Source: Nonlabens sp. YIK11 (lineage in GTDB: Bacteria > Bacteroidota > Bacteroidia > Flavobacteriales > Flavobacteriaceae). From it: a DNA stretch of 64,000 nt. Within the stretch, counting starts at the first letter, position 1; each line of letters opens with the position of its first letter. This document shows positions 1-64,000 of the stretch, piece after piece. Location of the stretch: the NCBI RefSeq assembly GCF_001413925.1, contig NZ_LBMJ01000001.1:1135001-1199000 (forward strand), written 5' to 3'. The translations under genes were made by a program, and so were the position numbers. The notes beneath the pieces were generated by a model. That model saw nothing but the letters and a program-made list of their open reading frames with translations. It was not told the DNA's origin and searched no databases.

Positions 1-34
1 AATCTTTTGGGCAACTTACCAACCATAAATCAGT

Positions 35-199
35 TTAAGGTTTTATTTCTTTGAAAGGGAATGTCTGGAACGGATGGTGCAGTGGTGCATCAATAAAGTC
101 ACCGATATAGATAGGTCCAATTACAGGGATCAAAAGGATAGAATATCCCAAGGTCGGTTGGTACGATGTAAGATCGGTGGAATAAAAAAAATCCCCCAA
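35..199 (-). other. Possible open-frame remnant beside tRNA-Val
   Basis: An open minus-strand frame ends at a TAA at 35-37. Read upward it gives a plausible hydrophobic segment (PVIGPIYIGDFIDAPLHH) ending FKEIKP. I see no ATG in frame, and the frame runs straight into the tRNA-Val terminator, so it cannot be a normal gene in this form. It may be the tail of a gene broken next to the tRNA, or chance. I do not recognise it. Confidence 0.15.
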
Positions 200-215
200 C
201 ATCATGTTGAGGGAT
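184..215 (-). terminator. Rho-independent terminator of tRNA-Val
   Basis: On the minus strand a stem of ATCCCTCAACA paired with TGTTGGGGGAT (one G:T pair, loop TGA) is followed by a run of seven T. It lies directly after the tRNA-Val 3' end and ends that transcript. Confidence 0.8.
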
Positions 216-221
216 CTTTAC

Positions 222-299
222 TGGTGGGCGCGAAGGGATTCGAACCCCTGACCCCTTGGGTGTAAACCAAGTGCTCTGAACCAACTGAGCTACGCGCCC
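222..299 (-). tRNA. tRNA-Val (anticodon TAC), CCA encoded
   Basis: The minus strand folds as a standard cloverleaf: acceptor stem GGGCGCG with CGCGCCC, a D arm with AGCTCAGTTGGTT, anticodon stem CTTGG/CCAAG around loop TTTACAC (anticodon TAC, valine), and a T arm with GGTTCGAATCC. The discriminator A and the CCA tail are encoded (222-224). Length without CCA is 75. It has its own promoter (313-342) and terminator, so it is probably transcribed alone, downstream of folC. Confidence 0.96.
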
Positions 300-312
300 C
301 AATTTCGGATTG

Positions 313-342
313 CAAATATAATAGTAGTAATGAAACTGGCAA
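313..342 (-). promoter_or_regulatory. Promoter of tRNA-Val (TTG-N19-TATATTTG)
   Basis: The minus strand carries TTG (342-340), a 19-base gap and TATATTTG (320-313), a full match to the Bacteroidota -33/-7 pattern. The first tRNA base is 14 bases downstream of the -7 box. The -33 element lies just outside the folC stop codon. Confidence 0.7.
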
Positions 343-350
343 GCTATTTA

Positions 351-1586
351 TTAAATTATTTCACTAACAACAAACGTACTTCCAGTGACTAATATTAAGT
401 CGTCTTCGTCTGTGTTACTCAAAGCGCCTTTTAAAGCTAATTCTACACTATCGTAAGCATTGTTTTTAAGTTCACGCCTAGTGGTGAACTGTTTTTCTAG
501 TTTCGTCACTGGAACCGCTCTGGAAATAGATGGTGAACACAAATAGTATTCTGCATCTTGCGGTAAAACTATTAAGCTTTCATCTAGTCGTTTACCTTCC
601 ACTGCGCCAAACACAATATGTAATTTTCTATAAGATTCCTTTTCTACCTTTTCAATAAGCATTTTCAATCCGCTAGGGTTATGGGCTACATCTGCTATCA
701 CCTTTGGATTCGTGGATATAGTTTGATAACGACCCATGAAATTTGTCAGTTCTCTATAGTTTTTAAGACCTTCGGAAACTTGATTTGGGTTTAAATTAAT
801 TTTGTATTTGCCTTTCAATACACTTAAGGCCTTTTTTACCAAGTCTCGGTTTTGCTCTTCAGTTGTTATGTGATTAAATATGTCGTTTGAATATTCGCTT
901 TCGCTATAAGCGAAATAAAGATCAGCACCTACCTCATTAGCTCTATCCTGAAAGAATTGTCTCAAATGCGATCTTTTTTCATTGATCACTACGGGTACAT
1001 TCTTCTTTATGATACCAGACTTTTCAAAAGCAATCTTTTCTAAAGTATCACCCAGTAGATCTGTATGATCCAGATCAATAGAGGTAATGATCGAAAGGAT
1101 AGGAGTAATGATGTTAGTAGAATCTAATCTGCCACCTAGACCAGTCTCAATAACTGCATAATCGACCTGATGCTTTCTAAATGCTTCAAATGCCATTCCT
1201 ACCGTCATTTCAAAGAACGAAAGACTGTTTGATTCCAGATATGTCTTATGATCGCCAATAAATTGAATTACCTCTTGCTGAGATATCATCTCGCCGTTGA
1301 TTTTAATACGTTCTCTAAAATCTTTTAAATGTGGCGATGTATAGAGTCCAACTTTATAACCTGCGGCTTGTAGAACAGCAGAAATCATGTGGCAGGTGGT
1401 CCCTTTGCCATTAGTGCCTGCTACGTGAATTGTTTTGTAGTATTGATGAGGATGATCCAAATACTCATCTAGAGCTATGGAGTTTGAAAGATCCTTTTTG
1501 TAAGCAGATTTCCCAACCTGCTGATACATGGGTAGCTGTTTGAACATCCATTCCGTGGTCTGTTCATAGGTCATCATTTTACTCAC
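351..1586 (-). CDS. folC: Bifunctional folylpolyglutamate/dihydrofolate synthase
   Basis: This cytoplasmic Mur-ligase-family enzyme adds glutamate to dihydropteroate or to tetrahydrofolate using ATP. The P-loop HVAGTNGKGTTCHM lies at residues 54-67. The second family signature, DLDHTDLLGDT followed by AFEKSGIIK, lies near residue 167. The C-terminal ligase domain contains DVAHNPSG. Length, 411 residues, is normal. The start overlaps the stop of the TonB-like gene by 8 bp, so it is translated as the last gene of the ExbB-ExbD-TonB operon. An alternative ATG lies three codons in (MMTYEQ). Folate metabolism has no evident tie to TonB; the link is probably only co-transcription. Confidence 0.95.
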   Translation of the reverse strand: MSKMMTYEQTTEWMFKQLPMYQQVGKSAYKKDLSNSIALDEYLDHPHQYYKTIHVAGTNGKGTTCHMISAVLQAAGYKVGLYTSPHLKDFRERIKINGEMISQQEVIQFIGDHKTYLESNSLSFFEMTVGMAFEAFRKHQVDYAVIETGLGGRLDSTNIITPILSIITSIDLDHTDLLGDTLEKIAFEKSGIIKKNVPVVINEKRSHLRQFFQDRANEVGADLYFAYSESEYSNDIFNHITTEEQNRDLVKKALSVLKGKYKINLNPNQVSEGLKNYRELTNFMGRYQTISTNPKVIADVAHNPSGLKMLIEKVEKESYRKLHIVFGAVEGKRLDESLIVLPQDAEYYLCSPSISRAVPVTKLEKQFTTRRELKNNAYDSVELALKGALSNTDEDDLILVTGSTFVVSEII

Positions 1587-2391
1587 CTACCTTAAAGATA
1601 ATTTCTATGAAACCTATTTGAATGTCTCGAGCCTCTGCAGCCGCGCTAAATTTATAGGTCATGGCAGATTTACGAGCAGCATCTAACAAGCAAGCCGCAC
1701 GGTTTGTAGTTCCTTTGACACCTGGCGTTGCCTTAACAACACTACCACTACGATTTACTTCTATTTGTACAATAACGGTTCCTGTTTCGATACAATCTGG
1801 CTCGATCCCGCGACCGCCTACTTTACCACGACCGCTTAAACCGTAACCCTTTCCACCTTGGCCGTTACCTGGATTGCCATAATACGTGTTGGCATAAGGA
1901 TCACCGTTGATGTCTCCTTTATTTCCAGGGCCATCGCCTGGACCTTCACCGCTGTTGTTTTCACCACTTGCCGGTTTACTGCCAGTCACATTATTCAAAG
2001 CATCCAGTACAGAAGTATCTGGTTTTGGCTCTGGTTTTTTCACCGGTTTGTCAACAGGCTTCTTAGTTGGCTTGTTTTCTTGTGGTGTAGGTTGTGATTC
2101 GATTACTGGCTTGTCATCAACATCTTCTGATGTGATGATGTTTTCTGCACTAGAAGCTTCTTGGGTAGATTCTGATGGTGATTTTTCTGGGTTTACCTTT
2201 GTAGGTCTTGCTGGCTCGATCGGTCCAGATCCTACGTCAGTATTTCCAAAATTGACAGCGATTCCACTTTCCTCTGGCGGGTCCAAAACCGTGAAAACAG
2301 TCACAAAAACAAAAAACAAAAGTAGCGCTGCCATTATCCCAGCAGATATGGCAAATGACTTACGTTTCTCTTTTGTATCTAAAAAACTCAT
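1579..2391 (-). CDS. TonB-family energy transducer
   Basis: This 270-residue protein spans the periplasm and passes proton-motive energy from ExbB/ExbD to outer-membrane receptors. It has a short cytoplasmic start, one membrane helix at about residues 14-36 (AGIMAALLLFFVFVTVFTV), and a long Pro/Lys/Glu-rich linker (repeated KPVDKPVKKPEPKP-type stretch) followed by a Gly-rich segment. A compact C-terminal domain (about 195-270) has the TonB-type pattern VIVQIEVNRSGSV. It follows ExbD by one base and overlaps folC. Bacteroidota carry several such systems; which receptors this one serves cannot be read here. Confidence 0.88.
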   Translation of the reverse strand: MSFLDTKEKRKSFAISAGIMAALLLFFVFVTVFTVLDPPEESGIAVNFGNTDVGSGPIEPARPTKVNPEKSPSESTQEASSAENIITSEDVDDKPVIESQPTPQENKPTKKPVDKPVKKPEPKPDTSVLDALNNVTGSKPASGENNSGEGPGDGPGNKGDINGDPYANTYYGNPGNGQGGKGYGLSGRGKVGGRGIEPDCIETGTVIVQIEVNRSGSVVKATPGVKGTTNRAACLLDAARKSAMTYKFSAAAEARDIQIGFIEIIFKVGE

Positions 2392-2392
2392 C

Positions 2393-2785
2393 TTATTCGG
2401 GTTTGACGGCCAGTATGATTTTGAATTTATTTCTATTAGCGATGTCCATTACTTTTACGGCGCTGTTAATGGCAGTTTCTCCATCTGCTCTTAAAATGAT
2501 CGTTGGATCTTCTTGTCCTTCCATCACCTTGATCAATTCCGCTTCCATATTTTCTGGCGCAACCTCAGTGGCATTTACATAGAAAGCACCTTCTCTGGAA
2601 ATGCTGACCGATGCATTCTGCACATTGGAGCTTTTACCACTTGCTTTAGGTAATATCAAATCCAACGCCTCTGGCGTGATGGATGGTGACGTAAGCAAAA
2701 AGAATACCAACAGTAGAAACACGATGTCAGTCATGGAAGACATCGAGAACTCGGGACTCACTTTATTTCTTCCTCTTAAGTTCAT
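2393..2785 (-). CDS. ExbD/TolR-family biopolymer transport protein
   Basis: This 130-residue inner-membrane protein forms the stator channel with the ExbB/TolQ protein upstream. It has one N-terminal helix with the family pattern MTDIVFLLLVFFLL; Asp20 in that helix is the proton-carrying residue of the family. The periplasmic domain follows. Only one base separates its stop from the start of the TonB gene, and one base separates it from the ExbB stop, so the three are clearly co-translated. ExbD and TolR cannot be told apart by sequence alone; the downstream TonB gene favours the Exb role. Confidence 0.93.
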   Translation of the reverse strand: MNLRGRNKVSPEFSMSSMTDIVFLLLVFFLLTSPSITPEALDLILPKASGKSSNVQNASVSISREGAFYVNATEVAPENMEAELIKVMEGQEDPTIILRADGETAINSAVKVMDIANRNKFKIILAVKPE

Positions 2786-2786
2786 A

Positions 2787-3473
2787 TTAAGCGGGTTCGT
2801 TAAGTAGATCTAGAAAGTCAACAGCATTGGCCTCCATTTGATGAACCACTTTATCTGTCTTTACTACCAGGTGGTTGTAACCTATGTAAGCGATAATTCC
2901 CACGATCAAACCAGCTACAGTGGTTGTCATAGCGGTATAGATACCTTCGGCAAGTGTGCCCATTTCAGCCTGACCACCGCTAGTAGCCAAGGTGTGAAAT
3001 GCCAAAACCATACCTATTACCGTTCCCAAAAATCCTATCATAGGTGCAGCTCCAGCAATAGTAGCAAGAACACTCACATTTTTCTCAAGTTTGTACACTT
3101 CAAGCTTCCCGGCATTTTCTATCGCGCTATTGATATCTTCCAGCGGTGATCCTATACGGCTTATCCCTTTTTCCGTAAGGCGAGCCACTGGCGAACCTTC
3201 TTTGGCACACAGCATTTTTGCACTGTCAATGCGGCCATTAGTCACATGATCCTTGATTTGTAGCATGAAGTTGCTGTCGATTTTTGAGCTTGCCTTGATT
3301 TTAAAAAGGCGTTCAAAGTAAATATATAGAGCTACAAAAAGCAGAATGAGCAATATCACGATAATGATAGTTCCTGCCACGCCACCGCTGGCAACAAGGT
3401 CGTAAAGCGATAGCGTTTTCTCTTCAACGATAGGTTGTTGCGATTCTAAATCGGTAGTCAAATCTTGGATCAT
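2787..3473 (-). CDS. MotA/TolQ/ExbB proton channel family protein
   Basis: This 228-residue integral membrane protein is the proton-channel partner of ExbD. The first helix is at about residues 33-53 (GTIIIVILLILLFVALYIYF). Two further helices flank the conserved GAAPMIGFLGTVIGM region and TTTVAGLIVGIIAYIGYN; these Gly/Thr-rich helices line the channel in the family. It is the first gene of the exbB-exbD-tonB-folC operon. The 100-bp upstream gap holds one copy of the dispersed palindrome (3546-3561). I found no clear TAnnTTTG box there. Confidence 0.93.
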   Translation of the reverse strand: MIQDLTTDLESQQPIVEEKTLSLYDLVASGGVAGTIIIVILLILLFVALYIYFERLFKIKASSKIDSNFMLQIKDHVTNGRIDSAKMLCAKEGSPVARLTEKGISRIGSPLEDINSAIENAGKLEVYKLEKNVSVLATIAGAAPMIGFLGTVIGMVLAFHTLATSGGQAEMGTLAEGIYTAMTTTVAGLIVGIIAYIGYNHLVVKTDKVVHQMEANAVDFLDLLNEPA

Positions 3474-3545
3474 ACAAATGTTGGTTAAATCAATTTTTTA
3501 GATAACGCACAAGATGTTATTATAGTGCGTGGTTTTGGAATAGTT

Positions 3546-3561
3546 CGCTTTCGCGAAAGCG
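3546..3561. repeat. Dispersed palindrome CGCTTTCGCGAAAGCG, perfect copy
   Basis: Perfect 16-bp copy in the gap between the exbB-like gene and nhaB, preceded by TT. Neither gene reads through it. Confidence 0.95.
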
Positions 3562-3576
3562 GACCCATCATCAATC

Positions 3577-5109
3577 CTACAAATAATACACCACCATCGC
3601 GAGGCCCACGAGCGTCAATACAATGGTGTAGGGAAGAGCCATTTTGGCCATTCTACCGTAGGAAAGGTTGATCACTGGAGCAAGCGCCGATGTCAATAGG
3701 AACAAAAATGCGGCCTGACCATTAGGCGTGGCGACACTAGGCAAGTTAGTACCCGTATTGATGGCAATCGCAAGGTGCTCATAGCTTTCTCTGGTGATTT
3801 TACCGGCTTCATAGGCTGCCGTGACCTCATTAATGTAAACCGTGGCAACAAATACGTTGTCAGAGATCATACTTAGCACACCATTGGCTAGATAGAATAT
3901 GGCGGGTTGATTTCCTGGATCCTGATTCAACGCCCATTCAATAATTGGTGCAAAAAGATGCTGATCATGGATCATGGCCACGATCACAAAGAATACCACA
4001 AGAAGACCAGTAAATGGTAGCGCCTCTTCAAAGGCTTTACCTAGACTGTGCTCATCTGTGATACCCATGAATGCTGTTTGAACTACGATCAAGGCAAGCC
4101 CTATGAATCCAACCGGTGCGATGTGAAGTGCGAGAGCAGTAATCAATAAAACAGCCGATACTCCTTGAACGACAAGGGCATACTTCTCTTTTTTGGTACG
4201 TTCCTTATCACGTTTCTCCATCCATCCTTCAATAATTTGACGAACGACTGGAGGCATTTTTTGACCAAAACCGAAAGTCTTAGTGGTTTCCAACAAAACC
4301 GTCGTTAGCAATCCTGCAATCAATACAGGAATGGTAATAGGAGCCATTACCGTAAAGAACTCTACAAAGTCCCAGTTCATTTTAGTTCCTATCAACAGGT
4401 TTTGTGGCTCTCCTACGATGGTACAAACTCCACCTAGTGCCGTACCTACAACCCCATGCATAACAAGACTGCGCAAAAACGAACGGAATTTCTCCAGAGT
4501 CTCACCGCTCAATTGTTCCCTATCTAGGGTGTTGTCATTATCCAGATCCAGATCGCTGGAGTGAATCTTGTGGTATACATTATAAAAACCTAGTCCAACG
4601 CTTATCAAAACAGCAGTTACCGTAAGTGCATCGAGAAATGCAGATAAAACAGCACTCAACCCAACAAAGAAAAGAGAAAGGACAATTTTACTCTTGATCT
4701 TAGTGAACACCTTTACAAAGATGTACATGAGTAAAGGTTTCATGAAATAGATACCAGCCACCATGAAAACCAAAAGAAGGATTACTTCCAGGTTTTGGGC
4801 AACTTCTGCATAGACACCACCTAAAACGTGGTTTCCAGCTTCATCGAGTACCGCTTCATGAGTATCGTGGTCTATCTTATACATAGGATGTGTCAATCCT
4901 AAAAACAAGACCTGTAAGGCAAGCAATCCACCAGATTGTAGTGGATAACATTTAAGGGCCATGGCGAGACAGAAAATAAATTCTGCTATGAAGATCCATC
5001 CCATGGTGGTACCACTAACCACAAAAAATAAAACGGTGTTTAACACTAAAAAAGAAAGCATGGTTGTCTTGAACCATACTGGGCTGTTACCTAGAAAAGA
5101 TTTGAACAT
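3577..5109 (-). CDS. nhaB: Na+/H+ antiporter NhaB
   Basis: This 510-residue inner-membrane protein is an electrogenic sodium/proton antiporter. Assignment rests on close resemblance to enterobacterial NhaB throughout: [14 protein letters not shown] at the start, [37 protein letters not shown] and [17 protein letters not shown] are characteristic. About 11-12 membrane helices can be seen, and length matches the family (about 510). Its start codon abuts the stop of the amino-acid dehydrogenase gene (5110) with no gap, so both are one operon. That fits a marine cell maintaining a low internal sodium level. Confidence 0.95.
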
Positions 5110-6336
5110 TTATGTAAGTTGTTTAAGTGCAATTTCAAAAGCGGTGCTGCTTATTTGCGTTTTTGAACTATTGTTATTAAAAGTATTTTGGATGGCATTT
5201 CTTATCGTCATGCTGGTATCATTAAAAATCGCCTCGTCAGTCATCTGGACTTTACGTTCCATGAAGTAGGCAAAAACTCTTGCCATACCGCAATTTGAAA
5301 TAAAGTCTGGAATCAAACTGACTTTCTCATCAGTATATTCCATGATGGATCCAAAGAAAATTTCTTTATCAGCAAAAGGCACATTGGCGCCGCATGAAAT
5401 CACTTCCAGTCCAGAGTCGATCATTTGATCAATCTGCTCTTTACTGATCAATCGTGATGCTGCGCAAGGTGCAAAAATTTCAGTTTGTAAGGAGTAGATA
5501 GCTTCATTTGCTTCCTTAAAGGGAATCAAGTTATCTGCCTTTAATTGGTTCCCGTTTTTATTGAGAAAAAGCTGCTTGATCTCTTCAAAGCTATAACCGT
5601 CTTCATTGATCAAACCACCAGCGCTATCAATAATCCCGACGATTTTGGCTCCAGATTGTGCAAGGTAAAAGGCTGCAGCGCTTCCTACGTTACCAAATCC
5701 TTGAACTACCGCACGCTTACCTTTGATTTCACCACCATAGATATCGTAATAATGTCGGGCAGCCTCTGCCACACCGTAGCCGGTAATCATGTCTGCGACC
5801 GTGTACTTCCTGGAAACGTCAGGAGAGTAATCTGGGTTTTCAATTACCTTGATCACGCCTTGTCTAAGCTGGCCTATACGGTTGATCTTATCTGCAATCG
5901 TTGGGGCAAAATGACCCGTAAATACACCTTCTTGTGGGTGCCACACACCACTTTCTTCAGTTATGGGAATTACCTCATGGATCTCATCAACATTAAGATC
6001 GCCGCCAGTTCCATAGTAGCTTTTAAGTAGAGGCGAAACGGCTTTGTACCAACGTTCCAAAACGCCTTTCTTGCGTGGATCTTGAGGGTCAAAGTTGATT
6101 CCAGATTTAGCACCACCTATGGCCGGTCCTGAAACCGTAAACTTGATCTCCATAGTCTTGGCTAGAGACAGGACTTCATTTTGATCCAGTCCTATTCTCA
6201 TGCGGGTTCCGCCACCTGCTGCGCCACCTCGTAGGCTATTGATTACTGTCCAGCCTTCGGCGTCTGTTTCTGGATCATTCCAGTGAAAGACGATTTCAGG
6301 ATCTGCGTTTTCATAGCGTTTTAGGAGTTCTTTCAT
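5110..6336 (-). CDS. Glu/Leu/Phe/Val dehydrogenase family protein
   Basis: This cytoplasmic NAD(P)-dependent enzyme oxidatively deaminates an amino acid to its 2-oxo acid. The dimerisation/substrate domain has GGTRMR and the catalytic lysine motif GGAKSG (Lys77). The Rossmann dinucleotide motif GFGNVGSA is at residues 213-220, and the downstream motif CAASRLI is present. Length 408 is intermediate between leucine dehydrogenases (about 365) and glutamate dehydrogenases (about 420). Substrate is not certain: the set of residues around GGAKSG does not settle Glu versus branched-chain amino acids for me. It is the first gene of an operon with nhaB; a TATATTTG box lies just upstream at 6356-6363. 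Confidence 0.9.
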   Translation of the reverse strand: MKELLKRYENADPEIVFHWNDPETDAEGWTVINSLRGGAAGGGTRMRIGLDQNEVLSLAKTMEIKFTVSGPAIGGAKSGINFDPQDPRKKGVLERWYKAVSPLLKSYYGTGGDLNVDEIHEVIPITEESGVWHPQEGVFTGHFAPTIADKINRIGQLRQGVIKVIENPDYSPDVSRKYTVADMITGYGVAEAARHYYDIYGGEIKGKRAVVQGFGNVGSAAAFYLAQSGAKIVGIIDSAGGLINEDGYSFEEIKQLFLNKNGNQLKADNLIPFKEANEAIYSLQTEIFAPCAASRLISKEQIDQMIDSGLEVISCGANVPFADKEIFFGSIMEYTDEKVSLIPDFISNCGMARVFAYFMERKVQMTDEAIFNDTSMTIRNAIQNTFNNNSSKTQISSTAFEIALKQLT

Positions 6337-6355
6337 TCAGCATTGGCTTATCCCA

Positions 6356-6363
6356 CAAATATA
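6356..6363 (-). promoter_or_regulatory. Probable -7 box TATATTTG of dehydrogenase-nhaB operon
   Basis: The minus strand shows TATATTTG 19 bases upstream of the dehydrogenase start codon, in the gap after anmK. No TTG sits at the usual distance upstream, so only the -7 half is supported. Confidence 0.45.
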
Positions 6364-6401
6364 AAAAAGCATATATCGTTTTGGGGAATTTTCGCAATTT
6401 G

Positions 6402-7457
6402 TTATGGAGTATATATTTTACCGCCGCAATGGTCGTGCAATGCACCGGTCACGCTGGCAAGGCAGTTGTTCTCGTTGCGCAATCGCAGCACGCCCAGCAA
6501 TGCAAATATTATCGCTTCTTTCATATCGATAATTTCTGGAGCTGGCAGGTGTAGTTTTTGCGCTCTGTTATGGTCAATTAAATGGATGAGATAGTCATTA
6601 TATGCTCCACCACCAGTGACCACCACGCGGCTGTGATCTGGAAGACTGTGAGAAATGATCTGCGCGATGTGCTGTGTGTAGGTTGCGATCACATCCCTAG
6701 AATCTTCGAGTTGATCTAGAATGGGAAATATATAGGCATTGACCCATTCGATTCCCAAGGACTTGGGTGCAGGCAGGTCATAATAGGGCAACGCTGCCAG
6801 TTGTTTGAGGATAGTGGATTGTGGAGTTCCCGCTTTCGCGAAAGCGCCATTATCGTCATACTCTTTCCCTAATTTTTGAGCATAGTGGTTCAAAACGACA
6901 TTCACGGCACATAGATCGTACGCCTGACGGTTGCCATTTTGCTCGTAGCTAACGTTTGCAAAGCCACCCAAATTGAGGCAATATTCATAATCTGAAAAAA
7001 GCAATCGATCGCCAATAGGAACTAACGGTGCACCTTGACCTCCTAACTGCACATCTTGAACCCTGAAATCACAAACTACTCTATGACCGGTTAGTGTGGC
7101 AAGTTGTGGTAGATTACCTATTTGTAACGTGTGACCGTTCGCGGGATCGTGAGATATCGTATGGCCGTGAGAGCAAATGGCAAGAAGGTTATCGATCGCA
7201 TGATCTTCTATAAACTCCTTTATTACAAGAGCGAGATGATTGGTATAATCAAGATTGAGCTGTTTCAAATCGATGGCATTCAGTTCAATGCCTTTCTGTA
7301 GTCTTTGTTTCCACTTCAGGCTATAGTTTTTACAATCTTGATGGATGATCTTAAAGCTCCATTTGCCAGAATACTGCAGGTTAACATGAACTAAATCAAT
7401 GCCATCCAGCGAGGTGCCAGACATGACTCCTACAACGTTATAGTTCTGTGCTTTCAT
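6402..7457 (-). CDS. anmK: Anhydro-N-acetylmuramic acid kinase
   Basis: This cytoplasmic cell-wall recycling enzyme opens the 1,6-anhydro ring of anhMurNAc and phosphorylates it to MurNAc-6-phosphate. The N-terminal motif VGVMSGTSLDGIDLVHV is diagnostic. ICSHGHT, CDFRVQDVQLGGQGAPLVP, NLGGFANVSY and VVTGGGAYN follow in family order. I chose the ATG at 7457 (351 residues, family-typical, beginning MKAQNYN); the longer frame would run into the divergent acyl-CoA dehydrogenase gene. One perfect palindrome copy (6831-6846) lies in frame and encodes AFAKA within DNGAFAKAGTP, in a position that looks like a surface loop. Confidence 0.95.
   Translation of the reverse strand: MKAQNYNVVGVMSGTSLDGIDLVHVNLQYSGKWSFKIIHQDCKNYSLKWKQRLQKGIELNAIDLKQLNLDYTNHLALVIKEFIEDHAIDNLLAICSHGHTISHDPANGHTLQIGNLPQLATLTGHRVVCDFRVQDVQLGGQGAPLVPIGDRLLFSDYEYCLNLGGFANVSYEQNGNRQAYDLCAVNVVLNHYAQKLGKEYDDNGAFAKAGTPQSTILKQLAALPYYDLPAPKSLGIEWVNAYIFPILDQLEDSRDVIATYTQHIAQIISHSLPDHSRVVVTGGGAYNDYLIHLIDHNRAQKLHLPAPEIIDMKEAIIFALLGVLRLRNENNCLASVTGALHDHCGGKIYTP
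6831..6846. repeat. Dispersed palindrome, perfect copy inside anmK
   Basis: CGCTTTCGCGAAAGCG read in the AFAKA frame of anmK (minus strand). The gene frame is intact across it. Confidence 0.95.
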
Positions 7458-7469
7458 GCATTTTTTGGG

Positions 7470-7501
7470 TTGGATGTTACTGTCAAGAAACCGTAAATTT
7501 G
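7470..7501 (+). promoter_or_regulatory. Promoter of acyl-CoA dehydrogenase (TTG-N21-TAAATTTG)
   Basis: TTG at 7470-7472, a 21-base gap and TAAATTTG at 7494-7501 match the Bacteroidota promoter pattern. The start codon follows 28 bases after the -7 box. It sits in the 72-bp divergent gap with anmK. Confidence 0.6.
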
Positions 7502-7529
7502 CCGACAGATAAATAAAACAAATATACAG

Positions 7530-8672
7530 ATGGATTTTAGCCTTACGGAAGAGCATTTAATGATTAGGGATGCCGCCAGAGATTTTGCAAAAATGGAATT
7601 GTTGCCTGGTGTGATCGAGCGTGACAACCTACAAAAGTTCCCGACGGAACAAGTCAAGAAAATGGGCGAGCTAGGATTTCTAGGAATGATGGCAGATCCT
7701 AAGTATGGTGGTGGTGGAATGGACACTATCTCTTACGTTCTTGTGATGGAAGAACTTTCCAAAGTTGACGCAAGTGCCTCTGTAATTGTATCAGTAAATA
7801 ACTCACTTGTATGTTGGGGTCTGGATACCTATGGGAATGAAGCCCAAAAGGAAAAGTACCTTACTAAACTTACCTCTGGGGAATCAATTGGTGCCTTCTG
7901 TCTATCTGAGCCAGAAGCCGGTAGTGATGCTACCTCACAAAAAACCACAGCAATTGATAAAGGTGACCACTACGTACTGAATGGTACTAAAAACTGGATC
8001 ACTAACGGGAATAGCGCAGACTATTACCTAGTCATTGCACAAACTGATAAGGAGAAAAAACATAAAGGAATCAACGCCTTTATCGTTGAAAAAGGTTGGG
8101 ATGGTTTTGAAGTAGGTGTGAAGGAAGATAAGTTGGGAATACGCGGTAGCGACACACATTCATTGATTTTCAATGATGTTAAGGTTCCAAAGGAGAATAG
8201 AATAGGAGAAGACGGTTTTGGATTCAAATTTGCGATGAAGACACTTTCTGGTGGACGCATAGGTATTGCGGCGCAAGCTTTAGGTATCGCCAGTGGTGCT
8301 TATGAGTTGGCTCGTGATTACAGTAAAGTGCGTAAAGCCTTTGGTACAGAGATTTGTAATCACCAAGCAATTGCTTTCAAGTTGGCAGATATGCATACCA
8401 GAATTGCCGCTGCGAGACACCTAGTTATGAAAAGTGCCTGGGATAAAGACCAAGGCAACAGTTATGATATGAGTAGTGCCATGGCCAAGCTTTACGCTTC
8501 CCAAGTGGCTATGGATGTTACTGTGGAAGCAGTTCAGGTACATGGTGGTAACGGCTTTGTAAAGGAATATCATGTAGAGCGTTTGATGCGCGACGCAAAA
8601 ATCACACAGATCTATGAAGGAACTAGTGAGATCCAGAAGATTGTGATCTCGAGAGGCCTTTTAGCCGATTAA
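7530..8672 (+). CDS. Acyl-CoA dehydrogenase
   Basis: This 380-residue flavoenzyme catalyses alpha,beta-dehydrogenation of an acyl-CoA, passing electrons to ETF. The N-terminal helical domain begins MDFSLTEEHLMIRDAARDFA. The family signatures GAFCLSEPEAGSD and WITNG in the middle domain bind FAD and substrate. The C-terminal helical domain contains QVHGGNGFVKEYHVERLMRDA and ends with IYEGTSEIQ; Glu363 there is the usual catalytic base of short-chain and related dehydrogenases. Chain-length preference is not readable. It is transcribed alone: its own promoter lies upstream and a strong terminator (8695-8726) follows. Confidence 0.94.
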   Translation: MDFSLTEEHLMIRDAARDFAKMELLPGVIERDNLQKFPTEQVKKMGELGFLGMMADPKYGGGGMDTISYVLVMEELSKVDASASVIVSVNNSLVCWGLDTYGNEAQKEKYLTKLTSGESIGAFCLSEPEAGSDATSQKTTAIDKGDHYVLNGTKNWITNGNSADYYLVIAQTDKEKKHKGINAFIVEKGWDGFEVGVKEDKLGIRGSDTHSLIFNDVKVPKENRIGEDGFGFKFAMKTLSGGRIGIAAQALGIASGAYELARDYSKVRKAFGTEICNHQAIAFKLADMHTRIAAARHLVMKSAWDKDQGNSYDMSSAMAKLYASQVAMDVTVEAVQVHGGNGFVKEYHVERLMRDAKITQIYEGTSEIQKIVISRGLLAD

Positions 8673-8694
8673 CAACATAGACTTTTGATGAGAT

Positions 8695-8726
8695 AACGAC
8701 TGCCACAAGGCAGTCGTTTTTGTTTT
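8695..8726 (+). terminator. Rho-independent terminator after acyl-CoA dehydrogenase
   Basis: A ten-pair stem AACGACTGCC/GGCAGTCGTT with loop ACAA is followed by TTTTGTTTT, 22 bases after the stop codon. Confidence 0.88.
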
Positions 8727-8762
8727 AATACCTAATTTAGCATTGGATTTAAAGTTTCGATT

Positions 8763-9785
8763 ATGAAAGTATTGGTGACCGGCGGCTTGGGCTTTATAGG
8801 TTCTCACGTTGTGGTAGAATTACAAGAGCGTGGACATGAAGTGGTGATTGTTGATGACCTGTCAAACAGTTCTATAAAAGTATTGGATCAAATCAAATCC
8901 ATCACGGGAATTCAAACCACTTTTGAAAAGTTGGACCTTCGCGTTAAAGAAGATGTGAAAGAGTTTTTTAAAAAGCATGACGATATTGAAAACGTGATTC
9001 ACTTTGCAGCTTCTAAAGCGGTAGGAGAAAGTGTTGATCACCCATTGAAGTACTATGAAAATAACATCAACGCGTTAGTTTTTGTGCTTCAAAATCTACA
9101 AAGTAGGAATGCCAAATTCATATTCAGCTCCTCTTGTACGGTTTATGGACAGGCAGAAGAATTACCGGTTTCTGAAAACGCACCTGTACAACCTGCCGAA
9201 TCGCCCTATGGCAATACCAAACAAATAGGAGAAGAGATCATTCGGGATCTGTGTAAGGTCACACCTGAATTTAATGCGATTGCTTTGAGATATTTTAATC
9301 CTATAGGTGCTCATGAATCGGCTAAAATTGGTGAATTGCCTTTAGGAACACCACAAAACCTAGTGCCTTTTATCACTCAAACCGCTATAGGATTGAGGGA
9401 TCAATTGTCTGTCTTTGGCGATGATTACCCAACGGCAGATGGAACGGCTATACGCGATTATATTCATGTGGTAGATCTTGCCAAAGCTCACGTTGTTGCG
9501 TTGGAACGACTCAATGATGGCAAGAACCAATCTAACATGGAAACTTTTAATATAGGAACAGGAACTGGTTCCAGTGTGATGGAAGTCGTCAAAACCTTTG
9601 AGCAAGTGACCGGTAAACCACTCAATTACAAAATAGTTGATAGGCGAGCAGGCGATATTACCGCTGCCTATGCACAAACAGATAGGGCTAATAATGTCCT
9701 AGGCTGGAAAGCGCAATCCACATTAAAAGAAGCGTTAGCATCTGCGTGGAAATGGGAACAATACGTTAGAAGTGGTAAGTTTTAG
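8763..9785 (+). CDS. galE: UDP-glucose 4-epimerase
   Basis: This extended short-chain dehydrogenase interconverts UDP-glucose and UDP-galactose with bound NAD+. The nucleotide motif TGGLGFIGSH is at residues 6-15. SSSCTVYG contains the catalytic Ser/Thr region near residue 124, and SPYGNTK gives the Tyr149/Lys153 pair. ALRYFNPIGAH and the C-terminal RAGDITAAYA are typical of GalE. Length, 340 residues, fits. It stands alone between the acyl-CoA dehydrogenase terminator and the convergent GAF gene, and supplies sugar nucleotides for surface polysaccharide. Confidence 0.95.
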   Translation: MKVLVTGGLGFIGSHVVVELQERGHEVVIVDDLSNSSIKVLDQIKSITGIQTTFEKLDLRVKEDVKEFFKKHDDIENVIHFAASKAVGESVDHPLKYYENNINALVFVLQNLQSRNAKFIFSSSCTVYGQAEELPVSENAPVQPAESPYGNTKQIGEEIIRDLCKVTPEFNAIALRYFNPIGAHESAKIGELPLGTPQNLVPFITQTAIGLRDQLSVFGDDYPTADGTAIRDYIHVVDLAKAHVVALERLNDGKNQSNMETFNIGTGTGSSVMEVVKTFEQVTGKPLNYKIVDRRAGDITAAYAQTDRANNVLGWKAQSTLKEALASAWKWEQYVRSGKF

Positions 9786-9898
9786 CTAGTCAATTCCAGC
9801 TCAATAAATATAAAATTGAAGCTTCTCCAAAGCTAAAACGGATGAAATAACCGCAATTCACGGTGCAAATCGAGATTAGTCTATAGTGAGATTCAGAT

Positions 9899-10351
9899 TC
9901 AGAGAATCGTCGCAACCTGCTCGTTAACCCATTCCAGGAATCGCTCGTCGCTCTCATCAAAAGCCGCGACGGTATTACTGTCAATATCAATTTGACCAAT
10001 ATTTTTCCCATTCTTGAATAAAGGAATCACGACCTCGCTTTTAACGTGAATGCTACAAGCGATGTAATTATCCTGCGCATTGACATCGTCTACCACAAAA
10101 TTCTCGTTAGAAACTGCAACCTGACCGCAAATTCCTTTTCCAAAAGGAATTACAGTATGATCTGTTGGTTCGCCGGCCTGGCACCACAGGTGCAATGTAG
10201 GTTCTGTTTCATGCGCCATATAGAAACCTACCCAATTGTAAGTGGGCAAATTTTCCTGCAATAGATCACAGATTTGTTGCATCTTTTCTACAGGTTCATG
10301 GGAACCGTCGATGATTGAGGTGATTTGAGGTTTTAATTCGTTCTTTTCCAT
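9899..10351 (-). CDS. GAF-domain protein, free methionine-(R)-sulfoxide reductase-like
   Basis: This 150-residue single GAF domain resembles the fRMsr (MsrC/YebR) family, which reduces free Met-(R)-SO. Family features are NWVGFYM, PFGKGICGQVA, IACSIHVKSEVVIPL and NIGQIDIDS. Cys75 and Cys99 are 24 residues apart, the same spacing as the Cys94 and Cys118 pair of the E. coli enzyme. The third family cysteine, expected ten residues before Cys75, is not there (His65); Cys57 is the nearest alternative. It may still reduce free methionine sulfoxide with a different resolving cysteine, or have changed role. It is divergent from xrtF across a 74-bp gap with back-to-back promoter boxes. Confidence 0.8.
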   Translation of the reverse strand: MEKNELKPQITSIIDGSHEPVEKMQQICDLLQENLPTYNWVGFYMAHETEPTLHLWCQAGEPTDHTVIPFGKGICGQVAVSNENFVVDDVNAQDNYIACSIHVKSEVVIPLFKNGKNIGQIDIDSNTVAAFDESDERFLEWVNEQVATIL

Positions 10352-10370
10352 GGGGCATTTGTAAGGCTGG

Positions 10371-10378
10371 CAAAATTA
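10371..10378 (-). promoter_or_regulatory. Probable -7 box TAATTTTG of the GAF gene
   Basis: TAATTTTG on the minus strand lies 19 bases upstream of the GAF-gene ATG. No TTG is seen at the usual -33 distance. Confidence 0.4.
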
Positions 10379-10401
10379 AGAGTGAAACAGCCTTAAATAA
10401 C

Positions 10402-10409
10402 TAACTTTG
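10402..10409 (+). promoter_or_regulatory. Probable -7 box TAACTTTG of xrtF
   Basis: TAACTTTG ends 16 bases before the proposed TTG start of xrtF. The -33 half is not evident. With 10371-10378 it makes a divergent promoter pair. Confidence 0.45.
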
Positions 10410-10425
10410 TTATAAATATTGTTGA

Positions 10426-10959
10426 TTGGAACGTCTCAAACCTTATTACCCGGTTTTTAAATTTGTAATCGTCTTTGGCGTGCTGTACATATTGCTATCG
10501 CTTGCCTATTATGGATACCTGCAGCTGGAATATACGGACTACAATTATCCAGATCCTATTACGGCTGCCGTGAGCAGGCAAACACAAACCATTTTGCAAT
10601 GGATGGGTTATGATGCCCAGATCTATAATGCACCAGGCAATCCTTCGGTGATGTTGTTTATTGATGACAAGATCGTTTTTAGGGTGATTGAAGGCTGCAA
10701 TGCGGTAAGTGTGATGTTGTTGTTTGCTGCTTTTGTTATCGCTTTTGCGAAAGCGTACAAAAAAACAATTCTCTTCATATTGATAGGGTTTGTGTTGATC
10801 TACCTGGTCAATCTTGCTAGATTGGTCTCCTTGGCGCTGGTGTACAAGAGGTTGCCAGAATACCAGACCATTGCCCACGATATAGCGTTCCCAGCAATTA
10901 TTTATGGCACCGTGATTTTACTCTGGATCTATTGGATCAGGAAACCTAAAAAAGCATGA
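10426..10959 (+). CDS. xrtF: Exosortase family protein XrtF
   Basis: This 177-residue multi-pass membrane protease/transpeptidase is the Flavobacteriia exosortase. The expected Cys-Arg-His triad is visible: Cys91 in EGCNAVSVMLLF, Arg132 in NLARLVSLAL and His151 in AHDIAFPAIIYG. About five membrane helices surround these sites. The start appears to be TTG at 10426 (MERLKPYYPVFK); I see no better ATG before the first helix. The stop overlaps the start of the next gene by 4 bp. A one-mismatch copy of the dispersed palindrome (10740-10755) encodes AFAKA in a loop after the Cys helix. No sorted substrate with a PEP-CTERM-like tail is visible in this window. Confidence 0.92.
   Translation: MERLKPYYPVFKFVIVFGVLYILLSLAYYGYLQLEYTDYNYPDPITAAVSRQTQTILQWMGYDAQIYNAPGNPSVMLFIDDKIVFRVIEGCNAVSVMLLFAAFVIAFAKAYKKTILFILIGFVLIYLVNLARLVSLALVYKRLPEYQTIAHDIAFPAIIYGTVILLWIYWIRKPKKA
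10740..10755. repeat. Dispersed palindrome, one mismatch, inside xrtF
   Basis: CGCTTTTGCGAAAGCG differs from the consensus by one base (T for C at position 7) and still encodes AFAKA in xrtF. Confidence 0.8.
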
Positions 10960-11426
10960 AATCGATATTGCGCGTTCTAGCTCTGGTAGGCCTTATCCTT
11001 TTGTTGATAAGCATACGGTATTTTCAAGAAGCGGTGTTTTATGATCCCTTAGATGATTATTTCCATGGGGCATTTCAATCCATGTCGTTTCCAGAGATGA
11101 ATTTGAGCTGGTTATTGTTGTCCAATGCGTTGCGCTACCTGTTCAATGGATTGATCTCGCTGGCGATTTTATGGATCTTGTTTAGGTCTTCCAGTTATAT
11201 CAAAGCCAGCTTGTGGGTTTATTTATTTGCATTTGTTTTACTCAACGTTTTATTTGTAGTCGAGTTGCAATTTGATGCATCCTTGTCAAAAATGGCGCTC
11301 TTTTACACGAGAAGATTCTTGATTCATCCATTGCTTTTGTTCGTCCTAATCGCTGGTGGCTATTTTCTAAAAACCAAGAAAACTCATTCTACAACGGGCT
11401 TAAGTGAGCCTGACGATACTTTGTAG
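10956..11426 (+). CDS. Exosortase F system-associated membrane protein
   Basis: This 156-residue protein has about four membrane helices (for example at residues 5-22, 52-72, 86-104 and 127-146) and no catalytic motif I recognise. Its place, overlapping the xrtF stop by 4 bp, and its size match the small membrane protein regularly encoded beside xrtF in Flavobacteriia. Its function is unknown; a role in substrate handling for XrtF is inference. Its end overlaps the convergent exported-protein gene by 38 bp. Confidence 0.82.
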   Translation: MKSILRVLALVGLILLLISIRYFQEAVFYDPLDDYFHGAFQSMSFPEMNLSWLLLSNALRYLFNGLISLAILWILFRSSSYIKASLWVYLFAFVLLNVLFVVELQFDASLSKMALFYTRRFLIHPLLLFVLIAGGYFLKTKKTHSTTGLSEPDDTL

Positions 11427-12165
11427 CTGGTGTATAGAAGTAACCCAAGATCAATTTTCTATCATCGTTCAATTTGCAGGGCTTCCATTTTTTCTTGATT
11501 AGCGCGATGCGCACCTTGTTGTCAACCTCTTCGTTAAATGTTGAAACGACCTCGATTCTATCGATTTTATCATCTTCAGTAAACTTCACACTGTAAAGGC
11601 CAACACGGGAATGTTTTGTGGTGAGTGGTATATTACCTACGGTGTTTCCTATCTGTATATCAGTAATCGCGTCAGAACATCTTGTGGTCACTTCGGCAAG
11701 TTCTTTTTGATAGCGTTTTAATTGACGCAGGATTTTTAGGTGGTTTTGCAAAGAAGCTTGATAATTGACCTCATTATTGCCTAATTTCTTATTTCGATAA
11801 CAAGGCATGGTGTAATGATATTCTCCTTTTTGATTGGCATACAGCAACAACTGATCTCCTTCTTTGAGATAAAGTTTGCATTGATCATTGTTTTTACCGT
11901 TTCCTTTCTTTTGGAAAATGTAGAACTCAAATAGTTCAGATCCTTTAATGATTTCTTGAGTCGAGATGGAAATGACATCAATATCAGCATCTGAAGGATG
12001 TGATTTTTTGCCCAAGACATTTACGACACCTATGAAATCAGTATCCTTAAAGTCATTAAGCAAATCTTTTTGATAGCACACGCAAGATTGCGCGACGGCA
12101 ATTTGTGAGAAGAAAAATAGTAAAGCGAAAGTCTTAAGGGTCAAGACGTTCTGTAATCGGTAAGC
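11389..12165 (-). CDS. Exported protein of unknown function
   Basis: I do not recognise this family. After an N-terminal signal peptide with hydrophobic core FALLFFFSQIAVA, cleavage before QSCVCYQ is likely. The mature part has about five cysteines (including a CVCY pair) and charged, mixed alpha/beta-looking sequence, with VKFTEDDKIDRIEVVSTFNEEVDN near the end resembling a TonB-C-like or small beta domain. The start is uncertain. ATG at 12165 gives 258 residues but overlaps the sulfatase gene by 32 bp; a TTG at 12144 (MTLKTFALLFF) gives a tidier signal peptide and only an 11-bp overlap. It is the last gene of the minus-strand cluster 15152-11389. Confidence 0.65.
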   Translation of the reverse strand, partial: AYRLQNVLTLKTFALLFFFSQIAVAQSCVCYQKDLLNDFKDTDFIGVVNVLGKKSHPSDADIDVISISTQEIIKGSELFEFYIFQKKGNGKNNDQCKLYLKEGDQLLLYANQKGEYHYTMPCYRNKKLGNNEVNYQASLQNHLKILRQLKRYQKELAEVTTRCSDAITDIQIGNTVGNIPLTTKHSRVGLYSVKFTEDDKIDRIEVVSTFNEEVDNKVRIALIKKKWKPCKLNDDRKLILGYFYTPATKYRQAHLSPL

Positions 12166-13600
12166 CATTAGGGTCAAAATATTGATAAACGCCACGCTCA
12201 GAGCCATTTTTAATAAACATGTAGCTGCTGTTGTCTAATTCAGGATCTATTGGTGGTTGCTGCGCAAGATACTGGAATAGGACTGGAAATACAGTTATGG
12301 AGGTCTTGATGTGTGGTCCATATCGATAAAAATCATTTTTGGCTTTAATCGCAAAAAGACTGCCATAAATACTCCTTTTCAAATCGGGATCTTCTATTAC
12401 CGTGTGATAAGGTTCTAATGAATTCTCAAAACCGACGTATCCACCATGATCTGCCGCAATAATGATGATACCATCTGGATCTTTTTCTTCAATGAAATTT
12501 ACAAGGTGGATCAGTTTTTCTGTGACACTTAGCAGTTGCGATTTATAATCTGCTGTATATTTTTCAGAATCTGCAGCGATACCGTTGTTGGGTATGTGGC
12601 CAGGTTCCAAAATCTCCAGAAAAAAGAACTGCGGTCTATCATCGACTGCGTTCATGCGGTCTTTAAAATCCTGCATATAATCTGCATCCAGCCAATAATC
12701 TGGTAACGGCACAGAAAGATCACTCTCTGAAACGTTGACGTAATCATAAGCAACCTCAGGAAAATTAAGCATCAAATAGGAATGCTGTAAGATCAGGTTT
12801 GTGCGGTATCCATTACGTTTTAAAGTTGAGATTACTGGATTATTGCCTACGATCAAATCTCTGGCTCCATACAACTCACTCTCCATATTGCCATTTTCAA
12901 ATAGATGTTGCTGGCCGGTAAATAGTGCCGAGTTGGATGTAAGCGTTGATGGATAATTACTACGATATTCGTGATTAAATGCAAATCCTAAAGCTTCCAT
13001 ACGGCTATAAAAGGCGCTGAGATCCAGATCGTAGAAACTAGATTGAGCCGCCTGTTTATTCACAAAACCATCTGGTTGAATTAAGTAAATATTAGGATGC
13101 TTCTTGAATTCTATATTTTCAAAAACAGTAGTATCGACCCAATCCTCACGATAGACCACGCGCTCTACATAAAAATGCACAAACTGGTAGGCCGCCACAA
13201 CGCACATTAAGGCAAATAAGAGTACTAATTTTTTATAATGTTTGGCAATAAAAAACGAACTTATGATACTGGCTACGATCACCAGTGCCAAACCTTTGTA
13301 ACGCCAGTATCCAAAAACGATAAACGATAGGATGAGCGCAAAATTGATCAAAAGGTAGCACCAGTATAAATGTGGACGCCATCGAGGCAGCCATTTTTTA
13401 AAAATAAAATCAAGGACTAAAATTTCAGCGACTGGCAAGGCGATAAATACCAACACGCACCACATAAGCTGATACCATGAATTCACCAGGGTGAAATTGT
13501 TCGTATACAAGTATAGAATACAATAAATCCCAGGAATGACGGTCACACTCCACCATAGATGACGGTCGCTTTTTAGATATTCCAGCAGGCGCTCTTTCAT
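12134..13600 (-). CDS. Membrane-anchored sulfatase/phosphoglycerol-transferase-fold protein
   Basis: This 488-residue protein has five N-terminal membrane helices (within residues 15-142) and a periplasmic alkaline-phosphatase-superfamily domain. PNIYLIQPDGF supplies a metal-binding aspartate (Asp177) and IIAADHGGYVGF supplies Asp384/His385. The candidate nucleophile region is SNYPSTLTSNSALFTGQ (about residues 214-230), a Thr/Ser-type site without the Cys-x-Pro-x-Arg of true sulfatases. This layout recalls LtaS/OpgB-type phosphoglycerol or phosphoethanolamine transferases. The start overlaps the stop of the methyltransferase fusion by 4 bp, so they act together, possibly in decorating an envelope glycan or lipid. 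The substrate is not known. Confidence 0.85.
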   Translation of the reverse strand: MKERLLEYLKSDRHLWWSVTVIPGIYCILYLYTNNFTLVNSWYQLMWCVLVFIALPVAEILVLDFIFKKWLPRWRPHLYWCYLLINFALILSFIVFGYWRYKGLALVIVASIISSFFIAKHYKKLVLLFALMCVVAAYQFVHFYVERVVYREDWVDTTVFENIEFKKHPNIYLIQPDGFVNKQAAQSSFYDLDLSAFYSRMEALGFAFNHEYRSNYPSTLTSNSALFTGQQHLFENGNMESELYGARDLIVGNNPVISTLKRNGYRTNLILQHSYLMLNFPEVAYDYVNVSESDLSVPLPDYWLDADYMQDFKDRMNAVDDRPQFFFLEILEPGHIPNNGIAADSEKYTADYKSQLLSVTEKLIHLVNFIEEKDPDGIIIIAADHGGYVGFENSLEPYHTVIEDPDLKRSIYGSLFAIKAKNDFYRYGPHIKTSITVFPVLFQYLAQQPPIDPELDNSSYMFIKNGSERGVYQYFDPNGLPITERLDP

Positions 13601-14961
13601 TTGCGGCGCATTAAAAATAAGGTCCTGTGTGTTCCCTCGATTTTTTGTTCCTTGTCAAAATGGTAGTGTTTGGAGTACGCTTTCGCGAAAGCGGACAATC
13701 CATAATTCTCAAACAGGTGACGAGCATCACGTTTGCTATCGAGAATAAACTGGACCCAGCTGTCCTCACGATCTGGAAACTCAATGATGAGGTACTCGCT
13801 TATCTGTGCAAAATATGCGGCACTCATCTCAAAAGGAACATTGCCGGTAAGCGTTATGTGGTGGATAAGCGCCAGCGCCAGGCTCAATTCTGGTTGCAAC
13901 TTGATGATGCGATCTGTAAAACTCTCTCTTTCTTCATTGCCAAAACCAATAGCTGGTGAAGGTTGCATCAAGTCGATGACGAGCGGCAATACTCTGTTGT
14001 GGCTGGATTCTAATTCGGTTTGATAGCAATGATCAATAGCTGCCTGATCGATATCGCTAACGATCACTTGTTCTATGGTTGCGGTAAGTTCTCTTGCAAA
14101 TGTCCCATCGTTGCCACCTAGATCGATGGCGGTTTTTACATTTAACTGGTTACTCCATTGCTGGATCAACTCTTTCTTTTTTTGAAAGGACGTCTGGTCG
14201 TAGTTGGTCTGGTTGTAATAAGAGGTCCATTCTGTTGACTCTGCCAGTGACATTCCTGCAATGTGCATTTCCAGCACTTTCAATATTTTAAGCTGTGATT
14301 CTTTTGAGATTTCAGGCGATTTTGCTGGCGATGAACTTGACTGACCTGAGTCGTTTTTGGCCATCAAGTGGATGTTGGGATAGATTACTGGGTGAAATCG
14401 GGTCTTCCAACTCAGCAGCTTTGCGGTTTCTTTCAAATCAACCCCATTAATCTGATGCGATAGAGTCTTGAGGTATCGGGCACCTCGTTTTTCTGCCAAT
14501 AACAAGACTCCAAAAAAGTGTTGTTCAAACTGCTGTAATGCGCGCCATGGTTCATTTTCCTTGTATCGCTCAATACTCAAGGTGTCTATAAAAACGGGCT
14601 TGCCTTTATGAAAGGTAATGTTGAAGGCACTGGCATCTTTGAGGGAAAAGCCACGTTCCAATAAAAACATCTGTAAACGCAAGGTGAGCTGTGCTGCGTG
14701 TTGGTATTGAGTGAAACACCACTCATAGGGATAATTGATAAAGGGAATTTGTTCTGGTACGAGAATTATCTTTTCCTCATCTCTTGATTCTTCTTGATGC
14801 TGGATCAACCATCCTTTTTTAAACAACTTTTCATAGATACCAGAGTTAACCGCGGCATCATATTCTTCAAAAAATACGGGATTGATCTGGCGTTTGAGAA
14901 CACCACCATCCATGAATACAAAGCCCGACGGATCCCTGTATGAAGCTGGTAGTTGCTTCAT
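13597..14961 (-). CDS. Kinase-like-fold domain fused to SAM methyltransferase
   Basis: This 454-residue cytoplasmic protein appears to have two parts. Residues about 75-200 contain LKDASAFNITFHKGKPVFIDT, which looks like the catalytic and metal-binding loops of protein-kinase-like folds. Residues about 240-454 are a class I methyltransferase with motif I AIDLGGNDGTFARE (278-291) and acidic motif IVSDIDQAAI. The later segment LALALIHHITLTGNVPF resembles motif IV of small-molecule methyltransferases. It follows a small membrane protein by 2 bp and overlaps the sulfatase-fold gene. A perfect palindrome copy (13678-13693) encodes AFAKA near the C-terminus. Acceptor unknown; the kinase resemblance is my reading, not tested. 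Confidence 0.75.
   Translation of the reverse strand: MKQLPASYRDPSGFVFMDGGVLKRQINPVFFEEYDAAVNSGIYEKLFKKGWLIQHQEESRDEEKIILVPEQIPFINYPYEWCFTQYQHAAQLTLRLQMFLLERGFSLKDASAFNITFHKGKPVFIDTLSIERYKENEPWRALQQFEQHFFGVLLLAEKRGARYLKTLSHQINGVDLKETAKLLSWKTRFHPVIYPNIHLMAKNDSGQSSSSPAKSPEISKESQLKILKVLEMHIAGMSLAESTEWTSYYNQTNYDQTSFQKKKELIQQWSNQLNVKTAIDLGGNDGTFARELTATIEQVIVSDIDQAAIDHCYQTELESSHNRVLPLVIDLMQPSPAIGFGNEERESFTDRIIKLQPELSLALALIHHITLTGNVPFEMSAAYFAQISEYLIIEFPDREDSWVQFILDSKRDARHLFENYGLSAFAKAYSKHYHFDKEQKIEGTHRTLFLMRRK
13678..13693. repeat. Dispersed palindrome, perfect copy in methyltransferase gene
   Basis: Read as AFAKA within LSAFAKAYSK near the C-terminus of the fusion protein; the frame is intact. Confidence 0.95.
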
Positions 14962-14963
14962 TG

Positions 14964-15152
14964 TTATTTGGTTTGATCCTTTTTGTAAGCTTTGTCAAAG
15001 GAATCTTCCTTTTCTTTTTTACGTAGTCCCAACCATCCTTTTATAAAATTGATGCAGGTTTTATAGAAAAGTACAAACCCAGCAAATGCTGCAATAGCTG
15101 CTTGCGCAATCATGGCACCTAGTCCTGGATCAAAATAGAGAAGGAAATTCAT
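14964..15152 (-). CDS. Small one-helix membrane protein
   Basis: This 62-residue protein has a hydrophobic stretch at about residues 12-38 (AMIAQAAIAAFAGFVLFYK) and a strongly charged cytoplasmic tail (RKKEKEDSFDKAYKKDQTK). Its start ATG is clear and the methyltransferase fusion begins 2 bp after its stop, so it heads the cluster of four genes. I do not recognise a family. A membrane tether or subunit for the methyltransferase/sulfatase-fold pair is a guess from position. A TATTTTTG box at 15227-15220 on the minus strand could drive it. Confidence 0.7.
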   Translation of the reverse strand: MNFLLYFDPGLGAMIAQAAIAAFAGFVLFYKTCINFIKGWLGLRKKEKEDSFDKAYKKDQTK

Positions 15153-15232
15153 ATAATCATCAATCTGACTGAATTAACAAATGGTTTTGGGACGTTTTGT
15201 ATTTACACCCGAACGTATTCAAAAATACTATA

Positions 15233-15940
15233 TTATGCGTTGATGGTGTTGAGGTTTACGCTTTCGCGAAAGCGATATCCAGATTTTCTAAGTAGATATA
15301 GGTAATAAATGTCCAAAGTAAAGACGATTATCCCTAAAACAAGCATGGCGCGATCCACGCCTCCAAGTCGAGTCACACCAAAAACGCCCAGTAATAGAGT
15401 AAGGCAAAAGGTTCCCAAAAGTTTGCTGTAGGCAATGATGAGATCGTGAGTGAATTTCTTTTTCATTTTCAAGAAGTTCGTGATAAATAGAATGGACATA
15501 ATGATGTTTATACCTAGACCTACATAATTGGCTCCAATTTTTGGCGTGTAAACCACAGCGCCTATGTGATTGATGATGAGTCCAGTTAGAAACAATCCTA
15601 CCACAATCCATATGAAGTAGGGTTTTCTCTGGGAAGATTTGCGTCCATAGGTATAGAAAGTGTAAACAATCAATAGATCCAATATAAACCAGATCGCATT
15701 GATATAATTGAGAAAATAAGATCCTACAATCATGAACCCACGTACGGTGTTATACAATTCCCAGCCTACATTAAGAAATAAGGCGACAAACGGTATGCAA
15801 TAGGTCTTTGATGAAAAACCTATCCGTATAGCTTGAAGGTAGGCAATAACCCAAAATAAGCCGCCAGAAATAACTAGGGCAGATTTAATGTAATAAAGGG
15901 TATCTCGATCGAAAAATGATAAAAACTCCATGATTTGCAT
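15233..15940 (-). CDS. Seven-helix membrane protein, possibly terpene-cyclase-like
   Basis: This 235-residue protein has about seven membrane helices and no soluble domain. Two polar motifs lie inside the helices: LNVGWELYN (near residues 57-65) and NAIWFILDLLIVY (near residues 81-93). Fungal and bacterial Pyr4/PaxB-type membrane terpene cyclases have a W-E pair and a W-x-x-x-D in similar positions and the same size, so that family is a possible match; I hold this loosely. A perfect palindrome copy (15259-15274) near the end encodes RFRES. The gene precedes the small-membrane-protein cluster and may or may not be part of it. Confidence 0.6.
   Translation of the reverse strand: MQIMEFLSFFDRDTLYYIKSALVISGGLFWVIAYLQAIRIGFSSKTYCIPFVALFLNVGWELYNTVRGFMIVGSYFLNYINAIWFILDLLIVYTFYTYGRKSSQRKPYFIWIVVGLFLTGLIINHIGAVVYTPKIGANYVGLGINIIMSILFITNFLKMKKKFTHDLIIAYSKLLGTFCLTLLLGVFGVTRLGGVDRAMLVLGIIVFTLDIYYLYLLRKSGYRFRESVNLNTINA
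15259..15274. repeat. Dispersed palindrome, perfect copy near end of membrane-protein gene
   Basis: Read here in the RFRES frame (GYRFRESVNL), a different frame from the copies in anmK and the methyltransferase gene. Confidence 0.95.
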
Positions 15941-15968
15941 AGTTAAGAATTCTCCACCAATCAGGCAT

Positions 15969-15999
15969 AAAAAAACTGCCTCTTGAAAAAGAGGCAGTT
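15969..15999 (-). terminator. Terminator of metalloprotease gene
   Basis: On the minus strand AACTGCCTCTT pairs with AAGAGGCAGTT across a four-base loop and is followed by a run of T. It lies 23 bases after the metalloprotease stop codon. Confidence 0.85.
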
Positions 16000-16022
16000 C
16001 TGAATATTAAAACAATCGTTAC

Positions 16023-18494
16023 TTACACTGGATTAAGTATAAGATCGATACGCTCTGCTAGGTCACGTAGGTGAATTCTAGAAAGACGATCTCCAGTTGA
16101 GTTTGCAGCTCTACGGGAATCTCTTAAAAGAGTTTCCAACTCTGCACGTACGATAGGTCTTATATCACTTTGAGCCACGTCAATGCTTGACCCGCCAAAA
16201 CGACCACGAGCATCCTGCTCATTCTCCATGATGTACTGCATGCGCTCTACATAGGCACGTTGCAAGTTTCTTCTGTAACGGTCAATCGCTCTACCACGAG
16301 GTAGCTCACTGAAGATCCCTTGACGTAGATCTGTCATCATTTCCAGTAAACCGTAAGCCTCACGACCATTTACTTCTTCGTTTTCCATCAAGCGAGCCAT
16401 ACGTCCAAAATCAAGAACGTCGTTAAGAGCTCTTACTTGAACGCCACGCAATCTTTCAATACCACCATCACTTTCAACTTTATTGAAAATTTCCTGATCA
16501 ATTAACCATTCTGGAGTTTCAAAAACCTGCTCTTGTAAAAATTCCATGGCACGCTCTTGTTTGTCACGTGGTGCATGCTCATAAACAGCGCCTTCTTGGC
16601 CATAGGCTTTGTAAGTCTCCTTAACACCACCAATATTTGCAGCTACGTGTCCTAGATATCTATTGTACTGACCTAATACTTGTCCATACATGGTCTCAAG
16701 GTCATCATAATTTTCACCTTCTTTACCTGTCCATTCGATCAAGTTAGGTACGATACGCTGCAAGTTTTTGATACCGTATAAACTTGCTTTCATGCTGTCA
16801 TCACCTAGATCTTCTGTCTGGCTAGTGTAGTCAATGACTCCAAACTGCTGACGGCCGAAACGGTACATAGGGTCACCAGCTTTCTCCATAATCCATTCAT
16901 CAAGGATTTCTTTTTCCTCTTCTGCTGTTTTACCAGGAATAGGCTTGTAACCCCACATGATGGCATACTTGTCATAAGGTCCTATGTTAGGCATCAATGC
17001 TACATCACCATCTTCTGGTTGCGCTACATAATTAAATCGAGCGTAGTCCATGATACTTGGTGCCGTGCTGTATTTTGCAGTAAATTCTGGATCTCTTAAA
17101 TCTTCAACGGCATATGCTACAGAACTTCCCATGTTGTGTGGAAGACCTAAAGTGTGTCCAACCTCATGAGAACTCACGAATCGTATCAAACGACCCATAA
17201 CTTCTTCATCAAATTGAGTGGCTTGTGCCTTCTCGTTGATCGCAGCAGTTTGAACAAAGAACCAGTTGCGTAGCAACGTCATCACGTTGTGATACCAGTT
17301 GATGTCAGATTCCAATATCTCACCACTTCTAGGGTCAGATACGTGAGGTCCATTTGCATTAGGAATAGGAGATGCTAAATATCTAACGGTAGAATAACGT
17401 ACATCTTCTGGACTCCAGTCTGGATCTTCTTCTTTAGTTGGTGCATCTGCAGCAACGATAGCTTCTTTAAAACCAGCAGCTTCAAATGCTACCTGCCAGT
17501 CGTTGATACCTTGTTTAATATATTTTCTCCATTGTTGTGGAGTCGCTGGGTCGATATAATAGACAATCTGTTTTTTAGGTTCTACAAGTTCACCTCTTTT
17601 AAAGGCTTCCATGTCTTCATCTTTTACCTCAAGTCTCCAACGATCTAAATAACGTACCGTTTTAGTTTCTTGGGCATCAAGACCATAATCTTGTTGACCT
17701 CTAGCAAACCAACCCACACGCTGGTCGTAGTAACGACGCTTCATAGGCTCTTTAGGAAGTAGAATCATCGAGTTGCTCATCTCAAGGGTAATCGACTGTA
17801 CATCATCATTAGATGGTGCATCACTAGCTAGATACGTCTTAACGTGACGGCTCTCTATGTTTTCTGGGAATGATTTTAAGGTGTCAATGTAAGAACGATC
17901 ATCATCAAGTCTAGAGACTTTATAACGGCTGCGTTGCGATTGAGGGAAACCAATAGATTTCACGTCTTCACTAAAGAATTTAGTCACATCAATTACCGCA
18001 TTGTTGTTAACGCTGTCCTTCTTTACTGCTGCGATAGGGAATGAGTAAAGTATTGGTTCAAAATTAGAGTTCTCTACAGGGATACTTACCGGTAAAGAAT
18101 CTGCTGCAACAATGGAATGAGAGACCACTCTCAAAAGAATGTTGTCATTCTTGCGTTGCCATCTAAGCGTTTGTGTATTTGCTTTTCCACCACCGAAACC
18201 AATACCAGCAGCAGTTTTAGCAATACGAGTGACCATCAGCATTTCACGGTCCAAGAGGCTGTCAGGAATCTCGTAGTAATATTTATCGTCAACCATGTGG
18301 ACGGTGAATAATCCAGGATCACTTTTGGCATCCTTAGTAATCACCTTTGCATAAGGTTGCATGCCACCTTTTTTGTCAGATTTTTTGCTGGCAGCTGCTT
18401 CAGCTCCCGATTTTGATGATCCTTTCTTTGATCCACAACTTGCCATAAAAGTTGCTGTCATTAAGAGAATCATCACTAGTTTTAATGATTTCAT
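16023..18494 (-). CDS. Zinc-dependent metalloprotease lipoprotein
   Basis: This 823-residue protein carries a lipoprotein signal (LLMTATFMASC, Cys20), so it should be membrane-anchored outside the cytoplasm. The zinc-binding motif HEVGHTLGLPHN (about residues 441-452) has the extended HExxHxxGxxH form of metzincins, followed by MDYARFNY, a Met-turn-like sequence. The N-terminal part and the C-terminal helical part match in order the DUF5117-DUF4953 type of Bacteroidota proteases. It has its own terminator. Substrate unknown; the usual guess is peptide scavenging or envelope protein turnover. The 693-bp region upstream contains a palindrome copy and gene remnants rather than a neighbour gene. 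Confidence 0.9.
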   Translation of the reverse strand: MKSLKLVMILLMTATFMASCGSKKGSSKSGAEAAASKKSDKKGGMQPYAKVITKDAKSDPGLFTVHMVDDKYYYEIPDSLLDREMLMVTRIAKTAAGIGFGGGKANTQTLRWQRKNDNILLRVVSHSIVAADSLPVSIPVENSNFEPILYSFPIAAVKKDSVNNNAVIDVTKFFSEDVKSIGFPQSQRSRYKVSRLDDDRSYIDTLKSFPENIESRHVKTYLASDAPSNDDVQSITLEMSNSMILLPKEPMKRRYYDQRVGWFARGQQDYGLDAQETKTVRYLDRWRLEVKDEDMEAFKRGELVEPKKQIVYYIDPATPQQWRKYIKQGINDWQVAFEAAGFKEAIVAADAPTKEEDPDWSPEDVRYSTVRYLASPIPNANGPHVSDPRSGEILESDINWYHNVMTLLRNWFFVQTAAINEKAQATQFDEEVMGRLIRFVSSHEVGHTLGLPHNMGSSVAYAVEDLRDPEFTAKYSTAPSIMDYARFNYVAQPEDGDVALMPNIGPYDKYAIMWGYKPIPGKTAEEEKEILDEWIMEKAGDPMYRFGRQQFGVIDYTSQTEDLGDDSMKASLYGIKNLQRIVPNLIEWTGKEGENYDDLETMYGQVLGQYNRYLGHVAANIGGVKETYKAYGQEGAVYEHAPRDKQERAMEFLQEQVFETPEWLIDQEIFNKVESDGGIERLRGVQVRALNDVLDFGRMARLMENEEVNGREAYGLLEMMTDLRQGIFSELPRGRAIDRYRRNLQRAYVERMQYIMENEQDARGRFGGSSIDVAQSDIRPIVRAELETLLRDSRRAANSTGDRLSRIHLRDLAERIDLILNPV

Positions 18495-18589
18495 TTACTC
18501 AATTTTAGATTAAGCTTTAAAGATATTAAGCAAGTGCTAAAATTATCTTAACTAGGTGTTAAGTATATCTGTTAAAAGTGGTCTTTTTT

Positions 18590-18605
18590 CGCTTTCGCGA
18601 AAGCG
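18590..18605. repeat. Dispersed palindrome, perfect intergenic copy
   Basis: Flanked as TT-palindrome-AA, giving a 20-bp perfect inverted repeat, about 95 bp upstream of the metalloprotease gene. Confidence 0.95.
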
Positions 18606-18630
18606 AACTCCAACTAACTTTTCTAAAACA

Positions 18631-18655
18631 TAAAAACCACCTGCACGAGGTGGTT
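18631..18655 (-). terminator. Terminator-like hairpin after the 18714-18842 fragment
   Basis: AACCACCT/AGGTGGTT around a short loop is followed on the minus strand by TTTTATGTTTT. It sits 59 bases past the stop of the minus-strand fragment, which suggests that fragment was once a transcribed gene. Confidence 0.6.
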
Positions 18656-18713
18656 CTTCTTGAGAATCCTTTTTAATTCTTATCCCGTAAAGAAAAGTGT
18701 TGTTTCAACAAAC

Positions 18714-18842
18714 TTAAACAGGAACCAACACTTCCTTTTTCATTCGATTAGCGTACTCATTTGTCATCTTGCGCCAATTAGTAATGGCGTCATACCTAAA
18801 CACCGAATCGTCTTTACTAGGATCCACGACTAAAAGATGAAT
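18714..18842 (-). pseudogene. C-terminal fragment of an unrecognised gene
   Basis: A 42-codon open frame reads with ordinary protein composition (VVDPSKDDSVFRYDAITNW, then KMTNEYANRMKKEVLVPV) and ends at TAA (18716-18714). The frame opens directly after a TAG, with no ATG before residue 27, and a terminator-like hairpin follows. That pattern suggests the surviving 3' end of a broken gene. I do not recognise the family; a small intact gene with an unusual start is less likely. Confidence 0.4.
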
Positions 18843-18873
18843 CTATTGGTCTTAAGATAAAATGTAGAGGGCA

Positions 18874-19102
18874 ATGACATTAATTTCTGCGACCCAAGTG
18901 AGGCCTGTGAACGATGGTCATATTTTTTATCCTTTGTACATTAAAGCGGACAGTAAAAGGATTGCCACTGCACACCAATTAGAACCTGGTATGGTTGTCC
19001 GCAAAAAAGTTATCGCCTGTGGCGCAAGCTTATCTTGAATTTATAAAGGACAAGAAGGATTCCATAATTGAGCGTGACTTCCAATGGGTTAATGATTTCT
19101 AG
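18874..19102 (+). pseudogene. Frameshifted coding remnant upstream of groL terminator
   Basis: Starting at ATG 18874 a frame gives MTLISATQVRPVNDGHIF then YPLYIKADSKRIATAHQLEP and stops at TGA 19036. One base over, from 19022, the frame AQAYLEFIKDKKDSIIERDF continues to TAG 19100. Together they look like one short protein broken by a +1 shift near 19022. The first part (YPLYIKADSKRIA) faintly resembles the arm-binding start of Bacteroidota tyrosine recombinases, but this is too weak to name it. A sequencing error is an alternative to decay. Confidence 0.35.
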
Positions 19103-19130
19103 TTTTATGGACTAATTGCTTTACTATTTG

Positions 19131-19162
19131 AAAACAAAAAAGCCATCTCAAATGAGATGGCT
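19131..19162 (-). terminator. Terminator of groL
   Basis: Minus-strand stem AGCCATCTCA/TGAGATGGCT is followed by TTTTTTGTTTT, 26 bases past the groL stop codon. Confidence 0.88.
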
Positions 19163-19187
19163 TTCTTAATAGTTATGCGTTACGATC

Positions 19188-20828
<1,641 letters not shown>

Positions 20829-20901
20829 TTATTGTTTTACGGAATGACTGTCTAGAGACAATCCTTCATTTTGTTGTTATAGATTATGATTGTTGTTGTT
20901 T

Positions 20902-20917
20902 CGCTTTCGCGAAAGCG
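20902..20917. repeat. Dispersed palindrome, perfect copy between groS and groL
   Basis: Extends to a 20-bp perfect inverted repeat with TT and AA flanks. In the groS-groL transcript it could form a ten-pair hairpin without loop or T-run. Confidence 0.95.
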
Positions 20918-20928
20918 AACTAAATGTC

Positions 20929-21204
20929 CTACACGATTGCAAGAATATCGTCCTCTCTCATGATGAGATAATCGGTGCCTTCCAGCTTCAATTCTGTACC
21001 GCTGTACTTTCCATACAAGACAGTATCACCAACCTTTACGGTCATCTCGTGATCTTTCTTTCCCTTACCTACGGCCACGACGGTTCCCTGTTGAGGTTTT
21101 TCTTTTGCCGTGTCTGGGATGTAGAGGCCAGATGCGGTTTTTTGTTCTGCTGCGGTAGGTTCAATAAGAACTCTATCTGATAATGGTTGAATATTTAGTG
21201 CCAT
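20929..21204 (-). CDS. groS: Co-chaperonin GroES
   Basis: This 91-residue protein is the heptameric lid of GroEL. It starts [16 protein letters not shown], carries the mobile loop region [19 protein letters not shown] and the motif [13 protein letters not shown], and ends DDILAIV. All match Bacteroidota GroES. It is the first gene of groS-groL. Upstream (21205-21293) lies an AT-rich region; a TAGTCTTG (one mismatch to TAnnTTTG) is present but the promoter is not certain. Confidence 0.98.
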
Positions 21205-21293
21205 TTTTTAAAAATGTTTAAAATTATTTAGTGATTGTGTAGTGTTCCATAAATATGCCACAAGACTATTGCTGACAAAACATCATATAAAAG

Positions 21294-21321
21294 AAATATC
21301 CAGCGCGATGGCTGGATATTT
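21294..21321 (-). terminator. Terminator of the miaB-secG operon
   Basis: AAATATCCAGC pairs with GCTGGATATTT; on the minus strand it is followed by CTTTTATATG, a modest T-rich tail. It lies 26 bases past the secG stop codon. Confidence 0.65.
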
Positions 21322-21346
21322 TGTCAGTTTGATATGTTGTTGGAAC

Positions 21347-21706
21347 TTATTGATCCGTTTCTGTCGCATCGTCTGCAGGTGTGCTTGCAGGAGTTTCAGA
21401 AGTTGTTGTGTTCAAATCTGGAGTTTCTACTTGAACAGGCTCTGCGATCTGTCTGTTGCCAGCCGCATTTTCTCTGATCAAGAACGTACTTGCCGCAAGT
21501 ATGAATACCAATAGTAAGGTTGAAAGAACCCAAGTGCTCTTATCCAAGAAGTCACCTGTTTTCTTAACACCACCCAATTGCTGGGTACCGCCACCACCAA
21601 AGCTAGAGGACAAGCCGCCACCTTTAGGATTCTGTACCATGATTACTACAACCAATAGAAAGGCGACAAATATGATGAGGCCTAAGAAAATATAAAATGA
21701 AGTCAT
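21347..21706 (-). CDS. secG: Preprotein translocase subunit SecG
   Basis: This 119-residue inner-membrane protein is the accessory subunit of the SecYEG channel. Two helices are visible (residues 4-24 and about 58-77), separated by the family loop VQNPKGGGLSSSFGGGGTQQ. The C-terminal tail is acidic and Thr/Pro-rich, as in other Flavobacteriia. Its start directly follows the stop of the TPR-protein gene, as the last gene of a five-gene minus-strand operon. Confidence 0.95.
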   Translation of the reverse strand: MTSFYIFLGLIIFVAFLLVVVIMVQNPKGGGLSSSFGGGGTQQLGGVKKTGDFLDKSTWVLSTLLLVFILAASTFLIRENAAGNRQIAEPVQVETPDLNTTTSETPASTPADDATETDQ

Positions 21707-22537
21707 TTAAGTATTACTTTGTAAGTTCTTGATTTCCCGAATTCGGTCTGCAAAGAAACCACTTTTTTCTGGATGCTGCAATATCAAGATCTCGTAAGAT
21801 TTTATAGCCTTCTCATAGTTTTTTTGGGCTAGATACACCTTGGCCAGCGTTTCTGTCATGAGTTGTTTCTCTCCATCAGTGCTGTAGGCTTGCGGTAATT
21901 CGGCTATTCCTGATTTGCGAGGTGTGATACGCGGTTTTGCTTTGAGAAACTCATCAATACGTCGCATTTTTTCCAATTTCTCCTCGTCGATTTCAATAGG
22001 TGGTGCTGGTGGAGTAGTAGGTGGCTCCAAATCATTGGACCTATCGATAGGTTTTAAGCTGGTGAGTTGAAGCCATTGATTGAAGCTGTACTTTTCATCT
22101 TTCTTGAATTCAAGTACTTCTTTATCAACGGTAGTTTCAGGCTGTTTTTTCTCAAAAAGATCTACATCTGTAACCTTTTGGAAATCAGTATCTGCATTGA
22201 GGTCGTTGGTTCTAATTTGAATTTCCTCTGCAACTACCTCAATATTTTCCAGCTGTTCTTGTTGGGCTTTTATTTGCTCGCTTATTCTATTTTGCAGGAA
22301 GACATCTGAGGTAATAAAATCAAACAGTACCGCTCTATCTGCCGTGTGCGCCGCAGTAACTTGTAATTCTTTGTTGTAGCTGGGGCTTTGTGCGTTATGT
22401 AAAGCTTTAAGATACACACTACGCGGTGCTTGAAAATAAGGATACTCTTTAATTACGGTTTCCAGAATGGGTAGATCGTCTGCATGTACCTCGCCCGGGT
22501 TTGATAGAACGTGATGTAATCTATCTGTATTTACCAT
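21707..22537 (-). CDS. TPR-containing protein of unknown function
   Basis: This 276-residue protein has no signal peptide and is probably cytoplasmic. The N-terminal 90 residues are helical, the middle is charged and proline-rich (EPPTTPPAPPIEIDEEK), and a TPR-like pair sits at about residues 228-262 (LAKVYLAQKNYEKAIKSYEIL). It lies between lptE (7-bp overlap) and secG (no gap) in an operon about envelope biogenesis, so a scaffold role in that process is possible. I do not know an assigned function. Confidence 0.8.
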   Translation of the reverse strand: MVNTDRLHHVLSNPGEVHADDLPILETVIKEYPYFQAPRSVYLKALHNAQSPSYNKELQVTAAHTADRAVLFDFITSDVFLQNRISEQIKAQQEQLENIEVVAEEIQIRTNDLNADTDFQKVTDVDLFEKKQPETTVDKEVLEFKKDEKYSFNQWLQLTSLKPIDRSNDLEPPTTPPAPPIEIDEEKLEKMRRIDEFLKAKPRITPRKSGIAELPQAYSTDGEKQLMTETLAKVYLAQKNYEKAIKSYEILILQHPEKSGFFADRIREIKNLQSNT

Positions 22538-23043
22538 TTGGCAAGCGTATCGTTGAAAATGTCTTGGGTAATTTGTGTGAAGATGACCTCAAGCGCGGTG
22601 TCTAGAGCTGCGTTTTGCAAAATCGTATTGGCATCATAGTCATAGTAGAAACTATAGGGCTTTTCAAAACTCTCCTCGTCATTTTTGGTATTGATAAACC
22701 TCACATTAATGTCAATCGTCAATCTGTTTTGCGAAGCACGGTTGTTTGCTGTTGCAGTGATAGGAGAAATGTAGTATCGAGTGATCTCACCTTGATAGAT
22801 ATAGTCGCCATTAGAAGTTACCAAGGTCAAACTACTCTGATCTTGAATAAGATCTTGTAAGGCTAGGGTAAAGGTGCGCTCGATACCAACCTCAGTTTGC
22901 ACGGCCGTATATCCAAAATAATCCACTTGAAACGTCTTGATATTATCAGGAATGGATACCGCATTGAGCCTATAAAAGCCGCATGATTGAAGACTTATAG
23001 CTAGCAGTAAAGCAATACTTATTCTTATTATCTTAAAGGTCAT
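22531..23043 (-). CDS. lptE: LPS-assembly lipoprotein LptE
   Basis: This 170-residue outer-membrane lipoprotein plugs the LptD barrel and helps place LPS on the cell surface. The signal ends at LQSCGFYRL (Cys21). The next part (SIPDNIKTFQVDYF) and RASQNRLTIDINVRF match the LptE family of Bacteroidota. It overlaps the sigma-54 regulator gene by 11 bp and the TPR gene by 7 bp, so translation is coupled. Confidence 0.9.
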   Translation of the reverse strand: MTFKIIRISIALLLAISLQSCGFYRLNAVSIPDNIKTFQVDYFGYTAVQTEVGIERTFTLALQDLIQDQSSLTLVTSNGDYIYQGEITRYYISPITATANNRASQNRLTIDINVRFINTKNDEESFEKPYSFYYDYDANTILQNAALDTALEVIFTQITQDIFNDTLAKW

Positions 23044-24328
23044 ATTGCTTTATTTTTCGGTACAAAGTTCGTTCTGAAATACCTAAATCATCAGCCGCAG
23101 CCTTTCTTTTGCCTTCATGGCGCTCCAGCGATTTTTTAATCAATTCAATTTCTTTCTCTACTAAGGAGAGTGATTCTTCTTCTTCAACTTCCGTAGCAAA
23201 GTCATATCGATCTACCACAGGATCTACATCGTTTGTAGAAGGCTGTACGACATTTCTATCATAAGCATCTTCCTGACTTACTTCATAGGCTTGATCGATA
23301 ACGTCTTCATAATCGTCAGTATTGCTGTTGCTCTCACTGCTGCCATAGATACGATTGATCAATCCTTGTTGTTTTTCCTTAACATCAACGCTGCTGCCGC
23401 TATTCATCAACTCATTGGTCAATTTTTTGAGGTCATTCAAATCGTTCTTCATGTCGAACAACACCTTGTAAAGTATCTCACGCTCATTAGCAAATTCGCT
23501 ATCGCTTTTTTTCTTCTCGCCAATGACTGCCGGTAAATTGCTACCAGCATCTGGAAGGTAGTTTTTTAAGGTAGCTCCTGTGATGTTGCGGTCCTTTTCT
23601 AAGACACTTATTTGTTCTGCAATATTGCGCAGCTGTCTAATGTTACCGCTCCATCTATAGTTTTTGAGTAGCGATATCGCGTTATCATCCAATCGTAGGG
23701 TTGGCATTTTATATTTCCCGGCAAAGTCAGATGCAAACTTGCGGAACAACAAGTGAATATCATCTTTTCGCTGGCGTAATGGTGGCAACTCAATCTCTAC
23801 GGTACTCAAACGATAATAAAGATCTTCTCTAAACTTCCCTTTCTCAATAGCCGTAAACATGTTGACATTAGTCGCCGCAACGATGCGCACATCTGTTTTT
23901 TGGGTTTGGGAAGACCCTACTTTTAGGAATTCACCATTTTCAAGCACACGTAATAAACGTACCTGTGTAGGCAGTGGTAATTCACCAACTTCATCTAGGA
24001 ATATGGTACCGCCATCGGCTACTTCAAAATAACCGCTTCGGGTTTGCGTGGCACCTGTAAAAGCACCTTTCTCATGACCAAATAGTTCTGAATCGATGGT
24101 TCCTTCTGGTATCGCACCACAGTTTACAGCAATATATTTGGCGTGCTTTCTAAAGGATTGTGAGTGGATGATGCGTGGTATACTTTCTTTTCCAACACCA
24201 CTTTCTCCAGTCACTAATACAGAAATATCAGTTGGTGCTACCTGTAATGCTTTTTCAATGGCACGATTAAAGGTTGGATCGTTCCCTATAAGTTCAAAAC
24301 GCTGTTTGACAGATGTTACTGTTTCCAT
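23033..24328 (-). CDS. Sigma-54-dependent transcriptional activator without sensor domain
   Basis: This 431-residue AAA+ activator remodels RNA polymerase-sigma-54 at promoters. The Walker A motif GESGVGKE is at residues 41-48, the sigma-54 loop GAFTGA at 88-93, and Walker B GTIFLDEVGEL near 107-117. A 110-residue Asn/Asp-rich linker follows, then a Fis-type helix-turn-helix (ERHEGKRKAAADDLGISERT). There is no receiver, GAF or PAS domain: the AAA+ module begins at the N-terminus, so control must come through partners, expression or the linker. It sits 3 bp after miaB and overlaps lptE. Its targets are not visible here. Confidence 0.93.
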   Translation of the reverse strand: METVTSVKQRFELIGNDPTFNRAIEKALQVAPTDISVLVTGESGVGKESIPRIIHSQSFRKHAKYIAVNCGAIPEGTIDSELFGHEKGAFTGATQTRSGYFEVADGGTIFLDEVGELPLPTQVRLLRVLENGEFLKVGSSQTQKTDVRIVAATNVNMFTAIEKGKFREDLYYRLSTVEIELPPLRQRKDDIHLLFRKFASDFAGKYKMPTLRLDDNAISLLKNYRWSGNIRQLRNIAEQISVLEKDRNITGATLKNYLPDAGSNLPAVIGEKKKSDSEFANEREILYKVLFDMKNDLNDLKKLTNELMNSGSSVDVKEKQQGLINRIYGSSESNSNTDDYEDVIDQAYEVSQEDAYDRNVVQPSTNDVDPVVDRYDFATEVEEEESLSLVEKEIELIKKSLERHEGKRKAAADDLGISERTLYRKIKQYDL

Positions 24329-24331
24329 AAG

Positions 24332-25807
24332 TTAAGCTTGAATTCTAACAGGTCCTTCCATATCACTGTAGCCTATAGCTTCTCCTATAAGCGTTGCGCC
24401 AGTGCAATCATCTACACGTACCATAACCATGTCACCTACTTTATAATTCTCTTTTGGGAAAACTGCCACTACATTGTGAGAAGTTTTTCCAGCCCATTGA
24501 TCAGCAGATTTTTTGGACTCTTTTTCAATAAGAACTTCGACTATGGTGTTGAGGTTTTGTGCGGTGCGCATGGCACTATGTTCCTGCTGCAGGTCTATGA
24601 TTTCAACAAGTCTGCGATGTTTTACATCATCTGGAACATCATCTTCCATTTTGCGTGCCGCTAGTGTACCAGGTCTTTCAGAATAGGCAAACATGAATCC
24701 AAAATCATACTTCACATATCGCATCAAGCTCAATGTGTCTTGATGGTCTTCTTCAGTTTCTGTTGGGAAACCTGCGATCATATCTTGAGATATGGATACT
24801 CCTGGAATAATCGCTTTAACACGATCAATTAAATCCATGTATTCCTGCCTGGTGTGCAGACGATTCATCGCCTTAAGAATGCGATCACTACCAGATTGCA
24901 CCGGTAAATGGATGTAGTCACAAATATTTCTGTGGGCAGCCATCGCGTGCAATACATCATCACTAATGTCTTGAGGATTGCTGGTAGAGAATCGTATTCT
25001 CATCTGCGGTTGCGCATTAGCCACTTTATGTAGCAATTGAGCAAAATCTACAGCAGTAGCCTTGGCCATTTTACTGGCTTTCTTAAAGTCCTTTTTGAGG
25101 CCGCCACCATACCATAGATAAGAGTCAACGTTTTGACCCAGTAAAGTGATTTCCTTAAAACCTTTAGCTGCTAGATCATTTACCTCTTCTAAAATACTAT
25201 AAGGATCACGACTCCGCTCGCGACCGCGAGTAAAAGGTACCACACAAAAAGTACACATATTATCGCAACCACGTGTGATGGAGACAAAAGCCGTCACTCC
25301 ATTAGAGTGTAAACGCACTGGTGCCACATCGCCATAAGTTTCATCACGAGACAAGAGCACGTTTACGGCATCGCGGCCTTCGTCAATTTCTGCTATCAGG
25401 TTGGGTAGGTCTTTGTAGGCATCAGGTCCTACGACCATGTCAACAATTTTTTCTTCTTCGAGGAATTTCTCCTTCAATCGCTCGGCCATGCAGCCCAAAA
25501 CACCAACTTTCATTTGCGGATTGAACTTCTCCTTCACCGCATTATATTTTTCCAGACGCTTGCGCACGGTCTGTTCCGCCTTGTCTCTAATCGAGCAAGT
25601 GTTGACTAGAACCAGGTCTGCTTCTTCCAGTTTTTGAGTGGTGTTGAATCCTTGCGTGGCAAGGATGGACGCAACAACTTCGCTATCGGCAAAATTCATC
25701 TGGCAGCCGTAGCTTTCAATGAATAATTTACGTTTGTTTTGTTGCAACGGTGCAACTTCCAGCGCCGTTCCTTGTTTTTCTTCTTCTATAATTTTTTCCA
25801 TCTGCAT
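24332..25807 (-). CDS. miaB: tRNA-2-methylthio-N6-dimethylallyladenosine synthase
   Basis: This radical-SAM methylthiotransferase converts i6A37 to ms2i6A37 in tRNAs reading UNN codons. The N-terminal cluster-binding cysteines are Cys35, Cys71 and Cys106. The radical SAM motif CDNMCTFC gives Cys181, Cys185 and Cys188. A C-terminal TRAM domain (about 425-485) is present. Length 491 is slightly longer than usual because of a charged N-terminal extension. The ATG two codons in (MEKIIEE) is an alternative start. A strong promoter lies at 25827-25857. It is the first gene of the operon that ends in secG. Confidence 0.96.
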   Translation of the reverse strand: MQMEKIIEEEKQGTALEVAPLQQNKRKLFIESYGCQMNFADSEVVASILATQGFNTTQKLEEADLVLVNTCSIRDKAEQTVRKRLEKYNAVKEKFNPQMKVGVLGCMAERLKEKFLEEEKIVDMVVGPDAYKDLPNLIAEIDEGRDAVNVLLSRDETYGDVAPVRLHSNGVTAFVSITRGCDNMCTFCVVPFTRGRERSRDPYSILEEVNDLAAKGFKEITLLGQNVDSYLWYGGGLKKDFKKASKMAKATAVDFAQLLHKVANAQPQMRIRFSTSNPQDISDDVLHAMAAHRNICDYIHLPVQSGSDRILKAMNRLHTRQEYMDLIDRVKAIIPGVSISQDMIAGFPTETEEDHQDTLSLMRYVKYDFGFMFAYSERPGTLAARKMEDDVPDDVKHRRLVEIIDLQQEHSAMRTAQNLNTIVEVLIEKESKKSADQWAGKTSHNVVAVFPKENYKVGDMVMVRVDDCTGATLIGEAIGYSDMEGPVRIQA

Positions 25808-25826
25808 GCTTCTCTAATCGAGTTTG

Positions 25827-25857
25827 CAAAGATAGTTTTTTGAATGAATTGTGACAA
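25827..25857 (-). promoter_or_regulatory. Promoter of miaB operon (TTG-N20-TATCTTTG)
   Basis: On the minus strand TTG (25857-25855), a 20-base gap and TATCTTTG (25834-25827) match the Bacteroidota pattern in full. The miaB start is 19 bases further on. Confidence 0.72.
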
Positions 25858-25892
25858 GTTGACAGTATCAAACTTGAGGCTGATGATGAGTT

Positions 25893-25908
25893 CGCTTTCG
25901 CGAAAGCG
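25893..25908. repeat. Dispersed palindrome, perfect copy between miaB and topA
   Basis: Extends to a 20-bp inverted repeat (TT/AA flanks), upstream of both divergent promoters. Confidence 0.95.
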
Positions 25909-26093
25909 AAATTCCATCCATCTTTAAGGCTCGTCCACTTTCTCATGGGATTAGCACAAGATCATGCTGCTTCAAACGCTGTAACTTTTCTGTCCTTAAT
26001 ATATAAACAGCAGCAAATGAAACCTTTATCATCAAAAATGGATTTGTAAACTGCTGTTTAACAACGATTTATATTTTAAATAAAAATATGATA

Positions 26094-26101
26094 TACCTTT
26101 G
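26094..26101 (+). promoter_or_regulatory. -7 box TACCTTTG of topA
   Basis: TACCTTTG lies 21 bases before the topA ATG in an AT-rich region. No exact TTG is present at the usual -33 distance. Confidence 0.5.
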
Positions 26102-26122
26102 CAGCCTAAATCACACAGCTGA

Positions 26123-28663
26123 ATGGCAAAGAATCTGGTAATTGTAGAGTCGCCCGCAAAGGCAAAAACGATCGAGAAATTTCTAGGGAAAGACTATAAG
26201 GTAGCCTCTAGTTTTGGACATATCGCAGACTTGCCGGCAAAGGAACTGGGCGTTGCGGTGGATAAAGGCTTTGAGCCTAAGTACATCGTGAGCAGTGACA
26301 AGAAGGATCTGGTCAAGAAGCTCAAGAAAATGGCAGCCGAATCTGATATGGTATGGCTCGCGAGTGATGAGGACCGTGAAGGAGAAGCCATCGCATGGCA
26401 CCTAGCAGAGCAGCTGGATTTGAAAAAGGACAAAACCAAGCGTATTGTTTTTAATGCAATTACAAAAAGTGCCGTTCAAAAGGCCATTGACAATCCACGC
26501 AGCATCGACTACGACCTGGTCAATGCGCAGCAGGCGAGACGAGTGCTGGACAGAATTGTTGGCTACGAGATCTCACCTATATTATGGAGAAAGGTAAAAG
26601 GAGGCGCCAGTGCTGGTCGTGTACAATCTGTAGCTGTGCGATTGATTGTTGAGCGTGAGCAGGAAATATTAGATTTTCAAGGCGACAATTTTTATCGTGT
26701 GGATGCAGATTTTGCCACAGACGATAAGAAAACCCTTAAAGCCAAACTACCTTCAAACCTATCCAGCCGCAAGGAAGCAGAAGATTTCTTGGATTTAAAT
26801 AAAGGAGCCAAATTTCACGTATCAGATCTGGTTAAAAAACCAGCCAAAAAATCTCCTGCACCACCATTTACAACTTCAACCTTACAACAGGAAGCTTCCA
26901 GAAAGCTGTCTTTTAACGTGAGTCGTACCATGCAGCTGGCGCAAAGATTATATGAAGCCGGTCTAATTACTTATATGAGAACGGATAGTGTCAACTTGAG
27001 CAGCGAGGCAAAAAGTGGTGCAAAAGATGAGATCTTAAAAGCCTACGGTAAGGATTTTCATAAAGAGCGCAATTATAAAGGAAAGTCAAAAGGAGCTCAA
27101 GAAGCTCACGAGGCCATACGACCTACTGACTTTGCTTTGCATTCTTCTGGAGCAGATCGTGATCAGACCAGATTGTATGAATTGATCTGGAAACGCGCCA
27201 TCGCATCACAAATGAGTGATGCCCAGTTAGAGCGCACGAATGTTACTATTGCCGCAGACAAGCACGATAAGAACTTCACTGCCAGTGGTGAAATCGTCAA
27301 ATTTGAAGGTTTCTTGAAGGTGTATCTGGAAAGTACAGATGATGAAGATCTGGAACAAGAAGGATTGTTGCCGCCATTGAAGAAAGGACAACAACTTACC
27401 AATAAAAAGATTACTGCAACAGAGCGTTTTTCAAGACCACCTTATCGTTACAGTGAAGCGTCTCTAGTGAAGAAATTGGAAGAACTGGGTATAGGTCGTC
27501 CATCAACTTATGCACCTACCATTACTACGATTCAAAACCGTAAGTATGTAGAAAAAGGACAAAGTACTGGAGAGGAACGTGCTTACGTTCAGCTAGTTTT
27601 GAAAGATTCCAAAGTGGTAGAAAAAGAACTTTCTGAAACTACCGGTAGTAATAAGGGAAAACTAATACCAACCGATGTAGGCCGAGTGGTAAACGATTTC
27701 CTAGTAGAGCATTTTGAGAATATTCTCGATTATAACTTTACGGCAAAGGTAGAAGAGTCCTTTGATAACATCGCCGAAGGAAAAGAGGAATGGACCGATA
27801 TGATGGACCATTTCTATAAAAAATTCCACCCAACGGTTACAGATGTTGCAGAAAATGCAGAACGTGAAGTAGGCGAGCGAGTGCTGGGAACAGATCCTAA
27901 AACAGGTAAACCTATATCGGTTCGTTTAGGAAGATTTGGGGCGATGGCTCAAATTGGTTCTGTAGAAGATGAGGAAAAACCTCAATTTGCCAGTTTGTTA
28001 CCATCACAATCTTTGAACACCATTACTTTGGAAGAAGTGATGGACTTGTTCAAGTTGCCTAGAACTCTAGGCGAATACAATGGCCATCCAGTTGAGGTGA
28101 ACCAAGGTCGATTTGGTCCTTACGTGAAATTCAACGAGAAGACCTTCGTGTCCTTGGAAGATGGCGATGATCCCATGTCACTGACTTTTGAGCGTGCTGC
28201 AGAACTTATTGCTGCAAAAGAAAAGGCAGATGCTCCTATATATATGTATGACGAGCAACCGGTTACTAAAGGTGTAGGTCGTTTTGGTCCGTACATCAAA
28301 TGGGCAGGAATGTTCATCTCTGTCAACAAGAAATACGATTTTGATAACCTGACCAACGATGATATCGAGACCTTGATCAAGGATAAAATCCAGAAAGAGA
28401 AAGACAAGCTTATCGTTGACTGGGAAGAAGAAGGCATCAGGATTGAAAAAGCGCGTTGGGGTCGACACAATGTCATCAAGGGTAAAACAAAAGTGGAACT
28501 TGCTAAAACCATCGATCCTTTGAAAATCACTTTGGAGGAAGCTAAAGAGATGATCGCTAAAAAAGCTCCCAAGAAAAAGGCGCCAGCCAAGAAGAAGGCC
28601 GCCACTAAGAAAAAAGCACCAGCTAAGAAGAAGACCGCTTCCGCGAAAGCGAAAAAGAAATAA
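26123..28663 (+). CDS. topA: DNA topoisomerase I
   Basis: This 846-residue type IA topoisomerase relaxes negative supercoils. The Toprim domain starts KNLVIVESPAKAKTIEKFLG and has DEDREGEAIAWH (metal acids). The active-site tyrosine is in GLITYMRTDS (near residue 290). Downstream, C-terminal repeats of the GRFGPYVK/GRFGPYIKW type replace zinc fingers; I see no cysteine in the whole protein. The end is a Lys/Ala tail (KKKAPAKKKAATKKK) that should bind DNA. A one-mismatch palindrome copy (28636-28651) encodes ASAKA inside this tail, so the repeat has been absorbed there. The next gene starts 5 bp after the stop. Confidence 0.97.
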   Translation: MAKNLVIVESPAKAKTIEKFLGKDYKVASSFGHIADLPAKELGVAVDKGFEPKYIVSSDKKDLVKKLKKMAAESDMVWLASDEDREGEAIAWHLAEQLDLKKDKTKRIVFNAITKSAVQKAIDNPRSIDYDLVNAQQARRVLDRIVGYEISPILWRKVKGGASAGRVQSVAVRLIVEREQEILDFQGDNFYRVDADFATDDKKTLKAKLPSNLSSRKEAEDFLDLNKGAKFHVSDLVKKPAKKSPAPPFTTSTLQQEASRKLSFNVSRTMQLAQRLYEAGLITYMRTDSVNLSSEAKSGAKDEILKAYGKDFHKERNYKGKSKGAQEAHEAIRPTDFALHSSGADRDQTRLYELIWKRAIASQMSDAQLERTNVTIAADKHDKNFTASGEIVKFEGFLKVYLESTDDEDLEQEGLLPPLKKGQQLTNKKITATERFSRPPYRYSEASLVKKLEELGIGRPSTYAPTITTIQNRKYVEKGQSTGEERAYVQLVLKDSKVVEKELSETTGSNKGKLIPTDVGRVVNDFLVEHFENILDYNFTAKVEESFDNIAEGKEEWTDMMDHFYKKFHPTVTDVAENAEREVGERVLGTDPKTGKPISVRLGRFGAMAQIGSVEDEEKPQFASLLPSQSLNTITLEEVMDLFKLPRTLGEYNGHPVEVNQGRFGPYVKFNEKTFVSLEDGDDPMSLTFERAAELIAAKEKADAPIYMYDEQPVTKGVGRFGPYIKWAGMFISVNKKYDFDNLTNDDIETLIKDKIQKEKDKLIVDWEEEGIRIEKARWGRHNVIKGKTKVELAKTIDPLKITLEEAKEMIAKKAPKKKAPAKKKAATKKKAPAKKKTASAKAKKK
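28636..28651. repeat. Dispersed palindrome, one mismatch, in topA tail
   Basis: CGCTTCCGCGAAAGCG (C for T at position 6) encodes ASAKA at the Lys-rich C-terminus of TopA. Confidence 0.75.
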
Positions 28664-28668
28664 GCTTC

Positions 28669-29829
28669 ATGAGTCTAGAATATCTCCAGCCTATTGATGA
28701 TGCCACGGTGGCACACGCTAGGATTCAAGAAGAACGTACACTAGGTAAGACCATCCTGCTACATACAAAGCAGGATGGTCTTCCTGATTTGGGTAAGGTG
28801 GACATTGTCCTGATTTCAGTTTTGGAAAACCGCAGAGATCAAAATGCGTTGCTACCCATGGGAAATCTGGATGGTGTACGTCGCAAACTGTACGAACTGT
28901 TCCCGGGAAACTGGCACAGCACCATCGCAGACCTAGGCGATATCCAGGCCGGCGAGAGTGTTGAGGATACCTATTATGTGGTAAGGGAATTGACCGCCTA
29001 TTTTCTTAAGGAGGAAATATTACCCATCATTCTAGGTGGTAGTCAGGATTTGATGTATCCCATGTACAGGGCGTTTGATGATATTAAAGCCATGATCAAC
29101 GTGGTTAATGTTGACCATCGTTTTGACCTAGGGAATATTGAGATGCCCATCGATAGTCATAGCTATATAGGTAAAATGGTGGCGACAGAACCTTATAATC
29201 TTTTCAATTACAGCAATCTGGGTTATCAAACCTATTTCAATTCTCAAGAAGAAATTGATCTGCTGGACCGCCTATTTTTTGATGCCATAAGATTAGGAGA
29301 ACTTCAAGGAGATATGACCATCGCAGAACCTGTAATAAGAGACTGTGATTTGCTGGGAATTGATCTTTTAAGCGTTCAAGCAAATGATCTTTTATATGAT
29401 AAAGGGCACCCAAATGGATTTCAATCGGCTCAAATGTGCAGTTTATCGAGATATTCTGGAATTAGCGATCGATTAAAAGCATTCGGAATTTTTGAGATTC
29501 CCAGTGGTGATTTTCCAGTGTTGGAAAGTGCTGTTTCACAGATCATCTGGTACTTCCTTGAGGGCTATAATTTTAGGCATGGTGAGTATCCGATTAACGT
29601 TTCGTCGGGATTTTTGAAATATCAGGTTCCTATTGAAGATCAGGTACTTAACTTTTACAAATCTGTTAAAACAGAGCGCTGGTGGATTGAATTACCCTTT
29701 AATTCGGCCATCAATAATAAACTAAAACAATACACGTTATTACCGTGTGACAAGAAGGATTATCTTCAAGCTACCGATCAAATTTTGCCAGAACGGTGGT
29801 TAAAAGCACGTCAAAAAAACGAGATATAA
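28669..29829 (+). CDS. Arginase/formimidoylglutamase-fold protein, probably not metal-catalytic
   Basis: This 386-residue protein has the ureohydrolase fold order: GGSQDLMYPMYRA (123-), VVNVDHRFDLG (145-) and LLGIDLLSVQAND (228-) stand where arginases have GGDHS, DAHADI and SIDVDALDP. Several manganese ligands are replaced: the His of the first motif is Gln126, acidic residues of the second motif are out of register (Val148 and Phe152 flank His150), and the second Asp of the third is Leu234. It therefore looks like a pseudoenzyme, although databases may still call it formimidoylglutamase. It lies between topA (5-bp gap) and gldK (112-bp gap), a placement I recall for related Flavobacteriia. 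A role in gliding or T9SS is possible but inferred only from position. Confidence 0.8.
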   Translation: MSLEYLQPIDDATVAHARIQEERTLGKTILLHTKQDGLPDLGKVDIVLISVLENRRDQNALLPMGNLDGVRRKLYELFPGNWHSTIADLGDIQAGESVEDTYYVVRELTAYFLKEEILPIILGGSQDLMYPMYRAFDDIKAMINVVNVDHRFDLGNIEMPIDSHSYIGKMVATEPYNLFNYSNLGYQTYFNSQEEIDLLDRLFFDAIRLGELQGDMTIAEPVIRDCDLLGIDLLSVQANDLLYDKGHPNGFQSAQMCSLSRYSGISDRLKAFGIFEIPSGDFPVLESAVSQIIWYFLEGYNFRHGEYPINVSSGFLKYQVPIEDQVLNFYKSVKTERWWIELPFNSAINNKLKQYTLLPCDKKDYLQATDQILPERWLKARQKNEI

Positions 29830-29941
29830 TCAATTGTTCAAGAGTTTTTTTAATCAATAATCAAAAGGAATTAGTTGGCGAATTCAAATCTTTTAGATAG
29901 GTTTACCAGCTTAAATCTTAAACCAAAGAGGTAACATACTT

Positions 29942-31309
29942 ATGAAAAAATTACTAATGCTCGTGGCGGTTGTCGCATTTCTTGCCAGTTGTGGTAAAGG
30001 CGATCGCGGTCAACTGGTAGGTGTAAAGGGTAAGAAATGGCATCCAGAAAAACCGTATGGTATGACTCTGGTTCCTGGTGGATCTTTTATCATGGGTAAA
30101 GCAGATGATGATATCGCTGCAACACTCAATGCTCCAGCCAAAACAGTTACAGTTCCATCCTTCTATATGGATGAGACTGAGATTACTAACTCAGAATACA
30201 GACAGTTTACAGAATGGGTGCGTGACTCTACCCTAAGAATGAGACTTGCCATACTTGCAGACGATGAAGGTTTGACGCCAGGAAGTGGTGGAACTGGAGA
30301 CTTTGCATTTAAGGATGCTAGTAATCAAAATCCTTCAGTTTGGGAACAATACGTAGAAGATAACTACATAGGTTTAGGTGAAACAGGTTATGAAGGCCGT
30401 CAGTTAAATTGGGATGAAGATCTTATCTGGGATACAGAAGATATTCCAGACGAATATTATGCAGAGGCTTACGATTCCATGTACATTCCTTTTGAAGAAG
30501 CTTACAACGGTAAGCGATCTATCGATGTGGAAAAACTCATTTTTAGATACTCTGTAAAGGATATTCAAAAAGCAGTCAAAAATCCTGGTTTGAGTAGAAA
30601 GGAGTTCATCAAGACTTACACCACCAAGATTTATCCAGACACTACCGTATGGATTCGTGATTTCAACTACAGTTATAACGAGCCTATGCACAACGATTAT
30701 TTCTATCATGAAGCATATAGCGACTATCCTGTGGTAGGTGTCAACTGGATGCAGGCAAAAGCTTTCGCACAATGGAGAACTTTATATCACAATGGTTACC
30801 GTAGAAAGCAAAAAGGACGCGACGACGTTTTCCCTTACAGACTACCTACTGAGGCAGAATGGGAATATGCGGCTCGTGGCGGTCTAGAAGGTGCAACGTT
30901 TCCTTGGGGTGGACCTTATGCTAAAAACGATCGCGGTTGTTTCTTGGCAAACTTTAAACCTTTACGAGGAGATTACGCAGCAGATCAAGCCCTATATACG
31001 GTAGAGGCAGATGCGTACGAGCCTAACGATTACAATTTATACAACATGTCTGGTAACGTTTCAGAATGGGTGAACTCATCCTACGAGCCAGGCGCGTATG
31101 AGTACATGAGCTCCATGAGTCCAGTCGTGAATGATGAAAACAACCGCCGTAAAGGTGTGCGTGGTGGCTCTTGGAAAGATGTGTCCTACTTCCTGGAAGT
31201 TGGTACAAGAGATTATGAATACCAAGACTCTGCAAGAAGTTACATCGGCTTTAGAACCGTTCAATCTTATGTAGGTACTGATGTTACCTTGAACGCAGCA
31301 ACAAATTAA
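29942..31309 (+). CDS. gldK: Gliding motility lipoprotein GldK (T9SS ring)
   Basis: GldK forms, with GldN, the periplasmic ring of the T9SS under the outer membrane. The lipoprotein signal MKKLLMLVAVVAFLASC places the lipid on Cys17. The body is a formylglycine-generating-enzyme-like (sulfatase-modifying) domain, shown by LVPGGSFIMG near residue 40, FYMDETEITNSEYRQF, RLPTEAEWEYAARGG and NMSGNVSEW. The enzyme's catalytic cysteines are not obvious, in keeping with a structural role. Length 455 is normal. It is the first gene of gldKLMN; each following gene starts 10-45 bp later. I did not find a clear promoter box in the 112-bp gap. Confidence 0.96.
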   Translation: MKKLLMLVAVVAFLASCGKGDRGQLVGVKGKKWHPEKPYGMTLVPGGSFIMGKADDDIAATLNAPAKTVTVPSFYMDETEITNSEYRQFTEWVRDSTLRMRLAILADDEGLTPGSGGTGDFAFKDASNQNPSVWEQYVEDNYIGLGETGYEGRQLNWDEDLIWDTEDIPDEYYAEAYDSMYIPFEEAYNGKRSIDVEKLIFRYSVKDIQKAVKNPGLSRKEFIKTYTTKIYPDTTVWIRDFNYSYNEPMHNDYFYHEAYSDYPVVGVNWMQAKAFAQWRTLYHNGYRRKQKGRDDVFPYRLPTEAEWEYAARGGLEGATFPWGGPYAKNDRGCFLANFKPLRGDYAADQALYTVEADAYEPNDYNLYNMSGNVSEWVNSSYEPGAYEYMSSMSPVVNDENNRRKGVRGGSWKDVSYFLEVGTRDYEYQDSARSYIGFRTVQSYVGTDVTLNAATN

Positions 31310-31352
31310 ACTTACCCAAACAATAACTATCAATAATTAAAGGTCCCTATCA

Positions 31353-32018
31353 ATGGCACAATCTAAAACAACAAAGAAATTATTTAACATGGCTTACGGT
31401 CTAGGAGCCTCTATCGTAATTCTAGGCGCACTTTTCAAAATTTTGCACTGGGAACTTGATTTAGGATTTGCTGTACTTTCCGGTGGTACATTGCTTGCAA
31501 TTGGATTGATTACAGAAGCAATCATTTTTGCCATTGCTGCCTTTGAGCCAGTAGAAGAAGACCTTGACTGGTCGATCGTTTACCCAGAGCTTGCTGGTGG
31601 TCCCGCTTCCGCGAAAGCGAAAAAAACAACCGTCATCGAGGAAGAAGAAGCGTCAGGAATGTTATCCAAGAAATTGGATGCCATGCTTAAGGATGCCAAA
31701 GTAGATGCCGCATTGATGGAAAGTCTAGGAACAAGCATTAGAAGTTTTGAAGGTGCGGCCAAAGGAATCGCACCAACTGCTGAAGCAATGTCTTCAACTA
31801 AAAAATATTCTGAAGAGATGGCTCTTGCCGCAGCTCAAATGGAATCATTGAACAGCCTTTACAAAGTACAGGTAGAAAGTACCGCACGCCAGGCCGAAGT
31901 GAATGAGCAAGTAGCTCAAAACGCTGGACGCCTTAAAGATCAAATGGAAGGATTAGCAAATAACCTGAGCAGCCTTAATGGCGTTTATGGTAACATGCTA
32001 GGAGCCATGAAAGGATAA
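31353..32018 (+). CDS. gldL: Gliding motility protein GldL (T9SS motor)
   Basis: GldL is the inner-membrane stator of the proton-driven T9SS/gliding motor and works with GldM. Two N-terminal helices (about residues 15-33 and 38-62) surround GALFKILHWELDLGFAVLSGG, which contains the conserved charged residues that carry protons. The rest is a cytoplasmic helical tail rich in Ala, Glu and Gln, partly coiled coil. A one-mismatch palindrome copy (31604-31619) encodes ASAKA at the junction between the membrane part and the tail. Length, 221 residues, is typical. Confidence 0.96.
   Translation: MAQSKTTKKLFNMAYGLGASIVILGALFKILHWELDLGFAVLSGGTLLAIGLITEAIIFAIAAFEPVEEDLDWSIVYPELAGGPASAKAKKTTVIEEEEASGMLSKKLDAMLKDAKVDAALMESLGTSIRSFEGAAKGIAPTAEAMSSTKKYSEEMALAAAQMESLNSLYKVQVESTARQAEVNEQVAQNAGRLKDQMEGLANNLSSLNGVYGNMLGAMKG
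31604..31619. repeat. Dispersed palindrome, one mismatch, in gldL
   Basis: CGCTTCCGCGAAAGCG, the same one-base variant as in topA, encodes ASAKA in the linker after the membrane helices. Confidence 0.75.
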
Positions 32019-32063
32019 TTAGTAACAACAAACAAATCAAAAACCATTACTAATTAAATAATT

Positions 32064-33614
32064 ATGGCAGGAGGACAAGGCCCAAGGCAGAAGATGATTA
32101 ACCTAATGTACCTGGTTTTTATCGCGATGCTGGCATTGAACATGAGTAAGGAAGTCTTGACGGCTTTTGGTCTTATGGAAGAAAGCGTTGCTGATAATAA
32201 CGAGACTCTAGAGGTGCGTAATGAAGCATCTTTTGAGGCGTTAGCAGCAAAAGCAAAAGAACAACCCAAACAATATCAAGAGGCAGCAGAATCTGCAGCA
32301 AAAGTGACGCAGATAAGTGAAGATTTTGACAATTATCTGTCAGAGCTTAAGGCAGAAATGATGGCTTCCATTGATCCAGAAAATCAAGGAGATTATCAAT
32401 CACAGGATAAAACAGACTTTTTAGATACAAAGTTTTTCCAAGGTGATGGACTGTCTGAAGATGGAAAGGTTTTCATTCAACAAATGAATGATTACCGTAC
32501 CGGTATGATCGCAGCACTTCCAGATGCTGGATATGACGCCTTGAAAGAGGAAATCAACAATAAGTTTGACACCAGCGATGTACCATCAGAGCGTAGTAAT
32601 CCAGACAGTGAGAAGATCAATTACTTGAACTATCACTTTGAAGGTTATCCATTAATTGCCTCAAAGGCAAAGATCACACAAATGCAAAACGACATCAAAA
32701 ATGCCGAGGCAGATGTATTAGGTCAATTGTTGCAAGGTGAATTGATCGAGATCGCTTCCATGAATAACTATAGATCTATAGTGAGTTTGGAAAAAGGAGC
32801 ATTCTTTAATGGTGAGACTGTAACCGGTGAGGTAGTATTGGGTCGTTACGATGATAACATGAAGCCGACAAAAGTGATCATCAATGGATCTGAAGTTCCA
32901 GCAAGTCAAATCCAGAATGGACGTGTGATGCTTAACTTCGGCGCAGGTGCTGTAGGTGATAAAGAAATCACTGGTGAGATGCAATTTGTCGAAAACGGTG
33001 AAACGGTAACGATTCCTATCAATCAGAAATACTCTGTTATTGGTAAACCTAACTCTGCTACGATCAGTGCAGATAAAATGAACGTTGTTTACCGTGGTGT
33101 AGATAATCCAATGACGATTTCTTTTGCAGGAGTAGATCCTAGCAAAGTATCTGCAAGTGCTCCAGGTTTGAGCAGTCGTGGTGGATCTAGTTATTTGATG
33201 AAACCAGCTGGTGGAGCTAGTGTCAACATCAATGTGAGTGCAAAGCTTCCTGATGGATCAACAGCGACAGACAGTAAGTCATTCCGTATCAAAGATCTTC
33301 CTAATCCTACGGGATTGATCAGTGGAGAGTTTGATGGAGTACGTAAAAACAGAGCCAATCTTGCAATATCAACGGTATCTGCAGCGTTCTTAGACTTTGA
33401 TTTTGACTTAACGCCACAGGTGACAGAATTTATATTTAAAGTTCAAGGACAGCCAGGTATCAAAGTGTCTGGAAATAAGTTGAATGACGCCGCAAAGGCA
33501 GCCTTACAACGTGCACCTCAAGGATCCATCGTACAGATCGCACAGATCAAAACGACCGTTCCTGGAGTACGTACTAAAGCAACGACACCAGTATCTGTTG
33601 AATTGACAGATTAA
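32064..33614 (+). CDS. gldM: Gliding motility protein GldM (T9SS motor shaft)
   Basis: GldM is a dimer with one membrane helix (about residues 14-34, QKMINLMYLVFIAMLALNMS) inside the GldL pentamer and a long periplasmic shaft reaching the GldK/GldN ring. After a helical D1 segment (to about 220) come Ig-like domains, seen in ELIEIASMNNYRSIVSLEKG and VYRGVDNPMTISFAGVDPSKV. Length, 516 residues, is normal. It is in order between gldL and gldN. Confidence 0.97.
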   Translation: MAGGQGPRQKMINLMYLVFIAMLALNMSKEVLTAFGLMEESVADNNETLEVRNEASFEALAAKAKEQPKQYQEAAESAAKVTQISEDFDNYLSELKAEMMASIDPENQGDYQSQDKTDFLDTKFFQGDGLSEDGKVFIQQMNDYRTGMIAALPDAGYDALKEEINNKFDTSDVPSERSNPDSEKINYLNYHFEGYPLIASKAKITQMQNDIKNAEADVLGQLLQGELIEIASMNNYRSIVSLEKGAFFNGETVTGEVVLGRYDDNMKPTKVIINGSEVPASQIQNGRVMLNFGAGAVGDKEITGEMQFVENGETVTIPINQKYSVIGKPNSATISADKMNVVYRGVDNPMTISFAGVDPSKVSASAPGLSSRGGSSYLMKPAGGASVNINVSAKLPDGSTATDSKSFRIKDLPNPTGLISGEFDGVRKNRANLAISTVSAAFLDFDFDLTPQVTEFIFKVQGQPGIKVSGNKLNDAAKAALQRAPQGSIVQIAQIKTTVPGVRTKATTPVSVELTD

Positions 33615-33624
33615 CAATAATTCT

Positions 33625-34503
33625 ATGATGAATAAATTAGTAGCCCTTTTTACGATCTTCCTCGCAGTTGGAATGGTTCAGGCTCAGAATAATATTCTGA
33701 ATGCAAAATCATTTGACGAGATAGGTGAGAAAACACTCGAGCAAGTAATCAATGATAACGATAAGCCTTTGCCTTATGGTTTCGTTGGAGACCGTGATAT
33801 CCTTTGGGAACGTAATGTTTGGGAGAAGATAGATCTTGATGAAAAGGTGAACTTTCCATTGTATTATCCAGTAGATACCAACTTTGTAGGTAGTGAACGT
33901 CGATCGTTATTTCATGTGATTACCAAAGCTGCAGCAGAAGGTAAAGTGAAACTTTATGCAGACTCCTATGGTAATACAGAACGTAAGTTTGACGATTTAG
34001 GAAGCAGTTTGAAGCGTGTAGATACTTCAGACGTTGGTATCCAGCGTTACAATGAAACTGGAAGCGTTCCTGCAGAATTTATCACTACAACGACTATCAA
34101 TGCTAACATGGTTTCCCAATATCATATACGTGGTGTATGGTATTTTGACAGTCGCCAGGCAGAAATGAAATATAGAATGATCGCGTTGGCACCGGTAACT
34201 CCAGATGTAAACTTTTTGGACGACCCTCAAGGTATTGAGTTGTTTTGGGTATTCTATCCGGACATGAGAGATATTCTACATGAGGCCAAAGTGTTTAACG
34301 AGAAGAATTCCGCGAGGCCATTGACATTTGACCATTTGTTGAATTCAAGACATTTCAATGCAACGATTTATAAGATCGACAACGTTCAAGGTGATCGCGA
34401 GATAGAAAGCTACATCACCAACAATTCCATGATGCAGTTGCTAGAGTCAGATCGACTTAAAGAAACAATCAGGAACTTTGAACTGGATATGTGGAACTAC
34501 TAA
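33625..34503 (+). CDS. gldN: Gliding motility protein GldN (T9SS ring)
   Basis: GldN (PorN) is a periplasmic protein that makes the T9SS ring with GldK. A signal peptide (LVALFTIFLAVGMVQAQ) is followed by ILNAKSFDEIGEKT and by VGDRDILWERNVWEKIDLDEKVN, the family signature. LFWVFYPDMRDILHEAKVFNE is also typical. Length, 292 residues, is normal. It is the last gene of the cluster and a strong terminator follows 20 bases after the stop codon. Confidence 0.97.
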   Translation: MMNKLVALFTIFLAVGMVQAQNNILNAKSFDEIGEKTLEQVINDNDKPLPYGFVGDRDILWERNVWEKIDLDEKVNFPLYYPVDTNFVGSERRSLFHVITKAAAEGKVKLYADSYGNTERKFDDLGSSLKRVDTSDVGIQRYNETGSVPAEFITTTTINANMVSQYHIRGVWYFDSRQAEMKYRMIALAPVTPDVNFLDDPQGIELFWVFYPDMRDILHEAKVFNEKNSARPLTFDHLLNSRHFNATIYKIDNVQGDREIESYITNNSMMQLLESDRLKETIRNFELDMWNY

Positions 34504-34523
34504 AACACTATCTTTTAAAACAT

Positions 34524-34548
34524 AGCCTTGCATTGCAAGGCTTTTTTT
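34524..34548 (+). terminator. Terminator of gldKLMN
   Basis: AGCCTTGC/GCAAGGCT with loop ATT and a seven-T tail, just after gldN. Confidence 0.88.
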
Positions 34549-34577
34549 ATGCGCTATTGTGAGTACTTTTGAACCCT

Positions 34578-35621
34578 ATGAAAGACGTGATTATAGTTGG
34601 TGGTGGTATTTCTGGAACTACGCTGGCATGGCAGTGGTTTTTGCAAGGTAAATCGGTGCAGTGGTATGCAGACGGCATCAAGTCTTCTAGCCATGTCGCT
34701 GCTGGTGTTTTTAATCCAGTAGTTCTTAAAAGATTCAGTCCTATCTGGAAGGCTCAAGAACAGCTGGACTTCATGTTTCCTTTTTACAAAGAGGTCGGGA
34801 AATATCTGGAAACCTCAGTCATAGAACTTCTACCCGTATGGCGTCGTTTCCACGACTCAAAAGAGCGCGCCACGTGGACGAGAAAGTCTGTTAGGGAAGA
34901 TCTGGACAATTTGATGCTAACGGAGCCTACAGACGATGCAATTGACGGAATTAAAGCCGACAATGGTTATGGTATTGTACGGCATACCGGATGGCTAGAC
35001 ACATTAAGTTACATGAAGAGTTCCATGGACTTCTTCACTTCAAGAAACGAATTCTTTGAGGAAGGTTTTGATTATGACAAGCTTTTCATATCAGACGATC
35101 TAGTTACTTACAAAGATATTACCGCCAAAGCAGTGATTTTTGCCGAAGGAAACCAACTGCCGCACAATCCATGGTTTCATAAATTGCCGTTACAGGGCAA
35201 TAAGGGAGAAATTCTCATTATACGTTGTCCAGGTCTACAATTGCAACAGATTGTCAAATCCTCAGTTTTCTTGATGCCCTATCGTGACGACTTGTTTTGG
35301 GTTGGTGCTACATACGATCGTGAATATGAATCTGTACAACCATCCCAAAAGGCAAAGGATTTTTTGATTTCAAAACTGGAAACCTTTTTAGAACTGCCCT
35401 ATGAAATCATAGACCACAAAAGCGGTATACGACCTACCACAACCGATAGAAGGCCATTCCTGGGATCGCACAAAGAGTTCAAAAACCTGTACGTTTTTAA
35501 TGGTATGGGAAGTCGAGCATCACTGATCGCGCCTTGGGCGTCAAAGTGCCTCTTTGACTTTATCTATGAAGGCATTAGCTTGCCCGCTGAAATGGATATT
35601 TTCAGATTTGAAGACCAATAA
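34578..35621 (+). CDS. FAD-dependent oxidoreductase (DAO family)
   Basis: This 347-residue cytoplasmic flavoprotein has the FAD motif VIIVGGGISGTTLAWQW directly at the N-terminus, as in D-amino-acid oxidase/glycine oxidase-type enzymes. The C-terminal FAD contact GIRPTTTDRRPFLG and the closing NGMGSRASLIAPW support the fold. I chose ATG 34578 (MKDVIIVGG); a TTG three codons upstream also leaves an open frame. The substrate is an amine or amino acid by family but cannot be named. It stands alone between the gldN terminator and the convergent DUF983 gene. Confidence 0.88.
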   Translation: MKDVIIVGGGISGTTLAWQWFLQGKSVQWYADGIKSSSHVAAGVFNPVVLKRFSPIWKAQEQLDFMFPFYKEVGKYLETSVIELLPVWRRFHDSKERATWTRKSVREDLDNLMLTEPTDDAIDGIKADNGYGIVRHTGWLDTLSYMKSSMDFFTSRNEFFEEGFDYDKLFISDDLVTYKDITAKAVIFAEGNQLPHNPWFHKLPLQGNKGEILIIRCPGLQLQQIVKSSVFLMPYRDDLFWVGATYDREYESVQPSQKAKDFLISKLETFLELPYEIIDHKSGIRPTTTDRRPFLGSHKEFKNLYVFNGMGSRASLIAPWASKCLFDFIYEGISLPAEMDIFRFEDQ

Positions 35622-35650
35622 ATAGAGGAATTCAATCGCTGATTCTAGAG

Positions 35651-36031
35651 CTATTTGCTAGCCTTTTCAGGATCGTAATCCATAAATATATTGATCCAGA
35701 TATTACGAGAAAGCCTGATGATAATGGGCAGTCCCAGAATCATCACCGCCATGATCACAAAAAAGATACTCAGCGGCGTCATGTTAAATACAAAGTAGGT
35801 GATCACAAAAGTCGCAATAGCAATCGCCACGCCTACACCATAACTTACATACATGGAGCCATAGAAAAAGCTAGGCTCAATCTTGTATTTAGTCCCGCAA
35901 TGAGAGCAGCGCTCGTTCATCTCTTGGGTTTTACTCGGTTTGTAGAGATTGCTGCTGGTGTACATGGATTCTTCCTGGCATACAGGACATGTGCCGGTAA
36001 AAATACTGTAGATTTTAGTGCCTTTTAGCAT
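35651..36031 (-). CDS. DUF983 membrane protein with zinc-ribbon-like start
   Basis: This 126-residue protein has two CxxC pairs (Cys15/Cys18 in CPVCQ and Cys42/Cys45 in CSHCG), likely a zinc ribbon, followed by two membrane helices (about residues 57-82 and 86-108). This is the DUF983 layout; its function is unknown. The gene is divergent from the ABC-F gene and has a TATCTTTG box 39 bases upstream, within a palindrome shared by both promoters. Confidence 0.88.
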   Translation of the reverse strand: MLKGTKIYSIFTGTCPVCQEESMYTSSNLYKPSKTQEMNERCSHCGTKYKIEPSFFYGSMYVSYGVGVAIAIATFVITYFVFNMTPLSIFFVIMAVMILGLPIIIRLSRNIWINIFMDYDPEKASK

Positions 36032-36062
36032 GGGAAAACTTTAGCGTTCATTTTGATAGATG

Positions 36063-36078
36063 CATCTTTGCAAAGATA
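36063..36078. promoter_or_regulatory. Back-to-back -7 boxes in a palindrome (DUF983/ABC-F)
   Basis: ATCTTTGCAAAGAT (36064-36077) is a perfect palindrome. Read on the minus strand it gives TATCTTTG, a full -7 match for the DUF983 gene; on the plus strand it gives CATCTTTG, one base off, 18 bases before the ABC-F ATG. The two promoters would share the same DNA. No -33 TTG is seen for either. Confidence 0.5.
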
Positions 36079-36088
36079 CAATTTTACT

Positions 36089-38017
36089 ATGCTTAACATC
36101 CATGATTTGCACGTCAGCTTTGGCGGCGAACCGCTTTTTGAAGAAATAACTTTTAGGCTCAACGCAGGCAATCGCGTGGGCTTGATAGGAAAAAATGGAG
36201 CTGGAAAATCCACGATGCTTAAGGTCATAGCCGGCGATATTCCTGCAGATCAAGGTTCGCTCGCGATTGAGAAAGATGTGAGTATAGGGTTCCTTAGACA
36301 GGACATCGATTTTGAAATGGGTAGAACGGTGCTGGAAGAGGCGTATACCGCTTTCGCGAAAGCGAGATCCATAGAAGCCGAAATGGATAAAATCAACCAA
36401 CAACTAGCCACAAGAACGGACTATGAATCTGATTCCTATATGGAATTGATACAGTCCATAGGCGACCTCACTCATGAGTACGAGATCATTGGCGGTTACC
36501 AGTACAAAGGTGAAACCGAAAAAATCCTGAAAGGTCTCGCTTTCAAACCAGAACAGTTTGACAAGCTTACAGACGAGCTGTCTGGTGGATGGCGCATGAG
36601 GATTGAATTGGCAAAATTGCTGTTGGAAAAGCACGACATCCTGCTGCTGGATGAGCCTACCAACCACCTGGATATAGACTCCATACTTTGGCTGGAGCAA
36701 TTCCTGCAAACCTATCCTGGTGCCGTGGTGATCGTGAGCCACGATAAGATGTTTCTTGACAACGTGACCAATCGTACTATTGAGATAAGCCTAGGTCGCA
36801 TCTATGACTACCCAAAACCGTATTCGAAATTTCTGGAGTTGCGTGCAGAGCTTAGAGAGCAGCAAGCCGCAACGGCCAAGAATCAGCAAAAGGAAATTGA
36901 GCGCACAGAAAAACTGATTGAGAAATTTAGGGCCAAAGCCAGTAAAGCCACCATGGCGCAATCACTGGTCAAGAAGCTCAATAGAATGGATGTGGTCGAG
37001 GTGGATCAAGTGGATAATGCTGCCATGAACATCAATTTTTCCCAGTCCATACAGCCTGGAAAAATTGTTTTGGAACTGGAACAGATCCAGAAGTCCTATG
37101 CCGATAAAAACGTACTGCGCAACATCGACCTGATGGTGGAACGTGGAACAAGACTGGCCTTTGTAGGTCAAAACGGTATGGGAAAATCTACACTGGCCAA
37201 AATCATTGTAGGAGACATCAAGGATTACAAGGGTAAAGTCAACCTGGGACACAATGTTCAGTTGGGCTATTTTGCACAAAATCAAGCCGAATATCTGGAT
37301 GGAGAGAAAACCATACTGGATACCATGATCGACGCTGCAGACGATAGCAATAGGGTTAAGGTGCGAGACATGTTGGGATCTTTCCTATTCCGTGGTGATG
37401 AGGTGGAGAAAAAGGTGAAAGTCCTGAGTGGTGGTGAGCGCAACAGGTTGGCATTATGTAAACTTCTGCTGCAGCCATTCAACGTGTTGATTATGGATGA
37501 GCCTACCAACCACCTGGATATACAATCAAAAAACGTCCTGAAACAGGCACTTGTCAAGTTTGAAGGCACCTTGATCGTGGTGTCTCACGACCGTGAGTTT
37601 TTGCAGGGATTGACAGACTTGGTGTATGAATTTCGCGATCATAAATTACATTCGTACCTGGGCGATATCAATTATTATCTGGAGCAACGCAAGGCTCGCG
37701 ATATGCGTGAGATTGAGAAGAGCACTAAGGTGGAGACGAGTTCGCTTTCGCGAAAGCGAGATACCTCAGACAGCAAACCATCCTATGAGCAGCAAAAAAA
37801 GATCAAATCACTCAACAACCGTTTGTCCAATGCTGAATCTGAGATCAATAAGCTAGAGCGTGATATCAAAAAAATGGATGCAGATCTCGCAGCGAATTAT
37901 GAAGAGACCGCAGCAGATGCTACTTTCTTTGACAAGTATAAGGCCAAGAAAAAATCGCTGGATGAATGGATGAAAAAGTGGGAAGAAGTATCTGAAGAAA
38001 TAGATGCCTTGGACTAG
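36089..38017 (+). CDS. ABC-F family ATPase
   Basis: This 642-residue soluble protein has two ABC domains and no membrane part, as in ribosome-associated ABC-F proteins. The first ABC has GKNGAGKST (residues 34-42), LSGGWRMRIELAKLL and LLLDEPTNHLDID. The second has GQNGMGKST, LSGGERNRLALCKLL and LIMDEPTNHLDIQ. A charged linker lies between them, and a C-terminal coiled coil covers about 560-642. I chose ATG 36089 (MLNIHDLHV) over an upstream ATG because it begins at the first ABC strand. Two perfect palindrome copies lie in frame: one gives AFAKA (36349), the other LSRKR (37743). Such proteins act on translation or antibiotic release; the exact role is unknown. Confidence 0.92.
   Translation: MLNIHDLHVSFGGEPLFEEITFRLNAGNRVGLIGKNGAGKSTMLKVIAGDIPADQGSLAIEKDVSIGFLRQDIDFEMGRTVLEEAYTAFAKARSIEAEMDKINQQLATRTDYESDSYMELIQSIGDLTHEYEIIGGYQYKGETEKILKGLAFKPEQFDKLTDELSGGWRMRIELAKLLLEKHDILLLDEPTNHLDIDSILWLEQFLQTYPGAVVIVSHDKMFLDNVTNRTIEISLGRIYDYPKPYSKFLELRAELREQQAATAKNQQKEIERTEKLIEKFRAKASKATMAQSLVKKLNRMDVVEVDQVDNAAMNINFSQSIQPGKIVLELEQIQKSYADKNVLRNIDLMVERGTRLAFVGQNGMGKSTLAKIIVGDIKDYKGKVNLGHNVQLGYFAQNQAEYLDGEKTILDTMIDAADDSNRVKVRDMLGSFLFRGDEVEKKVKVLSGGERNRLALCKLLLQPFNVLIMDEPTNHLDIQSKNVLKQALVKFEGTLIVVSHDREFLQGLTDLVYEFRDHKLHSYLGDINYYLEQRKARDMREIEKSTKVETSSLSRKRDTSDSKPSYEQQKKIKSLNNRLSNAESEINKLERDIKKMDADLAANYEETAADATFFDKYKAKKKSLDEWMKKWEEVSEEIDALD
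36349..36364. repeat. Dispersed palindrome, perfect copy in ABC-F gene (first)
   Basis: Encodes AFAKA in YTAFAKARS, about residues 87-92, in a helix-like segment after the first Walker A domain start. Confidence 0.95.
37743..37758. repeat. Dispersed palindrome, perfect copy in ABC-F gene (second)
   Basis: Encodes LSRK (within SSLSRKRDTS) just before the C-terminal coiled coil, in the third possible frame. Confidence 0.95.
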
Positions 38018-38124
38018 GTTAAAAGAATAGTTGTATAAACAGCTTTAAGGTTTTCTTAACGTCACGCTTGCAGTGGTAACCTAGTTTTGCGGTTATTAGT
38101 TATCAATTTTAGCTTTTCAAATTC

Positions 38125-39294
38125 ATGCGTAGGATCATTCTTATAATTCTCGCTGTTGTGATAATTGCTGGTGCCGCCATAGGTGCAAAGCTTATTATCG
38201 ACAGTAAAACGGCTCCCAAGCCACAGGTCAAAAAGGAAGTTAAGATTGTCACGACAGATACCGTCCGCAATTCTACCATTCCTATTGTGATTCCTGCAAA
38301 TGGCAACCTACAGGCAAAGCGCCGTATTGAGTTGTATGCAGAAGTTAGTGGTGTTTTTAGAAACTCTGGCAAACTCTTTAGAACAGGACAAAAGTATCGC
38401 GCTGGAGAGACCTTGATCCTTATTGATAATACAGAGTTCTATTCACAGGTAAGAAGTTCTAGAGCCACGCTCAATAATCAGATCACGGCCATCATGCCTG
38501 ATCTGCGTCTGGACTATCCAGAATCCTACAGTCAATGGCAGGCTTATCTGGATAACTGGAATATGAATGGCACCACACCAGCATTGCCAGATCCTGTCAA
38601 TGACAGAGAAAAGTATTTCATTACGGGAAGAAATATCTACACCACTTTTTACAATATCAAAAACCTAGAAAACCGGCTGGTAAAATACCGCATCACGGCA
38701 CCATTTTCTGGTGTGCTTACTGATGCCATGGTTACAGAAGGAACCCTTGTGCGCAACGGTCAGCAATTAGGAGAATTTATTCAAACCGGTATTTATGAAA
38801 TGCAGGTTTCCATCAGTGCAGAGTTTGCTGATTTGCTGGAGATAGGCGAAAAGGTGCTTTTAAATAACATTTCAGGTAGCAAGAGTTATCAAGGTGAAGT
38901 TACCAGGGTCAACGGAAAAGTGGATCAGGCTTCACAAACCATATCGGTAGTGATAGAAGTAAAGGATGAAGATCTCAAAGAAGGCATGTATCTCACGGCA
39001 AACCTAGATGCACAGAATATTGAAAATGCGGTAGAATTGGACCGCAGCCTTCTTCAAGGTGCCAATCAATTGTTTGTCGTGCGTGAAGGAAAACTGGAAC
39101 TGGTAAAGGTAAGTCCAGTATTCTTTTCTGATAAAACCGTGGTTCTAAAAGGACTTGAAAACGGAACCGTCATTATTTCCCAAGCAGTCTCTGGAGCCTA
39201 TGAAGGCATGATCGTAAAGACCGAAGAGCAAGCAAAAAAGGATAACGCGAGTAAAACTGATGCAACCGCATCTGAAGGGAATACAGACGCATGA
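38125..39294 (+). CDS. RND efflux periplasmic adaptor (membrane fusion protein)
   Basis: This 389-residue protein links the inner-membrane RND pump to the outer-membrane channel. It has one N-terminal membrane helix or signal anchor (IILIILAVVIIAGAAIGAKLII). The beta-barrel and lipoyl-like parts follow: NGNLQAKRRIELYAEVSG, then GAGETLILIDNTE-like sequence (YRAGETLILIDN), and the helical hairpin. YRITAPFSGVLTDAMVTEGTLV is the typical second half-lipoyl motif. It overlaps the RND permease start by 4 bp, and the operon continues with an outer-membrane factor. Confidence 0.92.
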   Translation: MRRIILIILAVVIIAGAAIGAKLIIDSKTAPKPQVKKEVKIVTTDTVRNSTIPIVIPANGNLQAKRRIELYAEVSGVFRNSGKLFRTGQKYRAGETLILIDNTEFYSQVRSSRATLNNQITAIMPDLRLDYPESYSQWQAYLDNWNMNGTTPALPDPVNDREKYFITGRNIYTTFYNIKNLENRLVKYRITAPFSGVLTDAMVTEGTLVRNGQQLGEFIQTGIYEMQVSISAEFADLLEIGEKVLLNNISGSKSYQGEVTRVNGKVDQASQTISVVIEVKDEDLKEGMYLTANLDAQNIENAVELDRSLLQGANQLFVVREGKLELVKVSPVFFSDKTVVLKGLENGTVIISQAVSGAYEGMIVKTEEQAKKDNASKTDATASEGNTDA

Positions 39295-42200
39295 GATCCA
39301 TCATTGCATATTTCATAAAACACCATGTGGCGGTTAATGTTGTTATTGCAGCATTTACGATTTTTGGTATTCTGGGAATGTTGTCGCTTAAATCTTCTTT
39401 TTTTCCATTAGTAGATTCAAAAATCATAACTATCAACGTGACCTATCCTGGAGCATCGCCTCAAGAGATTGAAGAAGGTGTGGTGCTTAAGATTGAGGAT
39501 AATCTCAAAGGAATCGAGGGAATTGATAGGGTGACTTCAGCTTCACGAGAGAATTCGGGAACGATTACGGTCGAGATCATTAAAGGTTACAATATTGACT
39601 TCATGCTATTGGAAGTCAAGAATGCGGTGGACCGCGTGCCGTCCTATCCTGTGGGAATGGAGCCACTAGTAGTCGCAAAAAGAGAAGAGTCCAGACCTAC
39701 CATCACCTTTGCTTTAAGCGGTAAAAACGTGCCATTGCGCACCTTGAAGCAATTGGCAAGAGATGTGGAGAATGACTTAAGAGGTATTGACGGGATTTCT
39801 CAAATTGAAATCACCGGTTATCCTGCCGAAGAGATTGAGATCGCAGTTAATGAAAACACCTTATTGGGATATGACCTTACATTTCAAGAGGTGGCAAACG
39901 CCGTGGCAAGCTCCAACATCTTAACTACTGGTGGGAACATCAAAACAGATGTGGAAGAATACTTAATACGAGCTAATAATAGGTCGTACTATGGTGATGA
40001 GCTCAACTATATTCCAGTACGTACCAGTACCGATGGAACCACGGTATTCCTTAAAGATGTTGCAGTAGTTCGCGACCGATTTGCCGAATCTCCAAATGCA
40101 TCCTACTTTGACGATGAGCGTGCGGTGAACATGACTGTGACCAGTACCAATGCCGAAGATCTCATAGGCAGTGCCGATAAGGTCAAGGAGTATATTGAAG
40201 AGTACAATCAGCGATTTACGAATGTTCAAATCAATGTGGTTAGCGATCGATCCATTACTCTAAATCAAAGAACGGCTTTATTAACTGAGAACGCGATCAT
40301 AGGAATGCTGCTGGTATTACTATTTCTGTCGGTATTCTTAAACACTAGATTGGCGTTTTGGGTGGCTTTTGGTTTGCCTATTGCGTTTTTAGGGATGTTC
40401 ATCTTTGCAGGGCAATTTGATGTTACCATCAATGTGTTATCTCTTTTTGGAATGATTATCGTTATCGGAATTTTGGTGGATGATGGTATCGTGATTGCTG
40501 AGAATATTTATCAGCATTATGAGGACGGAAAGGATCCTGTGACGGCAGCTATCGACGGGACGATGGAAGTTATTCCGCCTATCATGAGTGCCATCATTAC
40601 CACTATTCTGGCCTTTTCTACCTTCTTGTTTTTGGATGGTAGGATAGGAGAGTTTTTCAGTGAGGTGTCTGTCATTGTAATTTTGACCTTGTTGGTCTCG
40701 CTGGTCGAGGCGTTGATCATTTTGCCAGCTCACTTGGCACATTCCAAAGCCTTGCAACCTAAGTCTGACAAACCTAAAAAAGGTATTGCCAAAGCATTCC
40801 AAAAAATGCGACTGGTCAATGAATATGGCGATAAGGCAATGAACTGGATGCGCGATAAAGCTTATGCGCCAGCATTGCGATTTGCTTTGAAGAATCAGTT
40901 TTTGACCTTTGCTTTTTTTGTTGCTGCCTTACTATTGACCATCGGTTCTGTTGGTGGTGGCGTGATAGGAGTAACTTTATTCCCTCAAATTTCAAGTGAT
41001 CAGGTTTCGGTCACATTGGAAATGCCCAATGGAACTGCAGAATCCATTACAGACAGCATTATAAGCTCCATTCAGGAAAAGGCACAAATCGTCAATAAGG
41101 AATTAACTGAAGAATATTTGACCGATGAGGTGTATGGTGATAGCGTCATGCTTTTTGAGAATATTATCAAATCACAAACGTCATCATCTTCGGCCAATTT
41201 ATCCATTAACCTATTGCCTGGAGAAACCAGACCAGAAGCATTAAAATCTCCCATCGTTGCCAATAGGCTACGGGAACTGGTAGGTGTCGTTCCAGGCGCC
41301 GAGACCTTGAACTTTGGTTCTGGAGGGAATTTTGGTGGTAGTCCAGTATCAGTTTCGTTGTTAAGTAACAATATTGAGGAGCTCAAAGCAGCTACCGAAG
41401 ATTTCAAGGAGATCTTAAGTCAAAACCCGTTGCTCAAGGACATTGAGGATAACGATCCCGCAGGAATCAAGGAAATCAAGTTAGAATTGAATGACAATGC
41501 ATATGCGTTGGGACTTAATTCCAGAGCCGTCATGAGCCAGGTGCGTTCTGCATTTTTTGGTCAAGAGGCACAACGTTTCCAGCGCGGCCAGGACGAGATA
41601 CGGGTTTGGGTACGTTATGAACGGGACAACCGTAACAGTATCAAAGACATGGATGAACTGCGCATTCAGACACCAGCTGGTGATCGAGTGCCGTTGCGGG
41701 ACATCGCAGACTATACCATTGAGCGTGGTGATGTGGTCATCAACCACTTAGAAGGTCGTAGGGAAATACTCGTGAGTGCAGACCTCAAGGACCCTAATCA
41801 AAGCGCGACAGATGTACTCACTGATATTCAGGATAATATAATTCCAGAATTACAGAAAAAGTATCCAACAATCTCACCTAATTACCTGAGTGGACAAGCC
41901 CGTGAAGCGGAAAAGATTTCTAGTAGCGCCAGCTTTATTTTTCCGTTGGTCTTACTCATCATTTATTTTGTGATTGCCTTTACCTTCCGTAGTGGGACGC
42001 AACCTATTATGTTGATTTTATTGATCCCTTTTAGTTTTGTGGCGGTCGCTTGGGGACACTGGATTCATGGCTTCCCGGTGAATATCTTGAGCATGCTGGG
42101 AATCATAGCCTTGATAGGTATTATGGTAAATGATGGACTCGTTCTTATTGGAAAGTTCAATTCGTTGATTGAAGAAGGACTAGACTTTGACGATGCCCTT

Positions 42201-42518
42201 TTTGAGGCTGGTAAGAGTCGTTTCCGCGCTATATTTTTGACCTCATTGACTACCGTTGCTGGACTTGCGCCACTCTTGCTTGAAAAGAGCCGTCAAGCAC
42301 AATTCCTCAAACCTATGGCAATTTCCATCTCTTATGGTATAGGGATCGCTACGGTTTTGACCTTGTTGCTGCTGCCGTTGTTCCTCAGTTTTGGGAACAA
42401 TAGTAAAGTATGGATCCACTGGTTGCGTACTGGAGAAAAAGTAAGTAAGCGATCTGTCACGAGCATCGCCAAAGAAGAGGAAGCACTAGATGAATTTGAC
42501 GATACGAAAGATGAATAA
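39291..42518 (+). CDS. RND-family efflux permease
   Basis: This 1,075-residue inner-membrane pump uses the proton gradient to drive substrates out through the adaptor and outer-membrane channel. It starts with helix TM1 (HHVAVNVVIAAFTIFGILGML) and the FFP(L)VD motif. TM4 is FGMIIVIGILVDDGIVIAENI, whose Asp-Asp pair is the usual proton site. A second half repeats the pattern (LGIIALIGIMVNDGLVLIGKFN). The N-terminal sequence and VTYPGASPQEIEE place it in the AcrB/MdtC-like branch. Substrates cannot be inferred. Its stop codon overlaps the next start (ATGAATAA). Confidence 0.95.
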   Translation: MRSIIAYFIKHHVAVNVVIAAFTIFGILGMLSLKSSFFPLVDSKIITINVTYPGASPQEIEEGVVLKIEDNLKGIEGIDRVTSASRENSGTITVEIIKGYNIDFMLLEVKNAVDRVPSYPVGMEPLVVAKREESRPTITFALSGKNVPLRTLKQLARDVENDLRGIDGISQIEITGYPAEEIEIAVNENTLLGYDLTFQEVANAVASSNILTTGGNIKTDVEEYLIRANNRSYYGDELNYIPVRTSTDGTTVFLKDVAVVRDRFAESPNASYFDDERAVNMTVTSTNAEDLIGSADKVKEYIEEYNQRFTNVQINVVSDRSITLNQRTALLTENAIIGMLLVLLFLSVFLNTRLAFWVAFGLPIAFLGMFIFAGQFDVTINVLSLFGMIIVIGILVDDGIVIAENIYQHYEDGKDPVTAAIDGTMEVIPPIMSAIITTILAFSTFLFLDGRIGEFFSEVSVIVILTLLVSLVEALIILPAHLAHSKALQPKSDKPKKGIAKAFQKMRLVNEYGDKAMNWMRDKAYAPALRFALKNQFLTFAFFVAALLLTIGSVGGGVIGVTLFPQISSDQVSVTLEMPNGTAESITDSIISSIQEKAQIVNKELTEEYLTDEVYGDSVMLFENIIKSQTSSSSANLSINLLPGETRPEALKSPIVANRLRELVGVVPGAETLNFGSGGNFGGSPVSVSLLSNNIEELKAATEDFKEILSQNPLLKDIEDNDPAGIKEIKLELNDNAYALGLNSRAVMSQVRSAFFGQEAQRFQRGQDEIRVWVRYERDNRNSIKDMDELRIQTPAGDRVPLRDIADYTIERGDVVINHLEGRREILVSADLKDPNQSATDVLTDIQDNIIPELQKKYPTISPNYLSGQAREAEKISSSASFIFPLVLLIIYFVIAFTFRSGTQPIMLILLIPFSFVAVAWGHWIHGFPVNILSMLGIIALIGIMVNDGLVLIGKFNSLIEEGLDFDDALFEAGKSRFRAIFLTSLTTVAGLAPLLLEKSRQAQFLKPMAISISYGIGIATVLTLLLLPLFLSFGNNSKVWIHWLRTGEKVSKRSVTSIAKEEEALDEFDDTKDE

Positions 42519-43884
42519 GAAGCTTCAAATAGTTGGGTTGATGGTGATTTTGTTCGCTTTCGCGAAAGCGAATTCCCAACAAGCACCAGAACCTTTATTA
42601 TCCAGGCAACAAGCCGTTGAGCTGATGTTGCAAAACAATTTTGATATCCAGATCTCTGAAAATCAACTTGAGGTTGCAGATAATAATAAGGATATACTCA
42701 ATAGTGGTTATCTGCCTACTGTTTCCGGTACCGCTGGTGCGAACTATAGTAATACGGACAATCGAACTGAATTTGGCTCGACAAGGGATGACAACGGTGT
42801 GCTCGTTCCGCCTAGAGCTCCCGTAATTTTAAATGATCAAATTTCACGGCGTTATAATGCGAGCATAGGCGCAGATTATTTGCTGTTTGATGGTTTGGGT
42901 AGATTCTATAACTATAAGATTTTACAGGAACAGTACAACCTTTCAGATCTGCAGGTAAGACAAGTTGTTGAAAGCACCACCGTGCAGCTCATGACAGTGT
43001 ATTATGAAGTTGCCCGGCTTACTGAAAATCTAAGCATATTTAGAGAGACACTCAACAATACTCGAGAAAGAGAGACGCGCGCCAAATATCAATTTGAATA
43101 CGGCCAGGTCAATAAACTTGAGGTGCTCAATGCACAAGTTGATATCACTACAGACAGCATCAATATCCTCAACGCCAAACAGAACCTGGAAAATGCCAAA
43201 AGGGATCTGAATCTTGTCATGAATCGAGAGATTGATGCCGCTGCATTTACGGTTGATACGCTGGTAACTCTTAAGCCAGAATTAGAGGTCATCAGTTATT
43301 TGGAAGAAGTGGATGATAACGTACGCCTCATGCTCGCGCGTAGCAATGTCCAGATAAGCGAATGGGATGTGAATACCGCCAAAGCATTGCTGCTACCTAG
43401 AATAGGTCTGAGCGGTAGCTACGGTTGGAATAGGGCAGAAGATCCAGAAAGCGCGTTTTTCCCATCCAGGACGAGTACTAGTGATGCCCTAAATTTAGGC
43501 GCTACACTTACTTGGGACATTTTTGATGGTGGTCGTTCCATCACAGGCATTAGAAATGCAAAAATCACTGCCGAAAATGAACGTCTGCGTTTACAGCAAA
43601 CTGAAAAGCAAGTGATGCGTGACATAGCAAATGCTCGTGGGAATTATCAAAATGCCATTGCTATTTACAATTTGCAAACCCAGAACGTAGAGACCAACCA
43701 AAACAATTTTGATAGATCTCAAGAACGTTATCGCTTGGGACAAATTACAAGCATAGAATTACGTCAAGCCCAAATCAATCTGGTCAACGCCCGAACCACT
43801 CGCAATCAAGCAAAGTATGTTGCTAAGCTTGCAGAAATACAGCTCCTGCAACTGGCTGGCGAACTTTTATCACAGCCTTTATGA
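42511..43884 (+). CDS. TolC-family outer-membrane efflux channel
   Basis: This 457-residue protein should form the trimeric outer-membrane channel of the RND system. Two TolC repeats can be seen in the coiled regions, each closing with helix-rich segments such as REDSRAKYQFEYGQVNKLEVLNA-type sequence (RETRAKYQFEYGQVNKLEV) and RSQERYRLGQITSIELRQAQ. I chose ATG 42511 over ATG 42490 because it overlaps the permease stop (ATGAATAA) and gives a clean signal peptide, MNKKLQIVGLMVILFAFAKA. A perfect palindrome copy (42555-42570) encodes FAKA at the end of that signal, so it supplies the signal-peptidase A-x-A site. Confidence 0.92.
   Translation: MNKKLQIVGLMVILFAFAKANSQQAPEPLLSRQQAVELMLQNNFDIQISENQLEVADNNKDILNSGYLPTVSGTAGANYSNTDNRTEFGSTRDDNGVLVPPRAPVILNDQISRRYNASIGADYLLFDGLGRFYNYKILQEQYNLSDLQVRQVVESTTVQLMTVYYEVARLTENLSIFRETLNNTRERETRAKYQFEYGQVNKLEVLNAQVDITTDSINILNAKQNLENAKRDLNLVMNREIDAAAFTVDTLVTLKPELEVISYLEEVDDNVRLMLARSNVQISEWDVNTAKALLLPRIGLSGSYGWNRAEDPESAFFPSRTSTSDALNLGATLTWDIFDGGRSITGIRNAKITAENERLRLQQTEKQVMRDIANARGNYQNAIAIYNLQTQNVETNQNNFDRSQERYRLGQITSIELRQAQINLVNARTTRNQAKYVAKLAEIQLLQLAGELLSQPL
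42555..42570. repeat. Dispersed palindrome forming the TolC signal-peptide end
   Basis: Perfect copy, flanked TT/AA (20-bp inverted repeat). In the gene frame it encodes AFAKA, placing AKA before NSQQ. Confidence 0.95.
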
Positions 43885-44060
43885 TAGAATACTTCTTTTC
43901 ATGTCCACACTGCTGGCAGGAAATAAGTATGCTGCTGGATCCTGCTTACTCACAAACCTATGTTGAGGATTGTGAGGTGTGCTGCAACCCCATAGAAATC
44001 ACGGTGCAATTTGAAGAAGGAGAACTGCTCCATTTTGAAGCTAAAGAAATAGGCCAATAA
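43881..44060 (+). CDS. CPXCG-motif cysteine-rich small protein
   Basis: This 59-residue protein starts MIEYFFSCPHCWQEISMLLD and has a second pair in EDCEVCCNPIEI. The two Cys pairs (Cys8/Cys11 and Cys32/Cys35) match the CPXCG-type small zinc-binding family. Its ATG overlaps the TolC stop by 4 bp (ATGA), so it is the fourth gene of the efflux operon. Short length makes it easy to miss. Function unknown. A terminator follows directly after the TAA. Confidence 0.85.
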   Translation: MIEYFFSCPHCWQEISMLLDPAYSQTYVEDCEVCCNPIEITVQFEEGELLHFEAKEIGQ

Positions 44061-44087
44061 AAAAAAGCCGCTCCTCGAGCGGCTTTT
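44061..44087. terminator. Bidirectional terminator between efflux operon and four-helix protein
   Basis: AAAAGCCGCTC/GAGCGGCTTTT with loop CTC has A and T runs on either side, so it works in both directions for the convergent genes. Confidence 0.88.
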
Positions 44088-44105
44088 GATAGAGTCTTTT
44101 ATTTC

Positions 44106-44570
44106 TTAATCATCCAGATGGTCTGCAATATCTTCAAGTCTTTTAATATGGTTGATGGTGGCCTTTATCTCATCCTTTTGAGCTTCAAGGACACTTACAA
44201 TAGTTTGTGGCAGCTCGTTTTTATGTTCTAGAATTTGAGAATACTCTTCTACAGCAGCATTTTCACCTCTTAAACATTCTTCAAGAATGGTTTCATCCTT
44301 ATTGCTGCTTAATGCGGCCTTGATATTCATCCAGCTACGGTGTACATCACCTTGAAAGGAGCCGTCAAATTCTGGATGTTCATTCATTCCTTTCATTTCG
44401 CCAGCGATGCTCGCGGCATATTGAGTGCGTCTGGCACCTTGTTGGGCAAACCAACGTTTGAGTTGTACATTTTCGGTCACCTCGGCGGCGTTGGCATAAC
44501 CTCGTTGTGCATCATATGTTTTCTCTAGAATGCTTTGAAGGTATTTTTCGGTTTTTACTTTAGTATCCAT
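44106..44570 (-). CDS. PA2169/DUF2383-type four-helix-bundle protein
   Basis: This 154-residue, fully helical, cytoplasmic protein resembles ferritin-like DUF2383/PA2169 proteins. ILEKTYDAQRGYANAAEV opens the first helix, WFAQQGARRTQYAASIAGE the second, and CLRGENAAVEEYSQIL the third, each with spaced acidic residues. A metal-binding ferritin-like role is plausible but not proven. It is transcribed alone toward the bidirectional terminator. Confidence 0.88.
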   Translation of the reverse strand: MDTKVKTEKYLQSILEKTYDAQRGYANAAEVTENVQLKRWFAQQGARRTQYAASIAGEMKGMNEHPEFDGSFQGDVHRSWMNIKAALSSNKDETILEECLRGENAAVEEYSQILEHKNELPQTIVSVLEAQKDEIKATINHIKRLEDIADHLDD

Positions 44571-44671
44571 TTTTTTATTTTGAAGTTATACATTCTTCAA
44601 GTGCTAATATCCTAAGCTCTTGTCATTTGAGAATAGTTTAACTATGCCGATCCATCAAACACAAATTTAGC

Positions 44672-44702
44672 TTGCAGGAATAACGGAATGGTTGTATATT
44701 TG
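44672..44702 (+). promoter_or_regulatory. Promoter of initiator tRNA (TTG-N20-TATATTTG)
   Basis: TTG at 44672-44674, a 20-base gap and TATATTTG at 44695-44702 match the Bacteroidota pattern. The tRNA begins 86 bases beyond the -7 box, so a 5' leader of about 80 bases is expected; I see no gene in it. Confidence 0.65.
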
Positions 44703-44787
44703 CCATCCCAATCGAAAGAAAGGGACGTTTTTCAGGTAAGCTTATTACTTACAGGCTCTTTGCCAAGTTGAAAAATAACATTTACAT

Positions 44788-44860
<73 letters not shown>

Positions 44861-44864
44861 CTAC

Positions 44865-44896
44865 AAACCCTTCAGGAAACTGAAGGGTTTTTTTTG
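44865..44896 (+). terminator. Terminator of tRNA-fMet
   Basis: AAACCCTTCAG/CTGAAGGGTTT with loop GAAA and a run of eight to nine T, directly after the tRNA. Confidence 0.92.
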
Positions 44897-45039
44897 TACT
44901 ATTTTTCTAGAATTTCTCACAATATCAATCCTTGTTACGCTTTCCTGGGATTCCTTGAGATTTCTTTACTTTATTAAATTGTAGGAAAAAACCTTAGGAG
45001 TGTATTGATTGTTAGCTAGTTGCGTGGTCAAATTGAGTG

Positions 45040-45055
45040 CGCTTTCGCGAAAGCG
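45040..45055. repeat. Dispersed palindrome, perfect copy upstream of the giant gene
   Basis: Lies 160 bp upstream of the predicted -33 box of the giant-adhesin promoter, outside any gene. Confidence 0.95.
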
Positions 45056-45214
45056 TAATTCTTTAAAATCTGGTGTTTAACGGTTGAAAATTTTGGGTGT
45101 TTTGATCTTTTTTATGAAAAATTAACTCATTCGGCCTCTTAATTTTAACCATAGTTACTTTATTAAAGGTATTAAATACTTTAATCGTTTAATTCCCAAG
45201 CAAAGCGAAAGTAT

Positions 45215-45244
45215 TTGCAAGCGTCAGTAATTAGAGTAATTTTG
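45215..45244 (+). promoter_or_regulatory. Promoter of the giant-adhesin operon (TTG-N19-TAATTTTG)
   Basis: TTG at 45215-45217, a 19-base gap and TAATTTTG at 45237-45244 fit the pattern. The start codon follows 134 bases later, leaving a long untranslated leader. Confidence 0.6.
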
Positions 45245-45378
45245 TTGGTCTAAGAGGCGATAAGCCTTGAGGCAATGTTACTAAAGTTAGGGGATTAGTA
45301 TCAGCTGCACATTTTTTGTTTTTGCAATTAGGTGAGTTCCCTTATTTAGTGCTATTGAATCATTTAATCAAATAGTCA
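45245..45378 (+). other. Leader of the giant-adhesin transcript
   Basis: This region of about 130 bases has no open frame longer than a few codons and no RNA motif I can name. It includes a T-rich tract (CATTTTTTGTTTTTG) near 45310 without an obvious stem before it. The region 44897-45214 upstream is AT-rich and holds only the palindrome copy. Confidence 0.4.
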
Positions 45379-48300
45379 ATGAGCAACTCTACTTTTGTAA
45401 AAAAATCTTCACTACGTTTTTTACTATTATTTATTATTGGATTGTCTTCGCTTACTGCGATAGGTCAATCGCGTTCCTGTTTAAGAGAGAACTGTTTTGA
45501 GGTCGTTTCCTTTTCTTCGACTCCTGTTATCGACAATGGAGGAGCTCCACTTGCGGTCGGTACTCGTTATCGATTTGCAAATGCAGCAGGATCAATTAAT
45601 CAAAACCCTGCTATCGACGTTCTGGTAACCATACTAGAGCTTAATAGAACGCAGCTTCTCGAAATCGATGTTACCAGTAGTGGTTTAGCAAGAGCGTTCC
45701 AGCCAAGGTTAAATACTAACGTTTCTGGAGAGCTTAGTGCCTTATTTAGAATTGACCTTGTTATTAGTGGAACGAACACGCCTGCAACAAGTGTTTGTTT
45801 TTATGCGACACCATTTGATATAGATGGAGCATTGTATGCTGACGGGCCTCTTCAAGAATTCCAAGAACTTTCATTAACCGATGCGTACACGAGGTCTGCT
45901 GTAACAGAGATTGATATTACCCAAAATGGTAATATCATTAGAGGACGTAACGTAGATAATCAAACGGCGCCGTCTGCAAACGACAGCCCAATTTCTGAAG
46001 ATCCTCGTTATACGTTTAGTAACTATTATGAAAATAGAAATTCTTTTACTTTTCGAATAGGTAAAATAGGAAACGGTAGACAGCCTGATAGGTATTATGC
46101 CCTGGTATTAGAGCGCGCTCAATATCAACAACCGGTGACAGTTTTCGTTACTCAACCGTTAATATGTGGTACGGTTCGTCGTGATGACGGCACGCCTATT
46201 TCTGGAGTCACCGTGAGGTTGGAACGTCCTGACGGGACTTTAATTGCTACAACTACAACTGGAGCTAATGGTGCTTATCAATTCCAAGTGACTCGTGATC
46301 CTAATCAAGGTTTTGAAGATTTTGTCGTTAGAGAGGTGGACCCTGCTACTGATGTTCCAACTGGCTTTGCATTGGCTTCGGTTTCAGATGTAGATGGTGC
46401 TAACGATAATAGAATTAATGTGAGGCTGTTTGAGGCTTCTATCGTTAATCGTGATTTCGTTGACGGTCCTGACTTTGACCGTGATGGTGTTGCGGACTCT
46501 GTGGATCTAGATGATGATAATGATGGGATAACTGATGTTGACGAAGGTGGTAACACTGCTAATAATGATAATGACGCCTTCCCAAATAGAATAGATAGAG
46601 ATGCAGACAACGATGGATGTACGGATGTTATTGAAGGTGGCTTTCAAGATCCTGACGGTGATGGTCAGGTAGGTGGCCAGCCAGTTACGGTTAATGCTAA
46701 TGGTTTGGTGACAAGTGGCGGCGGTCAAACAGTGAATGCAGCCGGAACTGATTATAACGTACGACCAGCAGACGGAAACAACAATGGGACTTCAGATGCC
46801 AGAGAAGCTGGCACCCCAATTGTAATTACTTCGCAACCTCAAAACGATACGGCTATTATCGCAGGGAATAATACCACCCAATTTAGTGTTACAGTTACAG
46901 GAAGTAATCCTGTATATAGATGGCAAGTGAGTACAGGTGGAGCATTTACTAATATTTCTAATAATGCTAATTATAGTGGTGTAAATACGAATACGCTTAC
47001 AGTAACTAACGCACCGGCTTCATTTAATAGAAACCTTTATAGAGTTATAGTAACTAGTTCGTCATATAAATGTTCAAACGTTACCAGTAATTCAGCTTTA
47101 CTTATCGTAGGGTCTTCTCTCGCGATTACAAAAGCAGACAGGCCTGGTACTTACAATTCAGTAGGTCAAACGATCACTTACGATGTAGTCGTTACTAACA
47201 CAGGTAATTCCACTTTATCCAATATTTCTCTTACAGATAACAATGGCACTCTTAGTCAGACTCAGATAGCGTCTCTTGCTGCTGGAGCATCTGTAAATTT
47301 AACTAGTACACACTCTATTACTCAGCCAGAACTTGACGCGGGAAGAGTTTTGAATCAAATTTCAGGAACTTCAACAAATCCTACTGGCGATACAATCACC
47401 GATTTGTCTGATGACCCTGGAAACAATACAAATGTTGACACCAATGGTAATGGTAATCCCGATGACATTACGGTCACTCCTTTGACAACAAACGGTGCTA
47501 TTGCGATCATCAAGACTGGAACTTTCACTGATAGTGGCAGCGGAACGGCAGCGAATAACAATGACGGTAGAGCGCAGGTAGGCGAGGTGATCACCTACAG
47601 CTTCACTGTAACGAATACGGGTAACCAGACCCTTACCAATGTTAGGGTTACGGATCCATTATTGGTGGCGCCAAACGGTTCGATCACAGGTGGTCCTATT
47701 GCGAGCCTTGCGCCAGGAGCAACCAATGCTACGACTTTTACGGGAAGCTATAGAGTTACCCAGGCAGACATCAACACTGGTCGATTCAGCAATCAGGCTA
47801 CAGCTATTGGGACGACCCCACAGAACACACAGGTCACGGACCTTTCGGATGACAACAGCAATCTACAGAACGATCCAACGGTAACCACGGTTCCTTCTGC
47901 TCCTTCCATTGCGATCATCAAGACTGGAACTTTCACTGATAGTGGCAGCGGAACGGCAGCGAATAACAATGACGGTAGAGCGCAGGTAGGCGAGGTGATC
48001 ACCTACAGCTTCACTGTAACGAATACGGGTAACCAGATCCTTACCAATGTTAGGGTTACGGATCCATTATTGGTGGCGCCAAACGGTTCGATCACAGGTG
48101 GTCCTATTGCGAGCCTTGCGCCAGGAGCAACCGATGCTACGACTTTTACGGGAAGCTATAGAGTTACCCAGGCAGACATCAACACTGGTCGATTCAGCAA
48201 TCAGGCTACAGCTATTGGGACGACCCCACAGAACACACAGGTCACGGACCTTTCGGATGACAACAGCAATCTACAGAACGATCCAACGGTAACCACGGTT

Positions 48301-51300
48301 CCTTCTGCTCCTTCCATTGCGATCATCAAGACTGGAACTTTCACTGATAGTGGCAGCGGAACGGCAGCGAATAACAATGACGGTAGAGCGCAGGTAGGCG
48401 AGGTGATCACCTACAGCTTCACTGTAACGAATACGGGTAACCAGACCCTTACCAATGTTAGGGTTACGGATCCATTATTGGTGGCGCCAAACGGTTCGAT
48501 CACAGGTGGTCCTATTGCGAGCCTTGCGCCAGGAGCAACCAATGCTACGACTTTTACGGGAAGCTATAGAGTTACCCAGGCAGACATCAACACTGGTCGA
48601 TTCAGCAATCAGGCTACAGCTATTGGGACGACCCCACAGAACACACAGGTCACGGACCTTTCGGATGACAACAGCAACCTGGAGAATGATCCAACGGATA
48701 CGGACCTTCCCGAGGACAGCGAGATATCGATCATCAAGACGTCGGTGTTCAACGATGAGAACGGCGATGGCTTCGCACAGTTGGGCGAGACGATCAGCTA
48801 CAGCTTCGAGGTAACGAACAGTGGAGCTACGACCCTAACGAACGTAACGGTAACGGATCCACTACTTGATGGTGCCAACGGTACGTTGACTGGCGGTCCC
48901 ATCGCTACACTGGCACCAGGAGCAACGGACACGACGACCTTTAGTGGAAGCTACACGATCCAGCAGTCCGACATCGATGCGCAGAGCGTATCGAACCAGG
49001 CTACGGCTACGGGAACGACACCCGACGGAGATGATGTCAGCGACCTTTCGGATGACAACAGCAACCTGGAGAATGATCCAACGGATACGGACCTTCCCGA
49101 GGACAGCGAGATATCGATCATCAAGACGTCGGTGTTCAACGATGAGAATGGCGATGGCTTTGCACAGTTGGGCGAGACGATCAGCTATAGCTTCGAGGTA
49201 ACGAACAGTGGAGCTACGACCCTTACGAATGTAACGGTAACGGATCCACTACTTGATGGTGCCAACGGTACATTGACTGGCGGCCCGATCGCGAGCCTTG
49301 CACCTGGAGCGGTGGACACGGCTACCTTTAGCGGAAGCTACACGATCCAGCAGTCCGACATCGATGCGCAGAGCGTATCGAACCAGGCTACGGCAACGGG
49401 AACGACACCTGATGGAGATGATGTCAGTGACCTTTCGGATGACAACAGCAACCTGGAGGACGACACGACCGTGACGGACCTTCCCGAGGACAGCGAGATA
49501 TCGATCATCAAGACCTCGGTTTTCAACGATGAGAATGGCGATGGCTTTGCACAGTTGGGCGAGACGATCAGCTACAGCTTCGAGGTAACGAACAGTGGAG
49601 CTACGACCCTAACGAACGTAACGGTAACGGATCCACTACTTGATGGTGCCAACGGTACGTTGACTGGCGGTCCCATCGCTACACTGGCACCAGGAGCAAC
49701 GGACACGACGACCTTTAGTGGAAGCTACACGATCCAGCAGTCCGACATCGATGCGCAGAGCGTATCGAACCAGGCTACGGCTACGGGAACGACACCCGAC
49801 GGAGATGATGTCAGCGACCTTTCGGATGACAACAGCAACCTGGAGAATGATCCAACGGATACGGACCTTCCCGAGGACAGCGAGATATCGATCATCAAGA
49901 CGTCGGTGTTCAACGATGAGAACGGCGATGGCTTCGCACAGTTGGGCGAGACGATCAGCTATAGCTTCGAGGTAACGAACAGTGGAGCTACGACCCTTAC
50001 GAACGTAACGGTAACGGATCCACTACTTGATGGTGCCAACGGTACATTGACTGGCGGCCCGATCGCGAGCCTTGCACCTGGAGCGGTGGACACGGCTACC
50101 TTTAGCGGAAGCTACACGATCCAGCAGTCCGACATCGATGCGCAGAGCGTATCGAACCAGGCTACGGCAACGGGAACGACACCTGATGGAGATGATGTCA
50201 GCGACCTTTCGGATGACAACAGCAACCTGGAGGACGACACGACCGTGACGGACCTACCCGAGGACAGCGAGATATCGATCATCAAGACCTCTGTGTTCAA
50301 CGATGAGAATGGCGATGGCTTTGCACAGTTGGGCGAGACGATCAGCTACAGCTTCGAGGTAACGAACAGTGGAGCTACGACCCTAACGAATGTAACGGTA
50401 ACGGATCCACTACTTGATGGTGCCAACGGTACGTTGACTGGCGGTCCCATCGCTACACTGGCACCAGGAGCAACGGACACGACGACCTTTAGTGGAAGCT
50501 ACACGATCCAGCAGTCCGACATCGATGCGCAGAGCGTATCGAACCAGGCTACGGCTACGGGAACGACACCTGATGGAGATGATGTCAGTGACCTTTCGGA
50601 TGACAACAGCAACCTGGAGGACGACACGACCGTGACGGACCTTCCCGAGGACAGCGAGATATCGATCATCAAGACCTCGGTGTTCAACGATGAGAACGGC
50701 GATGGCTTCGCACAGTTGGGCGAGACGATCAGCTACAGCTTCGAGGTAACGAACAGTGGAGCTACGACCCTAACGAACGTAACGGTAACGGATCCACTAC
50801 TTGATGGTGCCAACGGTACATTGACTGGCGGCCCGATCGCGAGCCTTGCACCTGGAGCGGTGGACACTGCTACCTTTAGCGGAAGCTACACGATCCAGCA
50901 GTCCGACATCGATGCGCAGAGCGTATCGAACCAGGCTACGGCAACGGGAACGACACCTGATGGAGATGATGTCAGTGACCTTTCGGATGACAACAGCAAC
51001 CTGGAGGACGACACGACCGTGACGGACCTACCCGAGGACAGCGAGATATCGATCATCAAGACCTCGGTTTTCAACGATGAGAATGGCGATGGCTTTGCAC
51101 AGTTGGGCGAGACGATCAGCTATAGCTTCGAGGTAACGAACAGTGGAGCTACGACCCTAACGAACGTAACGGTAACGGATCCACTACTTGATGGTGCCAA
51201 CGGTACGTTGACTGGCGGTCCCATCGCTACACTGGCACCAGGAGCAACGGACACGACGACCTTTAGTGGAAGCTACACGATCCAGCAGTCCGACATCGAT

Positions 51301-54300
51301 GCGCAGAGCGTATCGAACCAGGCTACGGCAACGGGAACGACACCTGATGGAGATGATGTCAGTGACCTTTCGGATGACAACAGCAACCTGGAGGACGACA
51401 CGACCGTGACGGACCTTCCCGAGGACAGCGAGATATCGATCATCAAGACGTCGGTGTTCAACGATGAGAACGGCGATGGCTTCGCACAGTTGGGCGAGAC
51501 GATCAGCTACAGCTTCGAGGTAACGAACAGTGGAGCTACGACCCTTACGAATGTAACGGTAACGGATCCACTACTTGATGGTGCCAACGGTACATTGACT
51601 GGCGGCCCGATCGCGAGCCTTGCACCTGGAGCGGTGGACACGGCTACCTTTAGCGGAAGCTACACGATCCAGCAGTCCGACATCGATGCGCAGAGCGTAT
51701 CGAACCAGGCTACGGCAACGGGAACGACACCTGATGGAGATGATGTCAGTGACCTTTCGGATGACAACAGCAACCTGGAGGACGACACGACCGTGACGGA
51801 CCTACCCGAGGACAGCGAGATATCGATCATCAAGACCTCGGTTTTCAACGATGAGAATGGCGATGGCTTTGCACAGTTGGGCGAGACGATCAGCTACAGC
51901 TTCGAGGTAACGAACAGTGGAGCTACGACCCTAACGAACGTAACGGTAACGGATCCACTACTTGATGGTGCCAACGGTACGTTGACTGGCGGTCCCATCG
52001 CTACACTGGCACCAGGAGCAACGGACACGACGACCTTTAGTGGAAGCTACACGATCCAGCAGTCCGACATCGATGCGCAGAGCGTATCGAACCAGGCTAC
52101 GGCTACGGGAACGACACCTGATGGAGATGATGTCAGTGACCTTTCGGATGACAACAGCAACCTGGAGAATGATCCAACGGATACGGACCTTCCCGAGGAC
52201 AGCGAGATATCGATCATCAAGACGTCGGTGTTCAACGATGAGAACGGCGATGGCTTTGCACAGTTGGGCGAGACGATCAGCTACAGCTTCGAGGTAACGA
52301 ACAGTGGAGCTACGACCCTAACGAATGTAACGGTAACGGATCCACTATTGGTGGCGCCTAACGGCAGCCTTACCGGCGGCCCGATCGCGAGCCTTGCACC
52401 TGGAGCGGTGGACACGACGACCTTTAGCGGAAGCTACACGATCCAGCAGTCCGACATCGATGCGCAGAGCGTATCGAACCAGGCTACGGCTACGGGAACG
52501 ACACCCGACGGAGATGATGTCAGCGACCTTTCGGATGACAACAGCAACCTGGAGGACGACACGACCGTGACGGACCTTCCTAAAAATGCTAGAATATCTT
52601 TGATTAAAATAGGGGTTTTCAACGATGAGAACAATGATGGAGTGGCGCAGGTTGGCGAAACTATAAGTTATTCTTTTGTAGTAACAAATACCGGAAATGT
52701 TACATTAACTAACGTTATTATTGCAGACCCGTTATTAGTGGCACCAAACGGCAGTCTTACGGGTGGTCCTATTGCGAGCCTTGTACCTGGCGCAAGTGAT
52801 TCGAATACGTTTGTAGGAACTTATACTTTATCCTTAACTGACGTAAACGCATTACAAGTCAGCAATCAAGCAACGGTCGAAGCACAAGATCCCGATAATT
52901 CGAATGTTACGGATCTATCAGATGATAATAGTAATTTCGAAAACGATCCTACTATAACCACTTACGATGCCGTCGATGCGATTACCCTTATTAAAAGAGG
53001 AACCTTTAATGATGAGAATGGAGATGGGTCCGCTCAGGTGGGTGAAACTGTTAGTTATGCATTTACTATAAGAAATGCGGGTAATAGGACAATTACTAAC
53101 ATTATCTTATCTGACCCATTATTACAAGGAATAAATGGTTCACTTTCTGGCGCTCCTATTGCGAGCCTTGCACCTGGTGCGGTAGACATGACGACCTTTA
53201 GTGGAAGCTATACGATCCAGCAGTCGGATATTGATAATTTACAAGTCACGAATCAAGCAATTGTTACTGGACAAGATCCTGATAATAATAATGTCACGGA
53301 TACTTCTGATGATAATAGTCCAATTGAGGATGACACGACCGTGACGGACCTTCCCGAGGACAGCGAGATATCGATCATCAAGACGTCGGTGTTCAACGAT
53401 GAGAACGGCGATGGCTTCGCACAGTTGGGCGAGACGATCAGCTATAGCTTCGAGGTAACGAACAGTGGAGCTACGACCCTTACGAATGTAACGGTAACGG
53501 ATCCACTACTTGATGGTGCCAACGGTACATTGACTGGCGGCCCGATCGCGAGCCTTGCACCTGGAGCGGTGGACACGGCTACCTTTAGCGGAAGCTACAC
53601 GATCCAGCAGTCCGACATCGATGCGCAGAGCGTATCGAACCAGGCTACGGCAACGGGAACGACACCTGATGGAGATGATGTCAGTGACCTTTCGGATGAC
53701 AACAGCAACCTGGAGGACGACACGACCGTGACGGACCTACCCGAGGACAGCGAGATATCGATCATCAAGACCTCGGTTTTCAACGATGAGAATGGCGATG
53801 GCTTTGCACAGTTGGGCGAGACGATCAGCTACAGCTTCGAGGTAACGAACAGTGGAGCTACGACCCTAACGAACGTAACGGTAACGGATCCACTACTTGA
53901 TGGTGCCAACGGTACGTTGACTGGCGGTCCCATCGCTACACTGGCACCAGGAGCAACGGACACGACGACCTTTAGTGGAAGCTACACGATCCAGCAGTCC
54001 GACATCGATGCGCAGAGCGTATCGAACCAGGCTACGGCAACGGGAACGACACCTGATGGAGATGATGTCAGTGACCTTTCGGATGACAACAGCAACCTGG
54101 AGGACGACACGACCGTGACGGACCTTCCCGAGGACAGCGAGATATCGATCATCAAGACGTCGGTGTTCAACGATGAGAACGGCGATGGCTTCGCACAGTT
54201 GGGCGAGACGATCAGCTACAGCTTCGAGGTAACGAACAGTGGAGCTACGACCCTAACGAACGTAACGGTAACGGATCCACTACTTGATGGTGCCAACGGT

Positions 54301-57300
54301 ACGTTGACTGGCGGTCCCATCGCTACACTGGCACCAGGAGCAACGGACACGACGACCTTTAGTGGAAGCTACACGATCCAGCAGTCCGACATCGATGCGC
54401 AGAGCGTATCGAACCAGGCTACGGCTACGGGAACGACACCCGACGGAGATGATGTCAGCGACCTTTCGGATGACAACAGCAACCTGGAGAATGATCCAAC
54501 GGATACGGACCTTCCCGAGGACAGCGAGATATCGATCATCAAGACCTCTGTGTTCAACGATGAGAATGGCGATGGCTTTGCACAGTTGGGCGAGACGATC
54601 AGCTATAGCTTCGAGGTAACGAACAGTGGAGCTACGACCCTTACGAATGTAACGGTAACGGATCCACTACTTGATGGTGCCAACGGTACGTTGACTGGCG
54701 GTCCCATCGCTACACTGGCACCTGGAGCGGTGGACACGGCTACCTTTAGCGGAAGCTACACGATCCAGCAGTCCGACATCGATGCGCAGAGCGTATCGAA
54801 CCAGGCTACGGCTACGGGAACGACACCCGACGGAGATGATGTCAGCGACCTTTCGGATGACAACAGCAACCTGGAGAATGATCCAACGGATACGGACCTT
54901 CCCGAGGACAGCGAGATATCGATCATCAAGACCTCTGTGTTCAACGATGAGAATGGCGATGGCTTTGCACAGTTGGGCGAGACGATCAGCTATAGCTTCG
55001 AGGTAACGAACAGTGGAGCTACGACCCTTACGAATGTAACGGTAACGGATCCACTACTTGATGGTGCCAACGGTACGTTGACTGGCGGTCCCATCGCTAC
55101 ACTGGCACCTGGAGCGGTGGACACGGCTACCTTTAGCGGAAGCTACACGATCCAGCAGTCCGACATCGATGCGCAGAGCGTATCGAACCAGGCTACGGCT
55201 ACGGGAACGACACCCGACGGAGATGATGTCAGCGACCTTTCGGATGACAACAGCAACCTGGAGGACGACACGACCGTGACGGACCTACCGGATGACAGTG
55301 ACATATCGCTGCTTAAGGAGAGCACGTTCAACGATGAGAACGGTGACGGCTTTGCACAGTTGGGCGAGACGATCAGCTACAGCTTCACCGTAACGAACAC
55401 CGGAGCGACTACGTTGGCGGATATCACGATCACGGATCCACTATTGGTGGCGCCTAACGGCAGCCTTACCGGCGGACCGATCGCTACATTGGCACCTGGA
55501 GCGGTAGACACGACGACCTTTAGCGGAAGCTACACGATCCAGCAGTCCGACATTGATGCCGGAACGGTATCGAACCAGGCACTTGCCACGGGAACGAATC
55601 CTGATGGGGACGATGTGACGGATACCTCTGATGACCCTAACAACCCGACGGATGAGGATCCTGACGGCGACGGTGACCCAGACGATCCAACGGATACGGA
55701 CCTACCGGATGACAGTGACATATCGCTGCTTAAGGAGAGCACGTTCAACGATGAGAACGGTGACGGCTTCGCACAGTTGGGCGAGACGATCAGCTACAGC
55801 TTCACCGTAACGAACACCGGAGCGACTACGTTGACGGATATCACGATCACGGATCCACTATTGGTGGCGCCTAACGGCAGCCTTACCGGCGGACCGATCG
55901 CTACATTGGCAACTGGAGCGGTAGACACGACGACCTTTAGCGGAAGCTACACGATCCAGCAGTCCGACATTGATGCCGGAACGGTATCGAACCAGGCACT
56001 TGCCACGGGAACGAATCCTGATGGGGACGATGTGACGGATACCTCTGATGACCCTAACAACCCGACGGATGAGGATCCTGACGGCGACGGTGACCCAGAC
56101 GATCCAACGGATACGGACCTTCCGGATGACAGTGACATCTCTTTGTTGAAGGAGAGCAGGTTCAACGATGAGAACGGTGACGGCTTCGCACAGTTGGGCG
56201 AGACGATCAGCTACAGCTTCACGGTAACGAACACCGGAGCGACTACGTTGACGGATATCACGATCACGGATCCACTATTGGTGGCGCCTAACGGCAGCCT
56301 TACCGGTGGACCGATCGCGAGCCTTGCACCTGGAGCGGTGGACACGACGACCTTTAGCGGAAGCTACACGATCCAGCAGTCCGACATTGATGCCGGAACG
56401 GTATCGAACCAGGCACTTGCCACGGGAACGAATCCTGATGGGGACGATGTGACGGATACCTCTGATGACCCTAACAACCCGACGGATGAGGATCCTGACG
56501 GCGACGGTGACCCAGACGATCCAACGGATACGGACCTTCCAGATGACAGTGACATATCGCTGCTTAAGGAGAGCACGTTCAACGATGAGAACGGTGACGG
56601 CTTCGCACAGTTGGGCGAGACGATCAGCTACAGCTTCACCGTAACGAACACCGGAGCGACTACGTTGACGGATATCACGATCACGGATCCACTATTGGTG
56701 GCGCCTAACGGCAGCCTTACCGGCGGACCGATCGCTACATTGGCACCTGGAGCGGTAGACACGACGACCTTTAGCGGAAGCTACACGATCCAGCAGTCCG
56801 ACATTGATGCCGGAACGGTATCGAACCAGGCACTTGCCACGGGAACGAATCCTGATGGGGACGATGTGACGGATACCTCTGATGACCCTAACAACCCGAC
56901 GGATGAGGATCCTGACGGCGACGGTGACCCAGACGATCCAACGGATACGGACCTTCCAGATGACAGTGACATATCGCTGCTTAAGGAGAGCACGTTCAAC
57001 GATGAGAACGGTGACGGCTTCGCACAGTTGGGCGAGACGATCAGCTACAGCTTCACCGTAACGAACACCGGAGCGACTACGTTGACGGATATCACGATCA
57101 CGGATCCACTATTGGTGGCGCCTAACGGCAGCCTTACCGGCGGACCGATCGCTACATTGGCACCTGGAGCGGTAGACACGACGACCTTTAGCGGAAGCTA
57201 CACGATCCAGCAGTCCGACATTGATGCCGGAACGGTATCGAACCAGGCACTTGCCACGGGAACGAATCCTGATGGGGACGACGTGACGGATACCTCTGAT

Positions 57301-60300
57301 GACCCTAACAACCCGAGGGATGAGGATCCTGACGGCGACGGTGACCCAGATGATCCAACGGATACGGACCTTCCGGATGACAGTGACATCTCTTTGTTGA
57401 AGGAGAGCAGGTTCACGGATGAGAACGGCGACGGCTTCGCACAGTTGGGCGAGACGATCAGCTACAGCTTCACCGTAACGAACACCGGAGCGACTACGTT
57501 GACGGATATCACGATCACGGATCCACTACTTGATGGTGTCAACGGTACATTGACCGGCGGACCTATCGCTACACTGGCCCCAGGGGATGTGGATGAGACC
57601 ACGTTTACGGGAAGCTACACGATCCAGCAGTCCGACATTGATGCGGGAACGGTATCGAACCAGGCACTTGCCACGGGAACGAACCCTGATGGGGACGACG
57701 TGACGGATACCTCTGATGACCCTAACAACCCGAGGGATGAGGATCCTGACGGCGACGGTGACCCGGATGATCCAACTGATACGGACCTTCCGGATGACAG
57801 TGACATCTCTTTGTTGAAGGAGAGCAGGTTCACGGATGAGAACGGCGACGGCTTCGCACAGTTGGGCGAGACGATCAGCTACAGCTTCACCGTAACGAAC
57901 ACCGGAGCGACTACGTTGACGGATATCACGATCACGGATCCACTACTTGATGGTGTCAACGGTACATTGACCGGCGGACCTATCGCTACACTGGCCCCAG
58001 GGGATGTGGATGAGACCACGTTTACGGGAAGCTACACGATCCAGCAGTCCGACATTGATGCGGGAACGGTATCGAACCAGGCACTTGCCACGGGAACGAA
58101 CCCTGATGGGGACGACGTGACGGATACCTCTGATGACCCTAACAACCCGAGGGATGAGGATCCTGACGGCGACGGTGACCCGGATGATCCAACGGATACG
58201 GACCTTCCGGATGACAGTGACATCTCTTTGTTGAAGGAGAGCAGGTTCACGGATGAGAACGGCGACGGTTTCGCACAGTTGGGCGAGACGATCAGCTACA
58301 GCTTCACCGTAACGAACACCGGAGCGACTACGTTGACGGATATCACGATCACGGATCCACTACTTGATGGTGTCAACGGTACATTGACCGGCGGACCTAT
58401 CGCTACACTGGCCCCAGGGGATGTGGATGAGACCACGTTTACGGGAAGCTACACGATCCAGCAGTCCGACATTGATGCGGGAACGGTATCGAACCAGGCA
58501 CTTGCCACGGGAACGAACCCTGATGGGGACGACGTGACGGATACCTCTGATGACCCTAACAACCCGAGGGATGAGGATCCTGACGGCGACGGCGACCCAG
58601 ATGATCCAACGGATACGGACCTTCCAAATAATAATGGCAGCTTCAGTATTTTGAAAGCAGCAGATCAAACAACATTCACACAGGTTGGTGATGTACTTAC
58701 TTTCAGTATAACGGTGACAAACACTGGTGATCAAACGTTGAGTAATCTTGTTTTGACTGATGATAATGCAGATCCAGGAACATTGATTCCTTCCAGTTTT
58801 GCCTCTATAGCACCTGGTGAATCAGTGACAGCGGTGGCTAGTCACACTATTACAGAGGCTGACGTTAGAAACAAGAGAGCTATCAACTCCATATTAGGGA
58901 CAGCTACTAATCCAGATGGAGATGTTGTGAACGATATTTCTGATGATCCAAATAATCCAGCTGATATTGATCAAAACGGTGATGGCGATCCAGACGATCC
59001 AACTATTGTCTATTTTGATTCTGATGGAGATGGAATACCAGATCCTATTGACTTAGATGACGACGACGACGGTATAACAGATATTGTCGAACTGGACGGC
59101 CAAGACCCAGATATTGACAACGACAATGACGGTGTTCCTTCTTACTTAGATGATGATGATAATGATTTCTTTGTTGGAAATGAAGATGGACTGGTAAACC
59201 CAACTACTGATTTAGATGGCGATGGGGTCCCTAATCATTTAGACTTGGATGTTGACAACGATGGAATCTATGATGTTGTTGAAAATGGTAATGGTGATTT
59301 AGATGCCGATAATGATGGTATGGTAGATGGACCAGCTGGTGATAACGGTATTCCTGATGCTGCTGAAGACGGTGGTGTTGATGGAGCTGGCGTTAGCAGC
59401 GATCCTCTTGAGTCTGATTTAGATGCTGATGACGTACCAAACTATAAAGATCAGGATTCTGATGGTGACGGTATAACTGACAACATAGAGTCGCAATCAT
59501 CAAGTGGTTATGTCCCACCTAGTGGCGTTGACTCTGATGGTAACGGTGTCGATGACGCTTATGATACTTTGGGAACACCAATCAATCCGGTGAATACAGA
59601 AGTTGATTTCAACTATACCAACCAAGATGCGTTGCCTGATTATCTAGATTTGGATTCTGATGGTGATAATGTTCCTGATGCTATTGAAGGTACTGACTTC
59701 AATGCAGATGGTATACCTGATCTAACACCTTCTGGAACTGACGCTGATAACGATGGTTTAGACGATGCTTTTGATGGTTCAATTGGTGATCTTGACGATC
59801 CAAATGGTGTCTTAGTTATGGATGATGCCTTCGATCTACCTAACCGTGACGGTCTGAATGACAATCCTGATTTTAGAGATCAAGATGATGATGAAGATGG
59901 ATTGTTGACTTTTGAGCCTGGTGGACCTGATAATGATCCGAATAATGGTGAAGACGTCAATAATGATGGCGATCCTACCAATGATGATACAGATGGAGAC
60001 GGTACACCTAACTATCTAGATCCTATTGATGATACTGCGTTATTTGATTTAGATGATGATAATGATGGTATACCAGATATCGTAGAAGTTGGTTCTAATC
60101 CAGATATTGATAATGACGATGACGGTGTGCCTGCATACCTCGACGATGATGACAACGATCCACTGGTTGGAAATGATGATGGAGTTGTCAATCCAGAATT
60201 TGATACTGATGGTGATGGCATTCCTAATCATTTAGATTTAGATAGTGACAACGACGGTGTCTATGATGTGAATGAAACGGGTAACTCTGCGCTTGATGCT

Positions 60301-61413
60301 GATAATGACGGTATGGTTGATGGACCTGAAGGAGAAAACGGTATTCCTGATGCTGCTGAAGATGGCGGTATTGATGGAAATGGTGTTTCTCAAGCTCCTA
60401 GAGATACAGATCTAGATGCAATCCCAGACTATCTAGATCAAGATGCAGATAACGATGGTATCACAGATAATGTAGAGTCTCAAGAAACCTTTGGCTACAT
60501 CGCACCTACCGGGAATGATGTAGATCGCAATGGAGTGGACGATGCGTATGACATTAATGGATCACCAATCGAGGAGTTTGATTTTGATGGTGACGGTAGT
60601 CCTGATTATATCGACACAGATTCAGATAATGATAACGTACCAGATCGTTTGGAAGGACATGATTTTGACCATAATGGTATCGCAGATGTATTACCTAGTG
60701 GAGCAGATGTTGATATCGATGGATTGGATGACAATTACGATGGTGACCTGAATGGCTTTGGAGATCCAGATGGACTAGAAGTAGATGGAGATCCTAGCGT
60801 ACTTCCAGATCTTGATGGAACTGAAGATGTCGATTACAGAGACGTGGATGATGATGGTGATACAGTGGACACTATCTATGAAGATTATGATGGTGATAAT
60901 GATCCAACAGATCAGGATACAGATTCTGATGGTATCCCAGATTATCTTGATGATAATGATGATGGCGACCCATTCCCAACTATTGATGAAGGTCCAGATC
61001 CTGATGGAGATCAAAACCCGAACACTGGTAATACAAGAGATACCGATGGCGACGGAATCTTCGATTACCTAGAGTTTGATGCGCCACCACCACCACCAAC
61101 AGTGTGTGGAGATCCAGAAGTTTACAATGGTATCTCACCAGATGGTAATAACATCAATGACTTCTTAGTAATTGATCAAATTGAATGTTATCCAGAGAAC
61201 AACTTAGCGATATTCAATCGTTGGGGAGTTGAAGTGTATAACACAGATAATTATGGTCAAGATGGAAATGTCTTTAGAGGAATATCTGAAGGTAGAATAA
61301 CCATTGAGCAAGGTGATGAGTTGCCAGTAGGTACTTACTACTATGTATTTAACTACATAGACCTTGATGGCAATGGACAATCTAAGGCTGGATACATCTA
61401 TATACAGAGATAG
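45379..61413 (+). CDS. Giant DUF11-repeat T9SS-exported adhesin (5,344 residues)
   Basis: A signal peptide (FLLLFIIGLSSLTAIGQ) opens the protein. Residues 30-255 form an unrecognised start domain. A CNA-B/SdrB-like domain follows at about 260-345 (GTVRRDDGTPISGVTVRLER), then a short calcium-type acidic region (365-420) and an Ig-like domain (about 485-580). Residues about 582-4545 are 30 DUF11/DUF7507-like beta domains (theme ETISYSFEVTNSGATTLTNV, then DPLLDGANGTLTGGPI). Residues 708-4420 hold 28 of them, near-identical at DNA level. An acidic thrombospondin-3-like region (about 4545-5235, DSDGDGIPDPIDLDDDDDG type) should bind calcium. The end (about 5245-5344, VYNGISPDGNNINDFLVI to GYIYIQR) is a gliding-associated type B C-terminal domain. 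This architecture is that of SprB-like surface adhesins. The gene is followed after 5 bp by a PorP/SprF gene. Copy number could vary or be misassembled. Confidence 0.93.
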   Translation: MSNSTFVKKSSLRFLLLFIIGLSSLTAIGQSRSCLRENCFEVVSFSSTPVIDNGGAPLAVGTRYRFANAAGSINQNPAIDVLVTILELNRTQLLEIDVTSSGLARAFQPRLNTNVSGELSALFRIDLVISGTNTPATSVCFYATPFDIDGALYADGPLQEFQELSLTDAYTRSAVTEIDITQNGNIIRGRNVDNQTAPSANDSPISEDPRYTFSNYYENRNSFTFRIGKIGNGRQPDRYYALVLERAQYQQPVTVFVTQPLICGTVRRDDGTPISGVTVRLERPDGTLIATTTTGANGAYQFQVTRDPNQGFEDFVVREVDPATDVPTGFALASVSDVDGANDNRINVRLFEASIVNRDFVDGPDFDRDGVADSVDLDDDNDGITDVDEGGNTANNDNDAFPNRIDRDADNDGCTDVIEGGFQDPDGDGQVGGQPVTVNANGLVTSGGGQTVNAAGTDYNVRPADGNNNGTSDAREAGTPIVITSQPQNDTAIIAGNNTTQFSVTVTGSNPVYRWQVSTGGAFTNISNNANYSGVNTNTLTVTNAPASFNRNLYRVIVTSSSYKCSNVTSNSALLIVGSSLAITKADRPGTYNSVGQTITYDVVVTNTGNSTLSNISLTDNNGTLSQTQIASLAAGASVNLTSTHSITQPELDAGRVLNQISGTSTNPTGDTITDLSDDPGNNTNVDTNGNGNPDDITVTPLTTNGAIAIIKTGTFTDSGSGTAANNNDGRAQVGEVITYSFTVTNTGNQTLTNVRVTDPLLVAPNGSITGGPIASLAPGATNATTFTGSYRVTQADINTGRFSNQATAIGTTPQNTQVTDLSDDNSNLQNDPTVTTVPSAPSIAIIKTGTFTDSGSGTAANNNDGRAQVGEVITYSFTVTNTGNQILTNVRVTDPLLVAPNGSITGGPIASLAPGATDATTFTGSYRVTQADINTGRFSNQATAIGTTPQNTQVTDLSDDNSNLQNDPTVTTVPSAPSIAIIKTGTFTDSGSGTAANNNDGRAQVGEVITYSFTVTNTGNQTLTNVRVTDPLLVAPNGSITGGPIASLAPGATNATTFTGSYRVTQADINTGRFSNQATAIGTTPQNTQVTDLSDDNSNLENDPTDTDLPEDSEISIIKTSVFNDENGDGFAQLGETISYSFEVTNSGATTLTNVTVTDPLLDGANGTLTGGPIATLAPGATDTTTFSGSYTIQQSDIDAQSVSNQATATGTTPDGDDVSDLSDDNSNLENDPTDTDLPEDSEISIIKTSVFNDENGDGFAQLGETISYSFEVTNSGATTLTNVTVTDPLLDGANGTLTGGPIASLAPGAVDTATFSGSYTIQQSDIDAQSVSNQATATGTTPDGDDVSDLSDDNSNLEDDTTVTDLPEDSEISIIKTSVFNDENGDGFAQLGETISYSFEVTNSGATTLTNVTVTDPLLDGANGTLTGGPIATLAPGATDTTTFSGSYTIQQSDIDAQSVSNQATATGTTPDGDDVSDLSDDNSNLENDPTDTDLPEDSEISIIKTSVFNDENGDGFAQLGETISYSFEVTNSGATTLTNVTVTDPLLDGANGTLTGGPIASLAPGAVDTATFSGSYTIQQSDIDAQSVSNQATATGTTPDGDDVSDLSDDNSNLEDDTTVTDLPEDSEISIIKTSVFNDENGDGFAQLGETISYSFEVTNSGATTLTNVTVTDPLLDGANGTLTGGPIATLAPGATDTTTFSGSYTIQQSDIDAQSVSNQATATGTTPDGDDVSDLSDDNSNLEDDTTVTDLPEDSEISIIKTSVFNDENGDGFAQLGETISYSFEVTNSGATTLTNVTVTDPLLDGANGTLTGGPIASLAPGAVDTATFSGSYTIQQSDIDAQSVSNQATATGTTPDGDDVSDLSDDNSNLEDDTTVTDLPEDSEISIIKTSVFNDENGDGFAQLGETISYSFEVTNSGATTLTNVTVTDPLLDGANGTLTGGPIATLAPGATDTTTFSGSYTIQQSDIDAQSVSNQATATGTTPDGDDVSDLSDDNSNLEDDTTVTDLPEDSEISIIKTSVFNDENGDGFAQLGETISYSFEVTNSGATTLTNVTVTDPLLDGANGTLTGGPIASLAPGAVDTATFSGSYTIQQSDIDAQSVSNQATATGTTPDGDDVSDLSDDNSNLEDDTTVTDLPEDSEISIIKTSVFNDENGDGFAQLGETISYSFEVTNSGATTLTNVTVTDPLLDGANGTLTGGPIATLAPGATDTTTFSGSYTIQQSDIDAQSVSNQATATGTTPDGDDVSDLSDDNSNLENDPTDTDLPEDSEISIIKTSVFNDENGDGFAQLGETISYSFEVTNSGATTLTNVTVTDPLLVAPNGSLTGGPIASLAPGAVDTTTFSGSYTIQQSDIDAQSVSNQATATGTTPDGDDVSDLSDDNSNLEDDTTVTDLPKNARISLIKIGVFNDENNDGVAQVGETISYSFVVTNTGNVTLTNVIIADPLLVAPNGSLTGGPIASLVPGASDSNTFVGTYTLSLTDVNALQVSNQATVEAQDPDNSNVTDLSDDNSNFENDPTITTYDAVDAITLIKRGTFNDENGDGSAQVGETVSYAFTIRNAGNRTITNIILSDPLLQGINGSLSGAPIASLAPGAVDMTTFSGSYTIQQSDIDNLQVTNQAIVTGQDPDNNNVTDTSDDNSPIEDDTTVTDLPEDSEISIIKTSVFNDENGDGFAQLGETISYSFEVTNSGATTLTNVTVTDPLLDGANGTLTGGPIASLAPGAVDTATFSGSYTIQQSDIDAQSVSNQATATGTTPDGDDVSDLSDDNSNLEDDTTVTDLPEDSEISIIKTSVFNDENGDGFAQLGETISYSFEVTNSGATTLTNVTVTDPLLDGANGTLTGGPIATLAPGATDTTTFSGSYTIQQSDIDAQSVSNQATATGTTPDGDDVSDLSDDNSNLEDDTTVTDLPEDSEISIIKTSVFNDENGDGFAQLGETISYSFEVTNSGATTLTNVTVTDPLLDGANGTLTGGPIATLAPGATDTTTFSGSYTIQQSDIDAQSVSNQATATGTTPDGDDVSDLSDDNSNLENDPTDTDLPEDSEISIIKTSVFNDENGDGFAQLGETISYSFEVTNSGATTLTNVTVTDPLLDGANGTLTGGPIATLAPGAVDTATFSGSYTIQQSDIDAQSVSNQATATGTTPDGDDVSDLSDDNSNLENDPTDTDLPEDSEISIIKTSVFNDENGDGFAQLGETISYSFEVTNSGATTLTNVTVTDPLLDGANGTLTGGPIATLAPGAVDTATFSGSYTIQQSDIDAQSVSNQATATGTTPDGDDVSDLSDDNSNLEDDTTVTDLPDDSDISLLKESTFNDENGDGFAQLGETISYSFTVTNTGATTLADITITDPLLVAPNGSLTGGPIATLAPGAVDTTTFSGSYTIQQSDIDAGTVSNQALATGTNPDGDDVTDTSDDPNNPTDEDPDGDGDPDDPTDTDLPDDSDISLLKESTFNDENGDGFAQLGETISYSFTVTNTGATTLTDITITDPLLVAPNGSLTGGPIATLATGAVDTTTFSGSYTIQQSDIDAGTVSNQALATGTNPDGDDVTDTSDDPNNPTDEDPDGDGDPDDPTDTDLPDDSDISLLKESRFNDENGDGFAQLGETISYSFTVTNTGATTLTDITITDPLLVAPNGSLTGGPIASLAPGAVDTTTFSGSYTIQQSDIDAGTVSNQALATGTNPDGDDVTDTSDDPNNPTDEDPDGDGDPDDPTDTDLPDDSDISLLKESTFNDENGDGFAQLGETISYSFTVTNTGATTLTDITITDPLLVAPNGSLTGGPIATLAPGAVDTTTFSGSYTIQQSDIDAGTVSNQALATGTNPDGDDVTDTSDDPNNPTDEDPDGDGDPDDPTDTDLPDDSDISLLKESTFNDENGDGFAQLGETISYSFTVTNTGATTLTDITITDPLLVAPNGSLTGGPIATLAPGAVDTTTFSGSYTIQQSDIDAGTVSNQALATGTNPDGDDVTDTSDDPNNPRDEDPDGDGDPDDPTDTDLPDDSDISLLKESRFTDENGDGFAQLGETISYSFTVTNTGATTLTDITITDPLLDGVNGTLTGGPIATLAPGDVDETTFTGSYTIQQSDIDAGTVSNQALATGTNPDGDDVTDTSDDPNNPRDEDPDGDGDPDDPTDTDLPDDSDISLLKESRFTDENGDGFAQLGETISYSFTVTNTGATTLTDITITDPLLDGVNGTLTGGPIATLAPGDVDETTFTGSYTIQQSDIDAGTVSNQALATGTNPDGDDVTDTSDDPNNPRDEDPDGDGDPDDPTDTDLPDDSDISLLKESRFTDENGDGFAQLGETISYSFTVTNTGATTLTDITITDPLLDGVNGTLTGGPIATLAPGDVDETTFTGSYTIQQSDIDAGTVSNQALATGTNPDGDDVTDTSDDPNNPRDEDPDGDGDPDDPTDTDLPNNNGSFSILKAADQTTFTQVGDVLTFSITVTNTGDQTLSNLVLTDDNADPGTLIPSSFASIAPGESVTAVASHTITEADVRNKRAINSILGTATNPDGDVVNDISDDPNNPADIDQNGDGDPDDPTIVYFDSDGDGIPDPIDLDDDDDGITDIVELDGQDPDIDNDNDGVPSYLDDDDNDFFVGNEDGLVNPTTDLDGDGVPNHLDLDVDNDGIYDVVENGNGDLDADNDGMVDGPAGDNGIPDAAEDGGVDGAGVSSDPLESDLDADDVPNYKDQDSDGDGITDNIESQSSSGYVPPSGVDSDGNGVDDAYDTLGTPINPVNTEVDFNYTNQDALPDYLDLDSDGDNVPDAIEGTDFNADGIPDLTPSGTDADNDGLDDAFDGSIGDLDDPNGVLVMDDAFDLPNRDGLNDNPDFRDQDDDEDGLLTFEPGGPDNDPNNGEDVNNDGDPTNDDTDGDGTPNYLDPIDDTALFDLDDDNDGIPDIVEVGSNPDIDNDDDGVPAYLDDDDNDPLVGNDDGVVNPEFDTDGDGIPNHLDLDSDNDGVYDVNETGNSALDADNDGMVDGPEGENGIPDAAEDGGIDGNGVSQAPRDTDLDAIPDYLDQDADNDGITDNVESQETFGYIAPTGNDVDRNGVDDAYDINGSPIEEFDFDGDGSPDYIDTDSDNDNVPDRLEGHDFDHNGIADVLPSGADVDIDGLDDNYDGDLNGFGDPDGLEVDGDPSVLPDLDGTEDVDYRDVDDDGDTVDTIYEDYDGDNDPTDQDTDSDGIPDYLDDNDDGDPFPTIDEGPDPDGDQNPNTGNTRDTDGDGIFDYLEFDAPPPPPTVCGDPEVYNGISPDGNNINDFLVIDQIECYPENNLAIFNRWGVEVYNTDNYGQDGNVFRGISEGRITIEQGDELPVGTYYYVFNYIDLDGNGQSKAGYIYIQR
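47500..48723 (+). repeat. Tandem array A: three 408-bp units
   Basis: Units begin at 47500, 47908 and 48316 (SIAIIKTGTFTDSGSG theme, 136 codons). Units 1 and 3 are almost identical; unit 2 differs by only a couple of bases (NQI for NQT, TDAT for TNAT). The tail of unit 3 switches to the array B linker (ENDPTDTDLPEDSE). Confidence 0.95.
48724..52593 (+). repeat. Tandem array B1: ten 387-bp units
   Basis: Units begin every 387 bp from 48724 (ISIIKTSVFNDENGDG theme, 129 codons). Odd units read ATLAPGATDTTTF and even units ASLAPGAVDTATF, giving a 774-bp higher-order period. Unit 10 (52207) carries VAPNGSLTGGPIAS in place of DGANGTLTGGPIAS, a cassette shared with the A and C arrays. Confidence 0.95.
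52594..53367 (+). repeat. Two diverged 387-bp units
   Basis: Units at 52594 (ISLIKIGVFNDENNDG) and 52981 (ITLIKRGTFNDENGDG) keep the 129-codon length but differ widely in both protein and codon choice and are visibly more AT-rich than the flanking arrays. Parts of the second, such as GPI/APIASLAPGAV and SGSYTIQQSDID, match the arrays almost perfectly, which suggests patchy conversion. Confidence 0.9.
53368..55302 (+). repeat. Tandem array B2: five 387-bp units
   Basis: Units at 53368, 53755, 54142, 54529 and 54916. The first is even-type, the next two are odd-type, and the last two are chimeras with an odd-type first half (GPIATLAPG) and even-type second half (AVDTATF). The last two appear identical except for the final 40 or so bases. 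Confidence 0.93.
55303..58638 (+). repeat. Tandem array C: eight 417-bp units
   Basis: Units begin every 417 bp from 55303 (ISLLKES theme, 139 codons) with a longer linker (DPNNPTDEDPDGDGDPDDP). Units 1-5 use VAPNGSLTGGPIA; units 6-8 (57388, 57805, 58222) use DGVNGTLTGGPIATLAPGDV and are nearly identical. Unit 2 has a single change, ATLATGAV for ATLAPGAV. Confidence 0.95.
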
Positions 61414-61418
61414 AAATT

Positions 61419-62387
61419 ATGAGAATTAATAACAACAAAAACGGAATGATGAAATTTTTAGTTAGCATATTTCTTCTTTTAATAGGTTATAGCGCCTTTG
61501 GACAGCAAGATGCTCAATACACTCAATATATGTACAACACCATCGCGATTAACCCAGCTTATGCTGGGAATCGCGGTATGTTGAGTGCGATTGCATTACA
61601 CCGCAGTCAGTGGGTTGGACTTGATGGAGCACCAGAAACCCAAAGCATAAGTCTACACAGTCCAGTAGGTCTTGGGCGATTGGGACTAGGTCTCTCAATT
61701 GTTAATGACAAGTTGGGTCCATCTAGTGAAACCTATTTCAATGGTGACATTAGTTATACCATACAGACCAGTGTGGAAGGGCGATTGAGTTTTGGTTTAA
61801 AATTGGGTGCTCATGTGCTCGACGTCGATTTCAATAAGTTGAATTTACCTCCTGGAACCGTTGATCCTGCTTTTGAAAACAATATTGACAATCGTTTGAC
61901 ACCTAACATTGGTACAGGTATCTATTATCATACAGATAAATTTTATGCCGGTTTGAGTGCGCCTAACTTATTGCGTAACGAGCATTTTGAAGCTTCAAAC
62001 AATACCAATAACAATTCATCATTTGTAGCAGCAGAGCGTATTCACTATTACTTGACCGGTGGTTATGTATTTGATATCAACCCTACTTTGAAATTCAAAC
62101 CTAGTACCATGATAAAAGCTGTTGCTGGTGCACCTTTACAAGTCGATCTTACGGCTAATTTCTTGATCAGTGAGAAGTTGACCTTAGGCGCTGCGTATAG
62201 ATTGGACGCTGCAGTTAGTGGTTTGATAGGATATCAGGTAAGTGATCAGGTAAGCCTTGGTTTTGCCTATGACCGTGAGACTACAGAGCTTGGTAACACA
62301 CAATTTGACGATGGTAGTTTTGAGGTGTTTGTTCGATTTGAACTCTTTAACTCCTACAATCGCATGTTGACGCCTAGATTCTTCTAA
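61419..62387 (+). CDS. Type IX secretion membrane protein, PorP/SprF family
   Basis: This 322-residue outer-membrane beta-barrel protein belongs to the PorP/SprF family, partners of proteins with type B C-terminal domains. A signal peptide (FLVSIFLLLIGYSAFGQ) is followed by the family signature DAQYTQYMYNTIAINPAYAG and by RSQWVGLDGAPETQ. The alternating strand pattern continues to LGFAYDRETTELGN. It starts 5 bp after the giant gene and ends 9 bp before the OmpA-type gene, forming one operon. The adjacency suggests it handles export or surface anchoring of the giant protein. Confidence 0.93.
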   Translation: MRINNNKNGMMKFLVSIFLLLIGYSAFGQQDAQYTQYMYNTIAINPAYAGNRGMLSAIALHRSQWVGLDGAPETQSISLHSPVGLGRLGLGLSIVNDKLGPSSETYFNGDISYTIQTSVEGRLSFGLKLGAHVLDVDFNKLNLPPGTVDPAFENNIDNRLTPNIGTGIYYHTDKFYAGLSAPNLLRNEHFEASNNTNNNSSFVAAERIHYYLTGGYVFDINPTLKFKPSTMIKAVAGAPLQVDLTANFLISEKLTLGAAYRLDAAVSGLIGYQVSDQVSLGFAYDRETTELGNTQFDDGSFEVFVRFELFNSYNRMLTPRFF

Positions 62388-62396
62388 GACCTAGTT

Positions 62397-64000
62397 ATGA
62401 CAAACAACGTGAGAAGATATGGTATTGCAATGTTGCTGGTATTTGTGTTCGCTTTCGCGAAAGCGCAAACAAACCCCAACAAAACATCACCAAAGGCAGA
62501 AAGAGAGTACGACAAATACGCCTTTATCGATTCAAGGGAAATCTTTGAAAAGATGGCCAATAAGGGATTCAAGAGTGTGGAGATCTTCTCAAAACTTGGA
62601 GACACGTATTACTTTAACAACGATTATCAAAATGCGTTGAAATGGTACAATCAACTCTTCAAGTTGGATAATGAGACCATTCCTTCAGAATATTATTTTA
62701 GATACGCCCAAGCGTTGAAAAGTGACCGCCAGTATGCTAAAGCAGACCGGTTGCTAAAAACTTTTGCGGTCAAAGGCGAAAAGGATAGCAGATTACAATC
62801 TTTGGAAAATGCACCCAATTATCTAACGATAGTTGATTTCCAAAAGGGAAGATTTGAGGTAGAACCCGTTTCCATAAATACAAATTATCAGGATTTTGGA
62901 ACGGCGTATTACGGACCAGCGCAAGTGGTTTTTGCTAGCGCAAGAGATACCGGTGTTTTCTACAAGAGACGTCATTCCTGGAATGAGAAACCATTCCTGG
63001 ATCTTTATGTGGCAGATCGTGATCAGCAAGGGAACATGAGTAATGTAGAGAAGTTTGATTCTAGGATCAATTCCATCTTTCATGAGAGTACACCTACATT
63101 TTCTAAGGATTTGAATACCGTTTATTTCACTCGTAACAATTATGAAGATGGCACATTAGGAAAGGATGACGAGCGAGTAAGCAGACTACAGATCTTTAAA
63201 TCTGAAAGAAAGGACGGTAAATGGAGTGAGCCGCAAGCCGTCGAGTTTGCTGAAGGCGGATTCAGTACTTCACATCCAGCGCTTACGCCTGATGGGAAGA
63301 CACTATACTTTTCAAGCGATATGCCTGGAACTATGGGAACTGAAAGTACCTTCAAGGAAACCGACATATGGAGAGTCACTATTGAAGACGACGGCTCTTA
63401 CAGTGATCTAGAAAACGTAAGCATTGTTAATACAGAAGGCCGTGAAAGCTATCCCTATATCAGCCGTAGCGGCAATCTGTATTTTGCCAGTAATGGGCTG
63501 CAAGGTTTAGGTGGACTTGACATTTTTGTCTCTACCATCAATAAAGATGGATCGCTTAGTAATCCAGTCAATATAGGTGAGCCTGCAAATAGTCCAGATG
63601 ATGACTTTGCTTTCATCGTTGATGAAAGTGTCAATACGGGTTACTTTAGTTCTAATAGGGTGAGCCAAGGCGAGAATGACGACATCTATAGATTTGTACA
63701 GATTGAAGACCTGAGAGAAACCTGTGAGCAAATCATTACAGGCACCGTGACCAATGCGATCACCAAAGAAGCTCTAGAGGACGCCATGATTTCTGTGGTG
63801 GATATCAACAACAACATTGTCGTTACCAGACGGTCAGATAGAAATGGGAAGTACGCTTTAAAACTAGAATGTGATAAGACTTTCTTCATTAGAGCAGAAA
63901 AGCGAGAATTCAATACTGCAGAGGAACTTGTTAATACACCTACAACTACTGGTGTTATTGAAGTTGACCTGGCACTTGATCCAGAATCCTATAAAGGTAG
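62397..64000 (+). CDS. OmpA-family T9SS-associated lipoprotein-like protein, partial
   Basis: The gene starts at ATG 62397 and runs off the window with no stop (at least 534 codons). A signal peptide ends FVFAFAKA before QTN. It then has TPR-like helices (about residues 45-125, TYYFNNDYQNALKWYNQLFK), a WD40/PD40-type beta-propeller (about 150-440, repeated TLYFSSDMPG and LYFASNGLQGLGGLDIF elements), and the beginning of a carboxypeptidase-regulatory-like domain (ITGTVTNAITKEALEDAMI). This order is typical of OmpA-family proteins encoded next to PorP/SprF genes; the OmpA domain itself would lie beyond the end. A peptidoglycan-anchoring role for the locus is inferred from the family. Confidence 0.9.
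   Translation, partial: MTNNVRRYGIAMLLVFVFAFAKAQTNPNKTSPKAEREYDKYAFIDSREIFEKMANKGFKSVEIFSKLGDTYYFNNDYQNALKWYNQLFKLDNETIPSEYYFRYAQALKSDRQYAKADRLLKTFAVKGEKDSRLQSLENAPNYLTIVDFQKGRFEVEPVSINTNYQDFGTAYYGPAQVVFASARDTGVFYKRRHSWNEKPFLDLYVADRDQQGNMSNVEKFDSRINSIFHESTPTFSKDLNTVYFTRNNYEDGTLGKDDERVSRLQIFKSERKDGKWSEPQAVEFAEGGFSTSHPALTPDGKTLYFSSDMPGTMGTESTFKETDIWRVTIEDDGSYSDLENVSIVNTEGRESYPYISRSGNLYFASNGLQGLGGLDIFVSTINKDGSLSNPVNIGEPANSPDDDFAFIVDESVNTGYFSSNRVSQGENDDIYRFVQIEDLRETCEQIITGTVTNAITKEALEDAMISVVDINNNIVVTRRSDRNGKYALKLECDKTFFIRAEKREFNTAEELVNTPTTTGVIEVDLALDPESYKG
62450..62465. repeat. Dispersed palindrome forming the OmpA-type signal-peptide end
   Basis: Perfect copy encoding AFAKA directly before QTNPN, so that the A-K-A ends the signal peptide, as in the TolC-family gene. 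Confidence 0.95.

Follow-up and report, generated by a model that had tools for sequence, protein, structure and literature searches.

We report that a 16-bp palindrome occurs 680 times in the genome of Nonlabens sp. YIK11 and forms the core of an approximately 46-bp inverted repeat, that its copies repel each other along the chromosome, and that their positions are kept through the genus Nonlabens while the flanks diverge. By analogy with the uptake sequences (DUS/USS) of Neisseriaceae and Pasteurellaceae, the families from which sequence-specific DNA uptake is best known, the palindrome may quite possibly be a DNA uptake sequence, i.e., a self-DNA mark for natural transformation. If true, this would mean an independent origin of DNA self/non-self discrimination in a large marine group, it would make the outer-membrane uptake machinery of Flavobacteriaceae testable, and the palindrome would serve as a fingerprint of DNA that has passed from the carrier genera to others; if the palindrome is instead chromosome-organising, it would be an unusually regular site of that type. 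We found no earlier report of the Nonlabens palindrome and, as the first-pass annotation had claimed, no described role for this high-copy palindrome in Bacteroidota.

Results

Copy number within and outside the window

A scan of the window, i.e., the whole 64-kb stretch analysed, recovered the 12 perfect and three one-mismatch copies reported in the first-pass annotation and no further copies at two mismatches, while 100 dinucleotide shuffles gave a chance expectation of 0.01, far less than one per window as had been supposed. The TT/AA flanks of four copies, the lack of a stop in any frame of the 16-mer (direct reading) and the presence of copies both within and between genes (ORF positions in the window) were likewise borne out. 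The sites are:

3546..3561, perfect, intergenic, flanked by two - strand ORFs
6831..6846, perfect, within ORF 6402-7556 (-), reads AFAKA
10740..10755, one mismatch, within overlapping ORFs that have no assignment
13678..13693, perfect, within ORF 13597-14961 (-), reads AFAKA
15259..15274, perfect, close to the 3' end of ORF 15233-15940 (-), reads RFRES
18590..18605, perfect, intergenic, TT/AA flanks
20902..20917, perfect, intergenic unless a doubtful 97-aa ORF is real, TT/AA flanks
25893..25908, perfect, divergent gap ahead of topA, TT/AA flanks; ≤2 mismatches in 18/19 covering congener stretches
28636..28651, one mismatch, topA 3' end; ≤2 mismatches in 4/20 congener stretches
31604..31619, one mismatch, within gldL; ≤2 mismatches in 6/20 congener stretches
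36349..36364, perfect, about codon 99 of the ABC-F-like gene 36053-38017 (+); ≤2 mismatches in 18/20 congener stretches
37743..37758, perfect, about codon 564 of the same gene, in a variable linker; ≤2 mismatches in 17/20 congener stretches
42555..42570, perfect, about codon 22 (signal-peptide-like) of the outer-membrane efflux protein gene 42490-43884 (+), TT/AA flanks; ≤1 mismatch in 17/20 congener stretches
45040..45055, perfect, intergenic, with a tRNA gene on one side and a 5344-aa ORF on the other
62450..62465, perfect, signal-peptide-like N-terminus (FAFAKAQ) of an ORF cut off by the window end

The two outcomes that were to speak against the annotation, copies in the window only or counts near expectation, were not found: apart from the genome total given above, an 844-kb sample holds 166 perfect copies against 0.04 expected under a 5th-order Markov model. 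Sites with 0, 1, 2 and 3 mismatches number 166, 40, 13 and 7 in this sample, and the outermost base is the one that deviates in 21 of the 40 one-mismatch copies. Each of 23 Nonlabens genomes, the host included, carries 180-737 copies. Across the family sample any copy was present in 48 of 397 genomes, 42 of these 48 having 1-13 copies only, and the palindrome thus has the strong lineage-specific overrepresentation of one short sequence that characterizes DUS/USS. Counts of the 16-mer correlate with genome size at 0.25 (20 genomes). Their spread was considered as variable density and this was dropped, the low case sampled (G022) being a dialect effect in which the 14-mer density is kept and the outer base is relaxed. 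The 14-mer density is 0.18-0.26 per kb in six of seven sampled genomes and 0.12 in the seventh, G226.

Architecture of the site

The arms of the inverted repeat are C-poor and G/T-rich; G/T-rich sequence precedes the core on both strands, and the right arm is A/C-rich with no T run. The CGCG centre is fixed, and preferred bases are seen at -4 and at -12 to -15, positions which we read as lying about one and two helical turns off centre. Compensation at the outer bases is slight, matching non-C pairs in four genomes numbering 1, 5, 2 and 1 versus 0.4, 3.0, 1.8 and 0.5 expected. The TTTC...GAAA half-sites presumably resemble parS and Noc sites. Restriction avoidance was considered and rejected: outside the sites, TCGCGA is at expectation (170 vs 166) and CGCG somewhat lower (1290 vs 1672).

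Distribution and conservation

A site is found every 4-5 kb or so (one per ~4.8 kb), and the sites are evenly spaced round the genome as is the case for DUS/USS. In the 844-kb sample only 2 neighbours lie less than 1 kb apart versus 27 expected, which shows that sites repel each other; the same exclusion is clear in five of six further genomes and weak in G226. Counts per stretch (39 stretches of 20 kb) have a mean of 3.9 and a variance of 2.7. No long site-poor or site-rich sector, and neither terminus depletion nor origin clustering, was seen in these stretches, which were taken at ~80-kb steps that a small gap could escape, with origin and terminus unplaced. The sole stretch among the 39 that lacks a perfect copy is prophage-like, and the 29-kb second contig is also devoid of perfect copies. 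Of the 166 sites, 103 (62%) are in ORFs and 63 are in the 8% of the DNA that is non-coding, corresponding to an approximately 7-fold enrichment in intergenic DNA. Convergent, tandem and divergent gaps have similar site densities, and a promoter or regulator site was rejected on this lack of preference for a gap type.

At the ABC-F site at 36349, AFAKA is read in 18 of 19 Nonlabens rows versus 0 of 73 rows from other genera. The motif there replaces residues conserved outside Nonlabens, and it is held in place so strongly that one protein or more has been altered. Outside the genus, genome-wide sets are present in two further genera, g221 (18/18 genomes examined) and g205 (its one genome), while no copy, even at three mismatches, was seen in two 21.5-kb loci from Leeuwenhoekiella. 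What goes beyond the first reading is the extended repeat of ~46 bp, the exclusion between sites, the conservation of their positions, the lack of perfect copies in prophage and accessory stretches, and the sets in two further genera.

Discussion

A putative DNA uptake sequence

We favour uptake because the spacing, the ORF share, the non-coding excess and the graded mismatches match traits of DUS/USS, which likewise number in the hundreds and are nearly identical to each other. In the available text of PMC1939737, DUS/USS are described as evenly spaced, in excess outside coding DNA and accompanied by graded variants with mismatches, and the ORF share is 65% in H. influenzae and 35% in N. gonorrhoeae. 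Moreover, the prophage-like stretch and the 29-kb contig have no perfect copy, the G022 dialect parallels the DUS dialects known in Neisseriaceae (PMC3630211, in the part available), and the ABC-F motif overrides conserved residues. The Nonlabens site differs from DUS/USS in that its 16 bp form a perfect palindrome, flanked by long arms that are themselves symmetric, that it belongs to Flavobacteriaceae, and that its uptake is putative. A DNA-uptake signal was one of several options in the first-pass annotation, and as a whole that interpretation is partly supported.

We infer an uptake function, a drive and a reader protein. Specifically, a symmetric protein complex would recognise the double-stranded site during DNA uptake, and site-bearing fragments would be taken up and recombined more often, by which copies would accumulate by drive. 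The sites would come to occupy places that tolerate them (gaps, signal peptides and linkers), would sometimes overwrite conserved codons, and would settle at about one per uptake-sized stretch. More tentatively, the palindrome might constitute an orientation-free self-DNA mark, an uptake signal of Bacteroidota that is symmetric over ~46 bp and is read by the Flavobacteriaceae outer-membrane uptake route. It would have caused amino acids to be replaced, and its drift into dialects would restrict the flow of genes from one species to another; if true, it would be the first such mark known to us. In Riemerella, for which competence is reported (PMC8459023, PMC7965970), transformation depends on a surface protein of the DUF5689 type and on its partner, which resembles a TonB receptor, and our guess, by analogy, is that counterparts of these two could be the reader. 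In the available text of PMC7965970, 1 μg own DNA competes in R. columbina transformation whereas 1 μg R. anatipestifer or E. coli DNA does not.

Several observations count against uptake. The same study saw transformation of R. columbina reduced by 10 μg foreign DNA and no competence in F. johnsoniae, and DUS/USS are stated not to be palindromic (PMC1939737, available text). The presence of ComEC in 26/26 genomes tested and of DUF5689 in 27/28 would suit a competent host, but both also occur in motif-free genomes, ComEC in 10/14 control genomes, and the DUF5689 tree did not clearly track the motif (see below). We found no paper that pairs Nonlabens with transformation. Finally, the spacing and the loss from mobile DNA would fit a chromosome-binding protein too.

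Alternative explanations

Such a dedicated nucleoid or segregation protein would organise or tag the chromosome, close sites being redundant and therefore rare. This we consider unlikely, albeit well worth weighing: the site is symmetric over ~46 bp, as are the protein sites of the Noc/SlmA/parS/MatP type, its counts are uniform with exclusion below 1 kb, the 14-mer density is similar in all sampled genomes except G226, and the same places are occupied through the whole genus. Karlin et al. related the even spacing of DUS/USS to replication, repair or compaction (PMC1939737, available text). Against it, the motif is patchy among related genera, being present in g221 and g205 and absent from the two Leeuwenhoekiella loci, and a candidate protein was not found. 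Nucleoid-occlusion or parS-like sites were rejected since the 39 stretches have no long gap and no cluster; we take these sites, as well as matS, to show such sectors and to be far fewer than the Nonlabens copies.

A sequence made and maintained by methylation-linked mismatch repair, as for cyanobacterial HIP1, is improbable. The likeness to HIP1 that had been drawn holds in that both are high-copy palindromes, here found in and between genes, and in that one-base deviations are mostly outermost as reported for HIP1, which is tied to orphan methyltransferases (PMC4390886, available text). As for the methyltransferases, considering only PF00145 and PF01555, each is present in 11/19 Nonlabens, and the host (G000), G009 and G007 (3/19) match neither. 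HIP1 is an octamer, half the length of the 16 fixed bases here with their biased arms, and neither "spacing" nor "evenly" appears as a word in the available text of PMC4390886, in contrast to the neighbour exclusion in Nonlabens. Quite improbable, too, is a two-way palindromic signal that, like Chi, halts a RecBCD/AddAB-type nuclease, with the G/T-rich 5' DNA loading RecA. Chi sites are short and directional whereas the core is a perfect palindrome, a single-stranded 16-nt perfect palindrome would be expected to self-fold, and the exclusion is left unexplained, even though the G/T-rich 5' context on either strand fits and the density is close to that in E. coli K12 with its 1008 Chi sites (PMC1939737, available text). 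A hairpin in RNA, be it a terminator, a processing signal or an extragenic element like REP, would account for the inverted repeat and the intergenic enrichment, but is very improbable given the majority of sites in ORFs, the A/C-rich right arm, the similar density in all gap types, the scarce compensation and the CGCG centre, which is fixed although it would be the loop in RNA; nor are the sites extragenic and at transcript ends as REP/BIME elements or terminators are.

Other palindromes and protein trees

Recurrent palindromes inspected in other genera were mostly at one shared coding position and were set aside, and a search for dispersed 11- or 13-mers in 65 loci of other genera gave weak matches in five loci, none comparable. 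In the DUF5689 tree, which bears on a possible co-transfer of receptor and motif (26 rows, the tree of the partner having 25; G060, which has a DUF5689 match, is absent from both and G112 from the latter), G242 and G226 join two Nonlabens, G022 and G013 (100/100), together with motif-free G154; G013 retains the strict outer base though grouped with G022. The GldM tree has G242 beside G112/G322, while topA, gldK, gldL and gldN instead place G242 with G226 and Leeuwenhoekiella.

Copy number and literature

We report that the 16-bp palindrome CGCTTTCGCGAAAGCG, which the first-pass annotation had described as scattered through the window, is indeed present there in 12 perfect copies (3546, 6831, 13678, 15259, 18590, 20902, 25893, 36349, 37743, 42555, 45040 and 62450) and three with one mismatch (10740, 28636 and 31604), with 0.01 expected. 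The whole Nonlabens sp. YIK11 genome (3.26 Mb; G000) carries 680 copies, and 180-737 copies per genome were found in 23/23 Nonlabens genomes examined, this one included; the same search found zero 16-mer copies in 16 genomes from other genera. An 844-kb chromosome sample, composed of the window and 39 stretches of 20 kb, has 166 perfect copies (0.0001 to 0.04 expected, Markov models of order 1 to 5). The palindrome is present in both the N. ulvanivorans and N. tegetincola loci, and the GldM encoded in the window shares 60% identity with its N. ulvanivorans counterpart. Among the matches listed for literature on Nonlabens, flavobacteria, Bacteroidetes or Dokdonia, titles and abstract openings (subscription papers mostly being outside) held no description of the palindrome.

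Placement and architecture of the sites

Using a simple ORF caller, 103 of the 166 sites were located in ORFs; coding DNA makes up 91.6% of the sample, and the intergenic density is therefore approximately seven times higher, with similar numbers of sites per kb in tandem (0.94), divergent (1.02) and convergent (0.79) gaps. The frame read as AFAKA is favoured (64/103 ORF sites); 17 of these 64 sites lie in the first 40 codons, and several resemble the ends of signal peptides. The number of sites per 20 kb is uniform (mean 3.9, variance 2.7; 39 stretches at ~80-kb steps) and neighbouring sites avoid each other: two adjacent gaps are <1 kb vs 27 expected and none is <500 bp vs 14 expected, and 0/2000 uniform placements gave a short-gap count as low as that observed. 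The 14-mer (the core without its outermost bases) shows the same avoidance in the compared genomes G020, G002, G022, G013 and G242, with a weak trend in G226.

The flanks of the 166 sites have a symmetric bias (consensus gg.Tttt..t.atTT, read inward to the core from either side), which is about equal in ORF and intergenic sites and fades over ~25 bp; in the inner 16 bp, C is down from 19% to 6-7% and G/T up to 70%. The outermost base is the deviating position in 21/40 one-mismatch copies, and variation at one outer base is almost independent of that at the other, which suggests that a symmetric protein recognises half-sites and speaks against a hairpin. In G022 the 14-mer is present at normal density (46 in 220 kb), and C occupies the outer position of 64% of its half-sites vs 92-96% in G000, G020, G002 and G013 (87% in other Nonlabens, pooled single stretches; 85% in G242; 65% in G226). 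Since the inner core in G022 is intact, this indicates a shifted preference and not decay.

Conservation of positions

Positions were compared with syntenic stretches of congeners, 20 in all (12 kb for one, 20 kb for the other 19); the G004 stretch hardly differs from the window. Allowing up to 2 mismatches, the site preceding topA (25893) is kept in 18 of the 19 stretches covering it, and the two sites in the ABC-F gene (36053-38017, + strand; sites at 36349 and 37743) in 18/20 and 17/20; the efflux-protein site (42555) is kept in 17/20 with up to 1 mismatch. The one-mismatch sites of the window in topA and gldL are present in just 4/20 and 6/20. The alignments indicate that sites are held at the DNA level. 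At the first ABC-F site AFAKA is read in 18/19 Nonlabens rows vs 0/73 rows outside the genus, where EAFTEIK is commonest (18 rows), and the codons ACC GCT TTC GCG AAA GCG are unaltered in 16/19 Nonlabens rows while adjoining synonymous positions vary, which argues that in this gene, the only one analysed so closely, substitutions created the palindrome at the expense of a conserved stretch of protein.

Phylogenetic spread

Any copy was found in 48/397 Flavobacteriaceae genomes: four Nonlabens, G242 (630 copies; genus g221), G226 (153; genus g205) and 42 genomes with 1-13. Among 392 Bacteroidota genomes 12 had any copy, and only Nonlabens sp. YIK11 had >2. The 14-mer is present in 369-905 copies in 18/18 genomes examined of the genus of G242, and in 408 copies in G226, the one genome of its genus examined. 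A quick concatenated-protein tree (five proteins, four of them for G242) placed G242 beside G226 and Leeuwenhoekiella. In a thinned set, a clade of Nonlabens, G242, G226 and Leeuwenhoekiella was not rejected (p 0.145); the same clade minus Leeuwenhoekiella was rejected (p 0.0001). No copy at up to 3 mismatches occurs in two 21.5-kb Leeuwenhoekiella loci, and together with the tree tests this points to either a single origin with a loss or at least two gains. By a loose criterion with no null, sites coincide with those of G000 in 5/11 site rows for G242, two of which may represent a single site, and in 2/10 for G226 (probably one site). Separately, GldM of G242 groups with genomes of another genus (g91) and its topA, gldK, gldL and gldN with Leeuwenhoekiella and G226 (stretches L169, L171, L172); possibly gldM alone was transferred.

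In several low-copy genomes, where places were listed, copies recur at spacings of 2446, 933 and 3460 bp within long ORFs common to different genera (stretches L109-L122, 11 low-copy genomes); for one such ORF pair (L109, 3641-8607) the matching genes are annotated as RND efflux permeases. Of 34 perfect copies (16 loci, 13 low-copy genomes), 33 are in ORFs, with 92% of the DNA coding. These clusters probably reflect horizontal transfer, perhaps from a palindrome-bearing lineage.

Site-free stretches and putative mobile DNA

The sole stretch of the 39 without a perfect copy (L165; G000 C1 2640001-2660000) has one two-mismatch copy only and carries genes for terminase, portal, capsid and tail proteins of phage type, a block of structural genes that appears prophage-like. 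Zero copies at up to 3 mismatches are present on the second contig, which spans 29 kb and may be a plasmid. Three sampled gaps of at least 11 kb lack copies at up to 2 mismatches; one, the longest in the window, holds a 5344-aa ORF (45379-61413) and the other two SusD-like, glycoside-hydrolase and related genes. This ORF sits in a 49% GC stretch, and 10- to 12-mers present 23-24 times in the window are perhaps its internal repeats. The 16-mer occurs in 41 stretches of a viral collection, in which the 37-kb contig IMGVR_UViG_3300040781_000495 (L226, L229, L209) has six copies and may represent a prophage boundary or host DNA.

Candidate function

The reading that fits best is that the palindrome would act as a DNA uptake sequence (DUS/USS). 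Even spacing, many ORF sites with a non-coding excess and graded mismatches are DUS/USS traits (PMC1939737, available portion), and dialects are known in Neisseriaceae (PMC3630211, available portion); the Nonlabens motif shares all of these, but it is a palindrome, whereas DUS/USS are not according to the same portion of PMC1939737. Others have interpreted even spacing as signalling replication, repair or compaction (PMC1939737, same portion), and a chromosome-binding protein reading the sites, the main rival, would explain spacing and symmetry equally well. Maintenance by HIP1-type methylation, as for the highly iterated palindrome of cyanobacteria, is weakened because the YIK11 genome lacks PF00145 and PF01555, the two families searched.

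With respect to uptake, natural competence occurs in Riemerella, where ComEC, DprA, ComF, RecA and four other proteins, including a DUF5689 surface protein and its outer-membrane partner, are essential for transformation, within an uptake model its authors call speculative (PMC8459023, available portion). In R. columbina, own DNA is preferred, and the motif table published for this species (PMC7965970, available portion) goes no further than 10 bp. ComEC was found in 26/26 and DUF5689 in 27/28 genomes examined, motif-free ones included, and the DUF5689 tree groups G242, G226, G022 and G013 with motif-free G154, not cleanly tracking the motif. The outer-membrane partner in G022 and G013 groups with Nonlabens, unlike their DUF5689 (L241, L256, L246, L253, L243), and one gene of the pair may have been exchanged.
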